Below, in pieces: positions 1 to 64,000 of a DNA stretch of 64,000 nt (position 1 is its first letter; the number at the start of each line of letters is the position of its first letter). The notes under the pieces were generated by a model. It had not been told where the DNA came from and searched no databases. It worked only from the letters and a program-made list of their open reading frames with translations. The position numbers were made by a program, and so were the translations under genes. The stretch comes from Altererythrobacter ishigakiensis (GTDB lineage Bacteria; Pseudomonadota; Alphaproteobacteria; Sphingomonadales; Sphingomonadaceae): NCBI RefSeq assembly GCF_001663155.1, contig NZ_CP015963.1:868001-932000 (forward strand). Reading direction: 5' to 3'.

Positions 1-45
1 TATTGGGTGTTCAGGGGTAAAGTGGCCGACGAGGGATATCACTGA
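1..45 (+). CDS. cydB: Cytochrome bd-type quinol oxidase subunit II, C-terminal end only (partial)
   Basis: The first fourteen codons in frame 1 read YWVFRGKVADEGYH and end in TGA at 43-45. The YWVFRGKV segment is the usual C-terminus of CydB, the membrane subunit II of cytochrome bd / cyanide-insensitive quinol oxidase. The stop overlaps the start of a DUF2474 gene (TGATG), which is the normal partner arrangement in alphaproteobacteria. Only 14 residues are visible, so the call rests on this tail plus the neighbour. Confidence 0.7.
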   Translation, partial: YWVFRGKVADEGYH

Positions 46-173
46 TGCTCGCACCACCTGAACCCCAGCAACCGCTTTGGAAACGGCTCGCGTGGATGGC
101 CGGAATTTGGCTAGCGAGCGTCACTTTGCTCGGTATCGTGGCTATGATCATTCGGTTCTGGCTGAAGGCATAA
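45..173 (+). CDS. DUF2474 small membrane protein, likely accessory subunit of the bd-type oxidase
   Basis: This 42-residue ORF starts with MLAPPEPQQPLWKRLAWM, continues through a single hydrophobic helix (about residues 17-39) and ends RFWLKA. The LWKRLAW start followed by one transmembrane segment is the pattern of DUF2474 proteins, which sit directly behind cydB and are thought to play a CydX-like role in the oxidase complex of the inner membrane. The start codon overlaps the cydB stop as TGATG, implying translational coupling. The gene belongs to the respiratory operon and not to the polysaccharide region that follows. Confidence 0.75.
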   Translation: MLAPPEPQQPLWKRLAWMAGIWLASVTLLGIVAMIIRFWLKA

Positions 174-188
174 GCCAAGGAGGCGAGC

Positions 189-785
189 ATGAACCCAGAT
201 AGATATCGAACCCTTCTCCTTTTTGTAGCAGCATGCGCGGTGGGCGCTTGTTCGCAAGGTGACAGGAGTGTGGCGGAGGAAGCCGAATTCCTGCTCCAAT
301 CTGAAAAGTTGACTGCTCGATTTCAATCCGAACTCCAGAGAGAGCTTTCCAATGCTCTCAGCGAGGTTGGCCCCGTGGGGGCGATCGGCGTTTGCCAGTC
401 GGCGGCACCCGCAATCGGGGAGCGCCTTTCAGAAAACAGCGGCTTCAGAGTAAGTCGCATCGCGCGTCGCAACCGCAATGCAGGCAACGGGATACTGCCA
501 GACCTTGAGCCGCTGTACAGCGAGCTAGAAGCATCACCGATGCAAGATGGTTTCCCTCGATCCGTGCACGGCACAGTTGACGGCCGGTTGGTCTACCTCA
601 GGGCCATTCCCATGCAGGAGAAACCCTGCTCGGCATGCCACGGATCGAACATCGATCCTGCGCTCTCGAAAGTGATCTCTCAAAGCTATCAAGACGATCG
701 TGCCGTGGGTTTTGAACCGGGCGAACTTCGCGGAGCATTCCTGGTGGAGCAGTCGACAACCTTGCCGATCTTGCTGCCGGGGTGA
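189..785 (+). CDS. DUF3365 c-type haem lipoprotein
   Basis: The 198-residue product begins with a lipoprotein signal peptide (lipobox VGAC, Cys21), then carries the DUF3365 signature AIGVCQSAAPAI (about 65-76) and one haem c motif CSACH at 147-151. DUF3365 (Tll0287-like) proteins are small periplasmic haem proteins proposed to sense redox state or bind ligands; the exact role here is unknown. A strong ribosome site AGGAGG lies seven bases before the ATG. It follows the DUF2474 gene by 15 bp, so it is probably the last gene of the respiratory operon that enters from the left. Confidence 0.8.
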   Translation: MNPDRYRTLLLFVAACAVGACSQGDRSVAEEAEFLLQSEKLTARFQSELQRELSNALSEVGPVGAIGVCQSAAPAIGERLSENSGFRVSRIARRNRNAGNGILPDLEPLYSELEASPMQDGFPRSVHGTVDGRLVYLRAIPMQEKPCSACHGSNIDPALSKVISQSYQDDRAVGFEPGELRGAFLVEQSTTLPILLPG

Positions 786-1132
786 CCCGCTGGGTCGTTG
801 TCTGCTTTGCCCTGAGATTCGCTCTTGGTCCTTGTAGTCATGGGTGGTTCCCCTTGTTCGGAGCAGCGACACGCTGCTCCCACCACCCAAGGCCCCGTTC
901 GCGCTACGCGATGGGGCACCGACCGCTTCTAGGGCTGCGATTCAGTACAGACACCAATGCTTCCTTTGCCGAGCAAGTCCAATGGAATATGCTGTAAGGG
1001 GTAGGAAATTATGCCATCACACTGGTCCACTCTATCGGAGACGTAGAGAGCGGCCGTGACCAATTCCTCTCGGACCAGTGCAGTCATGCGGTCAGGTTCC
1101 TTTTCAAGAACTCCCGTTTGCACTTCAATCCT
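786..1132. other. Non-coding gap with two nested inverted repeats
   Basis: No convincing gene is seen here. The first structure is at 842-888: outer arms GGGTGGT/ACCACCC enclose an inner hairpin GAGCAGC-gacac-GCTGCTC. The second is at 1020-1080: 9-bp outer arms CACTGGTCC/GGACCAGTG enclose an inner CTCTA/TAGAG hairpin. Neither is followed by a clear T run, although either could end transcription between the convergent genes on each side. They could also be parts of a structured RNA. Confidence 0.45.
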
Positions 1133-2419
1133 TCAAGGCAATTCTGTGTTTGCTACAAAGCCTAGGTCGCGCGCAAAAAGTGCCTCGACTTGCTGATGTG
1201 TGTGTTTCATCCGATCATAGTTTTTTGCCGCGTGATCTCGATCAGGATAGGGCCATTCTTCCAACCGGCCAGAATATCGCCCTAAAAAGCCTATTCCCTT
1301 TTCGAGTCCTCGCCCGTCATCCAGCTGTTCAGCCCACAAGTTATGATCCACACACTCGGCGATAGTCGCCAGCCTGCCGGCCCCCGCCAAGACGTAATTC
1401 GAATAGTGCCAGCTCCGCGTGCGATTGAGTTCAGACGTGAAACGTCCGTCTTGATCCATTTGCTGCGCGAGGCGCTTGTTGAGAAAATCACTCGAGACAT
1501 TCCTTGCGAGTTCCTCGTTTCCCGCGAAAAGCGCGAAGTGAGAAAGATAGAAGTCATAGAAGATAGCGTGATTGTTGGTCTTGTTCCTTGATGCCTTGCC
1601 ATTTTCGCTCGTCTGAAGCCACGAAACGAATTGTGCATACCAGTCTTGGAGGTTGGCATGCTGCGATGAAGAAAGGGCTCCTGATGGCAGGATTAAGCCT
1701 ACGCTCTCGATGACGGTCGAAAAATCGGATGCTTCGATTATACCTTCGCCACGTCCATTTACTCGCCCTGGAACACCCTGAGCGAAATCCATGTTGGGCG
1801 ACATTCGCGTGTCCGGGTCAAGAAACCAGATGTCCACAAGCATTGCCGCGCGCGTGGCATAGCGAGCATCCTCCGTAAGGAAATAGCCAAGCGCCAGTGC
1901 TTCCAAATCGGCACCTAACTGGCTCAAGCGGCCCTTGTCGAAATCAGGTCCGTTGCGCTCGGGATTCACGACACCATCGCGCCGAATATAGGGTAACCCG
2001 TCTGCCTGGTCGGGGTTGGGCCACCAATATGGCCCGATAGAAGCGTAGTCATTCGATGAGGCACCTGGAACGTTCTTGCCTTTGTCGGTCACAGAATAGG
2101 GCCCACGATGCAAAGCCTCTTCGGCTTGCGCAAGTCGTGCTTTCCGTTGTTCCGGGTCGGATGCGATTGCCTCGAGCCATTGCGGACGCCAGAGAAATGT
2201 CTTCCTTCCGTTAAAATCGCTGGAATAGCCAAGCGAGCCTCGGCATTCGTAATTTGCGTAAACGGGCCCGTCTTCGGTCAGCGCCGATACGGAGTCTGGC
2301 GAAGTGAACATTGCAAAGAATGCACTCATCAGTGTGAGGGTACGTATTACAAACTCCCTGGATACTAGAGTGAGTCCGCGCTTATCTGACGGGAGATAGA
2401 GAGACCAGAATTTTCGCAT
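1133..2419 (-). CDS. Alginate-lyase-family secreted protein (PF05426-like)
   Basis: The 428-residue protein has an N-terminal hydrophobic export segment (about residues 23-47, ending SVSA), then an alpha-helical (alpha/alpha-toroid) domain. The motifs NDYASIGPYWWPNP and LPYIRRDG (about 125-155) and KTNNHAIFYDFY (about 284-295) are the hallmarks of the PF05426 family, the NNH being the catalytic-site asparagines and histidine. Members act on uronic-acid polymers by beta-elimination; the substrate here cannot be read from sequence. The upstream 22 residues before REF are unusual for a signal peptide, so the true start may be internal (ATG at 2329). It is divergent from the oxidoreductase at 2531 and is the left-most gene of the polysaccharide region. 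Confidence 0.75.
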   Translation of the reverse strand: MRKFWSLYLPSDKRGLTLVSREFVIRTLTLMSAFFAMFTSPDSVSALTEDGPVYANYECRGSLGYSSDFNGRKTFLWRPQWLEAIASDPEQRKARLAQAEEALHRGPYSVTDKGKNVPGASSNDYASIGPYWWPNPDQADGLPYIRRDGVVNPERNGPDFDKGRLSQLGADLEALALGYFLTEDARYATRAAMLVDIWFLDPDTRMSPNMDFAQGVPGRVNGRGEGIIEASDFSTVIESVGLILPSGALSSSQHANLQDWYAQFVSWLQTSENGKASRNKTNNHAIFYDFYLSHFALFAGNEELARNVSSDFLNKRLAQQMDQDGRFTSELNRTRSWHYSNYVLAGAGRLATIAECVDHNLWAEQLDDGRGLEKGIGFLGRYSGRLEEWPYPDRDHAAKNYDRMKHTHQQVEALFARDLGFVANTELP

Positions 2420-2530
2420 GGCAATCCGATCTAAGTTTTTGACGTCACCTGTCTACTTGCTCTGACCACACCATCCGGTCATATTTGGATCGATCAATAT
2501 CCCATCCAACAAATAGGCGGGCGTCCATAG

Positions 2531-3469
2531 ATGAAGCTAGGTGTGATAGGTGCGGGGCGAATTTTGTCGGCGTATCTGGAAGCCTCGGATCCATCAGGTA
2601 TCGAGATTGCCGCAGTGTGCGATGTGGGCAATCCCATTCTACCCGACGACATCAAAGATGTGCCCTTCTTTGCTGACTTTCGCGACATGGCAAAGTTGGC
2701 TCAACTCGACGCCTTTCTGGTAGCCGTGCCCAGCTCGAAACATTTCGAAGTTACCAAACTCGCGTTAGATGCGGGCCGACCTCTTCTAATTGAAAAGCCG
2801 GTTACATTGAATTCTGCTGAGTTCGGTCTGCTGCGCGATGAAGCTTGCGCGCGTGGGACCCCTGTCTTTTCCTTGCTTCACGCCCAGTATGGGTCCGAAG
2901 TGATTGCAGCGCGGAAGTATTTCCAGCAGGTCAAGGCATCGAGCCGGACCCCAGTCACAGTGCATTGGCAAACATTGCTTTGTGATCCCTACGAAGAGAA
3001 CCCTGCTGCGCAGGCCTCATTGATCAATGCCTGGGCGGACGGCGGAATAAACGCCATTTCCATTGTGCTGGCGGCTTTTCCTGGAGCGCAACTGAAAAGA
3101 GTTACCGGACAGCACATTCCCTCAGAGCGCAATTGGGCTGAGATCAGATCGCGCCAAACTTTCAAACTGTCAGGAGATTGGGCTGGTTCAGTTACGATCG
3201 AGACAGACTGGTCTCAGGGTCACGGACTCAAGACATCCAAAGCAGAACTAAATGATGGGGTCAGAATTGAGCTGCATCATACCAATGAGACATTCGAGAT
3301 CACGGGTGACGTTCACGACACCGTTCAATGCTTCCAGAACGAGCGCTCTCGTCTTGCAAATCATTATGTCGAAGCATTCAGAGACGCGCGTGAACACATT
3401 GAGCAGGGGCGGTCGAACTGGGAATTCAGCCAAGCTTGTCATGCCAGCTATTTTTCCTGCTTCCCTTGA
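2531..3469 (+). CDS. Gfo/Idh/MocA-family NAD(P)-dependent oxidoreductase
   Basis: The 312-residue cytoplasmic protein begins with a Rossmann fingerprint, MKLGVIGAGRILSAYL, and carries the family's EKPVTLN motif near residues 93-99, where the Lys is the usual catalytic residue. It lacks a signal peptide. Family members oxidise or reduce sugars, inositols and sugar acids; the substrate is not recognisable. At 312 residues it is slightly short of the typical 330-380. It is divergent from the alginate-lyase-family gene across about 110 bp that contains TGACC-n9-GGTCA (2463-2481), a possible but weak operator. A role in handling a minor sugar or uronate of the polymer is inferred from position only. 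Confidence 0.75.
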   Translation: MKLGVIGAGRILSAYLEASDPSGIEIAAVCDVGNPILPDDIKDVPFFADFRDMAKLAQLDAFLVAVPSSKHFEVTKLALDAGRPLLIEKPVTLNSAEFGLLRDEACARGTPVFSLLHAQYGSEVIAARKYFQQVKASSRTPVTVHWQTLLCDPYEENPAAQASLINAWADGGINAISIVLAAFPGAQLKRVTGQHIPSERNWAEIRSRQTFKLSGDWAGSVTIETDWSQGHGLKTSKAELNDGVRIELHHTNETFEITGDVHDTVQCFQNERSRLANHYVEAFRDAREHIEQGRSNWEFSQACHASYFSCFP

Positions 3470-3603
3470 AGCTCTGTGGCTTGGCAAGGATAGTGGTCAG
3501 CTTCGATTGCACGGAATCTCTTGAGTTGGGCCAACAACACTCTCGGCAAACCTATGCGATTACTTGCTGCCGTATCGTGACCTAGGTTGAGAGTAGCGTA
3601 TGA

Positions 3604-3619
3604 GGCCAGGCACCTGGCC
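3604..3619. repeat. Palindrome GGCCAGG-CA-CCTGGCC in the 252-bp gap before the propeller gene
   Basis: Perfect 7-bp arms surround a CA spacer about 135 bp downstream of the oxidoreductase stop and about 100 bp upstream of the start at 3722. It could form a hairpin or be an operator. No T run follows. The remainder of 3470-3721 shows no other feature that I can support. Confidence 0.4.
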
Positions 3620-3721
3620 AAGCGCACGGTGAGCTTCGTGTATTAACTCGGCTGCGGTAAGACATACAGTTGGATATTGATGTGTGGCGGCAAGCCGATC
3701 ACAACAGGGAGGGAAATCGAT

Positions 3722-5161
3722 ATGACCAAGTTCCGCAATGCAGCTTTTGGCGGGATGCTCTTGTTCTTGGCATCGTGCGCAACTTTCACCCCCCAAAACA
3801 AGAAGCCCACTCCCTACTTTGCCGACAATGGGTTTGGCGAAGGGGTGGCGGTTGTCCAGCATCCTGCAGGCGAGTTCCTCAACGGGGTCACTTATGTCTC
3901 TTATCAAGGACCCAATGAAGATCCTTATGTTGCCGCCTATAACCACGAGACGCATGAGTGGATTGGCCCCTTCAAGGCTGGCACTAGCATCTTGGGCAAA
4001 GACCCGGCGAAGAAGATTGACAGCCATGGCAAGCCCACCATGATCATTGATGATGCAGGTTACATCCACATTTTCTACGGCGGGCACGGTGGAGTGACGG
4101 ATCTGCACGGTGCGAACCCCATCGGCGATGCTCACTCAGGCGAAAATCGCCATGCCGTCTCCCAAAATCCTTATGACATTACCAGTTGGAGAGACCTCAA
4201 CAACGTCTCGCCTTTTGGCACGTACAACCAGGCTATCAAGATGGATAATGGCGATATCTACCTGTTCTATCGCCACGGAGCCCATCGCAGCAACTGGGTC
4301 TATCAAAAATCGACAGATGACGGCCTAACCTTTGCCGAACCGGTTTCGTTCCTGAAAACCAAACGCCGAGATGACGGCATGGGAACAGACAGCTGGTATG
4401 CTAGCGTCTCCAAAGGGCGAGGTGACGAAATAGTACTGGGCATTGATTACCACTACTGCTGGGACCAAGGCGCTCCGCGCAACAATCGCGGCGGGCATTC
4501 AACCGAGCGCAAGAACCTCTACTTCGTTAGCTTTGATACCGAGGAAGATCGCTGGAAGAATGTTAAGGGCGAAGAGTTGACCCTTCCCATCACCAAAGAG
4601 GTCGCCGATCATAAAGCGCTGGCGGTTGATACTGGCGACTTGTGGACGTTCAACGGCATCACGCGGGTGGACGCAGAAGGCACGCCGCATATCAACGCCT
4701 ATATCGGCGAGGATATCGGCTGGCAGATTGGCGGCCCCAAACAAGCCAGCTATTTCCGCTGGAATGGTCAAGCATGGGTGGGCGAATTCAAAAGCGGACT
4801 GCCAATTGGCCGAGGTGACTATGTGGTCGATGGCCAGAATGTGAGTTTTCTCCTGAGTGGGATAAAACCGGATAGCGACATTACCCAAGTGCGTTGGTGG
4901 GAAAGCCGCGATAGCGGAATGAGTTTTGGACCAGGCAAACTGTTGCTTGAGTTCAAAGGCTCAGACGCCCCGCCTAATAGAGAAGCGCCCGACAGGCCAG
5001 CCTCGCTCAGCAATCTCGACAGCCCAGGTTCTGCCGCCAGCGCTTTCATTCGCAATGCCCATCCCGACGCACGAATGATCATTGCAGAGAAGCCGGAAGG
5101 TTCTGATTGGCGCCGCATGTATCTTGTTGGCGACAACGGACCAGTTATGCGTTCAAACTAG
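3722..5161 (+). CDS. BNR_4 beta-propeller lipoprotein, candidate PL24/PL25-type ulvan lyase
   Basis: The ATG at 3722 follows GGGAGGG and gives a 479-residue lipoprotein (lipobox LASC, Cys19). Aspartate-rich propeller blades carry the motifs MIIDDAGYIHIFYGGHGG (about 107-124), ENRHAVS (His144) and LFYRHGAHRS (about 181-190). The family known as BNR_4 includes the PL24 and PL25 ulvan lyases, seven-bladed propellers that use histidine and tyrosine for beta-elimination next to rhamnose-3-sulfate; His122, His144 and the YRH triad are candidates here. It is a close paralogue of the gene at 56568, with conservation from residue 35 through the whole propeller. It lies just before a sulfatase. Enzyme activity is inferred, not shown. 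Confidence 0.7.
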   Translation: MTKFRNAAFGGMLLFLASCATFTPQNKKPTPYFADNGFGEGVAVVQHPAGEFLNGVTYVSYQGPNEDPYVAAYNHETHEWIGPFKAGTSILGKDPAKKIDSHGKPTMIIDDAGYIHIFYGGHGGVTDLHGANPIGDAHSGENRHAVSQNPYDITSWRDLNNVSPFGTYNQAIKMDNGDIYLFYRHGAHRSNWVYQKSTDDGLTFAEPVSFLKTKRRDDGMGTDSWYASVSKGRGDEIVLGIDYHYCWDQGAPRNNRGGHSTERKNLYFVSFDTEEDRWKNVKGEELTLPITKEVADHKALAVDTGDLWTFNGITRVDAEGTPHINAYIGEDIGWQIGGPKQASYFRWNGQAWVGEFKSGLPIGRGDYVVDGQNVSFLLSGIKPDSDITQVRWWESRDSGMSFGPGKLLLEFKGSDAPPNREAPDRPASLSNLDSPGSAASAFIRNAHPDARMIIAEKPEGSDWRRMYLVGDNGPVMRSN

Positions 5162-5187
5162 AGGCAAGCATTATTGCTGACTTTGCC

Positions 5188-5200
5188 AGAGCAATGCTCT
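5188..5200. repeat. Palindrome AGAGCAATGCTCT downstream of the propeller gene
   Basis: A 6-bp perfect inverted repeat lies 27 bp after the propeller stop. A second inverted pair, GCTCTTG...CAAGAGC, follows at about 5305-5332, flanking TTGATCA just before the sulfatase. These could be a weak terminator and an operator in the 206-bp gap. Confidence 0.3.
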
Positions 5201-5367
5201 TATTGGCAACGAAGGCCAGAGAACACAGAGTGAATTGTACGAGAGCATGTTAGCCGACACTAGCGCACTCAGGCTTGGTTGAGCGCTACAAACGCGGTTT
5301 GATTGCTCTTGCTCAAGATTGATCACAAGAGCTGGCTTTTGCTTGAGCCTTTGCTAGTTTGTCGACT

Positions 5368-7047
5368 ATGCGAACCGTCCTACTCATTGCATTTGTTGCC
5401 TTGGTACAGGCGTGTACTCATTCCGATTTTGGGCCTCGCAATCATGAATTGCGAACGTCCGTTCAGCCCAACATAATTCTTGTCACCGCGGAGGATCTCG
5501 GGCCACGTTTGGGGTTCATGGGGGATCGAGCCGCGGTCACTCCCAACCTGGACCGTCTCGCATCGCAAAGTGTTGTATTCACGCGAGCGTTCACCACAGC
5601 TGGTGTCTGCGCGCCATCAAGAGCTGCGCTGATTACTGGGGTGCACCAAACTACGCTCGGTGCGCATAATATGCGAACCGCGAGTTACGGTGAGAACATG
5701 GGCGAGGGTGCGCCCTATCGCGCTGTTCCTCCGCCAGAGGTGAAGGCATTTCCCGAACTGCTGCGTGCCGCAGGATACTTTACTGTGAATGACTTCAAGA
5801 CCGACTACCAGTTTGGCGAAGTCTTCACCGTGTGGGACGAGAACGAAAAAGGAGCGGATTGGAATTCGCGCAAAGAGGACCAGCCATTCTTCGCGATGCT
5901 CAATTTCGAAGTCACGCATGAAGGGCGCATCTGGGCACCCGACACCGACCCTGCCCTACATCCCATTGTGCCGCGCCGTCTTGCGCTGAATGCGGAGATC
6001 GACGCGGCTAAAGACTTCCCTCCCACTGATCCGGCCGCTTTACGCATTCCTCCCTACTGGCCGGATACGCCGGTTGTACGGGCCAATCTTGCGCGGTTCT
6101 ACGACAATATCCGATTGTTGGACCGACAAGTGGGCGAACTATTGACCCGGCTCGAGGCGGAAGGACGTTTCGAGGACAGCATCATCATCTTTACTACTGA
6201 TCACGGTGACGGCTTGCCGCGACACAAACGCACGATCTTCGACAGCGGGACACATGTTCCCTTGTTGGTACGATTTCCCGATGGGTTTGGGGCTGGGACC
6301 AATCGCGGCGATCTCGTCAGTCTTATCGATCTTGCGCCGACCATCTTGGATTGGGCAGGCGGAACTATTCCAGAGTATATTCAAGGACGTCGCCTGTTCG
6401 ATGATCCGGCACCCGATGCAATCTTCATGGCGGGCGACCGGTTCGACGAAGTGCCACAGCGCTTTCGCGGCGCGCGTGAGGAGAGGTGGCACTATATCCG
6501 CTATTTCAGTGATGAGCCGGTGATCCCCTCTCTCAGCTATCAGAACGTCAATCCGATTATGCGGGAGATGCGGCGTCTTCATACAGAAGGCGATCTATCG
6601 CCGTTGCAGGCTTCTTATCTCGCGGACGTTGCGCCTCGCGAATTCCTGTTCGATACCGAGGCCGATCCCGATGAGGTGCGCAATGTCGCTGATAGTCCGG
6701 GCTTTGCAGCTATCAAACACCGGCTGTCAGCCCGGCTAGAGAATTGGATCGAAGAGAGCGGCGATATGGGCCGTATCCCGGAGCGCGACCTAGTCGCACG
6801 TATCTGGCCGCGCGGGCAGCAACCGCAGACTGCGATAGTGGAAGCGTGCTTGAACTCTGATGGCAATGTCTTGCTCACGTCTGCAACCATTGGCGCATCG
6901 ATCGGCTATGGCGGGGTAGACGGCGAGGCGCTGCTCTATGTGCGGCCTATCGATGCGACATCACCGTTCAAAGCTAAAGCGGTCCGCTATGGATACAAGC
7001 CATCGCGGATCGAGGATTTCGATCCAGCCATGCTTCCCATCTGCTAG
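5368..7047 (+). CDS. S1-family (type I) sulfatase lipoprotein, S1_8-like
   Basis: The preferred ATG at 5368 gives a 559-residue lipoprotein (lipobox VQAC, Cys16); a TTG lies three codons upstream. Cys81 in CAPSRAALITG is the formylglycine site (C-x-P-S-R). Metal and sulfate-pocket motifs follow: TAEDLGP near 40-46, TTDHGDG near 277-283, and LPRHKRTIFDSGTHVPLL just after. The HGDGLPR-K-R...DSG pattern and the PPYWPDTP...FYDNI segment resemble the S1_8 subfamily, which includes sulfatases in algal-polymer loci; this assignment is from memory. The enzyme would remove sulfate esters from oligosaccharides in the periplasm. The FGE at 58029 is its likely activator. Confidence 0.85.
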   Translation: MRTVLLIAFVALVQACTHSDFGPRNHELRTSVQPNIILVTAEDLGPRLGFMGDRAAVTPNLDRLASQSVVFTRAFTTAGVCAPSRAALITGVHQTTLGAHNMRTASYGENMGEGAPYRAVPPPEVKAFPELLRAAGYFTVNDFKTDYQFGEVFTVWDENEKGADWNSRKEDQPFFAMLNFEVTHEGRIWAPDTDPALHPIVPRRLALNAEIDAAKDFPPTDPAALRIPPYWPDTPVVRANLARFYDNIRLLDRQVGELLTRLEAEGRFEDSIIIFTTDHGDGLPRHKRTIFDSGTHVPLLVRFPDGFGAGTNRGDLVSLIDLAPTILDWAGGTIPEYIQGRRLFDDPAPDAIFMAGDRFDEVPQRFRGAREERWHYIRYFSDEPVIPSLSYQNVNPIMREMRRLHTEGDLSPLQASYLADVAPREFLFDTEADPDEVRNVADSPGFAAIKHRLSARLENWIEESGDMGRIPERDLVARIWPRGQQPQTAIVEACLNSDGNVLLTSATIGASIGYGGVDGEALLYVRPIDATSPFKAKAVRYGYKPSRIEDFDPAMLPIC

Positions 7048-7054
7048 CAGGGGA

Positions 7055-7909
7055 TCAGTCAGCGGACTCGATCTCGATATGCATCCATGCCTGCATGGTT
7101 TCGCGCGGAGCCAACGCCGCCATTCCGCCAGGCTTCATATTAATCGCATCGGTTTCATGACTTACGGGTTCGACGCAAAAGAAATCCCGCCCGTGTGGCG
7201 AATAGACGACGGTGAACGGCAAGTTTTCTGACGGCTTAATGGTCGCCTTCGCGGCAATATCGGGCCAGATCAGCGTAAGCGGTCCATGTCGGCCAGTATA
7301 GACCGTATCGACACTGCGCGAGCCAACCGGCGCGCCTTTCCACCAATCCGCGGGCTCTGACAGCTCAACCAAGCGGGTCGGCAAACAGCCATTATCGACA
7401 GACCACTCGCCCAGATGCAGGCCATGATAGAGAGCCTCGGCCCGGCGCGGAAAGTAGGGATGGAAACCCAGGCCCGCCGGCATCACTGTCTCGTCAAGAT
7501 TGGTAACTTCGAGCTGAAGAAGCAAGCCATTCTCTCCGAGCAAGATGTATTGTCGCGCGCGATACCGCCATGGCCACTCGCTGGCGTCATGAGTGTGCTG
7601 GATGACAACACGCGTCGCATCAGCGTCGACAACTTCCCACGCGCTTAGCCAGCCAAAGCCATGGATAGGATTGTTGCCATCAAGGGATGGCGCGTTCGGA
7701 GCAAGCTGGAAGGTGTTCCCGTCCATTTCGAATTGGCCAGCTTCGATCCGGTTTGAGAACGGCACAATCGGGAAACATGCTGTTTCGGACATTGTACCAG
7801 GCTTTGAGGCACGAAGAATCGCATGCCCCGCCCATTCGAATGCAGCAAGCGAGCCACCCCGTTCAGGATCAATAACAACGCGATAGTCGCCGGAATTCAG
7901 CTCGAGCAT
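7055..7909 (-). CDS. Aldose 1-epimerase family protein (sugar mutarotase)
   Basis: The product begins [19 protein letters not shown] and runs to 284 residues; an in-frame ATG at 7939 would add ten residues. Family motifs are NNPIHGFGW (about 79-87), GFHPYF (about 149-154) and [11 protein letters not shown] near the C-terminus, whose Glu is the expected catalytic base. It interconverts alpha and beta anomers of an aldose before isomerisation. Its start overlaps the end of xylA by 13 bp, so it is the third gene of a xylB-xylA-mutarotase operon, which suggests D-xylose as substrate. Confidence 0.85.
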
Positions 7910-9219
7910 CGCGCCCGATTTACAATGTTCTCGCACCATTCTTGTTGTCCCGATCTAGGGTCAGGGGCGTGGTTGGCAGCGATCGCATGCTCAGCGACGC
8001 TGGCAAGAGTAGCGCCTTCTGCATGAATTGCTTTGCCTAACGCTCCTTGCCAGCCGGAATACCGCTCAGCACGAAAACGCTCGAGCTCGCCATTTTCGAT
8101 AATTGCCGCGGCGTTCAGCAGTCCTTGCGCGATCGTATCGACGCCGCCGATGTGCCCGTGGAAAAGGTCAGCTGTATCGATCGACTGACGACGGACCTTT
8201 GCATCGAAATTGAAGCCACCGGTGGTAAACCCTCCAGCACGAAGAAACTCAAGCATCGCGAGTGTCCATTCTTCGGTCGAATTCGGGAATTGATCAGTAT
8301 CCCACCCATTCTGCGGATCACCGCGATTGGCGTCGACAGAGCCAAAGATTCCGAGCGCGCGGGCCATAGCCAATTCGTGCTCAAAGGAGTGCCCGCCGAG
8401 AGTGGCGTGGTTCGCCTCGATGTTAACTCTCACCTCTTTCTCTAGACCGTAGCGGGCCAGGAAGGCGTAGACGGTTTGCGTGTCGAAATCGTACTGATGC
8501 TTGGTTGGCTCATGCGGTTTAGGCTCGATCAGGATCGTGCCCTTGAAGCCAATGCGATGCTTGTGATCGACTACCAGCGAAAGGAAGCGACCGAAATTGT
8601 CCTGTTCGATGCCAATTTCGGTGTTGAGGATGGTGTCGTAGCCTTCGCGGCCTCCCCACAGAACATAATTTTCGCCGCCCAATCGGTGAGTGGCATCGAG
8701 CGCATCGCGTACCTGCATAGCCGCCCAAGCGTAGACCTCTGGATCGGGATTGGTCGCAGCCCCTGCCATGTAGCGCGGATGGCTGAAGAGATTGGCTGTG
8801 CCCCATAGCAGCTTGCGACCGTGCCTTTCCTGAAGCTCTCCCAGATGCTCGACAGCTTCGGCAAAGCTTGCACGGAAGCCTTTCGCATCGCCCGCATCAG
8901 CCATGACATCGACATCGTGGAAACAGTAGAAAGGTAGGTCGAGCTTTTCGACGAAAGCAAGTGCAGCTTCGCGTTTGGCCCGCGCGGCCGTGCCATCATT
9001 GGCTCCGGAAAGCCAGGGCCTGTCGAATGTGCCGGCGCCGAAGACATCGCTTCCGGGCCAACAAAATGTATGCCAGAAGCAAACGGCAAACCGCAGGTGG
9101 TCTTCCATCCGCTTGCCCATGACCAGCCGATCCTTGTCATATACGCGGTAAGCGAGGTCCGAGCTCGCGCTTGGGTCAAAGCGGATGGTATCGAATTGAG
9201 AAAAGTAGTCGGCAGACAT
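7897..9219 (-). CDS. xylA: Xylose isomerase
   Basis: This 440-residue protein converts D-xylose to D-xylulose in the cytoplasm. The residues known for class II enzymes fall at the same numbers as in E. coli: His101 and Asp104 (CFHDVDV), Glu232 and Lys234 (IEPKPHEP), Glu268 and His271 ([10 protein letters not shown]) and Asp296 (VDANRGD). LWGGREGYD is at about 187-195. It sits 11 bp behind xylB and overlaps the mutarotase, forming one minus-strand operon. Xylose is a genuine side component of ulvan, so this arm fits the rest of the region; xylan is the alternative source. Confidence 0.97.
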
Positions 9220-9230
9220 GGCAAGAACTT

Positions 9231-10673
9231 TCAGCGTGATTTGAGAAGGTCGATGGATTGGCGGTATTGAGTGAGCTTGGGGGTCAGAAGTTCGACAAGC
9301 TCTGGGTCAGGATCGATGGTTTCGCGAATTTCTGGACGTTTGCAGACATCCGCAGGCGCTTCTGAAGTTGCGGCCATTCGAGCCAGGTGGGCTGCACCCA
9401 TTGCTGGCCCGACGTCGCCTCCTTCCAGATAGTCGAGCCGGACATTGAGCGCCGACGCGAGTATGCGGCCCCAAAAACGCGAACGTGAGCCCCCTCCGAT
9501 GACCGAAAGCCGTTCAACTCTGGTTCCAGCCTCGCGCAAGACCGCCAGCCCGTCTGCATGCGCAAAAGCAACTCCTTCGAGCACAGCACAAGCCAGGCGC
9601 TCGGGCCTTGTAAGATTGTCGCATTCGAGCCATCCTGCGCGGAGATGTGGGTCATTGTGCGGGGTTCGCTCGCCGCTCAAAAAGGGCAAGAACAGTTCTG
9701 GACCAGACCCGGCACCGGCCTCCTCAGCCAGTGCAAGGAAGTTAGCAACGTCTCCAATACCTAGCTGTTGCGCCGCCCACTCGATGCATGATGCAGCCGA
9801 AAGGTGTACGCTCATTTGTTGCCAGGTATCAGGCAAAGCGTGGCAGAAGGCGTGAACGGCGTTGGCCGGATTGGGGCGAAAGCTATCCGTTGATACAAAT
9901 ATTACTCCGGATGTACCCAATGAGAGTAGGCCGTCTCCATTTGAGATGACGCCCACTCCGATCGCCCCAGCCGCATTATCTCCGGCTCCGGCCGCGACTG
10001 GCACTCGCTCCATGCCCCATTGTTCGGCAATTTCGGTGAGCAACTTGCCGGTGGCTGTGCTCCCTTCGAAGAGAGTCGGCATGTGTTCTTGCGTCAACCC
10101 GGTTGCATTCAGCATTGTGTCTGACCAGCATCGTTTCTCGACATCCAGCCAAAGCGTACCTGCGCTATCTGACATGTCTGATGCTTTGTCGCCTGTCATC
10201 AAGAGGCGAACGTAGTCTTTAGGCAGCAGGACGCTGCGTACATTCGCAAAGACTTGAGGTTCATGCTCGCGAACCCAGAGCAGTTTGGGTGCGGTAAATC
10301 CGGGCATCACTAGATTTCCCGTGATTACGCGACTTTCAGGAACCGCACTTTCGATTGCATGGCATTGCGCGGTGGACCTCCCGTCATTCCAAAGGATTGC
10401 AGGGCGTAATGGCCGATCCTGCCCGTCAAGAAGAGTCGCGCCGTGCATTTGGCCGCTGAGCCCAATCGCTTCAACCTTAGCCCGGATGTCAGAGTCCAAT
10501 TGCATGACGGCCGCGCAAGTGGCGCGCCACCAGTCTTGCGGATCCTGCTCCGACCAGCCTGGCACGGGATTGGACACCCTTAATGCGCTTGTACTTCGTG
10601 CGACGACGGCACCGGTCCGGGAGGCAACGATCACCTTTACCCCAGATGTTCCTATGTCGACGCCCAAATACAT
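9231..10673 (-). CDS. xylB: Xylulokinase (FGGY family)
   Basis: The 480-residue product begins [14 protein letters not shown]. The ATG at 10673 has GAGGGG eight bases upstream; another ATG at 10679 is too close to it. FGGY features include the N-terminal phosphate loop [15 protein letters not shown] (about 70-78, the xylulokinase-specific pocket), [13 protein letters not shown] with the catalytic Asp, and [11 protein letters not shown] in the C-terminal ATP domain. It phosphorylates D-xylulose to xylulose 5-phosphate for the pentose phosphate pathway. It is the first gene of the xyl operon and is divergent from the symporter gene across a 149-bp region holding a 16-bp palindrome. Confidence 0.95.
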
Positions 10674-10767
10674 TTGCATATCCCCTCAAAATCGATCATT
10701 AATGCTCAATAGCAATAAAGTCATCTCAAATTTTTGAGGGCTTGGCAGGTGATCGCGGATGGTGGCT

Positions 10768-10783
10768 GCGCTCAATTGAGCGC
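10768..10783. promoter_or_regulatory. 16-bp perfect palindrome between xylB and the symporter gene, candidate operator
   Basis: GCGCTCAATTGAGCGC is fully symmetric and lies in the shared divergent control region, 39-54 bp before the symporter start and about 95 bp before xylB. Nearby TGCTCAATAGCA (about 10701-10712) is an imperfect relative. Size and symmetry suit a dimeric repressor. No xylR-like gene is in the window, so the binding protein is unknown. Confidence 0.55.
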
Positions 10784-10821
10784 GCGCCGGAAAAGCCGGT
10801 CATCGAAGGCAAGGGGGGGAA

Positions 10822-12234
10822 TTGACGGTGACATCAGAAGCCCGGGCGAACCTAGGCATAATCGGCGTCGTTGTTTCGATCGCGACGATCGGCGGCTTCA
10901 TGTTTGGCTATGATTCCGGTGTTATCAACGGGACGCAACGCGGCCTTGAATCTGCGTTCGATCTTGGCAGTCTTGGCCTTGGGATCAATGTCGCTTCGAT
11001 CCTGATCGGTTGTGCGATCGGTGCCTTCGGCGCTGGTCGCCTATCTGACGTGATAGGCAGACGCGGGGTTATGTTAATCGGCGCAGTTCTGTTTTTCGTC
11101 AGCGCCATTATGACCGGGTTAGCTGACACTTCTGAAGTGTTCATCATTGGGCGTATCATCGGTGGACTTGGTGTCGGTGCGGCCAGTGTTATGGCGCCGG
11201 TCTATATCTCGGAAGTGGTTCCAGCTGAGTGGCGTGGCCGTCTTTCAAGCATCCAGCAGGTTATGATCATCATTGGCCTGACTGGGTCGTTTCTCGCGAA
11301 TTTCGCGCTCGCTCGCTACGCTGGTGGATCGACAGAAGAAATTTGGCTTGGATATCCGGCTTGGCGCTGGATGTTCATGGTCGAAGCGCTGCCTGCGTTG
11401 ATCTATTTTGTGGCTTTGCTGACGATCCCAGAGAGTCCAAGATTTCTCGTAATCAAGGGCCGCAATGCAGAAGCGATTAGCGTCCTGTCACAGCTCTTCG
11501 ATCCGGAAACAGCCCAGCGCAAGACGCGCGAAATCGAAGCAAGTCTCGCAAGTGACCATCATCGCCCAAAGCTGTCCGATTTGATATCGAGTTCAACCGG
11601 CAAGATACGTCCTATTGTCTGGATCGGGGTTGGCCTTGCCGTCTTCCAGCAGTTCGTCGGGATCAACGTTGTCTTCTATTACGGAGCCACGCTCTGGGAA
11701 GCCGTAGGGTTTACGGAGGACGAAGCTCTTCTGACTAACGTTTTGTCCGGTTCCTTATCGATCGGCGCCTGTCTGGTCGCTATTGCCTTTGTCGACCGGA
11801 TAGGCCGCAAGCCGCTGCTCGAAATCGGATCTATTGGGATGGCGCTTTCGCTAGCAACGGTCGCTTATGCATTCTCGACTGGCGTGGCGGGCCCCGACGG
11901 TTCGCTTGTTTTGCCTGACAATAGCGGCATCATAGCGCTGGTTGCGGCCAATCTTTACGTAATATTTTTCAATGCCAGTTGGGGCCCAATCATGTGGGTC
12001 ATGTTGGGAGAGATGTTTCCCAACCAGATCCGCGGTTCGGGCCTTGCTGTGGCCGGATTTGCGCAGTGGATTGCCAATGCCATTGTTTCGGTCAGCTTCC
12101 CATCGCTGGTCGAATGGCCCGGGCTGTCGATTGCCTATTTCGGATACGCCTTCTTCGCCATCGTTTCGTATTTCTTCGTCCGCGCGGCTGTGCATGAAAC
12201 GAGGGGCGTGGAGCTCGAGGATATGGAAGGCTGA
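10822..12234 (+). CDS. MFS sugar/H+ symporter (XylE/GLUT family)
   Basis: The roughly 470-residue inner-membrane protein has twelve predicted helices and the MFS sugar-transporter signatures GGFMFGYDSGVINGT (about 25-39), GRLSDVIGRRG after helix 2, PESPRFLV closing the N-domain, and QQFVGINVVFYYG in helix 7, the sugar-binding segment of XylE-type symporters. Start is TTG 10822 or GTG 10828 behind AAGGGGGGG. Divergence from the xyl operon points to D-xylose uptake. It is followed by a GH3 gene on the same strand, linking release of a monosaccharide to its import. Confidence 0.9.
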   Translation: MTVTSEARANLGIIGVVVSIATIGGFMFGYDSGVINGTQRGLESAFDLGSLGLGINVASILIGCAIGAFGAGRLSDVIGRRGVMLIGAVLFFVSAIMTGLADTSEVFIIGRIIGGLGVGAASVMAPVYISEVVPAEWRGRLSSIQQVMIIIGLTGSFLANFALARYAGGSTEEIWLGYPAWRWMFMVEALPALIYFVALLTIPESPRFLVIKGRNAEAISVLSQLFDPETAQRKTREIEASLASDHHRPKLSDLISSSTGKIRPIVWIGVGLAVFQQFVGINVVFYYGATLWEAVGFTEDEALLTNVLSGSLSIGACLVAIAFVDRIGRKPLLEIGSIGMALSLATVAYAFSTGVAGPDGSLVLPDNSGIIALVAANLYVIFFNASWGPIMWVMLGEMFPNQIRGSGLAVAGFAQWIANAIVSVSFPSLVEWPGLSIAYFGYAFFAIVSYFFVRAAVHETRGVELEDMEG

Positions 12235-12347
12235 CGCACTGTTTGGACTGGGATTTAGAGGCAACATTTTTGTTGAGACGTGGGGCGCATGACCAATGAT
12301 TTGCGAGATTGCTCAGAGCGCGAACCCACCGCAGGAGACTTACGGAT

Positions 12348-14702
12348 ATGAAAATTGACCGTCGAACGACGCTGGCCGGATTTGCAGGCTTGGGATTTGC
12401 TGCAGCTGGAAACTTCAGCAGTGCTTTGTATGCTCGTGAGGGCGATGATTTTCGCGACAAGTCGCTCTCACCAGCACGCCGTGCAAAGGCTCTCGTCGCG
12501 TTGATGACGCTTGATGAGCTTGGCGCGCAGCTCAATTGCCCGCGTGCAGCGGATGTTATGGCCGACGCAAAAGCATTTGAGGCGGACTTTCCATATTTTC
12601 GACATGGCATCGGGGGCGTCTATTCAGCAAGTCTGGAAGCTGGTCCGGCTGACAATGCCCGTGCGGTACTCGCACTCCAGCGCGAGGTCGTCAGTCGCAG
12701 TCGGTTCGGTATCCCCGCCTTCATTTTTGAAGAATGCCTTGCGGGGCTGCTAGCAGACGGTGCGACCCAGTATCCACAAGCGATGGCGATGGCCTGCGCC
12801 TTTAATCCTGAGCTTGTCACACGTGTGTTTGCGGCGACCGCCAAGGAAGCGCGTTCGCGCGGCGCGCAAGCATGCTTTTCGCCCAATATCGACATCTGCA
12901 CAGACCCGCGTTGGGGTCGGTCAGAAGAAACGTGGGGTGAGGACCCCTATGTCGTTTCAGTTTCTGCGCGAGCGATTGTCGCGGGATTGCAGGGAGCACC
13001 AGCCGAGTATCTGCCTCCTGACCGAATAGCGACCAGCGTCAAACACTTCGCTGGCTATGGACAGGGCATCGGTGGACGGAACTTCGCGCCTTCGCATATC
13101 GGCCCGGTCGAGTTGCATAACGTCGTGCTGCCGCCATTCCGGGCTGCCATAAAAGATTCTGGCTCGGTCGGCCTGATGGCATCGCATGGAGAGATCGACG
13201 GCGTACCTGCTCATGCCGATAAGGCACTTTTGTCAGACTTGCTGCGCGACGATTGGGGCTTTGACGGTTATGTCGTTTCCGATTGGGACGACGTCCGGCG
13301 CATTCATAGCCTCCACGGCGTTGCCAAGGATGAAGCCGAAGCGGCAATCATGGGCCTAAAGGCTGGTGTCGACCTCGAGCTCGCCAATAACGGCGTTTAC
13401 CTGATGCTGCCTGATCTTGTTCGTCAAGGTAAGCTTGAGGAAAGCTATGTCCGCCGTGCGGCTGAACGTGTGCTCGCTGCGAAATTCAAATGCGGCTTGT
13501 TTGACCAGCCCTGGGCTGAGCCGGCGAAAGCGGCGGCTCTGGCGCGCAGCAAAGAGCACCGAGCCTTGGCACGCAAGATGGCTGAGGAATCTGCGGTATT
13601 GCTGAAGAACGACGCGGGCCTGCTGCCGCTTAATAAGCGCGAGACCAAGAGAGTTCTCGTGGTCGGTCCTAATGCTGCTTCTGTCCATCTGGGGGGATAT
13701 TCTCCGAAGCCCTTTGTGGGCGTTAGTGTGCTGGACGGGCTTCGCGACTACGGCAGGCGTGCAGGTTTTGAGGTCGATTACGCGCCAGGTTGCCGGATTA
13801 CAGCGGGTGATGAAGGTCAAAACGAGATCGAAACCGATGCCGCGGACGAGAGTGTCCAGGCAGATCCGACACTCAATCGCCAATTGATCGCGGAAGCAGT
13901 TGCCGCTGCGGGTGATGCAGACGTGATCGTGATGTGCCTTGGCGGCAACGAAGCCACGGCTCGTGAAGCCTATTTCGCGGGGGATTCCCGCGGTGATCGC
14001 GACGACCTTGAGTTATTGGGTGAGCAGAACGAACTGGCTGAGGCCTTGCTAGCCTTAGGTAAGAAGACAATTGCTGTTTTGATCCACGGAAGGCCGCTCT
14101 CTCCGCAATTTCTGGCAGCGGAATGCCCGGCTATCCTTGATGCATTCTATCCGGGAGAGGAGGGCGGACTTGCGATCGCCGGTATCCTATTCGGTGATGT
14201 GAATCCAAGCGGAAAATTGCCCGTGACGATTGCCCGGAATGTGGGGCAGTTGCCGGCGTTCTATTATCAAAAGCCGACCGGTAAGTTCCGCAACTACGTC
14301 TTCTCAGATTCTACCCCGTTGTACCCCTTTGGCCATGGTTTGAGTTACACCAGCTTCGACACCGGCGTTCCGGTCGCAAGCGCTAATATGATCAAACGAG
14401 GCGACGCAATTAGCGTCTCTGTCGCCGTCAGGAACACTGGCACGCGCAGAGGAAAAGAAGTGGTTCAGCTCTATCTGCGTGACGAAATCGCCAGCCGCAC
14501 CCAGCCGGTCAAACTTTTGCGCGGCTTTGAAAAGGTAGCGTTGGATCCAGGGCAAGAACGCCGAGTCCAGTTTCGGCTTGCTCCCGAAGACTTCGGGTTC
14601 CGCGATGCCAACGGCGACCTTGTACTTGAAGCTGGCCGGTTCAGCGTCATGGTGGGAACGGATAGCGAGAAACTGAAGACTACATCAATTGTGATGACCT
14701 AA
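12348..14702 (+). CDS. Glycoside hydrolase family 3, Tat-exported, candidate beta-xylosidase
   Basis: ATG 12348 is preceded by GGAG and gives 784 residues with a twin-arginine signal (DRRTTLAGFAGLGFAAAG). The GH3 N-domain carries KHFAGYG (about 232-238) and the nucleophile motif VVSDWDDV with Asp312. The C-domain and a terminal fibronectin-III-like module (VRNTGTRRGKEVVQLYL) complete the usual order. Family members remove terminal beta-glycosyl units, mainly glucose or xylose. Position behind the xylose symporter and 18 bp before the beta-helix gene favours beta-xylosidase action on algal oligomers; beta-glucosidase remains possible. Confidence 0.9.
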   Translation: MKIDRRTTLAGFAGLGFAAAGNFSSALYAREGDDFRDKSLSPARRAKALVALMTLDELGAQLNCPRAADVMADAKAFEADFPYFRHGIGGVYSASLEAGPADNARAVLALQREVVSRSRFGIPAFIFEECLAGLLADGATQYPQAMAMACAFNPELVTRVFAATAKEARSRGAQACFSPNIDICTDPRWGRSEETWGEDPYVVSVSARAIVAGLQGAPAEYLPPDRIATSVKHFAGYGQGIGGRNFAPSHIGPVELHNVVLPPFRAAIKDSGSVGLMASHGEIDGVPAHADKALLSDLLRDDWGFDGYVVSDWDDVRRIHSLHGVAKDEAEAAIMGLKAGVDLELANNGVYLMLPDLVRQGKLEESYVRRAAERVLAAKFKCGLFDQPWAEPAKAAALARSKEHRALARKMAEESAVLLKNDAGLLPLNKRETKRVLVVGPNAASVHLGGYSPKPFVGVSVLDGLRDYGRRAGFEVDYAPGCRITAGDEGQNEIETDAADESVQADPTLNRQLIAEAVAAAGDADVIVMCLGGNEATAREAYFAGDSRGDRDDLELLGEQNELAEALLALGKKTIAVLIHGRPLSPQFLAAECPAILDAFYPGEEGGLAIAGILFGDVNPSGKLPVTIARNVGQLPAFYYQKPTGKFRNYVFSDSTPLYPFGHGLSYTSFDTGVPVASANMIKRGDAISVSVAVRNTGTRRGKEVVQLYLRDEIASRTQPVKLLRGFEKVALDPGQERRVQFRLAPEDFGFRDANGDLVLEAGRFSVMVGTDSEKLKTTSIVMT

Positions 14703-14720
14703 TGGAATCAGAAGCGGACC

Positions 14721-16160
14721 ATGAACAATTCTAGCTTTGTGAATGCGCGGTTTGCCCTGCTTCTTACTGTTTGTCTGCCGCTTTCGGCTTGTGGAGGAGG
14801 CGGTAGCTCGGCGCCCCCGCCATCTGCGGGCGGGGGAACTCCAACGCCATCGCCTACACCAACACCGACTCCGACCAACACTTTTCCTGCAACAGGCGGA
14901 GAGTGTGATGGAACGGCTGGTTGGCAGGCAATTGCCGATGACGGGATGGACGATACGGCGGCGATCATGACCTCGCTACAGCAGGCGGCCAACAAGGGCG
15001 ACACACTCACAATCCCGGCTGGCACATATAACATTGACGATCCCGATGGTGTTTCGGTTGTCATCCAGAATCAGGACTTTGCCATCGTGGCCACCGGTGC
15101 GATCTTTGTCGCCGGACCAAATGTTAACTCGGACCTGATCGACTTCGATGCGACCTCCAACAGCTTTAGTGGCAATTGTGGTGGCAGCGGTTTGGTCAAT
15201 ATCGCTTGGACCGGCGGTGAGCTCGATATTAGCCGGGCTCATCTTTCGGGAACTGTGCCGCAAGGCACTTCAGTCGGTGGCACGACGACCGGCAATCCGG
15301 TCGCTGGCACGACCGATGGCCTGTCCATTCGCGGCGCGACGGGCGGCACGAGCCCGCGGCAAAAAGTCGATGCTGTCACTATCACTGGCCTTACAATCGT
15401 TGGCGCGCCTATCACCGAGGCAAACCGCACAGCGTATCTGACCAACGCCGATACAGCTCCTGCGGTAGACAGTGAGAATGACACCTGGCGCAACGCAGGG
15501 GGCGATAGCGGGGTGTTTGTGATGGGCGCGCGATCCGCTTTGATCGAGGATTCGTCGTTCTTTGGGATCCGTGATGCTAGCATTTATATGTCGGCTGCAC
15601 CCTATGACGCTTCGCTTGGCGGAAACTATGTAGTGCGGGGCAACCGTTTCTACGGGGGGTTCGACGGGATTTCCTCAAAGCGTGGTGCACACAACATCAC
15701 AATGGAAAACAATGTCTTCGTCAATGTTGTCCGCGCGACATCGCTTGAATCTCTTAGCCAACCGCTCAGAGACACGAATAATCAAACGGCCGAACGCATT
15801 GTTGAACCTGTCGTGATATCGAACAACGTTTTCAACGGAGTTCAGCGCGCGATCCAGGTCGAATCAGCTAGCAATGTGACCGTTTCTGGGAATCTCATTC
15901 GCAATCTTGGAGCACGGGTGGCCCAGCAGAACGATCCTGTCAGATACAGCCGCTATGAAGGGATTGTGCTTGAAGGAGTTACGAATGCCTCAATCGCCGA
16001 TAACCAGATCATCGGAGTGGACGGCGCGCGCAGTACAGCGTCGACAACAGTCGGGATCACAGTCGGTACGCATTCAGGAATTGTTGGTCCTATCCTCTCA
16101 GCGAATGTTGATGTCGCTGCCAGTAACGTTCTGACCAATCTCGACAACAACGTGGAGTGA
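14721..16160 (+). CDS. Right-handed beta-helix lipoprotein with Pro/Thr linker (pectate-lyase-like fold)
   Basis: The 479-residue protein has a lipoprotein signal (lipobox LSAC, about residue 24), a Gly-rich and then repeated Pro-Thr linker (about 25-54), and a parallel beta-helix. Coils are visible as recurring segments such as ITGLTIVG, IEDSSFFGI, ENNVFVNV, SNNVFNGV and SGNLIRNL. The segment DDTAAIMTSLQQAANKGD followed by IPAGTY is the pectate-lyase superfamily entry pattern. Such folds occur in lyases, epimerases and GH28 hydrolases; I cannot assign a catalytic family. The linker suggests it projects from the cell surface. It forms an operon with GH3. Confidence 0.7.
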   Translation: MNNSSFVNARFALLLTVCLPLSACGGGGSSAPPPSAGGGTPTPSPTPTPTPTNTFPATGGECDGTAGWQAIADDGMDDTAAIMTSLQQAANKGDTLTIPAGTYNIDDPDGVSVVIQNQDFAIVATGAIFVAGPNVNSDLIDFDATSNSFSGNCGGSGLVNIAWTGGELDISRAHLSGTVPQGTSVGGTTTGNPVAGTTDGLSIRGATGGTSPRQKVDAVTITGLTIVGAPITEANRTAYLTNADTAPAVDSENDTWRNAGGDSGVFVMGARSALIEDSSFFGIRDASIYMSAAPYDASLGGNYVVRGNRFYGGFDGISSKRGAHNITMENNVFVNVVRATSLESLSQPLRDTNNQTAERIVEPVVISNNVFNGVQRAIQVESASNVTVSGNLIRNLGARVAQQNDPVRYSRYEGIVLEGVTNASIADNQIIGVDGARSTASTTVGITVGTHSGIVGPILSANVDVAASNVLTNLDNNVE

Positions 16161-16204
16161 ACGGAAATATCTGGTCCCACTAACTGACATTCGACCATTA
16201 CGAG

Positions 16205-16232
16205 AAAGGGACGCCAAACTGGCGTCCCTTTT
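16205..16232. terminator. Bidirectional rho-independent terminator
   Basis: Arms AAAGGGACGCCA and TGGCGTCCCTTT surround an AAC loop and are followed by T-rich sequence on the plus strand (and preceded by A-rich sequence for the minus strand). It lies between the convergent beta-helix gene and TonB receptor 1. Confidence 0.85.
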
Positions 16233-16256
16233 CATTCTTTGTTTGTTGGACTTGAG

Positions 16257-19200
16257 CTAGAATTTGAAGCTTACTCCGCCAACAATCCGGCGATCTGCGA
16301 AGTCCTGTTGGCAGAGCAAGCTGCCATTTGTGATGCAGTACTCATCGTTACGCTCACGCAGTAGATTGATGCCATCTACGCCAACAGTGATTTGATCAGT
16401 TAGTTCATAGCTGAGGCTGGCGTTAAGCTGGCCACGGCTATCGACAATGCGAGGAAGGCCAAATCGACGAGTGTCGGTGCTGCGGAATGACGAACGCCAG
16501 CTGTACCGCGCGCGGAAGTTGATTCCGTATTTGTCGTAGAAAAGCGTAGCGTTGTAGGCATATCTAGACAGGTTGGGCAGCGTAACAAGCTGCTGTACGA
16601 CATCGTCATCTAGCGTTGCAGTTGACATGTCAGAGTCAGTACGCCCCAGCAAGAGATTGAGGGCGTTACCGCCGCCGCTTCCGTTGAAGAAGTTGCTAAC
16701 ATTGCCTCCATCCTCTTGATAGGTGAAGTTGCCGATGAAGCCAAAGCCAGAGGCAAAGCCAAGTGTATCTTCAAAGTCAGAAAGGTCATATTGGAACGCG
16801 ACCTCGACCCCAGTTTGCGTGGCAACGCCAGTTGAGTTGATCGTTGTCGCTACAGGTACGCAGATACCGATGCCCTGAACCGGCGAGAAAACGTTTCTAT
16901 CGGCAAATGGGTTGAAGATACCGCCACCTTCACAAGGTGGTGAGATATCACGCTCAATGCCATTGGGTCCATTGACCTCAACCGGGAACTCGGTCTCTTG
17001 CGCGAAGAGATTGGTTCGACGCTTATGAAAGAATCCAAGGCTAAAGAAACCGGTATCGGAGAAGTAGTATTCTCCAGAAAGGTCAAATGACCAGACAGTT
17101 TCGGGTTGAAGGCCAGGATTGCCAACACCAACAGCCGTAGATGCGTTTCCGCCGAACGAGACCGAGGTCGACAGATTGTCGAAATTTGGTCGGCGCAGAT
17201 CACGCGAGACACCCGCGCGGATCAAAAGATCGGTTGCGGGTTCCGCCACCAGGCTGAAGCGAGGCAACCAGAACTCATAGCTCGAAGATTGCCTGATTTG
17301 TCCTTCAACAGCCCCGTTAACAACATTGTTGCCCACTGAATCAATCTCAGTTGAGACCCAACGAACACCAACATTCCCGCGGATCGGCATTCCAGCGAAT
17401 TCGGTATCGTAGTTGCCTTGGAGGTAAGCGGCGAGTGTACTTTCCTCAATGTCGAAAAACGCGGAGAGTGTTTCTGTGGGTTGGCTAATCAGAGGCAGGC
17501 TTACGCCATTTGCATTGTTTTGGGCTTCGATTGCGGCATTGACCGCGGCCAGCACGCCGTCTGGATCATTGGCGGACGCTCTTGGGTCGATCTGCAGGTA
17601 GTCCGGGACGAACAGTGTGCGATTGCCGCCAGCCGCATCAAAATCATTAACGCCGGGCACCACGAGATCGCCCAATTGGTCAAGTGTAGGTCGGAAGAAG
17701 AACGGAGAGCTCGTGGACGTGAAGTTATTCCGCAAGCTGCTGTCGATGTTTTCCGCCTTGGACACGCTGTAGCGCCAGCCAGCATCAATGGACGAGAAAA
17801 ATGGCAAGACGTCATATGAGTCAAAATTCAAATCAAGCCGATATGCCATTTCGCTGTTGTCGTTGCTGTTGGCAGTACGGTTTACTTGCCGAATTCGATA
17901 GTTTGCAGGGTCGAGCAGTTGTGCGGTCGTGGGCGTTTCAGCCAGACCTTGCGCGATGCCCCACTGCAAAATTCCGCCAGTCAGGTCAAATACCGCCGGA
18001 ACACCGTTGTCGCTGCTTTGTCCAAGCGATGGCTGCGGGCCGTTTGGGTTGATAAAGTCAGTTTGGAACCCGAGGCTTGGGAAGTCAGACTTGGAAGTTG
18101 AACGAGCGATCTCGGCATTTACTGTGAATCGATCCTGTTGCCATTCCAGACCACCGGCAAAGACTGAACTGTCAGTCTGGCGTGATCCAGTCGTAGTCGA
18201 CGTACGCAAGTTCGGGTCGATTGTACCGTTCGCTGTGACACCCACTCCTAGGACACCCGACGTTACAGATTGTACTTCGCCAAGCACGAGGGGGCCATTG
18301 GGGCCCTGAACCGTGCCGAAATCGACAGTCTCGAACGATGTATTATCAGTATTGTTGACAACCGCACTGGAAGTCGTGCCGGAGAAGAAAGCACGTGAGC
18401 CTTGCTCTACCCGTTCCTGATCGTTGATCGTAGCATCGACGTACAAGCGGAGATTGTCTGACGGTTTCCATTCAAGAGAGCCCGTCCAGTTAATGGTCTT
18501 GTATTCCTGATTGCTAATGTCCTGGTCCAGGAACTGAACGCGCAGGAAAGGAAACGATTCCGAACTAGCAGAGGCGCCCGGCAACACTGTGCGGTCCCGG
18601 TCCACGCGTGCAAAAAACTCCGAGACATCCAGTTCAGCGTAGCTGGCGCTCATAACGACACCGAACTCTCCAGAACCTGTGTCCCAGCTGTTGCCGACGG
18701 TTGCAGAGAAACGCGGTGTAATGGTGTCCGAGAGACTGCTGTGCTCACCCTGTGCGCGGAACGCTAAAAGTGGTTCGTTAATATCGAGAGGACGCAAAGT
18801 GCGCAGATTGACTGTTCCGCCAACAGAGCCTTCGATCGTCTTGGCTTCTGGCACCTTGACCACTTCAACGGCAGCAATCAGAGCAGCTGGAAGATCCTCA
18901 AAACTGATGCCAGATCGGCCTGTTCCAGAGCCCACAGTTGACACGCCGTTGATTTCAACACGGTTTGCGCTCGTGCCGCGGATCTGAACTCCGGTGCCGA
19001 CACCGGCGTCACGCGTGATTTGAACGCCCGTCACGTTCTCGAGTACTTCCGCGAGGTTTTGATCGGGCAGCTTACCGATATCTTCTGCCTGAATGACCTC
19101 GATGATATTGTCTGTTGTGCGCTTCTCGTCGAGAGCACTGGCCAGCGATTGACGAATACCGCTGACGATGATGACGTTGCCATTGGCACCGGTGTCATCT

Positions 19201-19328
19201 TGGGTCGAAGTTACCGCGTCCTCGCCATTAGCGTCCTGCGCCGAGGCAATTGACGGAGCGGCCAACATCGCCGCGACAACTGCCGTCGAGGTAGCCAAAC
19301 GAAGGTTCGTTGTTACAGATTTTCTCAT
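16257..19328 (-). CDS. TonB-dependent receptor 1 (sphingomonad/Caulobacter oligosaccharide type)
   Basis: ATG 19328 follows GGGAGAGGG and gives 1023 residues with a cleavable signal (PSIASAQ, about residues 25-31). A TonB box-like segment, GNVIIVSGIRQSLASALDEKR, is followed by the plug (QNLAEVLENVTGVQITRD...VQIRGTSANRVEINGV) and a 22-strand barrel ending in FKF. This class takes up plant and algal oligosaccharides across the outer membrane using TonB energy, without SusD. Its promoter and direct repeats lie at 19377-19450. A TGGCACCGGTGTCA sequence falls inside its coding region at 19184-19197. Substrate is unknown. Confidence 0.92.
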   Translation of the reverse strand: MRKSVTTNLRLATSTAVVAAMLAAPSIASAQDANGEDAVTSTQDDTGANGNVIIVSGIRQSLASALDEKRTTDNIIEVIQAEDIGKLPDQNLAEVLENVTGVQITRDAGVGTGVQIRGTSANRVEINGVSTVGSGTGRSGISFEDLPAALIAAVEVVKVPEAKTIEGSVGGTVNLRTLRPLDINEPLLAFRAQGEHSSLSDTITPRFSATVGNSWDTGSGEFGVVMSASYAELDVSEFFARVDRDRTVLPGASASSESFPFLRVQFLDQDISNQEYKTINWTGSLEWKPSDNLRLYVDATINDQERVEQGSRAFFSGTTSSAVVNNTDNTSFETVDFGTVQGPNGPLVLGEVQSVTSGVLGVGVTANGTIDPNLRTSTTTGSRQTDSSVFAGGLEWQQDRFTVNAEIARSTSKSDFPSLGFQTDFINPNGPQPSLGQSSDNGVPAVFDLTGGILQWGIAQGLAETPTTAQLLDPANYRIRQVNRTANSNDNSEMAYRLDLNFDSYDVLPFFSSIDAGWRYSVSKAENIDSSLRNNFTSTSSPFFFRPTLDQLGDLVVPGVNDFDAAGGNRTLFVPDYLQIDPRASANDPDGVLAAVNAAIEAQNNANGVSLPLISQPTETLSAFFDIEESTLAAYLQGNYDTEFAGMPIRGNVGVRWVSTEIDSVGNNVVNGAVEGQIRQSSSYEFWLPRFSLVAEPATDLLIRAGVSRDLRRPNFDNLSTSVSFGGNASTAVGVGNPGLQPETVWSFDLSGEYYFSDTGFFSLGFFHKRRTNLFAQETEFPVEVNGPNGIERDISPPCEGGGIFNPFADRNVFSPVQGIGICVPVATTINSTGVATQTGVEVAFQYDLSDFEDTLGFASGFGFIGNFTYQEDGGNVSNFFNGSGGGNALNLLLGRTDSDMSTATLDDDVVQQLVTLPNLSRYAYNATLFYDKYGINFRARYSWRSSFRSTDTRRFGLPRIVDSRGQLNASLSYELTDQITVGVDGINLLRERNDEYCITNGSLLCQQDFADRRIVGGVSFKF

Positions 19329-19376
19329 ATCCCTCTCCCTGGGCTTGTGGGCCCAAAGGCCCAACATATTGATCGA

Positions 19377-19405
19377 ATAATATACTTATTTCAGCGGTAT
19401 TGTAA
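19377..19405 (-). promoter_or_regulatory. Predicted sigma-70 promoter for TonB receptor 1
   Basis: On the minus strand, -35 TTACAA (19405-19400) and -10 TATTAT (19382-19377) are separated by 17 bp, about 50 bp upstream of the ATG. Confidence 0.55.
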
Positions 19406-19406
19406 T

Positions 19407-19450
19407 AAAATGATCGATTATGATTGTATTGACTATTTTGATTATCGTGC
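19407..19450. promoter_or_regulatory. AT-rich direct repeats with 10-bp period, candidate DeoR-family operator
   Basis: The stretch reads as consecutive decamers AAAATGATCG, ATTATGATTG, TATTGACTAT, TTTGATTATC, immediately upstream of the -35 box of TonB receptor 1. Close matches occur at 26544-26603, 31315-31339, 43823-43839 and 48898-48927. Direct repeats at helical spacing suit DeoR-family regulators such as the one encoded at 23170. Confidence 0.5.
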
Positions 19451-20209
19451 CAGCCATCCGCCATCGACAGCCAGAATGTGTCCCTGAACATAGTCTGCGG
19501 CCTTGCTGGCCAAAAACACTGCAGCTCCACCAATGTCTGAAGGTTCACCCCAGCGCCCTTCAGGAATGCGCTCCAATATTTGGCGATTGCGCGTTTCGTC
19601 GGCTTGCAATGCTGCTGTATTGTTGGTCGCGATGTAGCCGGGCGCGATCGCATTAACGTTGATACCCTTCGCAGCCCATTCATTGGCAAGTAGTTTTGTG
19701 AGACCACCAACTCCACTTTTGGAAGCTGTGTAGCTTGGGACTCGAATTCCTCCTTGAAAAGTCAGCATCGAAGCGATGTTTATGATCTTCCCCCGGTCGC
19801 TATCCTGACTGGCCCATTCGACCATATGCCTGCCGACCGCCTGACAAAGGAAAAATAGGGTCTTCAGATTTGTGTCGACCACCGCATCCCAGTCTTCTTC
19901 GGAAAATTCGAGTGCATCGTCGCGCCGAATGATACCTGCATTATTCACGAGAATGTCTATCTTCCCCAGCTCGGCGGCGACCCGAGTGACCACGTCTTGA
20001 ACGGGATCGATGCTGGATAGGTCAGCGCCGATTAGCATCGCGTTTCGACCTTCCGCCTCGACCAGCGCCTTGGTCTCTTCCGCTGCGCTACGCCCAACAA
20101 GAGCCAGATCGGCACCGGCTTGCGCGAGAGCCACAGCGATCCCTTGGCCTATTCCGGTATTTGCTCCTGTTACAATGGCCGTTCGGCCAAATAGACTAAA
20201 CATGCTCAT
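19442..20209 (-). CDS. kduD: 2-dehydro-3-deoxy-D-gluconate 5-dehydrogenase (SDR family)
   Basis: The 255-residue short-chain dehydrogenase has the NAD-binding motif TGANTGIGQG (about 14-23), NNAGI, and a catalytic SYTASKSG (Tyr and Lys) near 157-164. The GEPSDIGGAAVFLAS segment and C-terminal YVQGHILAVDGGWLAR match the KduD group closely. It interconverts 2,5-diketo-3-deoxygluconate and 2-keto-3-deoxygluconate, the step after KduI or DhuI in the breakdown of unsaturated uronates released by lyases and GH105. It follows the FAH-family gene by 105 bp. Its ATG overlaps the stop of a short out-of-frame reading stretch (ATGA). Confidence 0.92.
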   Translation of the reverse strand: MSMFSLFGRTAIVTGANTGIGQGIAVALAQAGADLALVGRSAAEETKALVEAEGRNAMLIGADLSSIDPVQDVVTRVAAELGKIDILVNNAGIIRRDDALEFSEEDWDAVVDTNLKTLFFLCQAVGRHMVEWASQDSDRGKIINIASMLTFQGGIRVPSYTASKSGVGGLTKLLANEWAAKGINVNAIAPGYIATNNTAALQADETRNRQILERIPEGRWGEPSDIGGAAVFLASKAADYVQGHILAVDGGWLAR

Positions 20210-20314
20210 GCTGGTGCACTCAATTCCTTCTTGAATTCATAACTAAGATTGGGGTCGAAACCGACCGGCGGCTCAAATGGGTTTTGCCTGAATATCTGTG
20301 AGCGTTGCCATGCT
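20210..20314 (-). other. 105-bp gap with a possible frameshifted small ORF coupled to kduD
   Basis: After the hydratase stop, ATG 20302 opens MATLTDIQAKPI and stops. One base away, a second frame reads NPFEPPVGFDPNLSYEFKK and continues to a TGA that overlaps the kduD start as ATGA. The second frame has no ATG, GTG or TTG start. Removing one C would join both into a peptide of about 34 residues. It may be a decayed small gene or chance. Confidence 0.25.
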
Positions 20315-21124
20315 TCACGAGAGTGGCCCCTGACGCGTCAGCTCGAGATCAATTTCACCGAGCTCCGCAAAAGATATGCTGCTTCGCGCGCCGACGTTTG
20401 CCTCATGTATGCCCGTAATGGCACCGGTCGAAATGAACGTTCCGGTTGAAAGAGCGCGGCCTGCTCGCGCAGCGTGATCAATGCAAAAGTCGCGCGCAGC
20501 CAAAGCCTGATCGCTCAATCGGTCTAGCGTCCGGGTGCCGATTAGTTCTCCATCGACTGAAATAGAGACCGTGATAGGCTGATCGTAGTTCGCCCAATCC
20601 ATCACCTCTGGCCCGATCAATAGACCGTTGTTGTTGCCAAAGTCACAGACTACCGCAGTCGGACCATACCCGTTGATGTCCGGGACAGGGCTGCTAGCGA
20701 TCTCGGCACCAATAAATACTCGGTCTTGATCGCGAGTTGCGCCAAGCTTCACCACTAGCTCAGGTTCGATAGCGCCGAACCCGCCATCAAAGATTGGCAT
20801 CGGGGAGCTCACACCAGGCGTCGAATGGCTAACGTTCTGAGAAAAAATCGGACCCACGAGCCAATCAGCTCCAAGCTCTTGCCGCAAGGCTTCCGGGATT
20901 CCACCCACCTTCCAGCCAACGATCTGATCTGGCCAGTGTTGGATCGAACGATTTTGGATGGCGTAGGCTTCAATCAGGCTTGAAGGAGGTACGCCGGGAA
21001 AACGGTTCAAGGCAATTCCAGCAGCGCGAGCTTCGAGTAAGCACTCTGAAATGCGGATTTCGGGTTGGCTTAGTGTCGCACCCGAACCGCCGTTTGCCAG
21101 AATGATTCGCTGATCGAGCGTCAT
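20315..21124 (-). CDS. FAH-superfamily 2-keto-4-pentenoate hydratase-like protein
   Basis: The 269-residue cytoplasmic protein shows the MhpD pattern: AYAIQNRSIQHWPDQIVGWKVGG near 50-72, EPELVVKLG (the metal-binding acidic segment), and a C-terminal GAITGIHEANVGARSSISF. Family members hydrate or decarboxylate 2-keto-4-enoates or hydrolyse acylpyruvates with a divalent metal. There is no aromatic pathway here; its position one gene before kduD suggests that it acts on a 2-keto-3-deoxy sugar acid or a dehydrated side product, which is inference. The divergent promoter region holds the LacI-type operator at 21237. Confidence 0.8.
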   Translation of the reverse strand: MTLDQRIILANGGSGATLSQPEIRISECLLEARAAGIALNRFPGVPPSSLIEAYAIQNRSIQHWPDQIVGWKVGGIPEALRQELGADWLVGPIFSQNVSHSTPGVSSPMPIFDGGFGAIEPELVVKLGATRDQDRVFIGAEIASSPVPDINGYGPTAVVCDFGNNNGLLIGPEVMDWANYDQPITVSISVDGELIGTRTLDRLSDQALAARDFCIDHAARAGRALSTGTFISTGAITGIHEANVGARSSISFAELGEIDLELTRQGPLS

Positions 21125-21236
21125 GCGCTCGTCGCAAATTTGAAATGAACATCGAAAATCTTACGCATCCCATCCCTGCATTGCGCCACCTGCCCGATTC
21201 CGAGTGTGTCACATAGGTCCCTCTGCCGACCATTAT

Positions 21237-21250
21237 TGACACCGGTATCA
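21237..21250. promoter_or_regulatory. LacI-type operator, copy 1
   Basis: TGACACCGGTATCA is a near-perfect palindrome (one asymmetric pair) in the divergent region between the FAH-family gene and the beta-helix gene at 21297. It shares TGACACCGGT with intergenic copies at 51792 (minus orientation) and 61720. The central CG with symmetric flanks is typical of LacI-family operators. Confidence 0.7.
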
Positions 21251-21296
21251 TCTGAGGTCAATACCGTCGCTGATTGATCTATATCGGGAGTGAATA

Positions 21297-23012
21297 GTGA
21301 TGATCGCTAGGCGAATTGTTCCAAGCAAAGTCAGAGTGTTATCATTGCTAGCAGTAGGCCAGGTTGTATTGACGAACCCCGCCGCAGCGCAAAATTTTCC
21401 TGAAATAATTGTCGATGAGTCGGTGCAAGCAGAACAACCGTTGCCAGACTTTTCATATGCTGGCTACGAATTCGGCCTAGAGGCGATTCCTCACATTGAA
21501 CAAGTTATCGACGTCGCGGATTACGGCGCGATCCCCGATGATCGGAAGGACGATAGCAGCGCGCTGCTCGCTGCCCTGAAGGCTGCACATTCTAGCACGG
21601 GGCCTGTTCGTGTTCAGCTGCACTCTGGTCGCTATCTTTTGAGCGAAATTCTTTGGATCGAGCGAAGCGGGATCGTGCTTTCGGGCATGGGTATGGGGGA
21701 GGGCGGAACAGAGCTCTTCATGCCACGGCCCCTGAACCAGATCGATGACGGTGGCGCCCTCGACGAAATTCGCATTTATTTGAAGGAAAACGACAAATAC
21801 GAACGCATCAAGGACGCCAATCTGGAGGTACTCTTCTCGCCGTACAGTTGGAGCGCCGGATTTATATGGACTCGGGTTCCCGATGGTCGTCACGCGACAT
21901 ATCTTGAGCGCTATGATCGCCCTATCAGCAGGGTCACGGAGATTGCTTCGGGCGTGCAGTTTACCCGTGAGCTCATCGTTTCGGATCCGAGTCGCCTGAC
22001 GGTTGGCGACGTCTTGCAGATCAATTGGCATAACCGCGAAGGCCCCGATGGTCCCCTGGTGAAATCACTTTACGGAGATACGTCAGAGAAGATCGGAAGC
22101 AGGCATTGGGAGTTGCCTGATCGCCCGCTTGTGCGGCAAGCCACGCGTATCGAAGCGATCGAGGGTGATCGCGTTGTAATCGCAGACCCACTGCTTCACT
22201 CAATCAACAAGGAGCTACCGGCCTACTTTTCATCGTGGGAGCACCTATCCGAAGTAGGAATACAGGACATTTCGCTCGTCTTCCCGGACAATCCGGATTT
22301 TGGGCATCACAACGAGAGCGGTTTCAACGGAATCTACTTCACTGGTGTCCACAATGGTTGGATCCGCAATGTCAGGATTGCGAACAGCGATAGCGGAATT
22401 CTGACGGACGATCTTGCGAATGTCACGATCGGTAACATTGTGACTGAAGGACGGCACACAGCGCACTATAGCGTACACATCGGCAATGTTCACAATGTGC
22501 TTGTCGATGGGCTCAACGTTTTCAATCCAACTGTTCACGCACTCAGCTTCAACACACAGTCGACCAAGTCGGTCTATAAGGATGCAGTAGTTTGGACCAC
22601 TCCGACGCTCGACCAGCACGCAGGTGCGAACCATCAGAACCTCTATGACAATGTGACTGTCCACGTGAAGCCGGATCAGACAGCGGAAGATGGGACACCG
22701 ATGTATGATCTCTACAAAGCCGGTGGGGCTGGATACTGGCTCCCTGGGCACGGGCGCTATAATACCGCATGGAATGTCAACGTGGTGGTTGGGAGCGGAG
22801 TGGAACCGGGTGGCGAAATCGTGATCCTGGGCGGTTCCGAGGGTCCTGATGCGAGGATTATTGGGTTGCATGGCAATCGAACAATTCGGTTAGATCACAC
22901 ACCGGAGCCCTATCTGGAATGGCTGAACAAGCCAGTTTTGGCGATACCTTCGCTATACACGCATCAATTGGGCAAACGAATAGAGTCTGCCGACTCAGAT
23001 CTAAATGACTGA
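21297..23012 (+). CDS. Secreted right-handed beta-helix protein, possible polysaccharide lyase
   Basis: The protein of 570-571 residues (GTG 21297 or ATG 21300, behind GGGAG) has a signal peptide ending NPAAAQ. It then shows the pectate-lyase superfamily entry VIDVADYGAIPDDRKDDSSA (about 69-88) and beta-helix coils including GIYFTGVHNGWIRNVRI and HNVLVDGLNVFN. TLDQHAGANHQNLYDNVTV near 440-458 recalls DUF4955-type proteins of algal-polymer loci, a weak assignment from memory. Divergence from the hydratase-kduD pair and a shared LacI-type operator tie it to uronate use. It could be a new lyase or an epimerase; the catalytic residues are not identifiable. Confidence 0.65.
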   Translation: MMIARRIVPSKVRVLSLLAVGQVVLTNPAAAQNFPEIIVDESVQAEQPLPDFSYAGYEFGLEAIPHIEQVIDVADYGAIPDDRKDDSSALLAALKAAHSSTGPVRVQLHSGRYLLSEILWIERSGIVLSGMGMGEGGTELFMPRPLNQIDDGGALDEIRIYLKENDKYERIKDANLEVLFSPYSWSAGFIWTRVPDGRHATYLERYDRPISRVTEIASGVQFTRELIVSDPSRLTVGDVLQINWHNREGPDGPLVKSLYGDTSEKIGSRHWELPDRPLVRQATRIEAIEGDRVVIADPLLHSINKELPAYFSSWEHLSEVGIQDISLVFPDNPDFGHHNESGFNGIYFTGVHNGWIRNVRIANSDSGILTDDLANVTIGNIVTEGRHTAHYSVHIGNVHNVLVDGLNVFNPTVHALSFNTQSTKSVYKDAVVWTTPTLDQHAGANHQNLYDNVTVHVKPDQTAEDGTPMYDLYKAGGAGYWLPGHGRYNTAWNVNVVVGSGVEPGGEIVILGGSEGPDARIIGLHGNRTIRLDHTPEPYLEWLNKPVLAIPSLYTHQLGKRIESADSDLND

Positions 23013-23169
23013 CAAAAAACACTATTCTCGGCGCCCCATATCGATCGCTGAGCAAAAATGCGCAAAAGCAATCAGTTCGCACTTGATACTATACTGAGCA
23101 ACATGCAGGGAAATCGCGAAGATAGTTTTGCGCTCATCGGAGCGTCGAATAGCGACACAGGATTTTCGC

Positions 23170-23967
23170 ATGCACGCAGCCGAACGCGAAGAAATCATTC
23201 TTGAGGCCCTAAAAAAGAAGGGCTTCACGACCTATCGCCATCTAGAGGCTAACGTAAAAGCTTCGCCCGCGACAATCAGACGGGATCTCGCTCGTCTCGA
23301 GAAGCAAGGTAAGATAGTTCGCCTTCATGGAGGTGCAAAAGCGATTGATGCAGATTCCGCAGGGGTCGGAGCGCCGCCAAGCCTAGCGGGAACGCCCTTC
23401 GAGAAATCGCTTAAACAGAACATCACCGCCAAGCGAGCGATCGGCAAAGCAGCTGCGAAACTTTGCGCGCCTGGTGAAGGCGTCATAATCGATGGCGGGA
23501 CGACGACCTACCAGATGTGTGAGCATTTGGACGACCTCAATCTTCAAGTCCTTACCAACTCGCTCCACATCGTGAACGCATTGCTGCGCCAGGAAACAAC
23601 GCAGCTACTTGTTCCATCAGGACCGATCTTTCGAGAGCAGAACATTATTCTCGCCCCGGCAGGTGAAACCACAATGCCGAACTTTCATGCCAGCAAGCTT
23701 TTTCTTGGCGCGGCGGCGGTGAGCGCTAGGGGCATTTTTCAAGCGGATGCGTTGCTTGTCGCAAGCCAGCGCAGGTTCCTTGACAGGACCGATGAGGTTA
23801 TCCTTGTCGTTGACAGCAGTAAGTTGCACTCATCCTCGGGTGCGATTGTATGTGAACTTGATCGCATCGACCGTATGATCACTGATGATCGCGCTGATCC
23901 GAAAGCTATCAATCAATTACGCGACGCCGGCTTGAAACAGATCGACCTTGTCGAGCCTGCCAGCTAA
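23170..23967 (+). CDS. DeoR-family transcriptional regulator, candidate rhamnose/polysaccharide regulator
   Basis: ATG 23170 follows AGGA and gives 265 residues beginning [18 protein letters not shown]. The winged helix-turn-helix covers about 3-58 ([27 protein letters not shown]). The C-terminal sugar-phosphate-binding domain contains [11 protein letters not shown] (about 107-117) and [11 protein letters not shown]. DeoR proteins usually repress until a phosphorylated sugar binds; the rhizobial rhamnose regulator RhaR belongs to this family. It converges on the lldD-like gene, overlapping it by 4 bp at the stops, next to the rhamnose genes. Rhamnulose 1-phosphate as ligand is an inference. 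Confidence 0.88.
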
Positions 23968-25118
23968 TCTGTAGCAATAGTCATCAGAATATCGGGTGTG
24001 ATATCCTCGATTGAATTCACCCCGGTCAGAGACATAGCCACTTTCATTTCAGCTTCGATCAGCTGAAGCACATGCGAGACGCCGCTTTCGCCTCGCGCGC
24101 CGAGAGCATAGGCCCAAGCACGGCCAAGTAATACGCCCTTGGCGCCAAGAGCTATCATTCGGACTACGTCCAGCCCAGATCGTACTCCGCCATCGGCCAG
24201 AACTGTCAGGCGATCGCTCACAGCCTGTGCGATTGGCGGGAGGGCCTTTGCGGTAGCTGGCACTCCGTCCAGTTGACGACCACCATGATTTGACACGACC
24301 AGTCCATCTGCACCTAGGTCAGCAGCTCTTTCGGCATCCTCCGGGTCGAGTATGCCCTTGATAATTAGCGGACCTTTCCATTCGCTGCGAATGAAGTCTA
24401 GGTCATCCCAGGTCACGCTGGGGTCGAAGTTATTCCGCATCCAAGCGAAAAAGTCCTCGATGCCGGACTTGTCGCCCAGGACTGGTGCCACATTGCCAAG
24501 GTTATGTGGACGACCATTGATACCTACGTCCCATGCCCAGTTGGGCCTCAAGGCTCCCTGCCAGGTCCGTCGGATCGCTCCAGCAATTCCCGGCGCGCCG
24601 GCCAACCCGGAGTGATAGTCGCGATAGCGGCTGCCAGGTACTGGCATATCAACGGTGAACACCAATGCGGTGCAGCCAACCGCTACCGCGCGGGCCATCA
24701 ATTCGCGCATGAACCCGCGATCGCGGATCATATAGAGCTGGAACCAGAAGGGCTCGCTGCTGGCAGCTGCGACTTCTTCAATATTGCACGCTGACACCGT
24801 TGACAGAGTGAAGGGAATACTCGCCTTGTTCGCGGCGCGCACGGCCTGGCATTCACCGCGCCTTGCATTCATTCCGGCCAGTCCAATCGGCGCAAGCGCC
24901 ACCGGTAGCGCCAAAGTTTGATCGAACAATTGAGTCGATAGATTGATCTGCGAGACATCGCGCAGCACCCTCTGGCGCAAGGCTACATCTTTAAGCTCGG
25001 CCATGTTGCGCTCGAGCGTGACCTCAGCATAGGAGCCTCCGTCAATATACTCGAACAGAAAGTGTGGCAGGCGCCGACGTGCCAGTTCGCGATAGTCGAT
25101 TGCGCTCGCGGCGATCAT
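23964..25118 (-). CDS. lldD: FMN-dependent alpha-hydroxy-acid dehydrogenase (L-lactate dehydrogenase, LldD-like)
   Basis: The 384-residue protein starts [18 protein letters not shown] at an ATG overlapping the kinase stop (ATGA). [20 protein letters not shown] (about 20-39), [26 protein letters not shown] with the catalytic histidine, and the FMN phosphate-binding [13 protein letters not shown] are all present. It oxidises L-lactate to pyruvate with electrons to the respiratory chain. In this place it would use L-lactate from L-lactaldehyde, the three-carbon product of rhamnulose 1-phosphate cleavage. It is the second gene of a two-gene operon with the FGGY kinase. Confidence 0.88.
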
Positions 25119-26515
25119 GCGGCGGCCATCTGAGCTTTGAGCCACGCTGCGCGATAACCAGTGAGATCTTCTCCCAATGGTTCGATCTGCGTCAGCCCGC
25201 CTAACGGGCGTATGCTCGGGTCGATCAGTCTCAGTGCACCGAAGCTCACATCATTGTGCGCGTTTGCAACAAAGACTTTTGTGTCGGGCCTAAGGCTTGC
25301 GAGCGCTCGAACAAATACCTCTGCCTCTGCAAAGCGCCCTTCGACCAACAGGCATTCCTTAGAGCCAATAAGATCGAGTGAGGTGTCTGCAACCAGGGCT
25401 GCATAGAGACAAGCGCCTGCACGCCTCGCAAACCAATCATCAGGTCGGTTTACCCAACCACCTTGCCCTTGCGGGTATGGACCGTTGCCGGGCGCGAGGG
25501 TCGGCAAGACCATGGCGGATTCGGCAATTACCCGGGGCACTGCCTTGAGCAGACGAGGTTGGTCGGGCTTGATATCAACTTGCCGCGTATCAATTTGAAT
25601 CAGAGTCTCGATTTCACGCCCGCCCATGAAGCGGGCTGATGGCACGGGATTGCCGAATGCGTCGACATTGACCAAGCAATCGCGCGCCTCAGGCAGCCCG
25701 GCCAGATTGATCCCGCTCTCAGCCAAACGCATCGCAATGAACCATGTGCCGGTCGAAAGTATCGTCGCTTCACGATTCTCGATTTCATGAAACCCGCGTG
25801 CCGCGTTCAATGCTGCGTTTGAGTCATGCAAACCTGCCAAGACCTTTGCTGTTTCAGGTAGTCCGGTCTTCTCAGCCAGGTTCGAGCGCAAGGAACCTAT
25901 GACATCTCTTGCCTCTACAACCGGCGCGAAGCGTTCCGCCCAGCCTCGCGCCATAGCAAGGCGGGAGAAGTCCTTGCTTGCTGGCGCCCAGAGGTCTGAA
26001 TGGCAGCCCATACTTGTTGCCTCGGTGCGCGCTTCACCTGACAAGAACCAGCCCCAGTATTGAGCCCAAGGTAGCAACGTCGACTTGGATATCAGTTCCG
26101 GATGAAGGTGTTCCATCCAGAACAGCTGAGCTCCAAAATTGAGCCCAGCGGGAAGTTTTGGTGACCCCGTTTCCACAAAAGGTGTTCTGACCGCATCGTA
26201 CTGAGTACGTATTGTTGCCGGCAGCTCTTGTTCATAGTCGATTGGAGGGAAGGCCAGTTCGTTTTTGCTGAGAGCGGCTACACCTGCGCCATGAGCAACA
26301 GGCACAATGTATTCTACAGGATGACCTGCAAAGCTGGACAAGGCAGAGGTAAGCCATTCTCCTATGCCTTTGGCATCCAGTCGGCGTATCCCGTCGACCT
26401 CTACAACTTCATTGGGGCGAGTCTCTCGAGCGACCATTTCGCCATCGCGAGACCATAGGCTAACCTTGGCTAGCGTCTTGCCGATATCGACAACTATCGC
26501 AAAACCGTGCTTCAA
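25115..26515 (-). CDS. FGGY-family carbohydrate kinase, probable L-rhamnulokinase
   Basis: The 466-residue kinase begins [20 protein letters not shown] with the FGGY phosphate loop altered to DIGKT, which is frequent in rhamnulose/fuculose-type kinases of proteobacteria. [15 protein letters not shown] (about 233-247) carries the catalytic Asp and [12 protein letters not shown] the second ATP loop. Its position between lldD and the divergent aldolase fusion and rhamnose isomerase genes assigns it to L-rhamnulose phosphorylation; the substrate is contextual. The promoter region to the divergent gene contains the direct repeats at 26544-26603. Confidence 0.82.
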
Positions 26516-26543
26516 AACAAACTCCCAAGGTCCCGTTGTGAAC

Positions 26544-26603
26544 TTTATTGATTGCGGATTAGCGAAAATGATTGATTTTGAAAAGACCGAATGATAATGA
26601 TTG
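26544..26603. promoter_or_regulatory. Repeated TGATTG elements between kinase and aldolase genes, candidate DeoR operator
   Basis: TTATTGATTG, AAAATGATTG and TAATGATTGG occur at 26544, 26564 and 26594, in 10-bp register, in the 92-bp divergent control region of the two rhamnose operons. They match the decamers upstream of TonB receptor 1 and the NCS1 permease. Confidence 0.5.
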
Positions 26604-26607
26604 GATC

Positions 26608-28719
26608 ATGAATATGCACGCCTCCTTGGCTGACGCAGCCATTCCGTTCGCTATCCCTGTCAATCGCTGGGATGAGCAAGTTGCATCAAGTATGACGGAA
26701 TCGGAGCTTTTGCTCTATCGGTCAAATCTGTTGGGTGCAGACTTAACTGTCACAAACTTTGGCGGTGGCAATACGTCAGCAAAGGTGATGGAGAGCGATC
26801 CACTTACAGGAAGTGACGTTGAGGTGCTTTGGGTCAAGGGGTCTGGCGGCGACATCGGTTCCATGGGGATGGATGGCTTTGCCACACTATATCAAGAAAA
26901 ACTGCTCGCCCTTGAGTCGCATTATGAGGGAGAGGACGATGACGATAAAATGGTCGGGTTCCTCCCTCATTGTACTTTTAATCTGAACGGTCGTGCGGCC
27001 AGTATTGATACGCCGCTTCACTCGCTTCTACCCTACAAGCATATAGATCACGTGCATCCCGACGCCATTATCGCTTTGGCTGCATCCAGCGGTGGTGAGG
27101 CGGCAACAAAGGAGTTGTGGGGCGACGAAATCGGCTGGCTGCCATGGAAGCGGCCGGGTTTCACGCTGGGCGTGCAGATCCGCGATTTTGCGAAAGCGAA
27201 TCCGCAAGCAAAGGGCGCGATGCTTGCGGGTCACGGTATCATCTGCTGGGCGGATACGGCCAAGGAATGCTATGATCAGACTGTTCGTTTGATAGCCGAG
27301 GCTGCGGATTACTTGAATTCCAAACTTGCGGGTGGCCCTGCTTTTGGCGGTGCAAGCGTAGCGCCTCGCGAAGACCGGGCCAAGGTGGCGGCGGACTTGA
27401 TGCCGCGCCTTCGGGCTCTGATGGTTGGTGATCGTCGGAAAGTTGGCCATTTTTCTGACGATGAAGCCACGCTGGAATTCGTTGGCAGCATTGATTTCGC
27501 GCGCCTGGCCGCGCTCGGAACGTCGTGTCCTGACCATTTCCTTCGCACCAAGATCGCTCCGCTAACATTGGATGTAGATCGGCTAGAAGATGATGCTTAT
27601 CTTGAGAAGTCGATCGCTGACTATCGAGAGCTGTATGCGGCCTATTATGAGCGCTGCAAGCGTGACAATTCCCCTGCCATGCGTGACGCAAACCCGGTTG
27701 TCGTTCTTGTTCCGGGCGTCGGCCGTATGACCTTCGCCAAGGACAAGGCAACGGCGCGAATTGCTGGCGAATTCTATCTCAATGCGATCAATGTGATGCG
27801 CGGAGCAGAGGCAATTGGAGACTATATAGCGCTTGATGAGCAAGAAGCCTTCGACATTGAATATTGGCTCCTTGAGGAAGCCAAGCTGCAACGTATGCCA
27901 GCGCCCAAAGAGATGGTCGGCAAGATTGCACTTGTGACTGGGGGTGCCGGCGGAATTGGCGCAGCTGTGGCTGAACGGATGCTTCGCGAAGGTGCTTGTG
28001 TCATGTTGGCTGATCGCGACGAAAGCGCGGCAAGGACAATAGAATCAGATTTAGCAGAGGTCTTCGGCAAAGACGTTGTTCGTTCTGTTACCTGCGATGT
28101 CACTGACGAAGATCAAGTCAGTGCAGCCCTCGATACGTGTGCGCTGGAATTCGGTGGCCTTGACGTTTTGGTCGCGAACGCTGGGATCGCCTCATCAGCA
28201 CCAATTGGGGAAACCACGACTGAGCTCTGGAGCAAGAACTTTGATGTGTTGGCACAGGGCTATTTCTTGACAGCGAAATACGCGTGGCCGCTGTTGCAAG
28301 GCATGTCACAGCAGGGCGGCTCCAGTGTGGTGTTTGTTGGTTCAAAGAATGCTGTCGCTGCTGCGAAGAACGCGAGCGCATATGCAAGTGCAAAGGCGGC
28401 GGCGAATCATTTGGCCCGTTGCTTGGCGCTGGAAGGCGCTGACGATGGCATCCGCGTAAACATCGTCAATCCAGATGCTGTGATCAAGGGTAGCCGGATT
28501 TGGGATGGTGATTGGCGTCAGGAACGCGCGGGCGCGCATGGCATCGACTCAGGCGACGAGCTCGAGGAACACTACCGCCAGCGGTCAATGCTGAAACGGT
28601 CTGTCTTGCCACAAGATATTGCCGAAGCGACCTATTGGTTGGCAAGCGACGCCTCCGCGAAGTCGACCGGCAACATGATAAATGTCGATGCCGGCAATGC
28701 TCAAGCATTTACGCGATAG
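26608..28719 (+). CDS. rhaD: Bifunctional rhamnulose-1-phosphate aldolase / short-chain dehydrogenase fusion
   Basis: The 703-residue protein joins a class II aldolase/adducin domain (about 30-410; GGGNTSAKV, zinc-ligand HCTFNLNGR, HSLLPYKHIDHVHPDAI, GHGIICWAD) to an SDR domain (about 425-700; VTGGAGGIGAAVAERM, ANAGIASS, AYASAKAAANH, NMINVDAGNAQA). The aldolase cuts L-rhamnulose 1-phosphate to DHAP and L-lactaldehyde; the dehydrogenase oxidises the aldehyde to L-lactate, as in the RhaEW type of Bacillus and the RhaD of rhizobia. ATG 26608 is chosen; ATG 26614 is also possible. It heads the plus-strand operon with rhaI and GH105. Confidence 0.9.
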   Translation: MNMHASLADAAIPFAIPVNRWDEQVASSMTESELLLYRSNLLGADLTVTNFGGGNTSAKVMESDPLTGSDVEVLWVKGSGGDIGSMGMDGFATLYQEKLLALESHYEGEDDDDKMVGFLPHCTFNLNGRAASIDTPLHSLLPYKHIDHVHPDAIIALAASSGGEAATKELWGDEIGWLPWKRPGFTLGVQIRDFAKANPQAKGAMLAGHGIICWADTAKECYDQTVRLIAEAADYLNSKLAGGPAFGGASVAPREDRAKVAADLMPRLRALMVGDRRKVGHFSDDEATLEFVGSIDFARLAALGTSCPDHFLRTKIAPLTLDVDRLEDDAYLEKSIADYRELYAAYYERCKRDNSPAMRDANPVVVLVPGVGRMTFAKDKATARIAGEFYLNAINVMRGAEAIGDYIALDEQEAFDIEYWLLEEAKLQRMPAPKEMVGKIALVTGGAGGIGAAVAERMLREGACVMLADRDESAARTIESDLAEVFGKDVVRSVTCDVTDEDQVSAALDTCALEFGGLDVLVANAGIASSAPIGETTTELWSKNFDVLAQGYFLTAKYAWPLLQGMSQQGGSSVVFVGSKNAVAAAKNASAYASAKAAANHLARCLALEGADDGIRVNIVNPDAVIKGSRIWDGDWRQERAGAHGIDSGDELEEHYRQRSMLKRSVLPQDIAEATYWLASDASAKSTGNMINVDAGNAQAFTR

Positions 28720-28740
28720 ATTGAGCGGCGGAGAGGAAAC

Positions 28741-30033
28741 ATGACAGATTTGCCGATTTCTGCCGATCTGGTGGCGGACCTCAACGAGCGATCGCGCGAA
28801 GCGGTCGCCGAAGATTACTCCGCACTAGGGCGCAAGCTGGAAAGGCGCGGCATCGCGATTGATGCCGTTAAGGACAAAGTTAAAGCGTTTGGTGTCGCCG
28901 TGCCGAGCTGGGGGGCTGGGCGCGGCGGCACCAGATTCGCGAAGTTTCCGATGGCAGGTGAGCCCACAAATATTCATGAGAAGCTTGAAGATTGCGCGGT
29001 CATTCATCAGCTCGGTCGCTCTACACCGGCGGTCAGCCCGCATTTTCCGTGGGATTGCGTGGATGATTATGCTGCGCTGAAGCAGGAGGCCTCGGACTAC
29101 GGACTAGTTTTCGATGCGGTGAACTCCAACACCTTTCAAGATCAGCCAGGCCAAGCGCAGACCTACGAGACTGGGTCGCTTTCTTCCACGGTTGCCGCAA
29201 CCCGGCAGCAGGCGATCGATCACAACATTGAATGTATTGAAATCGGAAAACAGATCGGGTCCGAGCGACTGACTGTTTGGGTGGGTGACGGCACCAATTT
29301 CCCAGGTCAGCAAGATCTGGGCCGGTCGCTTGATCGCTACTTGGATGCGGCCGCAGAAGTCTATTCCGCGTTACCCGACGACTGGACAATGATGCTCGAA
29401 CACAAAATGTTCGAACCGGCATTCTATTCCAGTGTGATCTCTGATTGGGGCAGCTCTCTCATGGCGGCGCAGGAACTGGGCGAGAAGTGCAAATGCCTGG
29501 TTGATCTTGGGCATCATGCGCCAAATGTGAATATCGAGCAGATCGTGGCGCGGCTTCATCATGCTGGGAAACTCGGCGGTTTCCATTTCAATGACAGCAA
29601 ATATGGTGACGATGACCTGGATAGCGGCAGCATCAATCCTCACCAGCTATTCCTGGTTTTCAACGAGCTCATCGAAGCGGAGCTGAACCCGCGCCACGGC
29701 TTTGATCCTTCCTACATGATCGACCAATCGCATAACGTGACGGATCCGATCGAAAGCATGTTGTCGTCCGCAGAAACTATTGCGGGATGTTATGTGCGCG
29801 CTGCTTTGGTCGATCGCGATGCATTGCACGCTGCTCAAAACGACAATGATGTGATGCTTGCATTTCGAACTCTTCGGACTGCTTATGAGACGGATGTCGC
29901 CCCAATCCTCGCCCAGGCGCGTGACGAGCAGGGCGGCGCGATCGATTGGCTAAATGTCTATCGAGCGAGCAAGTATCGCGAACGCAAGGCGCAAGAGCGC
30001 AAGGAAGTTGGCCTCGGTGCCGGCATCGTCTGA
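28741..30033 (+). CDS. rhaI: L-rhamnose isomerase (RhaI type)
   Basis: The 430-residue TIM-barrel protein starts at an ATG behind GGAGAGGAAAC, 21 bp after the aldolase gene. VPSWGAGRGGTRF (about 58-70), MMLEHKMFEPAFY (about 217-229, metal-binding Glu), VDLGHHAPNVNIEQIV and GGFHFNDSKYGDDDLD (about 278-293, metal ligands His and Asp) mark the RhaI family that replaces RhaA in rhizobia, Pseudomonas and sphingomonads. It converts L-rhamnose to L-rhamnulose. Mutarotase RhaM at 43435 would supply the correct anomer. Confidence 0.92.
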   Translation: MTDLPISADLVADLNERSREAVAEDYSALGRKLERRGIAIDAVKDKVKAFGVAVPSWGAGRGGTRFAKFPMAGEPTNIHEKLEDCAVIHQLGRSTPAVSPHFPWDCVDDYAALKQEASDYGLVFDAVNSNTFQDQPGQAQTYETGSLSSTVAATRQQAIDHNIECIEIGKQIGSERLTVWVGDGTNFPGQQDLGRSLDRYLDAAAEVYSALPDDWTMMLEHKMFEPAFYSSVISDWGSSLMAAQELGEKCKCLVDLGHHAPNVNIEQIVARLHHAGKLGGFHFNDSKYGDDDLDSGSINPHQLFLVFNELIEAELNPRHGFDPSYMIDQSHNVTDPIESMLSSAETIAGCYVRAALVDRDALHAAQNDNDVMLAFRTLRTAYETDVAPILAQARDEQGGAIDWLNVYRASKYRERKAQERKEVGLGAGIV

Positions 30034-30065
30034 TTTCTGAAAACATGATCTATGGGAGCCTCCCG

Positions 30066-31238
30066 ATGACAGTTCTTCGATCGATTGCTGCCGGCCTTTT
30101 GCCGCTTGCTGCACTGACTTCAGGTTGCGCGTATGCGCCACAAGTGGAATCCGCTTCCAGCTCGGTGGCGGCGAGTTCAGAAACGGAGATCGTTGCACTG
30201 GCCAACAACGTGGCTGATTGGCAGCTGGCCAACCTTGAAAATCTCGAGAGCTACATTCGCTTCATTTCGCGCGAAACTCCAAATCCACGCGGCTGGGTAA
30301 AAGGCACTTTCTTCCTTGGATTGATGGATTACGCCGAACAAACCGGCCAGCAGCGTTACATCGATGCGCTCACTGCAATCGCAGAACGCGAAGAATGGCG
30401 CTTGGGTGATCGACTCTACCACGCGGACGATCATCTTGTCGGTCAGGTCTATTTTCGGCTTCATCGAAGTGGCGTTGCGTCAGCAAATCTCGGCCCAACA
30501 CAGCAAAACCTCGATGCTATTCTAGCTGACAAACCTAACACTCAGATGATGCACCCCGACAATCACAATGACCCGGGTTGCGCCAAGCGTTGGTGCTGGG
30601 CGGACGCGCTCTTCATGGCGCCTGCGACTTGGTGGGATGCACACGAAACCTTCGGTAAAGAGGAATATGCAGACTATGCACATTCCGAATTTCAGGTCGC
30701 GACCGATTTGCTCTTCGACAAGGACGTCGGTCTTTACTACCGCGACAGCCGCTTCTTTGATCGCCGCGGGGCAGATGGAGAGAAGCTATTCTGGAGCCGC
30801 GGCAATGGATGGGTTTATGGTGGCCTTGTAAATGTCTTGCGGACGATGTCAGCCGACGATCCTCGCAGAGACTATTATGTTTCGCTGTTTCGCCAAATGT
30901 CGGATCGCCTGGTCGCGATCCAGGCTGAAAATGGAATGTGGCGTGCGTCACTTCTAGCATCAAGCGAAACACCTCCAGAGACGAGCGGAACGGGCTTTTT
31001 CGTCTACGGTCTTGCCTGGGCGCTGAACGAAGGTGTCCTTGAGGGCGAGCAATATTCTGCCGCGGTCGATGCGGGTTGGAAGGCGCTGGTCGCAAATGTC
31101 GATGATGAAGGCCGGCTAGGCTATGTACAGCAGGTCGGCGATCGACCGGAAGGCGTACAGCCAGATGATCGACAGCTCTATGGGGTAGGAGCCTTCCTGC
31201 TCGCTACAGGCCAGATTCTCAAACTTGAGCAAGACTGA
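30066..31238 (+). CDS. GH105 unsaturated glucuronyl/rhamnogalacturonyl hydrolase, lipoprotein (copy 1)
   Basis: ATG 30066 gives 390 residues with lipobox LTSGC (Cys21). The alpha6/alpha6-barrel carries YHADDHLVGQVY (Asp121/122) and RWCWADALFMAPATW (Asp180), the two acidic positions that GH105 enzymes use to hydrate the 4,5 double bond, plus FWSRGNGWVYGGL and ETSGTGFFVYGLAWALN. The enzyme removes the unsaturated uronate left on oligomers by a lyase, giving 5-keto-4-deoxyuronate for KduI or DhuI. It ends the rhaD-rhaI operon, which pairs release of unsaturated uronate-rhamnose disaccharides with rhamnose breakdown. A paralogue is at 55321. Confidence 0.9.
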   Translation: MTVLRSIAAGLLPLAALTSGCAYAPQVESASSSVAASSETEIVALANNVADWQLANLENLESYIRFISRETPNPRGWVKGTFFLGLMDYAEQTGQQRYIDALTAIAEREEWRLGDRLYHADDHLVGQVYFRLHRSGVASANLGPTQQNLDAILADKPNTQMMHPDNHNDPGCAKRWCWADALFMAPATWWDAHETFGKEEYADYAHSEFQVATDLLFDKDVGLYYRDSRFFDRRGADGEKLFWSRGNGWVYGGLVNVLRTMSADDPRRDYYVSLFRQMSDRLVAIQAENGMWRASLLASSETPPETSGTGFFVYGLAWALNEGVLEGEQYSAAVDAGWKALVANVDDEGRLGYVQQVGDRPEGVQPDDRQLYGVGAFLLATGQILKLEQD

Positions 31239-31286
31239 TCGATTCGCCTTCTGCACATCTCTTGGTGCTTTTGAGCGGGTCACGCC

Positions 31287-31302
31287 GGTGCATTCTTGCA
31301 CC
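31287..31302. terminator. Weak hairpin after the GH105 gene
   Basis: GGTGCA and TGCACC flank a TTCT loop about 50 bp after the stop. There is no strong T run, so termination is only possible. Confidence 0.35.
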
Positions 31303-31314
31303 TTCCGACCTTAA

Positions 31315-31339
31315 AATGATCAAAAAATGTCACGAAACG
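31315..31339. promoter_or_regulatory. AAAATGATCA-type repeats upstream of TonB receptor 2
   Basis: AAAATGATCA is followed by AAAATGTCACG and AAACGTCAT, about 15 bp upstream of the predicted -35 box. The first decamer is identical to one copy upstream of the NCS1 permease (48908-48917). Confidence 0.45.
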
Positions 31340-31352
31340 TCATAAATGCGCA

Positions 31353-31381
31353 TTGACTTAGTCGAAAACAATCGGCCATAT
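31353..31381 (+). promoter_or_regulatory. Predicted sigma-70 promoter for the TonB receptor 2 operon
   Basis: -35 TTGACT (31353-31358) and -10 CCATAT (31376-31381) are separated by 17 bp, 35 bp before the ATG at 31416. Confidence 0.5.
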
Positions 31382-31415
31382 GTGACCAAATGAAGACTCT
31401 GTGAGGGGAGAGGTA

Positions 31416-34400
31416 ATGAAGAACGATCAACCAGCACGTGTGATGCGCGGGTATTCGGCCAGCCTGAAGGCTGGTGTCGCAGCCATCGCGATGTGTTTTC
31501 CATCGATCGCTGCAGCGCAAGACTCCGATGCTGAAAACGCAGAGGGGGCGGGTGACCAAGATGCGCAGGTAACCAGCCAGCAGCCTAATGAAGAAGGCGT
31601 GATCGTTGTTACGGGCATTCGCGCCAGTCTTGCAGACGCGCTGCAACAGAGGCGAAAAGCCGATGTATTTCTTGATGGTATCTCTTCAGACGACATTGGT
31701 TCGACGCCGGATTTGAACTTGGGTGAGGCGTTGGCGCGTATCCCAGGCGTTCAGATTAACCGCGAGGGTGCGCGTCGTGATGCGACTATCTCCATTCGCG
31801 GCCTGCCTGGTCGTTTTACCAAGACGACCGTGATGGGGCAGACGATTGCCTCGACTACGCGCGGCAACAACACGGGTAACCCGTTTGGTATCTTTGAAAG
31901 CGCGATCTTTAACGGTGCGAATGTCATCAAGTCCTTCACACCGGATACACCCTCCGGTGGTTTGGCGGCGCAAGTCGATTTGCGTCTCAATGGTGCATTG
32001 CAGCGCCGTGAAGGATTCGTAGTTCGCGCTGAAGTTGATCATGAGGAGACGACTGGAGACGAACTTCCGAAATTCTTTATCTCCGGCGCTCAGCGTATCG
32101 GTGATCGCTTTGGCATCTACGGTAACTTTGCTTATTCTGAGCAGAGTTTCCGGCGTGATACGCTCCGCCTCAACAATTATCGGCAGTTTACCAGTGCGCA
32201 AGTCGCGGGCTTTGCTGATGGGACTCGGGCTAGCGGTATAGGTGCTGATCAAAGCGCTGTGTCTGGCACACCTAATCCGGCTTTCGATCTTCCGGCCGTT
32301 GGAGAGAACGGGCTGGACAACGCAGTGATCTATCCGCGCGCCATGCGTCAATTTGTTCAGAACAATCGGGGGGAGCGGTTCTCAATTTCTGCTGGCATGG
32401 CCTATGAGGTTTCGGACAATCTCGAACTGCGTCTCGATGGCATTTTTACCCGCCGGAACTTGAGTGAATCCAATCAGGATATCTCAATATTCGAGGGGCA
32501 TAACGGTTTTAACTCACTAGTTTCGCCGCTTTCCGCTCCTGTCAATGTGGGTGTGGTTGACTGGGACGAGAACGGTACAGAGGAGAATGTTTACCTCGTA
32601 CCGCGCGTCTTGATCAGTGACTCGCAAACCGCAATCGAAAATCGTAGTTTTCCTGCACTTGACGAATCCTGGGCGATTTATCCGCAGTTCAACTTCGAGA
32701 ACGATGTCTGGCGCTTCAAAGGCGTCGGTACATATTCCGAAGCGCGCGGCCGGTCGAGCTTGAACCAATATAGCTTGCGGGTTCGGTTCCGTGGAGGCGG
32801 TGCCTCCACCCGTGATCTCGACTCCAACCTTGATGGCATTGATGATCGTGGCAACGACTCGATCCTGATTTTGGACAATGGCCTCGGCAGCCTCAACAGC
32901 ATCTTTGTTGACAACATTGTTAACCCGTTGCTGTATGAACTCGATCAAACGCGCGGCTCAACTCGTGTTGAAACCGGTTCTGGTATTGGCGCTCGGGACG
33001 ACTTCGCTGGCTTCGTCCCTCCGGGGCCGAACCAGAACCCGTTCAATCAACCAACCTCGATTTTGGCATTGGGATTCACCGAAGGAGTGGATCGTGACCT
33101 GAAATCTTTCGACTTCGAAACGGCGCGCAAGTTCGAGGGCGGCCTTTTCTCGGAAGTAGAGGTTGGCGGCTACTACAGTGATGAGACCTCTCGCCGTTAC
33201 CGCTCGGAATTTGGTGGTCTTGGCTTGAACTATGCCGCAGCTTTTGACCGCAGCATTCTTGTGCCGAACGACGGCGTGGCCGAAGGCGGTGCCTATCTCG
33301 GTGGTGACATCCCGGGCGTTGAACTGGACAATTTCCTCTCGCTCGATATTCCAGTCTTGGAATCTCTGCTTGGCTCCGCAAGTCAGGAACCACGGTCTGA
33401 TCTGCGGTTCACGCCTTCGGCCGGCAATATCCGCGGGTATTTTCCGCAGTTGACGCCTGAAAGTGCGGCGACAATCACACCGGAAGAAATTCTTGCTGCA
33501 TTGCCGTTGGTCGAAGCACCTGGCGGGAACACATACCTTGCCCGGCCGCAGATTTCGCGCCCGACTATTGTAGACAACAACTTCGATTCATCGCGTGAGA
33601 CGATCGAGTTGTATGCGATGGCCAAGTTCGATTTTTCGCGCATGTACGATGCCCAGCTACGCGGCAATTTCGGCGTTCGCTATGTAAAGACTGACTTGGT
33701 TGGCCAAACGAATCCAACTTTCCTGCAGTTCTATGACAATTTGAATGCAATTCGCGCAGCAAACGGTGGGCCAGCGCTTGAATTCAAGGATGCGAGTGAC
33801 AACGATGCCTTGGTGTTCGGACAGGCGAAGAATAGCTTCGAGCGTTTCCTGCCGTCCATGAATTTGATCTATGAGATCACTCCAGATATCGTCGCTCGAG
33901 CGGCGTTCTACGGCACGTTCGAAGCACTCGATCTTGCAGAGTTCACTCCGACGCCAACGCTCATTGTCGAAAATGACACTTCGGGCGATATCGACGATCT
34001 GGATCCCGAGGATCGTATTCTCGGCTCGGACGGGAATCCAATCCCCCGGACCTCTATCAACATCTCGACACTCGATGTGCAGCCTCGGCGTTCAACCGGC
34101 TTCGATCTGGGATTGAGCTGGTACAACAAGCCCGGGAGTGTGGTGTCGATCGGCTTCTTCAGAAAGTCTCTGGTCGGTGACATTACCCGTCAGCGGAATT
34201 TCTGTCCGGAAGGTGAGAGCCTTACGGTCGAAGGCCGGACTTTCAATGATATTCGCTTTGCTGACATCAACTCGACTAATCCGATTGAACAGTCTTATGC
34301 TGGACAGTGTGTCTTCACCAATGACAATGGGGATCCGCAGCGAATTCGCGTCAGCCGGACTGTAAACAATCCGGACACAATCAACGTCACGGGCTTCGAG

Positions 34401-34829
34401 GCGCAGATTCAGCAGACACTCGACTTCCTGCCAGGCTTTCTCAAGAATACGGGCGTTGTCTTGAACTACACGCGTGTCCGTTCAGGCGGTGACAATGATG
34501 TCCAGCTCTTCAACGTTGCCGAAGATACCTACAATATCATCGGCTACTATGAAGACGACTTCCTCGAGGCGCGATTGGCGTACAACCACCAGTCGGAGAT
34601 TCAGCGGCAAGGCGGCTCTTCGTTTATCGGTGGTAACACCATTATCGCCCCGCGTGGTCAGTTGGATTTCTCCGGCGCCATCAAGCCTATGAGAGGCTTG
34701 GAAATCCGCGCCGAAGTGTTCAACATCACGCAAAGCTCGCGCCGCGAGTATCTCGGTGTCGAAGAGCTTTTCCGCCTGTATGAATATGATGGGCGGACCT
34801 ATTCGCTCTCCGCAACTTACAGGTTCTAA
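31416..34829 (+). CDS. TonB-dependent receptor 2, long oligosaccharide-type
   Basis: ATG 31416 behind GGGGAGAGG gives 1137 residues. A signal peptide ends SIAAAQD. The TonB box-like EEGVIVVTGIRASLADALQQRR is followed by the plug (LNLGEALARIPGVQINRE...ISIRGLPG) and a barrel with the terminal SATYRF aromatic anchor. It is longer than receptor 1 and only moderately similar to it, which suggests a different oligomer. It opens the 31.4-43.4 kb operon (receptor, propeller, GH106, DUF5060, propeller), so its cargo is probably the rhamnose-uronate oligosaccharide that these enzymes make. Confidence 0.92.
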   Translation: MKNDQPARVMRGYSASLKAGVAAIAMCFPSIAAAQDSDAENAEGAGDQDAQVTSQQPNEEGVIVVTGIRASLADALQQRRKADVFLDGISSDDIGSTPDLNLGEALARIPGVQINREGARRDATISIRGLPGRFTKTTVMGQTIASTTRGNNTGNPFGIFESAIFNGANVIKSFTPDTPSGGLAAQVDLRLNGALQRREGFVVRAEVDHEETTGDELPKFFISGAQRIGDRFGIYGNFAYSEQSFRRDTLRLNNYRQFTSAQVAGFADGTRASGIGADQSAVSGTPNPAFDLPAVGENGLDNAVIYPRAMRQFVQNNRGERFSISAGMAYEVSDNLELRLDGIFTRRNLSESNQDISIFEGHNGFNSLVSPLSAPVNVGVVDWDENGTEENVYLVPRVLISDSQTAIENRSFPALDESWAIYPQFNFENDVWRFKGVGTYSEARGRSSLNQYSLRVRFRGGGASTRDLDSNLDGIDDRGNDSILILDNGLGSLNSIFVDNIVNPLLYELDQTRGSTRVETGSGIGARDDFAGFVPPGPNQNPFNQPTSILALGFTEGVDRDLKSFDFETARKFEGGLFSEVEVGGYYSDETSRRYRSEFGGLGLNYAAAFDRSILVPNDGVAEGGAYLGGDIPGVELDNFLSLDIPVLESLLGSASQEPRSDLRFTPSAGNIRGYFPQLTPESAATITPEEILAALPLVEAPGGNTYLARPQISRPTIVDNNFDSSRETIELYAMAKFDFSRMYDAQLRGNFGVRYVKTDLVGQTNPTFLQFYDNLNAIRAANGGPALEFKDASDNDALVFGQAKNSFERFLPSMNLIYEITPDIVARAAFYGTFEALDLAEFTPTPTLIVENDTSGDIDDLDPEDRILGSDGNPIPRTSINISTLDVQPRRSTGFDLGLSWYNKPGSVVSIGFFRKSLVGDITRQRNFCPEGESLTVEGRTFNDIRFADINSTNPIEQSYAGQCVFTNDNGDPQRIRVSRTVNNPDTINVTGFEAQIQQTLDFLPGFLKNTGVVLNYTRVRSGGDNDVQLFNVAEDTYNIIGYYEDDFLEARLAYNHQSEIQRQGGSSFIGGNTIIAPRGQLDFSGAIKPMRGLEIRAEVFNITQSSRREYLGVEELFRLYEYDGRTYSLSATYRF

Positions 34830-34850
34830 TGATTTAACGATCCTCCCTGT

Positions 34851-34898
34851 GGGCCGGTGGCTAGCTTCAAGCTCGCTGCCGGCCCGTTCCTTTTGGGG
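34851..34898 (+). terminator. Hairpin terminator or attenuator after TonB receptor 2
   Basis: GGGCCGG (34851-34857) pairs with CCGGCCC (34879-34885), followed by GTTCCTTTT. It lies between the receptor stop and the next start at 34906, so it could lower expression of the downstream enzymes relative to the receptor. Confidence 0.65.
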
Positions 34899-34905
34899 CA
34901 AGGTG

Positions 34906-36291
34906 ATGAGCACGAAGATTATGAAAGCATCGAAGTCAGGAATTCAGATTGCGACAGCCGTGCTGCTGTCTCTTTGCATTGCCACGCCAAGCGCCTTTGC
35001 ACAGCCAAGTGACAGGCTAGCCGACGATCAACTAAATCTGGCGAGTGAAGTGGAGGCAATTGATTTCCATTGGGCCGGCAATCGTGTCTGGGCGCAAATG
35101 ATTCAACGCGGCGAACACCAATTCATCATTTACTACGATGCCAGCCGACAAATGAGTGTGGCGCATCGCGCGCATCAACGAACCCCATGGCGCTACCACA
35201 AGCTCCCGAGCTTTCTGGGTTGGGACAGCCATAATTACGCGACTGTCGATGTGGATGAGGAGGGCTACATCCATGTAATGGGCAATATGCACAATGACCG
35301 GCTGGTCTATTTCCGTTCGACGGAGCCATGGGAAGTGCGCTCGCTGAGGCAAGTCGATTACCTTATCAGCCGCGAACGCGACGTTAATGTCACCTATCCC
35401 AATTTCATGCATGATCGTGACGGTCGCTTGATCGCGATCTACCGTCTCGGTGGGAGCGGAAACGGGCGGTACTATTATCACCGATATGACACAGAGTCGA
35501 AGACATGGGCGCTCATGCATGATGGCCAGTTCTTCGACGGCGAAGACGAGCGGGGCGCCTACTATATTGGACCCGAACTAGGTCCAGACGGCAAATTTCA
35601 CATGGTTTGGGTATGGCGTGAAACACCGTCCGCAGCCACAAACAACAACCTTTCCTATGTTCGGAGCCCTGACTTGGAGAACTGGGAAGATTCGAACGGC
35701 AATCCTGTTCGTTTGCCGTTGATCCGTTCGACTGGCGAAGTTGTCGATCCGGTCCCGACCTTTGGCGGCATACTGAACGGGCAGAAAAAGCTCGGCTTTG
35801 ATGCGAGCAACCTGCCCATGATTTCGTACTACAAGAATGACGGGAACGGCGACACGCAGATAATGCTGGCGCGCAAATCGGGCGAGGGGTGGTCGACCCA
35901 CCAAATAAGCGATTGGACTGACAGCAAGCAGCTTCTGGACCGTGGAGGAAGCCTTAGCGTTTCAATTCTTGTGCCTGAGGCTCCTTACGTAGCGGAAGAT
36001 GGAACAATCCGGGTTAGAGCAAAGCGAGATGGCGATGAGATCGAGTTTGTCGTCGATCCTGAAACCACCCGCACCGTTCGAGTGGGCAGCTATCAATCGG
36101 TTCCTGATATTATTGGCACTTTCCAAGATAACGACCAGCTCGTCCAGTTTGTCAAAAAGGCAGAGGGCATCCCTGAAGACAGTGCGTATGATTTCTATCT
36201 AAGTTGGGAAGCCAACCCGCCTGCCCAGGACCAGGCGCGCGGGCAGATTCCGCAGCCCTCAACGCTGCGTCTGCATAAGATTCCACGCTAA
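34906..36291 (+). CDS. Secreted BNR_4 beta-propeller protein, candidate lyase (subtype B)
   Basis: ATG 34906 gives 461 residues with a signal peptide ending PSAFAQ (about residue 33). Propeller segments include GWDSHNYATVDVDEEGYIHV (about 105-124), GNMHNDRLVYFRS, RDVNVTYPNFMHDRDGRL and ISYYKNDGNGDTQIML. The GYIHV and H-N motifs place it in the BNR_4 group that contains PL24/PL25 ulvan lyases, but it lacks the GGHGG and YRHGAH motifs of the copies at 3722 and 56568. It resembles the gene at 41944 more (shared NVTYP-F and RG-Y-G-...-GPDG). Lyase activity on another linkage is plausible but unproven. It is 12 bp from GH106. Confidence 0.65.
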   Translation: MSTKIMKASKSGIQIATAVLLSLCIATPSAFAQPSDRLADDQLNLASEVEAIDFHWAGNRVWAQMIQRGEHQFIIYYDASRQMSVAHRAHQRTPWRYHKLPSFLGWDSHNYATVDVDEEGYIHVMGNMHNDRLVYFRSTEPWEVRSLRQVDYLISRERDVNVTYPNFMHDRDGRLIAIYRLGGSGNGRYYYHRYDTESKTWALMHDGQFFDGEDERGAYYIGPELGPDGKFHMVWVWRETPSAATNNNLSYVRSPDLENWEDSNGNPVRLPLIRSTGEVVDPVPTFGGILNGQKKLGFDASNLPMISYYKNDGNGDTQIMLARKSGEGWSTHQISDWTDSKQLLDRGGSLSVSILVPEAPYVAEDGTIRVRAKRDGDEIEFVVDPETTRTVRVGSYQSVPDIIGTFQDNDQLVQFVKKAEGIPEDSAYDFYLSWEANPPAQDQARGQIPQPSTLRLHKIPR

Positions 36292-36303
36292 GGGGAAAGC
36301 GCG

Positions 36304-39300
36304 TTGTTGCGGGTCTTGGGTGAATCACGGTTTGCCATTGCTGCAACAATAGGCGCTGCCCTCTCACTGGGATCGCCCAGTGCGCTGTCTGCCCAGCCAA
36401 CTCTCGACGAGCTGCGCGAGCAGTTCGCGCAGCCCCCTTCAGATACCCGCCCATGGGCTTGGTTCCATGTGATGAGCGGCAACATGTCGCGAGAAGGAAT
36501 CACGACAGATTTGGAAGCGATGGAGCGTGTCGGTATCGGCGGAATTGTACTGTTCTCCGTGACCCAGGGAATCTCCTATGGCCCAGTGAAATTCAATTCT
36601 TCTGAGTATCATGATCTGGTCGCCCATGTGGCAGCCGAATGCCAGCGGCTTGGTATGAAGTTCTCGTTCCATAACAGCGATGGCTGGTCGTCGTCTGGTG
36701 GGCCGTGGGTGACGCCCGAACAGTCTATGAAGCGACTGGTCTGGCGCGAGATGATCGTAGATGGCGGTCGGCTAGAATTGCGTTTGCCACAGCCCAGCAC
36801 TGAGCAGGGATTTTATCGCGATGTAGCTGTAATTGCTTATCCGGCCTTGAAAGCAGAGCTCGCCGATAAGAGCAGCACTCCGATCGTAACCAGCTCCGAT
36901 CCAACGGTTGATTTGGATCGACTGATGGATGGCGATTTTCTCACATCAGATTCAATAAATGTGCCCGAAGGTGGGACGGGTTGGATCCAGTTTAGCTATA
37001 GCCAATCAGTACCGATCCGGCATTTGCGTCTCGCCAATATTCCTGAGCGAGATGTACAAATTTCACTCGAAATGTCTCTCGATGGTCAGGAGTTCCTGCC
37101 TGTCCGCGATTTTGGCAAAACTCGCATCCTGCGCGATGAATGGGAGATCGACACCGCCTTTACGCCTGTAGACGCGCGCCACTTCCGCCTGAAGTTTAAC
37201 GAGAGCACGTCGATTGGCGAAATTGAGCTTTCGCAATTGGCGCGTATCGACAACACGTCAGGCCAAAGTGCGCTGGGATACGTTTCGGGCAACGAGCTCC
37301 CTTCGCTTTCAGACGTACACACGGATGCAGTGGTCGATCCCGAAAGCGTTGTCGATCTGACTGCCAACCTGTCAACCGACGGTTCGCTGCGCGCGAAGCT
37401 TCCCAAAGGTCGCTGGACACTCTTGCGTTTTGGCTACACGTCGACCGGTGCCCACAATGTAATGCCATCGCCTGAAGGCAATGGGCTGGAAGTCGACAAG
37501 TTCAGTTCGGCTGCGTTTCAGGCGCACTACGACGACTTTATTGGCCCGGTGATTGCGCGCACGCGCGCGGTCGCGCCAGATGCACTCAGTGGCGTCATGA
37601 TCGACAGTTACGAGGTCGGTGGGCAGAATTGGACAGCTGGATATGAGCGCAAGTTCGAACAGGCGACGGGCATCGATCTTATACCTTGGTTGCCATTGTA
37701 CGCCGGCCGCTTCGTTGCTGATAAATCGCGAACGGAGGCGATGTTCAAGCGCATTCGCAAGTTTAGCGCACAGCTCATCAATGAAAATTACTACGGCAAA
37801 TTTGCCGAGTTAATGGACGATGAGGGACTCGAAAGCCTGATCCAACCTTATGGAAACGGGCCGTTTGACGAGATAGCCGTAGGCTCAGTCGCTTCCGTGC
37901 CAGCAGGTGAGTTCTGGGTGCGCCGCGATGATCTCAGCAACCTCAATGGCGCCGTCTCCGCAGCGCGGATTTTTGGCAAACCGATCGCAGCAGCCGAAGC
38001 CTTTACAGCCACTTGGGACGATAACTGGAATTTCTCGCCCGAGTTCGGGAAAAAATGGGGCGACCGAGCTTGGGTGGCTGGCGTCAACCAGTTCTTTTTT
38101 CATCGTTTTGCACATCAGGCCAACACCCATGTGATGCCCGGTATGACCATGAACCGCTGGGGGTCGCATTTTGACCGTAGTCAGCCGTGGTGGGAAATTG
38201 GTGGAGCGGCCTGGTTCCAATACATGGCACGTGGGCAGCATTTGCTGCGTCAGGGCCATGCCGTTGCGGACATTGCGATGGTTGTCGGATCAAACAGTCC
38301 CGTCGTTTGCCCAGAGAAGAACTCGATGATTGACGTATTGCCGAAGGGTGTCGAGTTCGACTGTCTTGATACGCAGACCTTGCTGACACGAAGCCGCCTT
38401 GAGGATGGCGCCCTCGTGCTTCAGAATGGCGCACGATACGCAATGATTTGGTGGCCGCACACAGTCAAGCCAAGCGCGCGCGAAATGGCGCGACTGGCAG
38501 CTGCAAGAGCGGCAAGTGTTCCTGTTGCGATGGCCAATTTGGGGGAAGACGTAGAGGGCATCTTTTTTGCTGCAGGTTTGCAGCCACGCCTTTCCAGTGT
38601 GGGCGACATTCCTTCATTCACGCACCGCCGGGTAGGCGGAACAGACATTGTCTTCGTATTCAATGATGCCGATCACGCTAGACAGTTCGATCTGTGCGTG
38701 AGGATGGATGGCAAGCACAGCGAAGCATGGAACCCCATCAACGGGAACATGGAGTTCCTCAGCGGAACTGTCGATGAAACTGGTTGTTCGCGCTTGAAAC
38801 TAAATCTCGCGCCTTATGAATCGCGTTTCCTGTTGTTCGATGACCATCTGCGATTTCGAGATGCACCAGAAGCCACCCTCATCAACGAAGTGGTTCTATC
38901 AATTGACGGAAACTGGGCGATAAGGTTCGATGCACATGATGGCGTCACTACCAATATTACGGGATCGGAGCTGTTCGATTGGTCGAAGAATGACAATCGC
39001 GAAATCCGCTATTTTGCCGGTACCGCTACTTATCAAAACGCATTCACCCTTCGACGCGAAGACCTGCAACATAGAGAGCAAATCTTGCTCGATCTTGGCC
39101 AGGTGGAAAGTGTCGCGAGCGTGCGTGTCAACGGCAATGACATTGGCACATTGTGGACTGCGCCTTTCGCTATCGACATTCGTTCTGCGCTCAGGCCGGG
39201 TAAGAACTCAATCGAAATCAAAGTCTCTAATCTCTGGGTCAATCGCCTGATCGGTGATGCGGCATTGCCAGATACTAGCGGCTACGAGCCAGAGGACAAA

Positions 39301-39483
39301 TTTGGTTACCGCGCCGAAGACAATGTCCCCGACCGCTCCATGCCTGATTGGTACATCGACAACCAGTCTCCACCACCCGGCCCGAGGCGGAGTTGGGCGA
39401 CCCAGTATTTTCAGGAAGCGGATGATCCGCTGATCCCGTCTGGTCTCATCGGGCCAGTGACGCTTAAACGGAAAGAGTTCTGA
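36304..39483 (+). CDS. GH106-like alpha-L-rhamnosidase
   Basis: The 1059-residue protein starts at TTG 36304 behind AAGGGGA, with a signal peptide ending ALSAQP. RPWAWFHVMSGNMSREGI (about 49-66), FSFHNSDGWSSSGGPWV (about 119-135) and VMIDSYEVGGQNWTAGYERKF (about 425-445, probable catalytic Glu) are hallmarks of GH106, which removes alpha-L-rhamnose by inversion with calcium. A C-terminal galactose-binding-like jelly roll (VASVRVNGNDIGTLWTAPF) is also usual. It supplies rhamnose for RhaM/RhaI. It sits 12 bp after the propeller gene and 1 bp before the DUF5060 gene. Confidence 0.9.
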   Translation: MLRVLGESRFAIAATIGAALSLGSPSALSAQPTLDELREQFAQPPSDTRPWAWFHVMSGNMSREGITTDLEAMERVGIGGIVLFSVTQGISYGPVKFNSSEYHDLVAHVAAECQRLGMKFSFHNSDGWSSSGGPWVTPEQSMKRLVWREMIVDGGRLELRLPQPSTEQGFYRDVAVIAYPALKAELADKSSTPIVTSSDPTVDLDRLMDGDFLTSDSINVPEGGTGWIQFSYSQSVPIRHLRLANIPERDVQISLEMSLDGQEFLPVRDFGKTRILRDEWEIDTAFTPVDARHFRLKFNESTSIGEIELSQLARIDNTSGQSALGYVSGNELPSLSDVHTDAVVDPESVVDLTANLSTDGSLRAKLPKGRWTLLRFGYTSTGAHNVMPSPEGNGLEVDKFSSAAFQAHYDDFIGPVIARTRAVAPDALSGVMIDSYEVGGQNWTAGYERKFEQATGIDLIPWLPLYAGRFVADKSRTEAMFKRIRKFSAQLINENYYGKFAELMDDEGLESLIQPYGNGPFDEIAVGSVASVPAGEFWVRRDDLSNLNGAVSAARIFGKPIAAAEAFTATWDDNWNFSPEFGKKWGDRAWVAGVNQFFFHRFAHQANTHVMPGMTMNRWGSHFDRSQPWWEIGGAAWFQYMARGQHLLRQGHAVADIAMVVGSNSPVVCPEKNSMIDVLPKGVEFDCLDTQTLLTRSRLEDGALVLQNGARYAMIWWPHTVKPSAREMARLAAARAASVPVAMANLGEDVEGIFFAAGLQPRLSSVGDIPSFTHRRVGGTDIVFVFNDADHARQFDLCVRMDGKHSEAWNPINGNMEFLSGTVDETGCSRLKLNLAPYESRFLLFDDHLRFRDAPEATLINEVVLSIDGNWAIRFDAHDGVTTNITGSELFDWSKNDNREIRYFAGTATYQNAFTLRREDLQHREQILLDLGQVESVASVRVNGNDIGTLWTAPFAIDIRSALRPGKNSIEIKVSNLWVNRLIGDAALPDTSGYEPEDKFGYRAEDNVPDRSMPDWYIDNQSPPPGPRRSWATQYFQEADDPLIPSGLIGPVTLKRKEF

Positions 39484-39484
39484 C

Positions 39485-41944
39485 ATGTTGATGCCGTCCT
39501 ATCGCTGGCTCATCGGGGGCTTGCTTCTGTTGATGATAGGAGCGCCCCTCTCGGCGCAAACTGTAGAGGGAGCGGGCTCGCCTTTTGAGCTTGTTACGCT
39601 CGAATTGGAAGGACCGGCGCTTGATGAGCGCTCCGGCGTAAATCCGTTCGCCGATGTCCGTCTCGACTGGACGGTCACCCGTGGCGATGAAAGCTGGACC
39701 ATGCCAGGATACTTTGCCGGATGCGGCGACGCGGCTGATACCGGATGCACCGGAGGCAATGTATGGCGAGCCCATTTCGTCCCGCCGCTCGAAGGCGAAT
39801 ACAGTTGGAAGGTTGAGTTTCGTCGCGGTGCAGACATGGCCATTTCGCCCGCGCCAGGAGAACGACTGGCGGGCAATGGGGCGCAAGGAAGCTTCTCGGT
39901 CTCCCGTCAGTCTGAAGACCCGGTCCGTGGGAGAGGACTGCTGCAGTACACCGGCGAGAGCTATTATCGCTTCTCGGGCGATGGCAGCATCTTCTTTAAG
40001 TTTGGACCAGATGCACCGGAGAACATGCTCGCCTACGATGGCTTCGATGCAACGCCCAACTACAAAGACTTCCGCAAATCCTGGGACGCGCACGCAGCGG
40101 ACTTGAGAACGGAAGGTAGGGACTACCTTTGGGGCAAAGACGGGTCTGGCAGCGGCCTGCTAGGAATGTTCGACTATTTGGTTGAGGCGGGCGCGAATTC
40201 GGTCTCTATGTTGCTTTGGAACGCGGGTGGGGATGACCGAAACGTGTTCCCGCATCTGATGGCTGTAACTGCTGAAGAATACGAGCAGATGGAGCCGCGC
40301 GCGCAGTGGAATGAGGGGCTGCTTCAGGATCGGTTTGACATTTCGAAGCTAGCTCAATGGCAGCGAGCACTGTCCTATGCCGACAAGCGCGGCTTGCATA
40401 TGCATTTTAAGTTGCAGGAGACTGAGAACGATTCATTCATGGATGAAGGAGCGCTGGGGCGCACCCGCAAGCTGTTCCTGCGCGAAATGGTCGCGCGTTT
40501 CGGACACTTCCTCGCGCTTACCTGGAATCTCGGCGAGGAGAATGTCCAACACCCAGGCGATGTGCGGCACATGGCTTCCTATCTCGCGGCACTCGATCCT
40601 TACGATCATCCGCTAGTGTTGCACTCCTACCCTGATCAGAAGCAGCGTTATCGCGCGTTTCTTGGCCCGGATACCGCGCTAAACGGGCTGAGTTTGCAAG
40701 GTCGAGAGGACGATATTTCCGACCTTCGGTTTGATGTAATCAATTGGATCACAACAGCAAAGCTGGCAGGTAAACCGCTTGTTATGGCCTATGACGAGCC
40801 CGGAAGGGCCGACGGTGGCGCAGGCGTTGATCCCGATTACCCAGACGATAAATTACCCAGCAAACGCGAGCTTGAACTCGATCCCGAACTGTTCATTCGC
40901 GACGGGCTCTGGAATGCTTTGACTGCCGGGGCGAACGGCGTTGAAGCTTATTATGGCTACAAGACCGGCTGCAGCGATCTCGATTGTCAAGATCATCGAA
41001 CCAGGGCAAGGCTATGGCGCGAAGGCCAATTGGCTCTCGATTTTTTCCGTGATCACGTCGGCGAGCGCGCAGCGCGCATGATTGCCGCAGATCATCTCAC
41101 CAGGCCTAGAGACGACTTTGTCTTCGCTGAACCCGGCGAATTTTTGGTCATTGTGCCTGGCGACGAACAGAGTGTGCTCGTAACCGGCGGTATCGAAGGC
41201 CGGTTCAGGATCCGATGGTTCGACCGCGCGAATGGTGGAGCCTTGCAAGTCGGTTCAGTCAGTGAAGTCGAAAACCGCCAACGCAATACTCCGATCGGTT
41301 CACCGCCCGAGGGCGGCAGCGGCAAATGGGTGGCAGTCGTCGAGCGGGTCGACACTGGCATACTAGTGGAGGCGGAGGACTTCGTAGAACAGCGCGCGAA
41401 TGATGTTCGCAGCTGGTGCCGATCTGCGGAATGTCCCGAGGGATGGGAGCGAGATGGCGCTGACGACTATGTCGTGCTCCTCCCTGATACCCGCGTCACG
41501 CATGATGATGAACTCGTCCACGGTGAGAACTTCAGCGCTGAGCCCGGCAAGATGGCGATCCTTTCATATGATGTGGAGTTTCCGGCTGCGGGGCGCTGGT
41601 ATCTGTGGGTCCGCACGCATGCACTCGGAACAGAGGACAACGGCATTCACGCCGGCTTGAACGGCGAATGGCCGGAAAGTGGTGCTCGCGTGCAGTACTG
41701 TGAAGGGCGTGGCCGTTGGCATTGGGACAGTCGCCAGCGCACCCGAGACAACCATTGCGGCGTCAAAGGCGGCCTCTGGCTAGATGTGCCAAGCGCCGGG
41801 AAGCACCGGGTCGAATTCTCGATGAGAGAGGACGGCTTTTCGTTCGACGCCTTCTATCTCACTCTCAGCCCTTACATGCCCGATGCGCTCAGGCGAGCGA
41901 ATGAGGAAACGAAAACTACGCCAAGAACACAGGGAGCACATTAA
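39485..41944 (+). CDS. DUF5060 glycoside-hydrolase-like secreted protein with C-terminal carbohydrate-binding domain
   Basis: The 819-residue protein has a signal peptide (APLSAQT, about residues 20-26), an N-terminal DUF5060 beta-sandwich (about 30-145; FADVRLDWTVTRG, YSWKVEFRRG), a TIM-barrel core (about 150-590; LALTWNLGEENVQHPGDV, ALTAGANGVEAYYGYKTG) and a C-terminal jelly-roll with EAEDFVE. DUF5060 proteins occur in glycan loci and often have acidic hydrolase sites; the Glu in NLGEEN is a candidate. The substrate is unknown. Start is 1 bp after GH106 and stop overlaps the next gene (TAATG), so it is made together with them. Confidence 0.75.
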   Translation: MLMPSYRWLIGGLLLLMIGAPLSAQTVEGAGSPFELVTLELEGPALDERSGVNPFADVRLDWTVTRGDESWTMPGYFAGCGDAADTGCTGGNVWRAHFVPPLEGEYSWKVEFRRGADMAISPAPGERLAGNGAQGSFSVSRQSEDPVRGRGLLQYTGESYYRFSGDGSIFFKFGPDAPENMLAYDGFDATPNYKDFRKSWDAHAADLRTEGRDYLWGKDGSGSGLLGMFDYLVEAGANSVSMLLWNAGGDDRNVFPHLMAVTAEEYEQMEPRAQWNEGLLQDRFDISKLAQWQRALSYADKRGLHMHFKLQETENDSFMDEGALGRTRKLFLREMVARFGHFLALTWNLGEENVQHPGDVRHMASYLAALDPYDHPLVLHSYPDQKQRYRAFLGPDTALNGLSLQGREDDISDLRFDVINWITTAKLAGKPLVMAYDEPGRADGGAGVDPDYPDDKLPSKRELELDPELFIRDGLWNALTAGANGVEAYYGYKTGCSDLDCQDHRTRARLWREGQLALDFFRDHVGERAARMIAADHLTRPRDDFVFAEPGEFLVIVPGDEQSVLVTGGIEGRFRIRWFDRANGGALQVGSVSEVENRQRNTPIGSPPEGGSGKWVAVVERVDTGILVEAEDFVEQRANDVRSWCRSAECPEGWERDGADDYVVLLPDTRVTHDDELVHGENFSAEPGKMAILSYDVEFPAAGRWYLWVRTHALGTEDNGIHAGLNGEWPESGARVQYCEGRGRWHWDSRQRTRDNHCGVKGGLWLDVPSAGKHRVEFSMREDGFSFDAFYLTLSPYMPDALRRANEETKTTPRTQGAH

Positions 41945-43404
41945 TGATTGCGTCATTTAGGCTGATGGCTAGCGCGTTTTCAGCGGTGCTAATGTTTGGA
42001 TCTATATCTACGCATGCAGCCGGCGCGGAAAATGCCGAGCGCGCTTACATTACCGGCTGGGACGAACTGGCCGCTCAATCGCATACGTCGGATGGGATGG
42101 AGCGTTCGCGTGATGGGAAACCGCGATTTGTGGGGCCGTTGGGAGCGCGAGCGGTAAGCTACAACGGTTTCCAGTATGTGGTCTTCTACTCCGGGCGAGA
42201 TCGGACAGTGCCACGTGAAGAAGCGGCGTCCTATGTGGTTGTTGCGCGGCGAAAGCTGGGTGGCTTCGCATGGGAATACTCGGTACTTGAGGACTACGAA
42301 GTAACATCGGATGACGCTCATAACCGGCAGACCATCGCCATCTCTGAGGGCGATGGTCGGATCCATATCTCCTTCGATCATCACAATCGCCCGAAAATGA
42401 ACTATGCTGTCACCGCCCCAGGCGTCGCGACAGACCCGGATTATGTCGTGTGGAACAACGAGGTGTTCACCTATACCGAGAATTTGGGGCGCGATCCGGA
42501 CGAACGCTTGAATGTCACTTATCCGTCATTCTCGCAGTTTCCCGGCGGCAATCTTATCGTCTATTTCCGCAGCGGCGGCTCCTACGGCGGAGAGATGCGG
42601 CTGGCGCGCTATGATGCGGCGATCGGCCGATGGGGAGAGGTCCGCAATATCTCTTCTAGGCATGGCACTTTTGACGGCAAGGAGACAACCCGCGGCCCCT
42701 ATCTGGGCGATGCAAAGGCGATGCAAGTTGGACCCGACGGTTCACTTCACGCATCTTGGGTGTTTCGCGAGCGACCCTGCGACTACACAACTAGTTCTCG
42801 AAGCGAAATCTTCTGCAACCATGGGCTTTTCTACGCCAAGTCCCTCGATGAAGGGCGTACATGGCTGCGCACAGATGGCTCGCAAATTGCCGACACGGAG
42901 CAGGGCGAGACGATATCGATCGACAACATTGGCGGACCAGTTATCGAAGTTCCCAAAGGCCTCGGCCCGAGCAATCCGTCGATCACATCGACTGTCGATC
43001 AGGTGACGGGCGAAATGCACACGCTGCTGCGGCACCTGGATCGGCGCGGGGGTAAAGCATTTTATTACCATTATCTTGGTCGGAGTGACGGCACTTGGAG
43101 GCAAACCAAGACTAATTTTGACGGCAATACCGCTTCACTGGCGGTTGTAGGCGAACGCCTTTACGCTTTCGTTGGACGAGACAAAGGCCAAATCTACTAT
43201 GCTGAGCGCCAGGATGAATTCCGGAAATGGAATCGGCTGCCGATTGAAATCGACAAGAAGCGTAAGTTCGATCCACAGGGCGGTTTCATCACATGGGATT
43301 TGTCCGCTGTAGCGCAAGGCAAGGTATCGTTGCTTTGGCATCGCGAACCAGAATCTCGCGGCTTATCAAGCCCATTGCAGATCTTCGATATCTCACTTGA
43401 GTGA
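41944..43404 (+). CDS. Secreted BNR_4 beta-propeller protein, candidate lyase (subtype B)
   Basis: The 486-residue protein starts at the ATG of a TAATG overlap. A signal peptide ends THAAGA. Blades include FQYVVFYSGRDRTV, DDAHNRQTIAISEGDGRIHIS, LNVTYPSFSQFPGGNLIVYF and MQVGPDGSLHASWVFRERP. It shares the NVTYP-F, HN and GPDG-hH motifs with the propeller at 34906 rather than the GGHGG copies. These positions correspond to propeller lyase motifs, so a second ulvan-type or rhamnose-uronate lyase is a reasonable guess. It ends the operon that begins at 31416 and converges on rhaM. Confidence 0.65.
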   Translation: MIASFRLMASAFSAVLMFGSISTHAAGAENAERAYITGWDELAAQSHTSDGMERSRDGKPRFVGPLGARAVSYNGFQYVVFYSGRDRTVPREEAASYVVVARRKLGGFAWEYSVLEDYEVTSDDAHNRQTIAISEGDGRIHISFDHHNRPKMNYAVTAPGVATDPDYVVWNNEVFTYTENLGRDPDERLNVTYPSFSQFPGGNLIVYFRSGGSYGGEMRLARYDAAIGRWGEVRNISSRHGTFDGKETTRGPYLGDAKAMQVGPDGSLHASWVFRERPCDYTTSSRSEIFCNHGLFYAKSLDEGRTWLRTDGSQIADTEQGETISIDNIGGPVIEVPKGLGPSNPSITSTVDQVTGEMHTLLRHLDRRGGKAFYYHYLGRSDGTWRQTKTNFDGNTASLAVVGERLYAFVGRDKGQIYYAERQDEFRKWNRLPIEIDKKRKFDPQGGFITWDLSAVAQGKVSLLWHREPESRGLSSPLQIFDISLE

Positions 43405-43434
43405 CTGGTGAGAAAGATTGAACGCCTTTGGCAT

Positions 43435-43749
43435 TCAGTCGTGCGAGAACTGCTTCGGAAGCAAATAAGGAAAGTCGGTCGCGGGATCGACATCTACCTG
43501 CATGATCGGCGCCATGTATTCTGCCCAGCGGGCGTTGACTTCATTGCCGGCAAGGAAGGCGGCGGTCGCCTCAAAATCATCGGTTTCAAAGTAGCCGAAC
43601 AGCGTCAGGCCGTGTTTGAAGATATGATAGTTGCGAATGCCCGACTGGCGCAGCGCTTCCGTCATTTCGGGCCAGATTTCGTCATGCCGCTTCTTGTACT
43701 CTTCCTCATATCCCGGGCGAATTCCCAGAATCCATGCATAGGATGCCAT
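43435..43749 (-). CDS. rhaM: L-rhamnose mutarotase
   Basis: The 104-residue protein shows the RhaM pattern: EYKKRHDEIWPEM with Tyr18 and His22 in the positions known as catalytic in the E. coli enzyme, NYHIF, LFGYFETDDF and the C-terminal QVDVDPATDFPYLLPKQFSHD. It speeds the alpha/beta exchange of L-rhamnose so that the isomerase receives its preferred anomer. It is divergent from kduI and shares a control region with TGATCA repeats. Confidence 0.95.
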   Translation of the reverse strand: MASYAWILGIRPGYEEEYKKRHDEIWPEMTEALRQSGIRNYHIFKHGLTLFGYFETDDFEATAAFLAGNEVNARWAEYMAPIMQVDVDPATDFPYLLPKQFSHD

Positions 43750-43822
43750 TCTCAGTCTCCCTCTTTCAATTTAGCCGCTTAGCATGCATAAGCACTCAAG
43801 AAAATCCAATAACATTCAAAGG

Positions 43823-43839
43823 TGATCATCAAGTGATCA
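43823..43839. promoter_or_regulatory. Paired TGATCA elements before kduI, candidate DeoR operator
   Basis: TGATCA occurs at 43823 and 43834 (11 bp spacing) directly upstream of the kduI ribosome site, in the rhaM/kduI divergent region. The half-site matches those at 19407, 31315 and 48898. Confidence 0.45.
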
Positions 43840-43851
43840 ATCGGAGATATC

Positions 43852-44688
43852 GTGAAACTTGACCGCAAATACGCCGCAGACCAACAACGCTACCGCACGA
43901 TGCAAAACCATGAGCTTCGCGACAGCTTTGTAGTTGCAAGCCTGATGGCAGAGGGTGAACTGGTTTTGACTTTGTCAGACATTGATCGCGGCATCGTGGG
44001 TAGCGCGGTCCCTCTTGCCGAACCGCTCGAATTCAGTTCGTTTGCAGAGCTAGGGGGCGGTGCCTTTACCGCCCGGCGCGAGGTTGGCGTGGTGAATATT
44101 GGTGGCGAGGGAACTGTCACGATAGGCAATGAGGCGTTTCCCATGGAGCGCTTGGACAGTCTCTACATAGGCCGCGGCGAGCACACTGTGAGGTTTGCAA
44201 GCGACGACCCGGCTAATCCTGCGCGCTATTATTTGGTAAGCTATCCCGCACATACCGCTTATCCGCACAAGTTGGTCAAGCAGGAGCAAGCAAACCGCAT
44301 CGATCTGGGCGGGCAAGCCACTTCCAATGAGCGCACAATTTTTCAATCACTGCGCCCCGGTATTGTTGAAAGCTGCCAGCTTGTGATGGGCTTTACGTGT
44401 CTTGCCGAAGGCAGCGTGTGGAACACATTCCCGCCGCACACACATGACCGGCGTTCCGAATTCTACTTCTACTTCGATCTGGCTGAAGATGCCCGTGTAT
44501 TCCATTTCATGGGGCGGCCAGACGAGATGAAGGCGCTACCACTGTCCAATGAAGAAGCCGCGCTATCGCCTTCGTGGTCGATGCACTGCGGTGTCGGCAG
44601 CGGGGCCTACAGCTTTATCTGGTCCATGGGCGGTGAGAACCAGGAATTCGACGACATGGACCATCTGGCTCAAGCCGAACTGGCCTGA
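43852..44688 (+). CDS. kduI: 5-dehydro-4-deoxy-D-glucuronate isomerase
   Basis: The GTG start follows CGGAG and gives 278 residues. The zinc ligands His196, His198, Glu203 (PPHTHDRRSE) and His245 (SMHCGVG) fall at the same numbers as in E. coli KduI, and the two cupin halves are complete. It converts 5-keto-4-deoxyuronate, the open form of the unsaturated uronate released by GH105, to 2,5-diketo-3-deoxygluconate for KduD. A non-homologous DhuI-like gene at 61816 may do the same reaction. It is divergent from rhaM. Confidence 0.96.
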   Translation: MKLDRKYAADQQRYRTMQNHELRDSFVVASLMAEGELVLTLSDIDRGIVGSAVPLAEPLEFSSFAELGGGAFTARREVGVVNIGGEGTVTIGNEAFPMERLDSLYIGRGEHTVRFASDDPANPARYYLVSYPAHTAYPHKLVKQEQANRIDLGGQATSNERTIFQSLRPGIVESCQLVMGFTCLAEGSVWNTFPPHTHDRRSEFYFYFDLAEDARVFHFMGRPDEMKALPLSNEEAALSPSWSMHCGVGSGAYSFIWSMGGENQEFDDMDHLAQAELA

Positions 44689-44707
44689 GTGAGAATTAGT
44701 CAGTGAT

Positions 44708-44736
44708 CAAGCGCTCTACTCGGTGTAGCGCGCTTG
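44708..44736. terminator. Stem-loop between convergent kduI and sulfatase genes
   Basis: CAAGCGCTCTAC and GTAGCGCGCTTG form a 12-bp stem with one mismatch around a 5-base loop. It overlaps the sulfatase stop. There is no T run, so terminator function is likely but unproven. Confidence 0.5.
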
Positions 44737-46203
44737 CTCTTCGAGCTCTTCGTCAAAGCGGTTGGCGAAGTCTGCTGCGATATCGGGATATTGCCGCGCA
44801 ACATCTTTGGATTCGCCAGGATCCGTGCTGAGATCATAGAGTTCCACGGCTGCGTCTTCAGACGCGCGCAGCGCTTTCCACTTTCCAATTCTCCCAGCCT
44901 GCTGGGTCACACCGATCACGCCTGAATTGGGGTCACCCAATTGGCGAGAGAAGGCCCAATACAGCATCCTATCAGGCAGCGTGGCTTCTTCATGCATCAG
45001 CAATTGGGCCAACGATACTCCATTCGCGCCCATAGCTTCGGCTGCGCCGGGCTTACCCGCAAGCGCGCCTAGTGTGGGCATGAGATCAGCGAACATCACC
45101 GGCTGGTCTTCAACGCGACCTGCCTGAACTACCGAAGGCCAGCTCGCGATGAAAGGCATATGGATTCCGCCTTCGGTCAGATCGCGTTTACCCCCGCGAA
45201 ATGGGCCTGCGGCCGCAATACCAATTGGATCTCCGCCGCCCTCTGAATGCGGCCCATTGTCAGATGTAATGATGATGAGGGTGTTTTCACGCAATCCCCG
45301 CGCTTCGAGCTTCGCCACGAGTTCTCCAACGTAGGAATCAAGTGCGGCGATCATGCCCGCTTGCACAGCGTTAGGCTCGTCGATCGCGAGCGGATAATAA
45401 TCTGGAAACTGGCTGGCAGGAGTAGGTCCGGCAAGCCCGTTGTAAGGTGTTTCAGGAAACTTGCCTCGATAGGGCGCCACGAATTCCTCTGGCGCTGCCA
45501 TTTCCGAATGTGGCGATGTGTAGCTTACAAAGGCGAAAAAAGGCGTGCTGCCATCCTGTGTATCCAGGAACTCCAGGGCATCATCGGTGAAAAGTCTTTG
45601 AGCATAACCTTCGCGCGCACCGGCCCGGTTCTCGGGAACAGGCACCATCTGGTTGTTCTCGAACATGAACATTGGGAATTGCCGGTGCGCCTGAATATTA
45701 TGGAGCAACCCTTTCCATTGCTGGAATCCCATCGCCATCGGGTCGGTCTCACCAAATGTCGTGCCGATCCCGAACTTGCCGAATAAAGCGGTTTGATAGC
45801 CTGCATCGCTGAGCAAGTGTGCCATGGTTCTGTCACCGGCGCGCAGCGAGATGGTGTTGGCCGAACTGTGGAGGCGTGAGGTATCGCGTCCCATCATCAG
45901 CGATATTCGCGATGGTGAGCACACAGTGCTGCCTGCGTAACCGTTGGCAAAGATCATTCCTTCGCGGGCGAGCGCGTCGATGTTCGGCGTTTTGATTATC
46001 TCGTGGCCGGTGATACCGAGCTGGCCGTAACCCATATCGTCAAACAGGATCAGCAAGACATTGGGGCGTGGAGCCTCTGTATCGATCTGCGCCGTATTAG
46101 CTGCACTATCGTCGGGAGCCGAAGCGAGGCTTGTCGAAGCGATGCAGCCCTGCAAGGCGAAAAGACTTGATGCGGCACACAGGGCCAAAAACTTGCGGGT
46201 CAT
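44716..46203 (-). CDS. S1-family (type I) sulfatase lipoprotein
   Basis: The 495-residue protein has lipobox LQGC (Cys20). The metal site LFDDMGYGQLG (about 53-63) and formylglycine motif CSPSRISLMMGRD with Cys95 are intact, followed by SYTSPHSE and ITSDNGPHSEGGG. This arrangement is that of arylsulfatase-A-like S1 enzymes. It removes sulfate esters from oligosaccharides in the periplasm. Its start overlaps the stop of the DUF4861 gene (TAATG), so both are translated together. The sequence is clearly different from the two other sulfatases, which suggests different sulfate positions. Confidence 0.9.
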   Translation of the reverse strand: MTRKFLALCAASSLFALQGCIASTSLASAPDDSAANTAQIDTEAPRPNVLLILFDDMGYGQLGITGHEIIKTPNIDALAREGMIFANGYAGSTVCSPSRISLMMGRDTSRLHSSANTISLRAGDRTMAHLLSDAGYQTALFGKFGIGTTFGETDPMAMGFQQWKGLLHNIQAHRQFPMFMFENNQMVPVPENRAGAREGYAQRLFTDDALEFLDTQDGSTPFFAFVSYTSPHSEMAAPEEFVAPYRGKFPETPYNGLAGPTPASQFPDYYPLAIDEPNAVQAGMIAALDSYVGELVAKLEARGLRENTLIIITSDNGPHSEGGGDPIGIAAAGPFRGGKRDLTEGGIHMPFIASWPSVVQAGRVEDQPVMFADLMPTLGALAGKPGAAEAMGANGVSLAQLLMHEEATLPDRMLYWAFSRQLGDPNSGVIGVTQQAGRIGKWKALRASEDAAVELYDLSTDPGESKDVARQYPDIAADFANRFDEELEEQARYTE

Positions 46204-47150
46204 TATTCGGACGCTCCGTTCAGGGCTTCAAGCTCTAATGCCAGCAGAGCTTCGAAAGCCTCTTTCGAGTCTATTCCCATCGGATCACGTTCCCATGCGG
46301 CAAGAAAACCGAATTGGAACTGAGGCCCGTTAAAGGCGACATAGTGTGTGGTATTGGCTAGACCGCCGTAGTCGGCCTGATCTGCGCGATAGAATAGCGC
46401 TATGCCCAAACCGTCCTTGTTTTCGCTCTGCGTGTCGCCCCAGGTTGCCACATAGCGCCATTCGCCGGGGCCTTCGTCAGACTGCAGAACCTGAGCGCCA
46501 TCGTGCATCACTATGCCGGTTGCGAGTGGAAGATCACCATCAGCATTCACACTGACCAATGTAAGCGGACTTGCCTCGCCAATCGAGTATTCTGCAACAA
46601 ATCCTCCGGTTGTGCCGTCCACAGCCTCGATGTCGCCAGCGGTGATGGTGAATGTACCCGTGTCGCCGCCAGTCGTTCCGATAGTAGCGCTTAGGTTGGG
46701 CACTGATCCGAACTGGACCGGCTCGCCATCGCGCATGATACCGATGCCGCCAATTCCAAGGCTTGGCCCGACTTTGAGCACATCCATGCCCCAGGGCGCG
46801 AGCTCATGATAGCTGCCATACTCGTTGATTTGGGCCAGCACCGGTTCGCGCACCTGCTTTCCGAAGATATCGCTGACCAGACGACCATCGAGATACATGC
46901 GATAGCCGACCAGCGCGTTTTCCCACCCGATCCCCTCATAGGGCATCATGCCGTCGCCTATCTCGTGATCCTCAGGAACGGTGAACTCGCCTACAGAAAC
47001 ATATTCGCTCTCCGGGTTTTCGCGAACTCGCAAGTCGACAACCACCGGAGCGGCGCTCTCTGCTTCTGCATTCGGGCCATTTTCCGGTGACGAACAACTT
47101 GCCAAAAGCCCCGCCAAAATCGCCAATCCGGTTTTCTTTGCAGTGTTCAA
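46203..47150 (-). CDS. DUF4861 lipoprotein
   Basis: TTG 47150, eight bases behind GAGGAG, gives 315 residues with a lipoprotein signal (LLASCSS); an ATG at 47174 would put the ribosome site inside the gene. IGWENALVGYRMYLDGR (about 78-94), HELAPWGMDVLKVGPSLGIGG and YVAFNGPQFQFGFLAAWERD identify DUF4861, a family found in glycan-degrading loci of Bacteroidetes and proteobacteria. Its biochemical role is not known; a glycan-binding or lyase-accessory role is a guess. Its stop overlaps the sulfatase start, which suggests the two act on the same sugar. Confidence 0.75.
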   Translation of the reverse strand: MNTAKKTGLAILAGLLASCSSPENGPNAEAESAAPVVVDLRVRENPESEYVSVGEFTVPEDHEIGDGMMPYEGIGWENALVGYRMYLDGRLVSDIFGKQVREPVLAQINEYGSYHELAPWGMDVLKVGPSLGIGGIGIMRDGEPVQFGSVPNLSATIGTTGGDTGTFTITAGDIEAVDGTTGGFVAEYSIGEASPLTLVSVNADGDLPLATGIVMHDGAQVLQSDEGPGEWRYVATWGDTQSENKDGLGIALFYRADQADYGGLANTTHYVAFNGPQFQFGFLAAWERDPMGIDSKEAFEALLALELEALNGASE

Positions 47151-47192
47151 TTTTCTCTCCTCGCGTCGGGTCACAGGCTTTTCAAGCGGGGG

Positions 47193-48839
47193 CTATTTCT
47201 GAGAAGCGGGCTCTCGCGAAACCAGAAGAATAGCGAAGATGAAGTAGGTCAGTGTTGGCCAGACAATCAGCGACTGGAACTGCTCCAAATCGCCGGTTGT
47301 AAGAGCCATCACACCCAGAACTATTGCGACCAACAACGACAGGCTCGCGCCGGAAAGTAGGAGCCGATTGCTACCCGGTGCTGCAAGCTTTGTTTTTGCG
47401 TGCTCGGCCAGCCAGGCTTGTTCGACGGCGCGCCTCTCGCTCTCCGCTTGCTCTGACGAGGCCAGTTGCTGTGCATCGACAGCCTTTGCTCCCATCGCGG
47501 AGGAAAGTGCAGGATAAGCAACCATCGCGGTCAGCCATGCCGGCACGAAGAGAAACAGCACGTGGACGCCCAGCTGATACCCGAGCAGGGCTGCTACACC
47601 CACGCTGATAATCCAGGTCAGCAAGGCGGGAACGTTGATTGCAGCTTCAGTTGCCGAACGCCAATAGCGGGTTAAACCAAGCTTCTTAAACAGGAAGTGC
47701 TCTGCAAAAATCAGTCCACCGATAGGAGCCATCACCAGAGCCATAATGCCTAGAAAATCGAGCAGTTTCGTGAAGACGAATGGGAAGCACGCGATCATGG
47801 TCGTGATCACGCCGACGATCAGCGTCACGCGCTCGCGCGACCACGAGGGGTGGAGCGACTGGAACGCAAGACCAGAGCGATAGATGGTTGGGTTGGACGT
47901 GGTCCAGCCAGCTACAATGACTGCCAGAATGCCGATAGGTCCCAGCGCCTGAAATGCCACTTCACCCGCATCGAGCGAAGTCAATGGTTGCTGAAGGATC
48001 ATTGCCGCACCCGCGCCCATGATCCCGGCTGCAAGCCAGGCGGCGAAGTGCCCGATGAACATCCCGAGCGTTGAATACCAAGCATAAGATGAATTCCGAG
48101 CAAAGCGCAGGATCGACATGTCGCCCAGACCCCCGTGGAATGCCAGGTTGGCGCCCCACGCGATAGCGACAACATGCCAGAAACCCATTTCTGTGCCTTG
48201 GTCGATCCAGATGCTGGTCTCTGCCAAACTCAGGAAATCGCCGTAACTGCCCACGCTGTTGACGGACGGTGTCCCTGCGAGAATGACAGGCAGCAATGCG
48301 GCTCCTCCCACAAAGAACATAGCGATCATCCAAGGCGCAGCTACTTCGGAAAAGCGCGCCACAAAACTGAAACCGCGCATCGCTGCGAAAGACACAACGG
48401 CTCCAACACCCAGTGCAATGAAGATGAAGGTCGCGCTTGTCGGATACCATTCGACTTGTGGTGGAATTCCGAAAAGAATGCGAACAGCACTCGCGGATAC
48501 GGTAATCATCGCACCCGCAAGGATGCAAAACAGGATACCGTTGATCACACTGTAGATCTTGATGAAGCCGGGGCCTGCGATCTTCTCGAGATATGCATAG
48601 AGCGTCAGACGCGTTTCGGTAGCAATCGGAGCGCAAATGAGTACCCAGCTGAGCACAGCAAGCAGATTGCCGAGCAAAAGCCCGGAAATGACATCGCCCG
48701 CTCCCACTCCCCAGGAAACGAACATGGCGCCGATGACGAATTCCGTGCCGGCAACATGCTCGCCAGCATAGGATGCGGCGAAGTAACGCCCCGGCTTTAA
48801 CGCGGATGGCGCAACTGGTTCGCGCTCGAACTCTTCCAT
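47193..48839 (-). CDS. NCS1-family permease in a sugar locus
   Basis: ATG 48839 follows GGGGAGAG and gives 548 residues with about 12 hydrophobic helices and a longer hydrophilic segment near residues 455-505. GTEFVIGAMFVSWGVGAGDVI (about 32-51) and WTTSNPTIYRSGLAFQSL are NCS1 patterns known from cytosine, allantoin and related permeases. No nucleobase genes are near, and a promoter plus TGATC repeats (48869-48927) link it to the sugar regulon. Uptake of rhamnose, a uronate or a disaccharide is possible but no such specificity can be read from sequence. Confidence 0.75.
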   Translation of the reverse strand: MEEFEREPVAPSALKPGRYFAASYAGEHVAGTEFVIGAMFVSWGVGAGDVISGLLLGNLLAVLSWVLICAPIATETRLTLYAYLEKIAGPGFIKIYSVINGILFCILAGAMITVSASAVRILFGIPPQVEWYPTSATFIFIALGVGAVVSFAAMRGFSFVARFSEVAAPWMIAMFFVGGAALLPVILAGTPSVNSVGSYGDFLSLAETSIWIDQGTEMGFWHVVAIAWGANLAFHGGLGDMSILRFARNSSYAWYSTLGMFIGHFAAWLAAGIMGAGAAMILQQPLTSLDAGEVAFQALGPIGILAVIVAGWTTSNPTIYRSGLAFQSLHPSWSRERVTLIVGVITTMIACFPFVFTKLLDFLGIMALVMAPIGGLIFAEHFLFKKLGLTRYWRSATEAAINVPALLTWIISVGVAALLGYQLGVHVLFLFVPAWLTAMVAYPALSSAMGAKAVDAQQLASSEQAESERRAVEQAWLAEHAKTKLAAPGSNRLLLSGASLSLLVAIVLGVMALTTGDLEQFQSLIVWPTLTYFIFAILLVSREPASQK

Positions 48840-48868
48840 GTACTCTCCCCTCGGATTCTTTGGGCGGG

Positions 48869-48896
48869 AGATTAGCTGGCTTTCAGCCCGATGCAA
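48869..48896 (-). promoter_or_regulatory. Predicted promoter of the NCS1 permease gene
   Basis: On the minus strand, -35 TTGCAT (48896-48891) and -10 TAATCT (48874-48869) are separated by 16 bp. The decamer repeats end directly at the -35 box, as in TonB receptor 1. Confidence 0.5.
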
Positions 48897-48897
48897 G

Positions 48898-48927
48898 AAA
48901 ATGATCGAAAATGATCAAAAAAGATTG
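48898..48927. promoter_or_regulatory. Tandem decamers upstream of the NCS1 promoter, candidate DeoR operator
   Basis: AAAATGATCG, AAAATGATCA and AAAAAGATTG run without gaps, the clearest example of the repeat in the window. They lie between the dctM stop (48952) and the permease promoter. Confidence 0.6.
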
Positions 48928-48951
48928 ATGAATGAGACTCGCCCGCTCTGC

Positions 48952-50247
48952 TCACATCATGCCGAAGAACCGCGGCAACGCTTCCGACAGTGCAGGAACT
49001 GCAGTTGTGACGGCCAGAGCGGCGATCATCGCCAGGTAAAGAGGGGTCATAGGTTTGATCATTGCGGCTACCTTCGTCTCGCCCACGGCTGCACCTACGA
49101 ACAGGACAGTACCAACCGGCGGTGTGCACAATCCAATCGACAGGTTGAAGATCAAGATCATGCCAAAGTGAACTGGAGAGATGCCAAGTGCAACCGCAAC
49201 TGGCAGAAAAATAGGCGTGAAGATCAAGATCGCTGGCGTGATGTCAAGGAATGCCCCGACGATAAGCAATACCACATTGATCAGCAGTAACAGTAGCAGC
49301 GGGTTGTCGGAAATGGTGAGTAACGCCTCTGCTATTGCACCGGGCATGCCCGAATAGGCTAGCATCCACGCCATTCCGGTTGAAGCTGCGATCAGGAACA
49401 GCACGATACCGGTGGTCTCGGCAGATTTGATGATCACGCCTGGCAGATCCTTCCACCTCATTTCGCGGTGTAGGTATATGCCGAGCAGCAGCGAATAGAC
49501 GACCGCAAAGGCGCTGGCTTCAGTGGCGGTGAAAAAGCCTGATACGATCCCGCCGACAACAATAACGAGCATGGCGATGCTGGGGATCGCGGGGACGATC
49601 GTACGCAGGGATTCGCTAAGCGATAGCCGTTCAGAGACTGGGTAGCCGGCCCTTCGTGCGACCAGCATGGCGGCGATGATCAGCGCCAGACCAGCCAAAA
49701 GCCCGGGCCCGTATCCGGCCAGGAACAACGCCCCGATAGAGACACCACCTGCCGCCACGGCATAAACGATCATGACATTAGACGGCGGGATCAGCAGCCC
49801 CAGGATCGAAGCGGAAGTAGTTACAGAGGCGGCGAAAGGTGCGTCGTAGCCTTCTTTCTTCATCGCTGGGACCATGAAAGATCCGATCGCCGAAGTCGCC
49901 GCGACAGCCGATCCCGAAACCGATCCGAACAGCATGCTGGATATGATGCTGACAACTGCGAGCCCACCCGGCAATGCACCGATCAGCCCCTTCGCCGCAT
50001 CAATTAGTCTTCGCGCGACACCCCCGGCACCCATGAGATAGCCGCTCAGGATGAAGAACGGGATCGCCAGCAGGGTAAAACTGTCGAGGCCGGCGACCAT
50101 GCGTTGTGCCATTGTGGTCGTGGCAGGATCGATCGGCATGATCGCAAGCAGTGCGGCCAGTGTTGAAAGGCCGATAGCAAAACCGATCGGCACATTGAGC
50201 GCGACCAGTATGAAGAAAACCAAAACGAGGATCAGGCCGGTTGTCAC
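48952..50247 (-). CDS. dctM: TRAP transporter large permease subunit
   Basis: GTG 50247, overlapping the dctQ stop as GTGA, gives 431 residues of mostly transmembrane helices. AIPFFILSGYLMGAGGVARRL (about 58-78), SIISSMLFGSVSGSAVA and IAASTGMAWMLAY are typical of DctM. It moves the substrate with sodium using the periplasmic binding protein at 50735. Gene order dctP-dctQ-dctM is contiguous and overlapping. TRAP systems often carry sugar acids, so unsaturated or keto-deoxy uronates are likely cargo. Confidence 0.92.
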   Translation of the reverse strand: MTTGLILVLVFFILVALNVPIGFAIGLSTLAALLAIMPIDPATTTMAQRMVAGLDSFTLLAIPFFILSGYLMGAGGVARRLIDAAKGLIGALPGGLAVVSIISSMLFGSVSGSAVAATSAIGSFMVPAMKKEGYDAPFAASVTTSASILGLLIPPSNVMIVYAVAAGGVSIGALFLAGYGPGLLAGLALIIAAMLVARRAGYPVSERLSLSESLRTIVPAIPSIAMLVIVVGGIVSGFFTATEASAFAVVYSLLLGIYLHREMRWKDLPGVIIKSAETTGIVLFLIAASTGMAWMLAYSGMPGAIAEALLTISDNPLLLLLLINVVLLIVGAFLDITPAILIFTPIFLPVAVALGISPVHFGMILIFNLSIGLCTPPVGTVLFVGAAVGETKVAAMIKPMTPLYLAMIAALAVTTAVPALSEALPRFFGMM

Positions 50248-50738
50248 TGGACCTCTCCTTCCAGATTTTCTGTCTCGGTCGCTGTGCCTTCTAGCATGAA
50301 GGAAAAGGAAAAATAGGCGATCACCAGCCCGCTGACCGGCATGATGCCGTAAATCGTCCACATTGGTAGGCCGAGAGCTGCGGATGTCTGTCCTAGTGTT
50401 GCGGTCACTTTCACCAGCAGTCCGCCGCCATAGACCATCACAATCAGCGCAAAGGCCGCGCATGCGAGCCAGATTGCCCGCGCTGCTGATATTCGTCCCG
50501 ATGGAGACAGCCGCGCGGAAATTAAGTCCACACCCACATGCATTCGCCTCGCAAAGGCATAGGCCATCGACACCATACCCAGCCAGATCAGCAGGAAGCG
50601 CGCGATCTCTTCTGTCGCAGAACTGGGAGCTTCAAGAACATAGCGACCGATCACCTGCCAAACGACAGTGATAACGGTCGCGCTGAACAACAGCACCAGG
50701 ATCCCGGCAAGTGCTTTTTCCAACATAATCCGCATCAT
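50244..50738 (-). CDS. dctQ: TRAP transporter small permease subunit
   Basis: The 164-residue protein has four predicted transmembrane helices and the family motifs WQVIGRYVLEAPSSATEEIARFLLIW (about 27-52) and RMHVGVDLI. Its start overlaps the dctP stop (ATGA) and its stop overlaps the dctM start (GTGA). It pairs with DctM to form the membrane part of the transporter. The N-terminus may begin at the first or fourth codon (M1 or M2 and M5 alternatives). Confidence 0.9.
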   Translation of the reverse strand: MMRIMLEKALAGILVLLFSATVITVVWQVIGRYVLEAPSSATEEIARFLLIWLGMVSMAYAFARRMHVGVDLISARLSPSGRISAARAIWLACAAFALIVMVYGGGLLVKVTATLGQTSAALGLPMWTIYGIMPVSGLVIAYFSFSFMLEGTATETENLEGEVQ

Positions 50739-51736
50739 GCACTCTCCGACATGGCTTCGATCCGTGCAGCGAGTTCGCCGATCCTTGTTCCGTCAAACCC
50801 GGCTTTGAAACCAGCGACAGCTTCTCGGAAGGGCGCTTTGTCTGGTCGATTAACAACGACTCCACTCGCTTCAATTTCCGCCAAAGCCTCATCAGATGCC
50901 TTGCGCCACAGCTGGCGCTGGTAAGCTTCCGAAGTGGCCATCGCTTGCTTGGCCCAACCCTGCTGTTCTTCGTTCAGGCTATCCCACACACTTTGGCTCA
51001 TCACTACAACATCAGGGGCGCTGACGTGTTCATCAAGTGAGTAGTATTTGCATACCTCGTGATGCCGCGCGCTGAGTACACTGGGCGGGTTGTTCTCCGC
51101 ACCATCGACGACGCCCTGTTGCAAAGCGGCATAAAGTTCGCCGAAGGCAATTGGGGTCGCCGCACCACCGAATGTTTCAACTGTCTTGACCAAAGCTTCG
51201 CTCGGCAGGACGCGGACAGTCTTGCCGCGAATGTCTGCAGGCGTGTTGACTGGACCATCGGTCATATAGAAGCTTCGCGCGCCGGCGTCGTAGTGCCCCA
51301 TCCCCTTGAGCAAGACCTTGCTCAGACCCTCAAGGATTTCCTGCCCGACGTCACTTTGTACAACCCGCCTTTGATGTTCGCTGTCATCAAAAAGATAAGG
51401 AAGCGAATAAACGCCCATGTCCGGTGCAAAGTTTTCGAGAGAGAGCGAAGAGACCTTGGTCATGGAGATCGCGCCAAGCTGAACCAGCTCCACCAGTTCG
51501 CGCTCTGTTCCTAGCTGAGCATTGGGAAAAATTTCGACCGCGATAGAAGCCCCGGAAAGGCGGATCAGCTCGTCGCGAAACCGCCCCATCGCTAGGTGCA
51601 CGGGATGCTGCTCGTCCAAAGTATGAGCCAATGTGATCCGATTGCTCGCGCCCAGTTGCGTGCAACCAGGTAGCATGGCCGCGAGGCCTGCCGCTGACAG
51701 CAGCTGCAAATGTCGACGCCTTGAATGAACGCGCAA
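50735..51736 (-). CDS. dctP: TRAP transporter substrate-binding protein
   Basis: TTG 51736 directly behind GGGAGAGAGAGA gives 333 residues, beginning MRVHSRRRHLQLLSAAG, with a Tat-like and lipoprotein-like signal (LPGC). RITLAHTLDEQHPVHLAM (about 32-49), PNAQLGTERELVELVQLGAI, FGELYAALQQGVVDGAENN (about 195-213, with the conserved ligand-binding Arg upstream in KTVRVLPSE) are DctP features. It captures a carboxylated sugar in the periplasm. Expression is likely controlled by the LacI protein, whose operator lies in the shared control region. Confidence 0.9.
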   Translation of the reverse strand: MRVHSRRRHLQLLSAAGLAAMLPGCTQLGASNRITLAHTLDEQHPVHLAMGRFRDELIRLSGASIAVEIFPNAQLGTERELVELVQLGAISMTKVSSLSLENFAPDMGVYSLPYLFDDSEHQRRVVQSDVGQEILEGLSKVLLKGMGHYDAGARSFYMTDGPVNTPADIRGKTVRVLPSEALVKTVETFGGAATPIAFGELYAALQQGVVDGAENNPPSVLSARHHEVCKYYSLDEHVSAPDVVVMSQSVWDSLNEEQQGWAKQAMATSEAYQRQLWRKASDEALAEIEASGVVVNRPDKAPFREAVAGFKAGFDGTRIGELAARIEAMSESA

Positions 51737-51791
51737 TCTCTCTCTCCCGATCGCTTTCAATTCTACTTGTTTGAGCAAGTTTGACTATCAG

Positions 51792-51806
51792 TGGTAACCG
51801 GTGTCA
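51792..51806. promoter_or_regulatory. LacI-type operator, copy 2 (lacI/dctP divergent region)
   Basis: TGGTAACCGGTGTCA, read on the minus strand as TGACACCGGTTACCA, differs from the copy at 61720 in the last base only. It lies between the TRAP operon and the lacI-family gene, as expected for autoregulation. Confidence 0.75.
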
Positions 51807-51913
51807 TGACAAGTGCAAGTCAGATTTATCTGTTTGCAATTACCGATTGAAGCTGACAGCGCGTGTTCCACGTAGTTGACGGTTTGTTTTAACCTTGACG
51901 AGGTTGCCTGATA

Positions 51914-52969
51914 ATGTCCCAGCAGGGAGACTCTTCCCAACACAAGAAAGCGCCTACGATCAATGACGTGGCGGCGCTGGCGGGCGTTTCGAAGAAAACC
52001 GTCAGTCGTTTCATAAATAGATCGCCCTTGATGAGTGCGGAGACTCGCGAGAAAGTCTCGGGCGCGATCGAGCAACTTGGCTATGTTCCCAATCCTCAAG
52101 CTCGGGCATTAGCATTGAGACGGAACTTCATGATCGCGCTGCTTCATGACAATCCTAATGCCCAAACTGTTCTCAACTTTCAGAAAGGTGTGCTTTCGGC
52201 AATCAAAGACACTGAACTCGCACTGGCCGTAAGACCAGTGGATCGCACTTCACCCGGATTGCTAGAGGACGTCGAATCGTTCCTTGCAAAGCAGCGCCCG
52301 ATTGGGGTCCTGATCCTTCCGCCAGTCTCCGAAAGCGACGATATTGTCGAACTGTGCCGGCGGCTCAAAGTGAACTATGTTCGAGTAGGATCGACCGCGC
52401 TTGATACAGCCGAGCATTGCGTTGCGTCGAATGATCGAGAAATTGTAACGCAATTGATTTCAGCGCTCCTCGAGAGAGGGCACAAGAAAATCGGATTTGT
52501 GCGGGGGCCGGAGGGCTTCCGCTCGCCTATCGAGCGCGAAGCTGGATTTCGTGACGCGTTTGCAGACGCAGGTGTTGAGCCGGATCCAGCATTGATAGTC
52601 CAAGGCAACTACCGATTCGAATCCGGATTAGAGGCAGGGAAACTACTGCTTGATCGCCCCGAGCGGCCAAGCGCAATCTTTGCCAGCAATGACGAAATGG
52701 CTTCGGGTGTATTACATGCCGCCTATCGCCTCGGCTTAGAGGTGCCCAGTGATGTTGAGTTGATTGGCTTTGACGATTCTCCGACTGCTTCACATGTTTG
52801 GCCGCCATTGACGACAGTTCATTGGCCAGTCGAAGAAATGGGATACCTCGCTGGAGTGAAACTCGCAGCCGATTTTCTCAGAGAAAGTCCCAATAAGGCA
52901 GACCTTCGACAGATCGTGGTTCCGTCGCATATCATCGAACGGGCGTCCGCCAAGCTGCCAAAGGTTTGA
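51914..52969 (+). CDS. LacI-family transcriptional repressor, candidate uronate regulator
   Basis: The 351-residue protein has an N-terminal helix-turn-helix (about 13-33; TINDVAALAGVSKKTVSRFI) and hinge (PNPQARALALRR), then a periplasmic-binding-like effector domain (IALLHDNPN, GFVRGPEGFRSPIEREAGF, AIFASNDEMASGVLHAA, IGFDDSPTASHVWPPLTTV). It is divergent from the TRAP operon across 177 bp containing TGGTAACCGGTGTCA. The same operator occurs upstream of the dhuI-like/kdgK genes and the hydratase/beta-helix pair, so a keto-deoxy uronate (KDG or relative) is the likely inducer. The gene is coupled to the DUF6250 gene by TGATG. Confidence 0.9.
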   Translation: MSQQGDSSQHKKAPTINDVAALAGVSKKTVSRFINRSPLMSAETREKVSGAIEQLGYVPNPQARALALRRNFMIALLHDNPNAQTVLNFQKGVLSAIKDTELALAVRPVDRTSPGLLEDVESFLAKQRPIGVLILPPVSESDDIVELCRRLKVNYVRVGSTALDTAEHCVASNDREIVTQLISALLERGHKKIGFVRGPEGFRSPIEREAGFRDAFADAGVEPDPALIVQGNYRFESGLEAGKLLLDRPERPSAIFASNDEMASGVLHAAYRLGLEVPSDVELIGFDDSPTASHVWPPLTTVHWPVEEMGYLAGVKLAADFLRESPNKADLRQIVVPSHIIERASAKLPKV

Positions 52970-53700
52970 TGGATGATGGCTTGATGAGCGCACCAAAATC
53001 CTGTCGAAAAATGTTCTGCGCAATTCTAACGGCAGTATCGTTTGCGGCGTGCGCCCCTGTTACTCCCGATCGGCCTTTTTCGAAATCACCCTTGTATTTT
53101 GATACGATTATCTCCGATCTCGAGATGTGGCACATCGAAGCCGAGTCCGGAGCACGAGTCTCATCACAAGACGGGAAAATGACAGTCATCGCGCCTGGCG
53201 GGGCAACGATTTGGTTCAAGCCGAGACTTCATGCCCCAGTCGAGATCACATACAAGGTTACGGCCGTGGATAAGGGAGGGCTGCATGACAGGGTAAGCGA
53301 TCTCAATCAGTTCTGGATGGCGAGTGATCCTGACAATGAAGACATTTTTGGCATCGATCGGACAGGAAGGTTCGGTGAATACGATGCGCTCATGCTCTAC
53401 TACGTTGGCGTAGGCGGGCATAACAACACAAGGACCCGTTTTCGGAGATATGTTGGGGAGATAGGCAACAGGCCGCTCCTACCAGAGCATGATCTGACCG
53501 ATCCGCGCTTTCTGATAGAAGGCAACCGGCGGTACGAAATTCGGATCGTGTCAGAAGGATACCGTCAGCGATTTTTCCGGGATGGAGAATTGATTTTCGA
53601 CATCACCGACTATGAACCATATCTATCCGGCCATTTTGCTCTGCGGACTGTTCGGAATCGACTGATCGTGGAAGATTTCGTTGTACGCGAATTGAGATAG
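52969..53700 (+). CDS. DUF6250 lipoprotein
   Basis: The ATG at 52969 overlaps the lacI stop; ATG 52984 gives a tighter lipoprotein signal (FAACAP). About 243 residues follow the DUF6250 layout: WHIEAESGARV, DLNQFWMASDPDNEDIF (about 122-138), YYVGVGGHNNTRTRFRRYVG (about 155-174), PLLPEHDL and RQRFFRDGELIFDITDYEPY, a beta-jelly-roll like LamG/GH16 folds. Its family is found in pectin and rhamnogalacturonan loci but has no agreed activity. Translational coupling to the repressor is uncommon for an enzyme and may keep its level low. Confidence 0.75.
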   Translation: MDDGLMSAPKSCRKMFCAILTAVSFAACAPVTPDRPFSKSPLYFDTIISDLEMWHIEAESGARVSSQDGKMTVIAPGGATIWFKPRLHAPVEITYKVTAVDKGGLHDRVSDLNQFWMASDPDNEDIFGIDRTGRFGEYDALMLYYVGVGGHNNTRTRFRRYVGEIGNRPLLPEHDLTDPRFLIEGNRRYEIRIVSEGYRQRFFRDGELIFDITDYEPYLSGHFALRTVRNRLIVEDFVVRELR

Positions 53701-53723
53701 CCTCGGTGGCATTCAAATTTGCA

Positions 53724-55166
53724 TCAATACAATTTGCCTCCAAGTATGTCGGGTTTTGCGTCGTTTGGAATATGTTGCGCGAGCCGAATCCTAGTGGCTT
53801 CATGTTCTAGTCTTGTAGCAATATTGTGCCATTCCAGCGGATCGTTGTCGTGGTCGTAGAGTTCCTCCGAACCGTCGGCGTAACGGATGTAGCGATAACG
53901 TTGGTCAACGACGGCGTAGTTGCCCTCGCCATATACAGATACTTGCGGCTGGACCGGTAATGTGCCGTCGCCTGTAAGGTAGGGGCTCAGGTCGCGTCCG
54001 GCGTTTTCCGGATTGGCCGGGAGGTCTAGTTGGCTCGCTACTGTCGGGTATATATCGATCAGTCCGACCGGATCAGTGACGATCTGATGTTGGACTCCGG
54101 GGCCAACAAAGATCAATGGGACCCGTGTCGAACGGCCCCAAAGAGACATCTTTGCAAACCGCTGTTTCTCGCCCAAATGATATCCATTGTCGGAGACTAG
54201 GCAGACCAAACTGTTATCGGCGTATCCATGCTTGCGCAGACCCTTCATCGCGATGCCTATGCAATAATCTGCAAAGGCGATTGAGGCGAGGTAGGCCTGC
54301 ATGATTGGCCGCCATTCAGCGTTCTGTTCAGCCCATTCCAAAGTTGGCATTTGCGGCACTGCAGCCAAATCTCGTCCCGCTTGCGGTACATCGTCGAGAT
54401 CATTCTCGCGGACCACGGGCATTTCGATTTCGTCCAGTGGAAACTTGTCGAGCCAGCGCTGCGGAACATACCAAGGCACGTGCGGGCGAACGAAGCCGAG
54501 CGCTAACATAAACGGTTTGTCGCCGCGCTCCTGCATGTGACGCGATAGGAAATCGACACCAAACGTGGCCGTCTGAAAGTCGAACATGTCTTCATCACTA
54601 TCAGGGTAGGCACCCCAATCGGTATGGGTACGTCCGTCAAACCATTTCATTCGTTCGGCTGGCCCCGGACCATACATACCGCGATTTTCACCCCTACGCC
54701 CAGCATACTCGTCGAACATACTGTCGAGGCCGCCCTGGTGAGACACTTTGCCCGATCCGGCAACGTAGTAACCTTGGCTTCGCAGATATTGTGGCAGCAG
54801 TTGCGTCGGAGACACGGCGGCAATGGCGGCTTCCAGACGATCATCAGGGATCTGCCCGTAAATGCCGGTTTGCGCGGGATACAGTCCTGAGAACAGGCTG
54901 GCGCGGGACGGGCCACAGATCGGCGCTTGTGCATGTGCATTGGCAAAGACTGTCCCAGATCTGGCCATCAAGTCGATGTTGGGTGTCTTGACCTGCGGAT
55001 GGTCACCAAGCGCGGTGACCCAGTCATTAAGATCATCGACCAAAAAGAAGAGAAAATTCTTCGCTGTGCTTTCCTGCGCTGATTGACCGTTTGGAAAACA
55101 ACCAGACAGCAAAGCGGTGCTCGCCAAGGCGCCAATTGAAAATCCTCTCCGCGAAACCTGAGTCAC
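53724..55166 (-). CDS. S1-family sulfatase (S1_7 / iduronate-2-sulfatase-like), Tat-exported
   Basis: GTG 55166 behind GGGAGG gives 480 residues starting MTQVSRRGFSIGALASTALLSGC, a twin-arginine and lipoprotein signal. FLVDDLNDWVTALG (about 41-54) is the metal site, CGPSRASLFSGLYP carries the formylglycine Cys84, and LVSDNGYHLGEKQRFAKMSLWGRSTRVPL is the sulfate pocket. The CGPSR and NDW pattern resembles S1_7 iduronate-2-sulfatases, which act on sulfated uronates; subfamily is inferred. It is divergent from GH105 copy 2. Substrate is most likely a sulfated uronate or rhamnose. Confidence 0.9.
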   Translation of the reverse strand: MTQVSRRGFSIGALASTALLSGCFPNGQSAQESTAKNFLFFLVDDLNDWVTALGDHPQVKTPNIDLMARSGTVFANAHAQAPICGPSRASLFSGLYPAQTGIYGQIPDDRLEAAIAAVSPTQLLPQYLRSQGYYVAGSGKVSHQGGLDSMFDEYAGRRGENRGMYGPGPAERMKWFDGRTHTDWGAYPDSDEDMFDFQTATFGVDFLSRHMQERGDKPFMLALGFVRPHVPWYVPQRWLDKFPLDEIEMPVVRENDLDDVPQAGRDLAAVPQMPTLEWAEQNAEWRPIMQAYLASIAFADYCIGIAMKGLRKHGYADNSLVCLVSDNGYHLGEKQRFAKMSLWGRSTRVPLIFVGPGVQHQIVTDPVGLIDIYPTVASQLDLPANPENAGRDLSPYLTGDGTLPVQPQVSVYGEGNYAVVDQRYRYIRYADGSEELYDHDNDPLEWHNIATRLEHEATRIRLAQHIPNDAKPDILGGKLY

Positions 55167-55320
55167 ACATGCCTCCCGTTCAGCCGCGCATTGCACCATG
55201 CTTGTCTATGCGCGAAATTGATTGTAAATGAACGAGTCTGGAATGCAATGGCGCAGGGCCAAGGTCGAAAGAAAGCCAAGTCATTGAACTATCTTAATGC
55301 TGCTCGGGAGAAGAACGAAC

Positions 55321-56556
55321 ATGAAGAATTCGGTATTGTCAGGCCTCGCTGCGAGCTGTGTTTTGCTAGGTGTTGGAACTGCGACAGCCGCTGATGATCA
55401 TACGGAGATTCACGGCGATCGGGCTTTACCACCGCCGGTGGGTTGCGACACAGTTGTTCCGGGTTGGCGCGCACCTGCACTCAACAACCCAGCTGAAGCC
55501 AGTGTGATCGAGATCGGCTGTGCAGTTGCCCAGTGGCAGCTTCGAGCCAATAATGATCTGCGTTATATCGAGTTTCAGTATCCTCAGACATCCTATTCTC
55601 GTGGTTGGGTGAAAGCAGCATTCTACATTGGCCTCGATCACTTCGCTGCCAAGACAAACGATCCAGCATTGCTCTCTCGACTGCGTCAGCTTTCGAATGA
55701 TTTCGGGACTGAGCTGGGCGACCGACCCTGGCACGGCGATGATCAGGCAATTGCGGCCATCTATGCTGCTGTAGCATTGCGCGATGGCACTCCCGAGCTG
55801 ATGAAAAAATCCGCGGAGCAGTTCGATCATATAATCGATCAGAATTACACCGTCAGCCTTGAGTTCACGCCTCCAACTCAAGAAGGAAAAGAGGGCGATT
55901 GCCAAAAACGGTGGTGCTGGGCGGATGCGATCTTCATGGCACCACCTTCCTGGGCGCTTGCCACCCGTGTAACTGGCGATCCCAAGTACGCAGACTACGC
56001 TGCGTCTGAAACCCGTGCTGTGATCGAATATCTGCAAGACCCCAAAACCGGTCTGCTGTTCCGTGACAGCCGCTACTTTGATGCGAAGACACCCAATGGC
56101 AAACCCGTCTTTTGGAGCCGCGGAAACGGTTGGGTGTTTGCAGGGCTAGCCCGGTTCATCGATGCTTTGCCTGACGACCACCCAGAATTGCCACTTATGC
56201 GAGAAACATTTCTCACGCTCGCCGATCAACTGGTCTCGATCCAGCGCGAAGACGGTTATTGGCCGACTTCGCTGATGGACCCGGAGTACCTAACTAACCC
56301 CGAAACCAGCGGTACAGCCTTTTTCGGCTTCGGGCTCGCGTGGGGCCTAAACAACGGTCTGCTGCAAGGTGAGAAATACGAAAATGCCAGGGACAAGGCA
56401 TGGGACGCCATCCGAGCGGCTGTAACGGAAGACGGTAAGGTCGGCTGGGTTCAGCAAATCGGTAAAGACCCGCAGGCAACTACGCGCGAATCCAGCCAGC
56501 TTTATGCGGCTGGCGGCGCTTTGCTGTTCGCCGCTGAAATGATTGATAGCGAGTAA
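55321..56556 (+). CDS. GH105 unsaturated glucuronyl hydrolase (copy 2)
   Basis: ATG 55321 (GGGAG upstream) gives 411 residues with a cleavable signal (TATAADD, about residues 20-26). PWHGDDQAIAAIY (Asp140/141) and RWCWADAIFMAPPSW (Asp202) are the GH105 acid pair; FWSRGNGWVFAGL and ETSGTAFFGFGLAWGLN match copy 1 at 30066. The long insertion between the first acid and the Trp-rich motif (about residues 165-195) resembles but differs from copy 1, suggesting different oligomer preferences. It hydrates unsaturated uronates at oligomer ends. It leads an operon with the propeller gene and the FGE. Confidence 0.9.
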   Translation: MKNSVLSGLAASCVLLGVGTATAADDHTEIHGDRALPPPVGCDTVVPGWRAPALNNPAEASVIEIGCAVAQWQLRANNDLRYIEFQYPQTSYSRGWVKAAFYIGLDHFAAKTNDPALLSRLRQLSNDFGTELGDRPWHGDDQAIAAIYAAVALRDGTPELMKKSAEQFDHIIDQNYTVSLEFTPPTQEGKEGDCQKRWCWADAIFMAPPSWALATRVTGDPKYADYAASETRAVIEYLQDPKTGLLFRDSRYFDAKTPNGKPVFWSRGNGWVFAGLARFIDALPDDHPELPLMRETFLTLADQLVSIQREDGYWPTSLMDPEYLTNPETSGTAFFGFGLAWGLNNGLLQGEKYENARDKAWDAIRAAVTEDGKVGWVQQIGKDPQATTRESSQLYAAGGALLFAAEMIDSE

Positions 56557-56567
56557 GCCAGGAACAT

Positions 56568-57983
56568 ATGTCGATGAAGCACTCTATACTCCAATCTGCC
56601 CTTGCTGTTTCGTTGGGCTTGGCAATCGCTGGCTGTAGTCCTGCCTATCTAGAGACGGCATCCAGCGAATCTGCTGCTGAATACACGGATCACTTTGCGG
56701 ACAATGGTTTAGGGAATGCCGTTGCCGTTATCCAACACCCGGCGGGCGAGCACCTCGATGGCATCACCTATGTCAGCTATCAGGGACCTCTGGAGGACCC
56801 CTATGTTGCGACCTACAACCATGAGACCGGCGAGTGGTTCGGTCCGTTCAAGGCCGGTACGAGCGCTATGGGAAAAGACCCAAGCCGCAAAATTGATAAC
56901 CATGGCAAACCCACGCTGATCATTGATGACGCTGGATACATCCATATCTTTTTCGGCGGACATGGCGGACTGCGTGAGGTGCACGGGGAAAACCCGCTAG
57001 GCAACCATCACTACGGCGAAAACAAGCACGTCGTGTCTAAGCGGCCATATGACATCACCGAGTGGGAAGAACTCGACACGATCCCGCCCTTTGGCACTTA
57101 CAATCAGGTGGTCAAAATGGACAATGGCGACATCTATCTTTTCTATCGTCACGGGGCGCATCGAAGCGACTGGGTTTATCACAAGTCGACCGACAATGGT
57201 CGCACCTTCGGGGAGCCTGTGTCCTTCCTAAAGCACAAGCGCCGGGATGATTTGCCTGCAGTCGACAGTTGGTATCCCTATGTCACCAAGGGAATTGGCG
57301 ACGAGATTATTGTCAATTTTGACTACCATCTTTGCTGGGACAACGACGGTGCGCCTGATGCACGGGGCCACACAGCCAATCGCCAGGACATATATTACAT
57401 GGTCTTCGACACTGGCGAAAATCGGTGGCGCAACATTCAGGGTGAAGCCTTGCCAATGCCGCTGACACGTGAGGTGGCAGAAGAGAAGACCCTAGTTGCC
57501 CGGTCGGGTGCGCTCTGGTCCTTCAATGGCCCAGTTGCATTGGACAACAAGGGGTATCCGCATATTGGCATTACTATGGGCGAGGACTTGGGTGTAACCA
57601 AAACTGGTGGCCCTAAAGAAATGCGCCATTATCGCTGGACAGGTAGCGAGTGGGTTGGCGGCAACCCAGGTATTCTACCCATCTCTAACGGTGCAATTGA
57701 TCCGGTAGAACCGGAACATGTTCGTTTCGTTCTCGCATCTCAAAACCAAACTGGTGAAGGCAATGTCAGTTGGTGGGAAAGCAAAGACGGTGGCGAGAGC
57801 TTCGTGAAGACACGCGAATTGCTGCGCAGGCCCAACGCGAACTTTGCGATCAGTAGCTTCATCCGTAATGCCCATCCTGACGCCAAACTTATCGTGGCAG
57901 AGCGGCTGCGTGGTACTGACAGGCGCAATATGTATCTGCTCGGTGAGAACGGCCCGGTGGTAAGGGCCGCGAGCTCCCGTTAG
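56568..57983 (+). CDS. BNR_4 beta-propeller lipoprotein, candidate PL24/PL25-type ulvan lyase (copy 2)
   Basis: The 471-residue lipoprotein (lipobox AGC, Cys23) starts at ATG 56568 with AGGA upstream. It matches the gene at 3722 through the whole propeller: LIIDDAGYIHIFFGGHGG (about 117-134), ENKHVVS (His154), LFYRHGAHRS (about 191-200). Both keep the same histidines (here His132, His154, His195), supporting a conserved catalytic centre like that of propeller ulvan lyases. It follows GH105 by 12 bp, the expected next enzyme for its unsaturated product. Possible duplication origin is noted in the findings. Confidence 0.7.
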   Translation: MSMKHSILQSALAVSLGLAIAGCSPAYLETASSESAAEYTDHFADNGLGNAVAVIQHPAGEHLDGITYVSYQGPLEDPYVATYNHETGEWFGPFKAGTSAMGKDPSRKIDNHGKPTLIIDDAGYIHIFFGGHGGLREVHGENPLGNHHYGENKHVVSKRPYDITEWEELDTIPPFGTYNQVVKMDNGDIYLFYRHGAHRSDWVYHKSTDNGRTFGEPVSFLKHKRRDDLPAVDSWYPYVTKGIGDEIIVNFDYHLCWDNDGAPDARGHTANRQDIYYMVFDTGENRWRNIQGEALPMPLTREVAEEKTLVARSGALWSFNGPVALDNKGYPHIGITMGEDLGVTKTGGPKEMRHYRWTGSEWVGGNPGILPISNGAIDPVEPEHVRFVLASQNQTGEGNVSWWESKDGGESFVKTRELLRRPNANFAISSFIRNAHPDAKLIVAERLRGTDRRNMYLLGENGPVVRAASSR

Positions 57984-57993
57984 AAGGTGCCGA

Positions 57994-58029
57994 ATGGTTC
58001 AACTTCGGCTTCAATTGGTATGGTGCTAA
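57994..58029 (+). CDS. Eleven-residue leader ORF overlapping the FGE start
   Basis: ATG 57994 has GAAGG six bases upstream and encodes MVQLRLQLVWC before TAA, which overlaps the ATG at 58029 (TAATG). The FGE start itself has no clear ribosome site, so translation would depend on this leader. The peptide has no recognised function. An alternative FGE start at GTG 57987 would make this ORF irrelevant. Confidence 0.35.
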   Translation: MVQLRLQLVWC

Positions 58030-59051
58030 TGCACAAGTTAGTGGCCGTTGCAGCGATTTGTGGGCTCGCCGCGTGCAACGCGCCACCAAGCAAAGATGCG
58101 AGTGCGCCAACGCCGACCAAGGCGAGCGATTTTGCGGCAGTTGTAACCTGCAATCAGCCCTCCCGTACACCGGTGCGGATTGATGGCGGTACATTCGTGA
58201 TGGGCAGTAATGCCCTATACGCGGAGGAAGGCCCGGAACGGCAGACAATCGTGAGTGGATTCTGGATCGATCCGCACGAAGTTACCAATCACCAATTCGC
58301 CGAATTCGTTGATGCAACGGCCTATGTGACTGTCGCGGAAAAACCGGTCGATCCTGCGCAGTTTGGCGTTCCGGTGGAGCAGATCCCAGCCTTCATGCTG
58401 GAGCCTGGCTCTGCCGTTTTTACTCCACCTGAACGACCATCAAGCCGCTACAGCGACTGGTGGGAGTATCTGCCAGGGGCAAACTGGCGAAGACCCTATG
58501 GGCCAGACGGACCCGAAGCACAGCCTGACCAGCCTGTGGTGCACCTCGCTTGGGACGATATGCTTGCCTATGCGGCTTGGAAAGGCGGCCGGATTCCAAC
58601 TGAGGCTGAGTGGGAATTTGCCGCTAGTGCAGGCGCGGAGAAATACACCGAGCAACCCGATCCCCGCTTCGCGAACAGTTGGCAAGGCGTATTTCCGGTA
58701 GTCAATGAAGGTAGCGACGGTTTCAAAGGCATCGCACCGGTCGGGTGCTTCGAACCAAACGCCTATGGGCTTTACGACATGGTCGGCAACGTCTGGGAAG
58801 TCACTGCAGACTATTTTCGCCCCGGCCACGATCCAGCAGAGCAGGACAATCCGCGCGGCCCCAGCGAAAATGCGGCCTATGACCCGCTCAATCCCGGCTT
58901 GGCCAGCCGCGTGATGAAAGGCGGCAGTTATCTTTGCGCGCCTAACTATTGCCAGCGTTACCGCCCAGAAAGCCGGCAAGGTCGCGATCCAGGACTGGGC
59001 GCATCAAATGTCGGTTTCAGACTGGCTTACGATCAGCCTCCTGAAGTCTGA
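58029..59051 (+). CDS. Formylglycine-generating enzyme, aerobic (sulfatase-modifying factor), lipoprotein
   Basis: The 340-residue protein begins MHKLVAVAAICGLAACNAPP, a lipoprotein signal. The FGE-sulfatase fold shows IDGGTFVMGS, WIDPHEVTNHQFAEFV, GGRIPTEAEWEFAAS and YDMVGNVWEVTADYF. The copper-binding pair Cys303 and Cys308 in GGSYLCAPNYCQRYR has the C-x4-C spacing of active aerobic FGEs. It turns the sulfatase cysteine into formylglycine and so would activate the products at 5368, 44716 and 53724. Sulfatases activated outside the cytoplasm would suit a lipoprotein FGE; that one of them has a Tat signal makes cytoplasmic activation possible too. Confidence 0.88.
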   Translation: MHKLVAVAAICGLAACNAPPSKDASAPTPTKASDFAAVVTCNQPSRTPVRIDGGTFVMGSNALYAEEGPERQTIVSGFWIDPHEVTNHQFAEFVDATAYVTVAEKPVDPAQFGVPVEQIPAFMLEPGSAVFTPPERPSSRYSDWWEYLPGANWRRPYGPDGPEAQPDQPVVHLAWDDMLAYAAWKGGRIPTEAEWEFAASAGAEKYTEQPDPRFANSWQGVFPVVNEGSDGFKGIAPVGCFEPNAYGLYDMVGNVWEVTADYFRPGHDPAEQDNPRGPSENAAYDPLNPGLASRVMKGGSYLCAPNYCQRYRPESRQGRDPGLGASNVGFRLAYDQPPEV

Positions 59052-59061
59052 CACTTAGAAT

Positions 59062-60195
59062 TCATCTGAGCTGCAAGTCAGGGTAGAGGGTCCGCTTGGT
59101 CAATTCAGGATCGAGATTGAAATGGGTCGCGCATGAGGTGGCAATCACTGTCTCAAGAGCACTGGTCGGCTTCAAATCTCGTCCTTGATAAAGGTCATTT
59201 TGCCTAAGACCTGGCCAATCACCGAGCACAGTTCCACCATTCAGCGTTCCACCATAAAGCAAAGTGGTGGAAGCTGTGCCGTGATCGGTGCCGTTGGTTC
59301 CGTTCACGGCTGCAGTGCGGCCGAATTCTGTCGCGACAACAACGAGTGTATCGTTCCAAACAGTGCCCAGGCCTCGCCTCAACGAACTGATAAGCGTATC
59401 GAGATTTCCCAGCTCGCGTCCTAAACGCTGACGTTGGCCATTGTGCGTGTCCCAGCCAGTGGTCTCGATCATCGCAACTTGAGCACCATCCTTGGCCGTC
59501 AGGAGACGGGCAGCCAATGCGCCTACCTCCGCTGATTGACGCATATTGCCGGCACCGCCCATGCTTTCAGCCACGGTCCGGGTCGCGACGCTCTCTTCCC
59601 AAAGCATGTGAAGCCGTTCGTCGCCCATGTAGAGATGGCCAATCCGCCGCATATAATCATCTGCAGCATCGGGCAGGCGCGATGGAGCGTAGGAGCCGGA
59701 TTTGTTCTGGCCTTGCAAAGCCAGCGGAATGTTCTGGGAAATGGCAAGTCCGGAATTCTCGCCTTCGGGCAGCAATCCGAGCAACCGGTTCAGCCAACCA
59801 TCCTTGCGCTCATATGGCCTCAATCCGCCACTCTCTATGATATTCTGTCCGTCAAAATGTGATCGATCACGGTAGCCCGATGCGACCGCGTGAACTGCCA
59901 TCATCTCTCCGTCGGCATACATTTTCGCAGAATTGATGAGTGCAGGATGGAGGGCAAACAGACCACCTATCTGAGGCGCTTCCGCATAATCTTCAGCCAA
60001 CATTCCTCGCAATGTGGAATAAGAAGGATCGCCCACGGGTGCGAGAATGCCCAATCCGTCCGCAGCCCCGCGTTGAAGGATAAATACGAGCCGTTTCGCA
60101 GTGCCGCTCTGCGCAGCAAACGAAATTCTGGGAAGCCCTGCGACGGCGAGTGCAGCAGCGCTGCCGCCTAGAAGTTTTCGCCTGTTAATGATCAT
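59062..60195 (-). CDS. DUF1501 protein, Tat-exported
   Basis: ATG 60195 overlaps the DUF1800 stop (ATGA) and gives 377 residues beginning MIINRRKLLGGSAAALAVAG, a Tat signal. KRLVFILQRGAADGLGI (about 35-51), VASGYRDRSHFDGQ and TEFGRTAAVNGTNGTDHGTAS are DUF1501 features; the family shares the alkaline-phosphatase/sulfatase core fold. Function is unknown. It forms a pair with the DUF1800 gene, a combination seen widely in proteobacteria and planctomycetes. Its location between an FGE and uronate genes suggests, without proof, a role with sulfated glycans. It converges on the FGE gene. Confidence 0.85.
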   Translation of the reverse strand: MIINRRKLLGGSAAALAVAGLPRISFAAQSGTAKRLVFILQRGAADGLGILAPVGDPSYSTLRGMLAEDYAEAPQIGGLFALHPALINSAKMYADGEMMAVHAVASGYRDRSHFDGQNIIESGGLRPYERKDGWLNRLLGLLPEGENSGLAISQNIPLALQGQNKSGSYAPSRLPDAADDYMRRIGHLYMGDERLHMLWEESVATRTVAESMGGAGNMRQSAEVGALAARLLTAKDGAQVAMIETTGWDTHNGQRQRLGRELGNLDTLISSLRRGLGTVWNDTLVVVATEFGRTAAVNGTNGTDHGTASTTLLYGGTLNGGTVLGDWPGLRQNDLYQGRDLKPTSALETVIATSCATHFNLDPELTKRTLYPDLQLR

Positions 60196-61547
60196 CGCCA
60201 CATCGCCTCCGGGCTCGCCAGCAGCAGCGCCATTGCCTGTGCTGGACTTTCTGCTCGCGCGACCGCAAGCGCGCTATGGTCACTCCATACGCCGGGGTAG
60301 AGCAACGGTCCTATTGCTCGTGCATCCTTGCCAGACCCTCGCCTGCCGAATGCCTGAGCGGCTTCGACACGCCGGTGCAACGCTTCGGGGGCGGCCCATC
60401 GAGTTACTGTGTCGTCAAAGCCGGCCGGCGACCCTGGCTTCCAAAGATCCTGACCAAGATTGACCATGATTCTGCGGACCGCCATTGGGTCAAACTCCGC
60501 TGGCTCAACCGCGCGCAGCGAAGCGATACTCCAATCCCAAGGACTGAGAAATTTTCGCCGCTCGGGACCCCACACTTCTGGAGAGTCGAGCAATGCCAAC
60601 GTAACTGCCTTCAGATCTCCATCCGTTGCCATGAATCGTGCCTTCAACCGATCGATGAGCGAGCTTGGAGGATCGTCAGACGTGAAATGCCGAGCCAGTT
60701 TTGTGGCGACATGCTTGGCTGTCGCAGGGTGTGCTGCCAGATCATCAAGAATTTGCACTACTTCGCGTGCGCCATTTTCCCGATAAATTTTGCCGAGGAC
60801 GGTCTTGGGTCCAGGTTCGTGCAAATTCTGTACGAAAGTATATGGCTCGTTCGTGCCCCGTCCACGACGACGTACGGCGGGAATGGTGTGCCCAGTCAAT
60901 GCCTTTGCAAAACTTGTAACATCTGCCTGCGAGTAACCTGATCGGACTCCCAGAGTGTGGAGTTCGAGAATTTCACGGGCAAGATTCTCGTTGAGGCCGG
61001 CTCTCCGTCTGCCGGATTGCGCCGCTCTTCGAGCACGTTGACTGTTGGGACCAATCGATTGGGCTTGATCCAGATACAGCAACATGGCTGGATGGAGTTC
61101 GGCGGACTTAAGCATGTCCGAGAAGCGCCCGAAAACGTGGGGCCGAATAGCTTCAGCCTCGAAACTACCTGCCAGCGGACCAGTCCCCGGCTTCTCCGTT
61201 GAGACGGCAAAGTGATTGGCCCAGAATTGGACCATCCGTTCTGCGAAGGGCGCAAGGGTTCGGGCGGAGAGTTCAATGCGTGCTGAAATCGCCTCACGCA
61301 GGTGTCCCCGCAAAGCGCGTCTGGCAGTACGCTTGGCTTCCTCATCGGCATTGCGAAGACGGCGAAAGGCGCCGAACTCGCGAACCAATGGAGTGGAAGA
61401 AGGAAGACTATCTAGTTCTCGAGGATAGGGGTCATATTGCTCCACTTGTGACTTGAGCCAAGCCTTTGGGCTCCCATCCAGGGCAGCTGATGGGAAACGG
61501 CCATACCCGAACCGGGTAAGAGCTACACTCCACATGTGATCTGACAT
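60192..61547 (-). CDS. DUF1800 protein
   Basis: The 451-residue protein has ATG 61547 with GGAGAG upstream and no evident signal peptide. MVQFWANHFAVS (about 110-121), LNENLAREILELHTLGV (about 194-210), YSQADVTSFAKALTGH and HPATAKHVATKLARHF identify DUF1800. These helical proteins always travel with DUF1501; their partnership is suggested to be a secreted complex, but this copy lacks a clear export signal. Stop overlaps the DUF1501 start. Activity is unknown. Confidence 0.85.
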   Translation of the reverse strand: MSDHMWSVALTRFGYGRFPSAALDGSPKAWLKSQVEQYDPYPRELDSLPSSTPLVREFGAFRRLRNADEEAKRTARRALRGHLREAISARIELSARTLAPFAERMVQFWANHFAVSTEKPGTGPLAGSFEAEAIRPHVFGRFSDMLKSAELHPAMLLYLDQAQSIGPNSQRARRAAQSGRRRAGLNENLAREILELHTLGVRSGYSQADVTSFAKALTGHTIPAVRRRGRGTNEPYTFVQNLHEPGPKTVLGKIYRENGAREVVQILDDLAAHPATAKHVATKLARHFTSDDPPSSLIDRLKARFMATDGDLKAVTLALLDSPEVWGPERRKFLSPWDWSIASLRAVEPAEFDPMAVRRIMVNLGQDLWKPGSPAGFDDTVTRWAAPEALHRRVEAAQAFGRRGSGKDARAIGPLLYPGVWSDHSALAVARAESPAQAMALLLASPEAMWR

Positions 61548-61719
61548 TCTGTCTCTCCTGCACGACGAGAGAAGAACACGGGTGAGTTAAAAGAACAAGT
61601 ATCGAATTGTATCAAGACGCACAGTTATAAATTATTCTTGAAATCAATAATTTAATCGACCTTTGAGTGAAGCGGCTGGCGGAGATCTTGCAAGCCAAAT
61701 CGGAGCTTGCATCAAAAGA

Positions 61720-61734
61720 TGACACCGGTTACCT
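61720..61734. promoter_or_regulatory. LacI-type operator, copy 3
   Basis: TGACACCGGTTACCT lies in the 268-bp region between divergent DUF1800 and the dhuI-like gene, 82 bp before the latter. It matches copy 2 in 14 of 15 positions. The rest of 61548-61815 is AT-rich at 61600-61660 and holds the likely promoters. Confidence 0.75.
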
Positions 61735-61815
61735 AGTTTTGAGATTTCGAGTTACCGTTTAAGCTTGAACGCGAGCTTTTCCGCCAGATGAGAGCCAGAT
61801 GAGAGAACGCAGAAT

Positions 61816-62448
61816 ATGAAGATTGCATTGATCGTTGAGAACAGCCAGGCCGCGAAGAGCGAATTGATCCATGATGCTCTGACTTCAGTTGTTGAACCAA
61901 TGGGCCATCAGGTTTTTCACTACGGAATGTATACGCCTGAAGATAGGGCCCATCTGACCTATCCCATGAACGGGCTTTTATCAGGAGCTTTGCTTAACTC
62001 CGGAGCTGCGGATTTTGTCGTCACAGGCTGCGGTACGGGAATGGGCTCTATGCTTGCGCTCAATGCGATGCCAGGGGTTTTCTGCGGGCTTGTCATCGAT
62101 CCGACCGACGCATTCTTGTTCAGCCAGATCAATGCAGGCAATGCGATTGCCATGCCCTATGCGAAAGGATTCGGCTGGGCGGCCGAACTCAATTTGCAAG
62201 ACTGTTATCGCAAGCTTTTCGAGAACGAACCTGGCTTGGGATACCCAAAAGAGCGCGCCGAGGTCATGGCGAAGAATCGTGGCATCCTTGCTGACCTCAA
62301 AAAAGTCTCCTGCCATGACATGCTTACGATCCTCAAGAACGCCGATCAGGAGTTGTTGAAGACAGCGATTTCCGGAGAGCGGTTTGAAGAGTACTTCTAC
62401 CCCAACTCGCAGGATCAAGAGATTAGCGCCTATTTGCGAGGTCTCTGA
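61816..62448 (+). CDS. RpiB/LacAB-family isomerase, candidate DhuI (4-deoxy-5-hexosulose-uronate isomerase)
   Basis: The 210-residue protein starts MKIALIVENSQAAKSELI. It has the RpiB-fold features VVTGCGTGMGSMLALNAMPGV (about 69-89) and NAGNAIAMPYAKGFGWAAEL. RpiB itself is about 150 residues; the longer C-terminus (DLKKVSCHDMLTIL...EISAYLRGL) and the length near 210 match DhuI, the streptococcal enzyme described for unsaturated uronates from glycosaminoglycans. The gene precedes a KdgK-like kinase and has the LacI-type operator upstream, which supports the uronate role. It would do the KduI reaction with an unrelated fold. Sugar-phosphate isomerase is the alternative. Confidence 0.75.
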   Translation: MKIALIVENSQAAKSELIHDALTSVVEPMGHQVFHYGMYTPEDRAHLTYPMNGLLSGALLNSGAADFVVTGCGTGMGSMLALNAMPGVFCGLVIDPTDAFLFSQINAGNAIAMPYAKGFGWAAELNLQDCYRKLFENEPGLGYPKERAEVMAKNRGILADLKKVSCHDMLTILKNADQELLKTAISGERFEEYFYPNSQDQEISAYLRGL

Positions 62449-62544
62449 CGCTGGCTATTCTGTGACAGGTGGCGAGGCTAAAGCACTCAGGAAGACGCAA
62501 ATTCCAAGTTCAAGCGATGGCGAAGAGTTTTATCGAGTGGAACA

Positions 62545-63432
62545 ATGACGACGTTTATCTTTGGCGAGGCGATGCTGGAGTATCACAGCCATGGCGGCGA
62601 GGGCCTCCGTTACGGCGGGGATACGCTCAACACGGCCATCCATCTTGCGAGAGCCGGCCACGAAGTTGCGTTTGTAACAGCGCTTGGAACTGATCCTATC
62701 AGCGATGCGATGATTGCCGCTTGGTCAGCGGAAGGAATTGATACCCGATACGTTCTTCGACATCCGACCCGTAATCCCGGGATTTACGCGATCCACCTAG
62801 ATCAACATGGTGAGCGGAGCTTTCTTTACTGGCGAGATCGCAGCGCAGCTCGCGAAATGTTCGACTTGCCGGGCATTCTTGAAGCGCTCGAAGAAGCTGC
62901 CGAGGCGAGGCTAGTCTATTTCAGCCTCATCTCTCTAGCGATTGCAGAAGGCGAAGGCCGCGAGAAATTGCTGAAGCTCGCCTCTTCAAGGAAGAGCCGC
63001 GAAGCCGCTGTCGCATATGACAGCAATTTCCGGCCTGCCCTTTGGCCAAGTTTGACCATTGCGGAAGCAACATCACAAAAAGCGATGGGCGTTTGCACAA
63101 TCGGTTTGCCGACAAACACTGACGAGCAAGATCTATGGAGCTCCAAGGCTGAGGAGCATGAGATCGCCCGTCGTTGGCTTGCTGCAGGATGCAATACCGT
63201 CGCGGTCAAGGCGGCAGAGAAAGGCTGCGTTGTCGCGACAAGTAAGAGCCCAGAGCCAAGGTTGCTTCCAGCAGAACCAACCCAAGTGGTAGATTCTAGC
63301 GGGGCTGGAGACGCGTTTAACGGTGGTTTCCTAGATGCCTGGCTGAACGAGCAATCTATCGATGATTGTGTTGAAGCAGGGCAAGCTCTGGCGCGAAAAA
63401 CGTTGGGTCACCAAGGAGCCATCGCATTTTAG
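62545..63432 (+). CDS. kdgK: 2-keto-3-deoxygluconate kinase-like (PfkB family)
   Basis: The 295-residue sugar kinase begins MTTFIFGEAMLEYHSHGGEG with the substrate-loop GGDTLNTAIHLARAG (about 24-38). DSNFRPALW (about 154-162) is the KdgK hallmark, and VDSSGAGDAFNGGFLDAW (about 249-266) carries the catalytic Asp and anion hole. It phosphorylates 2-keto-3-deoxygluconate, the product of KduD, to KDPG. It follows the DhuI-like gene by 96 bp on the same strand. No KDPG aldolase is present in the window. Confidence 0.9.
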   Translation: MTTFIFGEAMLEYHSHGGEGLRYGGDTLNTAIHLARAGHEVAFVTALGTDPISDAMIAAWSAEGIDTRYVLRHPTRNPGIYAIHLDQHGERSFLYWRDRSAAREMFDLPGILEALEEAAEARLVYFSLISLAIAEGEGREKLLKLASSRKSREAAVAYDSNFRPALWPSLTIAEATSQKAMGVCTIGLPTNTDEQDLWSSKAEEHEIARRWLAAGCNTVAVKAAEKGCVVATSKSPEPRLLPAEPTQVVDSSGAGDAFNGGFLDAWLNEQSIDDCVEAGQALARKTLGHQGAIAF

Positions 63433-63453
63433 GGGGCATAAGGAGATGAGTTC

Positions 63454-63722
63454 GCGCCTGACTGCTTCCACCGCCACTTAGTCTTGGCCATTCCTGACAT
63501 GTGAGAAGTTGCTACGCAAAACCCCGCAGTTCTGCGGGGTTTGGGCCGTGACCCGGTACCGCGGAGAACGGAATTTAGAGAGCATCCTGCCCTCACAGGC
63601 CGGCTTTCTCCGCAGGGCTGTTTGGTGGTACCAAATTGCGTACTCGGAGCGAAAAGCGCCTGACTGCTTCCACCGCCATCTATTGCCCGCCATCCCTTAT
63701 GGTGTGAGAAATGGTACCTGAT
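63454..63722. repeat. Imperfect direct repeats of about 70 bp at the right boundary
   Basis: A 23-bp identical block occurs at 63454-63476 and 63656-63678, followed in both by related sequence (GTGTGAGAA-type) to about 63525 and 63722. Between them are the terminator at 63517-63542 and inverted arms GCGGAGAA (63561-63568) and TTCTCCGC (63606-63613), flanked by GGTACC at 63555 and 63627. No coding content is convincing. Confidence 0.65.
63517..63542. terminator. Strong rho-independent terminator
   Basis: AAAACCCCGCAG and CTGCGGGGTTTT are perfect complements around a TT loop, with T residues after the stem. It ends transcription from the kdgK side, about 85 bp past its stop, and by symmetry can act in the other direction. 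Confidence 0.9.
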
Positions 63723-63745
63723 CATAGTATATTGGGGGCTGAAGA

Positions 63746-63759
63746 TTGACTGGAGTCAA
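63746..63759. promoter_or_regulatory. TTGACT-GG-AGTCAA palindrome before the right-edge gene
   Basis: Six-bp perfect arms include a consensus -35 hexamer, 62 bp before the ATG at 63821. It may be a promoter with an overlapping operator. Confidence 0.4.
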
Positions 63760-63820
63760 CGACATGTCATCCTTTTGCTGCTCGACTGAGTAGTCTTCAT
63801 TGTACCGCAGGGGGAGAGAG

Positions 63821-64000
63821 ATGGATGAGTTGACCGGACCGCATCGCCCAACGAATGTCTTGGGGCTGCAGCTTGACAAGGAAAGCAGTAGCGCCGCTCC
63901 GGTCTGGTTCGACGAATTCAGTTCCGGACTGGACCGGCGAACGCATTTCGCGGTTACGGGCAATCTCAGAGACTTGTTCCCTTTTGCTGCTCAAGACCGG
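63821..64000 (+). CDS. Unidentified ORF, truncated by the window end
   Basis: ATG 63821 follows a strong GGGGGAGAGAG and opens 60 codons that run off the window. The visible segment includes VWFDEFSSGLDRRTHFAVTG and NLRDLFPFAAQDR. The phrase THFAVTGNLRDLFPF resembles the N-terminal region of some AAA-type ATPases but this is a weak recollection from few residues. The gene lies after the terminator and repeats, so it is probably unrelated to the polysaccharide region. Confidence 0.5.
   Translation, partial: MDELTGPHRPTNVLGLQLDKESSSAAPVWFDEFSSGLDRRTHFAVTGNLRDLFPFAAQDR

Follow-up and report, generated by a model that had tools for sequence, protein, structure and literature searches.

The ulvan PUL of Formosa agariphila is said to run a cascade of lyases, GH105 enzymes and sulfatases with a rhamnosidase and a xylosidase. 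The same elements occur in the locus described here, but the Formosa PUL is reportedly of the Bacteroidota SusC/SusD type, unlike this one. The ulvan locus of Pseudoalteromonas marina PUA1001 shares with the present locus PL25, GH105, GH106, sulfatases, a TonB receptor, TRAP, XylE and the rhamnose path, and carries PL24, PL40, GH88, GH115, GH43, GH39 and GH78. The excerpts of that paper used here mention neither PL42 nor GH145 (PMC13050008), whereas the present locus has two PL42-type enzymes. Alteromonas sp. 76-1 has been shown to grow on ulvan, and according to the excerpted text its ulvan plasmid shares two PL25, GH105, GH106, GH145 and sulfatases with our locus, and carries three PL24, GH43, GH78 and GH88 (PMC6431674); our locus is chromosomal. 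Erythrobacteraceae have been reported from Ulva and other seaweeds (PMC10233909, in excerpt), and are among the families rich in seaweed-polysaccharide enzymes as judged by proxy families including PL25 (PMC9676036, in excerpt). In the portions of the literature searched there was no account of an ulvan locus in Sphingomonadales, Erythrobacter or Erythrobacteraceae, or of an ulvan lyase in Sphingomonadaceae.

We analyzed a window of 64,000 nucleotides from a marine Erythrobacter-type chromosome, of which about 62 kb hold a nearly full gene set for the use of ulvan, a sulfated sugar of green seaweed. An ulvan lyase, GH105/GH88, sulfatases with a formylglycine-generating enzyme (FGE), rhamnose and uronate catabolism and an outer-membrane receptor, the features by which an ulvan locus is recognized, are found together in the cluster. 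We therefore read it as a chromosomal ulvan utilization locus in an Erythrobacteraceae bacterium, with a probability of about 0.92, and the gene content supports ulvan as by far the best-fitting substrate. The genome is one contig of 2,673,978 bases that also carries the Entner-Doudoroff genes, which rules out a mobile ulvan plasmid. The locus is flanked by cytochrome bd oxidase genes on one side and an AAA ATPase gene on the other. When 44 query proteins were compared with the corresponding regions of seven Erythrobacteraceae relatives at a threshold of at least 45% identity, a core of 21 genes was present in all seven with its order preserved, and five more genes in six of the seven. Aurantiacibacter marinus and Pontixanthobacter rizhaonensis are among those with the core.

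Pfam scans covered 43 window proteins at E = 1e-5, and NCBIfam models were checked against their curated cut-offs. Every gene class named in the original prediction was recovered by profile search, i.e. three sulfatases with their FGE, two GH105 (both PF07470-type), GH106, GH3, the whole rhamnose path, the uronate and xylose paths, two TonB receptors and three inner-membrane transporters (XylE-like, TRAP and NCS1-like). Its reading of the substrate as ulvan is supported by the PL25 pair, a GH105 similar to 4CE7, the sulfatases with FGE and the three sugar arms, and its remark that such a locus is little described agrees with the literature search above. Its list lacked a PL38-like lyase, a DUF5060 protein of GH5/GH140 fold, a DUF4861 protein, two beta-helix proteins and the DeoR and LacI regulators. 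GH115, GH43, GH39 and GH78 models gave no match in the Pfam scans of the window.

Genome-wide, BNR_4 matches four proteins, all propellers within the locus. All had been put forward as candidate lyases; this holds in that two are PL25, but the other two are PL42-type and not ulvan endolyases. PL24 was the best solved match of none of the four in the PDB search. PL25 lyase A (3677..5161, forward strand; 531 bits to 5UAM) has the active-site set D115, H117, H137, Y183 and R199, and lyase B (56568..57983, forward; 607 bits) has D110, H112, H132, Y178 and R194; each has a lipobox and is a probable lipoprotein. Both thus combine similarity to PLSV_3936 (5UAM) with the Asp-x-His, His, Tyr and Arg set, residues whose roles are described in excerpts of PMC13050008 and PMC10951650. 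At E = 0.001 the only solved relatives of the pair are ulvan lyases, with activities listed in Table 3 of PMC6431674 (in excerpt). By these tests the two are PL25 ulvan lyases, with predicted activity. PLSV_3936 belongs to the same family and its catalytic residues are kept here, but it is a lone gammaproteobacterial enzyme while the window pair comes from two PL25 subclades. PL25 is present in eight of 114 genomes of the genus.

The first PL42-type propeller, of the former GH145 group (34756..36291, forward, the real start probably lying downstream; 139 bits to 5muk), keeps D157, H159, H179, Y214 and R230. The second (41944..43404, forward; 115 bits to 7esl) likewise keeps the lyase residues. 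We examined these two together with 21 relatives from PL25 loci. The D-H-H-Y-R set (equivalents of Asp83, His85, His105, Tyr150 and Arg166) is present in all 23 proteins, and the GH145 nucleophile (His48 of BT3686) in none; its position is taken by R, Y, K or Q; the 34756 protein has Arg118 there, and the 41944 protein a Tyr. Both propellers thus fail as members of the GH145 hydrolases. This suggests that two propellers often labeled as hydrolases look like lyases, a finding that we count as new here, and the same residue test suggests that GH145 proteins like that of Alteromonas sp. 76-1 are PL42-type. The PL42 L-rhamnose-alpha-1,4-D-glucuronate lyase FoRham1 shares the seven-bladed propeller, the His-His-Asp triad, the Tyr and the Arg, but is fungal, acts on gum arabic and has trace activity only on ulvan polymer (excerpts of PMC8377490 and PMC10951650). 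The substrate proposed for the window enzymes is a desulfated oligosaccharide, unlike the polymer given to FoRham1.

The ulvan locus might nonetheless employ these two propellers as alpha-L-rhamnosidases (former GH145) or binding proteins, rhamnose being freed hydrolytically with GH106. In the PDB, the 34756 protein matches the GH145 structures 5muk, 5mum and 5mvh best, and dbCAN2 assigns GH145 on the Alteromonas 76-1 plasmid (PMC6431674, in excerpt). Moreover, Bacteroides GH145 enzymes retain the anterior lyase residues yet showed no activity as lyases (PMC8377490, in excerpt), so the residues alone are no proof of such activity. Given that His48 is replaced throughout while the lyase residues are invariant, we consider this possible but rather unlikely.

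The three sulfatases are the only PF00884 matches of the genome, and all lie within the locus alongside the FGE (57987..59051, forward; PF03781, 222 bits). Their motifs are CAPSR (sulfatase 1, 5359..7047, forward; 125 bits), CSPSR (sulfatase 2, 44716..46203, reverse; 193 bits) and CGPSR (sulfatase 3, 53724..55199, reverse; 147 bits). GH105 A (29946..31238, forward) matches PF07470 with 247 bits, a model that spans GH88 and GH105 alike. GH105 B (55297..56556, forward) has as its top PDB match and nearest solved relative the unsaturated 3S-rhamnoglycuronyl hydrolase 4CE7 (177 bits), whose source organism we take to be an ulvan degrader. A GH106 alpha-L-rhamnosidase (36304..39483, forward; PF17132, 484 bits) is followed by the DUF5060 protein with a GH5/GH140-like TIM barrel (39485..41944, forward), and the GH3 enzyme (12309..14702, forward; PF00933, 214 bits) is a candidate beta-xylosidase with a Tat-like RR motif near its N-terminus. 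The DUF4861 lipoprotein (46203..47174, reverse; PF16153, 164 bits) gives a model of pLDDT 89 with weak matches only to mutarotase-like supersandwich folds. The DUF6250 lipoprotein (52966..53700, forward; PF19763, 203 bits) is found in none of the seven relatives' regions. DUF1501 (59062..60201, reverse; PF07394, 116 bits) and DUF1800 (60192..61547, reverse; PF08811, 381 bits) proteins are passengers or of unclear role, the former family occurring in 84 of the 114 genomes of the genus.

Three genes have no obvious place in a locus for ulvan alone. Two encode beta-helix proteins of unclear role, one a lipoprotein with a lipobox (14721..16160, forward; PF13229, 41 bits) and one pectate-lyase-like (21297..23012, forward; PF12708, 36 bits) with a weak BT3328 match (73 bits against a cut-off of 1100). 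The third encodes the PL38-like lyase (1133..2419, reverse; Pfam Alginate_lyase, 223 bits), possibly acting on glucuronan or another uronan. Its PDB matches are the solved PF05426 lyases 3nfv (213 bits) and 8bdq (163 bits), which presumably belong to PL38 and not PL5. The enzyme hints at a second uronan, and the whole could be a wider locus for the green-algal cell wall that handles glucuronan as well as ulvan, the former being the target of the PL38-like enzyme and perhaps of the two beta-helix proteins. PL38 includes two glucuronan lyases, but alginate and GAG lyases as well (PMC13027841, in excerpt). The gene recurs in P. rizhaonensis but in no other of the seven relatives' regions, and we hold this broader role to be doubtful.

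Breakdown of a non-ulvan sulfated rhamnose-uronate exopolysaccharide, microalgal or bacterial, is very improbable; rhamnose, uronate and sulfate are found in other exopolysaccharides too, but the solved relatives of the PL25 pair at E = 0.001 are all ulvan lyases. Pectin (rhamnogalacturonan) loci also carry GH105, GH106, KduI/KduD and pectate-lyase-like beta-helix proteins, but this reading can be virtually dismissed given the two PL25 enzymes, the sulfatases with FGE, the closeness of GH105 B to 4CE7, and the lack of any pectate or rhamnogalacturonan lyase or GH28 match at 1e-5 in the 43 window proteins, apart from one beta-helix protein that hit a generic RHGA/epimerase model with 36 bits.

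The rhamnose arm comprises the mutarotase RhaM (43435..43749, reverse; PF05336, 94 bits), the isomerase RhaI (28741..30033, forward; TIGR02629, 637 bits, slightly under the cut-off of 647), an FGGY_C_2 kinase (25115..26515, reverse; PF21546, 232 bits) whose rhamnulose specificity we infer from context, the bifunctional aldolase/dehydrogenase RhaD-ADH (26572..28719, forward; NF006189, 1103 bits) and the L-lactate dehydrogenase LldD (23964..25145, reverse; NF033901, 579 bits). For xylose there are XylA (7897..9219, reverse; TIGR02630, 617 bits) and XylB (9231..10679, reverse; TIGR01312, 545 bits). An aldose 1-epimerase is encoded at 7055..7939 (reverse; PF01263, 134 bits). The uronate arm has KduI (43852..44688, forward; NF002091, 370 bits), KduD (19442..20209, reverse; TIGR01832, 398 bits), an RpiB-family isomerase that we take to be DhuI (61816..62448, forward; NF006753, 308 bits; PF02502, 62 bits) and the 2-keto-3-deoxygluconate kinase KdgK (62545..63432, forward; PfkB, 172 bits; NF052444, 237 bits against a cut-off of 400). 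Elsewhere on the chromosome, a zwf-edd-glk-eda cluster holds the sole match to KDPG/KHG aldolase. A 269-residue protein (20315..21124, reverse) resembles 2-keto-4-pentenoate hydratase (FAH) by eye, without a match in Pfam and NCBIfam scans. It is found in four of the seven relatives' regions, and adjoins dhuI and kduD in L010 (also G500), a PL25-bearing sphingomonad outside the genus.

Model searches of the genome found neither the uronate isomerase UxaC nor the mannonate dehydratase UxuA. UxaC is present in 16 of the 114 genomes of the genus and in none of the eight with PL25, a difference within chance, so that its absence is mostly genus background; L010 has it. A PL42 match occurs in 17 of 19 Pseudomonadota with UxaC, and two UxaC-free PL25 genomes are without one. 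Being common in UxaC-bearing Pseudomonadota, PL42 is no strict replacement for UxaC. Among 16 Bacteroidota with PL25 (a set outside which Formosa lies), UxaC is present in all and a PL42 match in two, both weak.

TonB-dependent receptors are encoded at 16257..19367 (reverse; TIGR01782, 497 bits) and 31401..34829 (forward; 446 bits). A Bacteroidota-type PUL with a SusC/SusD pair was rejected, there being no SusD-type match in the Pfam scans of the window proteins, as the description of a TonB-receptor-only system had implied. The XylE-like sugar porter (10822..12234, forward) exceeds the cut-off of TIGR00879 with 357 bits, and scores 361 against 608 as XylE itself. The TRAP importer consists of DctM (48952..50463, reverse; PF06808, 402 bits; the frame overlaps dctQ and the real start is probably downstream), DctQ (50244..50738, reverse; NF007374, 46 bits against a cut-off of 260) and DctP (50735..51778, reverse; PF03480, 252 bits). 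A permease with about 12 membrane spans (47193..48896, reverse) has no match in the Pfam scan; some sources name its relatives purine-cytosine permease or NCS1 symporter, and our guess is a monosaccharide importer.

A DeoR regulator (23128..23967, forward; PF00455, 131 bits) is present in all seven relatives' regions, as is a block between the kinase and RhaD genes (26548..26573) that is a candidate regulator site. The LacI regulator (51914..52969, forward; PF00356, 68 bits; PF13377, 123 bits) is preceded in the dctP-lacI gap by a LacI-type operator-like site, TGGTAACCGGTGTCA (51792..51806, forward), exact in the window and in all six relatives with an alignable gap. In A. marinus and L010 a version with two mismatches adjoins dctP. 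A second site with one mismatch lies upstream of dhuI (61720..61734, reverse). Four sequences hold dhuI, and in three (the window, G179 and G491) the site is found just upstream with zero or one mismatch; in L010 a copy with three mismatches, at 13274, precedes what looks like an unk269-dhuI-kduD run. The conserved site probably links the TRAP importer to the dhuI genes, which we also count as new here, and may serve as a marker for the uronate regulon.

From gene families, catalytic residues, conserved order and the operator-like footprint a route can be proposed, in which substrates, step order, cell location, transport assignments and the signal of LacI are all conditional. The PL25 lyases, at the surface or in the periplasm, would cut ulvan into short unsaturated oligosaccharides that the TonB receptors take into the periplasm. 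GH105 enzymes would strip the unsaturated uronate, and FGE-matured sulfatases would take off the rhamnose 3-sulfate. The two PL42-type enzymes could then free the exposed rhamnose from Rha-alpha-1,4-GlcA as exo-lyases, by an elimination that leaves the next uronate unsaturated and open to a further round of GH105. Repeats that contain xylose would fall to GH106 and GH3. Separate importers would take up rhamnose, xylose and unsaturated uronate, the last passing through KduI/DhuI, KduD and KdgK to the chromosomal Eda, and LacI may respond to the uronate arm, governing the TRAP importer and dhuI-kdgK. The cycle of PL42, sulfatase and GH105, with uronates delivered as unsaturated sugars, is proposed because UxaC and UxuA are missing from the genome, and we count this too among the new points. 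The chances are about even that marine Pseudomonadota use this exo-elimination cycle on ulvan oligosaccharides; GH106 acting on Rha-GlcA would yield saturated glucuronate. If all uronate left as 4,5-unsaturated sugar, this would explain how Erythrobacteraceae could use ulvan without UxaC or UxuA. Bacteroidota, mostly without PL42 and with UxaC kept in the genomes examined, would then take a hydrolytic route.

The locus is ordinary in kind, and its lineage is new so far as the literature searched shows, with the function predicted. It extends whole-pathway ulvan use to Erythrobacteraceae as a prediction, with named strains. If the GH145 proteins at ulvan loci are lyases, annotations would be corrected and the second half of the Pseudomonadota ulvan cascade redrawn. 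The two PL42-type enzymes suggest how the Erythrobacter-type group may take apart the ulvan chain.

The two PL25 proteins are the clearest guide to the substrate of the locus. PL25 B (56568-57983, plus strand) and PL25 A (3677-5161, plus strand) align with the solved PL25 ulvan lyase (5UAM, 5UAS) with scores of 607 and 531 bits respectively, and no other PDB sequence was matched by either at E 0.001. His, His, Tyr and Arg are named for PL25 in the accessible text of PMC13050008, and Asp is assigned to a His-His-Asp triad in that of PMC10951650. On alignment to 5UAM the complete set is kept in both proteins, as D110, H112, H132, Y178 and R194 in PL25 B and D115, H117, H137, Y183 and R199 in PL25 A. 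Of the four candidate propeller lyases in the original prediction, two are therefore PL25 enzymes with their catalytic residues; the other two are recast as PL42-type below. The best solved relative of GH105 B (55297-56556, plus strand) is 4CE7, an unsaturated 3S-rhamnoglycuronyl hydrolase. Sulfatases with a C-x-P-S-R site are of the kind that depends on FGE; all three sulfatases of the window have this site, and the FGE gene lies directly after PL25 B. These three are the only PF00884 sulfatases of the genome, just as the four BNR_4 proteins of the window are its only members of that family.

We reject degradation of pectin, including the rhamnogalacturonan that had been allowed as an alternative: the window scans are devoid of pectin lyase families and GH28, apart from a 36-bit generic RHGA/epimerase match. 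A SusC/SusD system is dismissed on the absence of a SusD-type match from the window scans. The gene content points to an ulvan utilization locus, to which we give a probability of about 0.9, and the locus is well conserved.

Every gene class originally named was recovered, using Pfam scans of 43 window proteins, one extra Pfam scan, and NCBIfam scans of 20. RhaM is encoded on the minus strand at 43435-43749, and its assignment to a plus-strand ORF at 43408-43782 was wrong. The window covers bases 868001-932000 of the genome, a single contig of 2,673,978 bases. To the left of the locus are peroxiredoxin and cytochrome bd oxidase genes, and to its right is an AAA ATPase gene. At 0.55, the G+C content of the window equals that of the right flank, against 0.58 for the left flank, so that the composition shows no clear sign of an island. 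Rfam and tRNA searches returned zero matches, and a fold search with the DUF4861 protein gave weak matches alone.

We compared the locus with PL25 regions from seven Erythrobacteraceae relatives, accepting matches above 60 bits with 45% identity. On this basis, 21 of the 44 query proteins occur in every one of the seven regions with their order kept, and five more in six of them. The TBDT1 match in one relative (G491) is at 45% identity and may be a different receptor. The left part of the locus (PL38, XylA/B/E and Sulf1) is more variable, and the GFO_IDH_MocA oxidoreductase that adjoins PL25 A (2531-3469; PF01408, 54 bits) is present in none of the seven. An NCS1-like permease (47193-48896) that lacks a Pfam match even at E 5 is present in all seven. 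Beside kduD is a 269-amino acid protein (20315-21124) with no Pfam match, which by eye resembles 2-keto-4-pentenoate hydratase; it occurs in four of the seven regions, and in L010, a PL25-bearing sphingomonad outside the genus, its gene immediately precedes dhuI and kduD. A DUF1501-DUF1800 pair (59062-61547) sits between FGE and dhuI. A copy adjoins PL25 in six of the seven relatives, and in the seventh, Aurantiacibacter marinus, the contig stops soon after PL25. We do not take the pair to be ulvan-specific, as DUF1501 is present in 84 of 114 genus genomes. Matches in the A. marinus ulvan region (L114, about 8400-17700) fit three tandem GH106 genes.

PL25 itself is found in 8 of the 114 genus genomes and, in a sample of 397 family genomes, in 7, the present genome being counted in each. 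The nearest relatives of PL25 B are in Pontixanthobacter rizhaonensis (82%) and in uncultured Erythrobacter. A tree of 58 proteins was calculated by a quick method, taking 56 of 78 loci plus the two window proteins and leaving out relatives' second copies from genome stretches. PL25 B falls in a nine-row sphingomonad clade (SH-aLRT 99), and PL25 A groups with two Caulobacterales proteins (99) within a gammaproteobacterial group. The pair therefore comes from two subclades.

The gap between dctP and lacI contains a LacI-type operator-like site at 51792-51806, TGGTAACCGGTGTCA, that is fully conserved in an alignment of the window and six relatives. A related site lies upstream of dhuI: P. rizhaonensis and the window (61720-61734) have it with one mismatch, G491 without any. 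Three of four dhuI-bearing sequences thus have an upstream site within one mismatch; the fourth, L010, has only a three-mismatch version (13274), upstream of the 269-amino acid protein gene before dhuI and kduD. Beside dctP, A. marinus and L010 have the site with two mismatches. In another relative, G490, a copy with one mismatch lies beyond DUF1800, close to where the contig ends; it fits the same arrangement, with no gene visible there. Match counts by themselves are weak: the window has three matches at up to three mismatches against 0.89 expected, a number reached in 8 of 100 shuffles, and the genome has 11 at up to two mismatches against six for the backward control. The claim therefore rests on conservation between species, which suggests that the TRAP importer and the dhuI genes are connected through this candidate site. 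Of the genomic sites with one mismatch or none, the third (2322698) falls within an SDR ORF, at its start. Between the kinase and RhaD genes there is another conserved block, shared by the window and all seven relatives. In the gaps scanned for perfect palindromes of 14-18 bases, only one place has any: a 16-base palindrome (10768-10783) upstream of the XylE-like gene, a candidate operator of the xylose arm. The block upstream of GH105 B was not found repeated at a second intergenic site.

We reinterpret the remaining two propellers as PL42-type. For the protein at 41944-43404 the closest match is a PL42 rhamnose-glucuronate lyase (115 bits), and for the one at 34756-36291 it is the former GH145 group (139 bits); both are on the plus strand. 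Each carries the lyase set of Asp-x-His, a His 20 residues further, and a Tyr and Arg 16 apart. The catalytic His48 of BT3686 (GH145) is replaced by Arg in the 34756-36291 protein and Tyr in the 41944-43404 protein. We extended the comparison to 21 proteins from fetched PL25 loci and regions, keeping matches above 60 bits with open frames above 380 amino acids; copies cut at stretch ends are missing from this set, and some members share a contig or come from close strains. The lyase residues are invariant in 23 of 23 proteins and the GH145 His is present in none, its position being R in nine, Y in six, K in six and Q in two. Ulvan has the Rha-alpha-1,4-GlcA linkage on which FoRham1 acts, with the rhamnose sulfated. 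According to the accessible text of PMC8377490, FoRham1 cleaves this linkage by elimination with trace activity on the ulvan polymer, and the anterior residues are also retained in Bacteroides GH145 enzymes, for which no lyase activity was seen. The residues alone are therefore no proof of a lyase.

PL42-type proteins were found in 35 of 53 PL25-bearing genomes (E 1e-30). The present genome and its nine family relatives all have them (10/10), with two copies each, as do 19 of 22 Gammaproteobacteria, three of four other Alphaproteobacteria and the one member of the Verrucomicrobiota. In contrast they occur in just 2 of 16 Bacteroidota, both weak, and the difference between phyla holds in this sample. 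UxaC was sought in 52 of 53 entries (44 of 78 loci plus nine genomes, with L044 left out). It is absent from all nine family relatives, and present in 16/16 Bacteroidota, 1/1 Verrucomicrobiota and 19/26 other Pseudomonadota, including L010. PL42 is not a strict replacement for UxaC, since 17 of these 19 Pseudomonadota carry both. Nor do we claim that UxaC was lost in adaptation to PL25, because most of the genus lacks it anyway (present in 16/114).

UxaC and UxuA models match nothing in the present genome, both being positive in control genomes, so that saturated glucuronate would lack the standard isomerase route. In the scheme that we propose, which could plausibly operate here, PL25 would generate unsaturated ulvan oligosaccharides, GH105 would take off the unsaturated uronate and the sulfatases would then free the rhamnose for removal by PL42. 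The next uronate would thereby become unsaturated and the round would repeat. Xylose-containing repeats would be handled by GH106 and GH3. KDPG would pass to Eda; a zwf-edd-glk-eda cluster at another place on the chromosome (L126, a stretch of this genome, 780-5719) holds the genome's sole KDPG/KHG aldolase match.

Erythrobacteraceae are listed among families rich in seaweed-degrading enzymes, judged by proxy families, in the accessible text of PMC9676036. Our search, with most subscription journals outside it, found no published work on an ulvan locus in Sphingomonadales, Erythrobacter or Erythrobacteraceae, or on an ulvan lyase in Sphingomonadaceae, in agreement with the original view that such loci are little described in this group. 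As far as we have seen, the ulvan locus is new in this lineage. It is ordinary in kind, with a mechanistic twist that can be tested.
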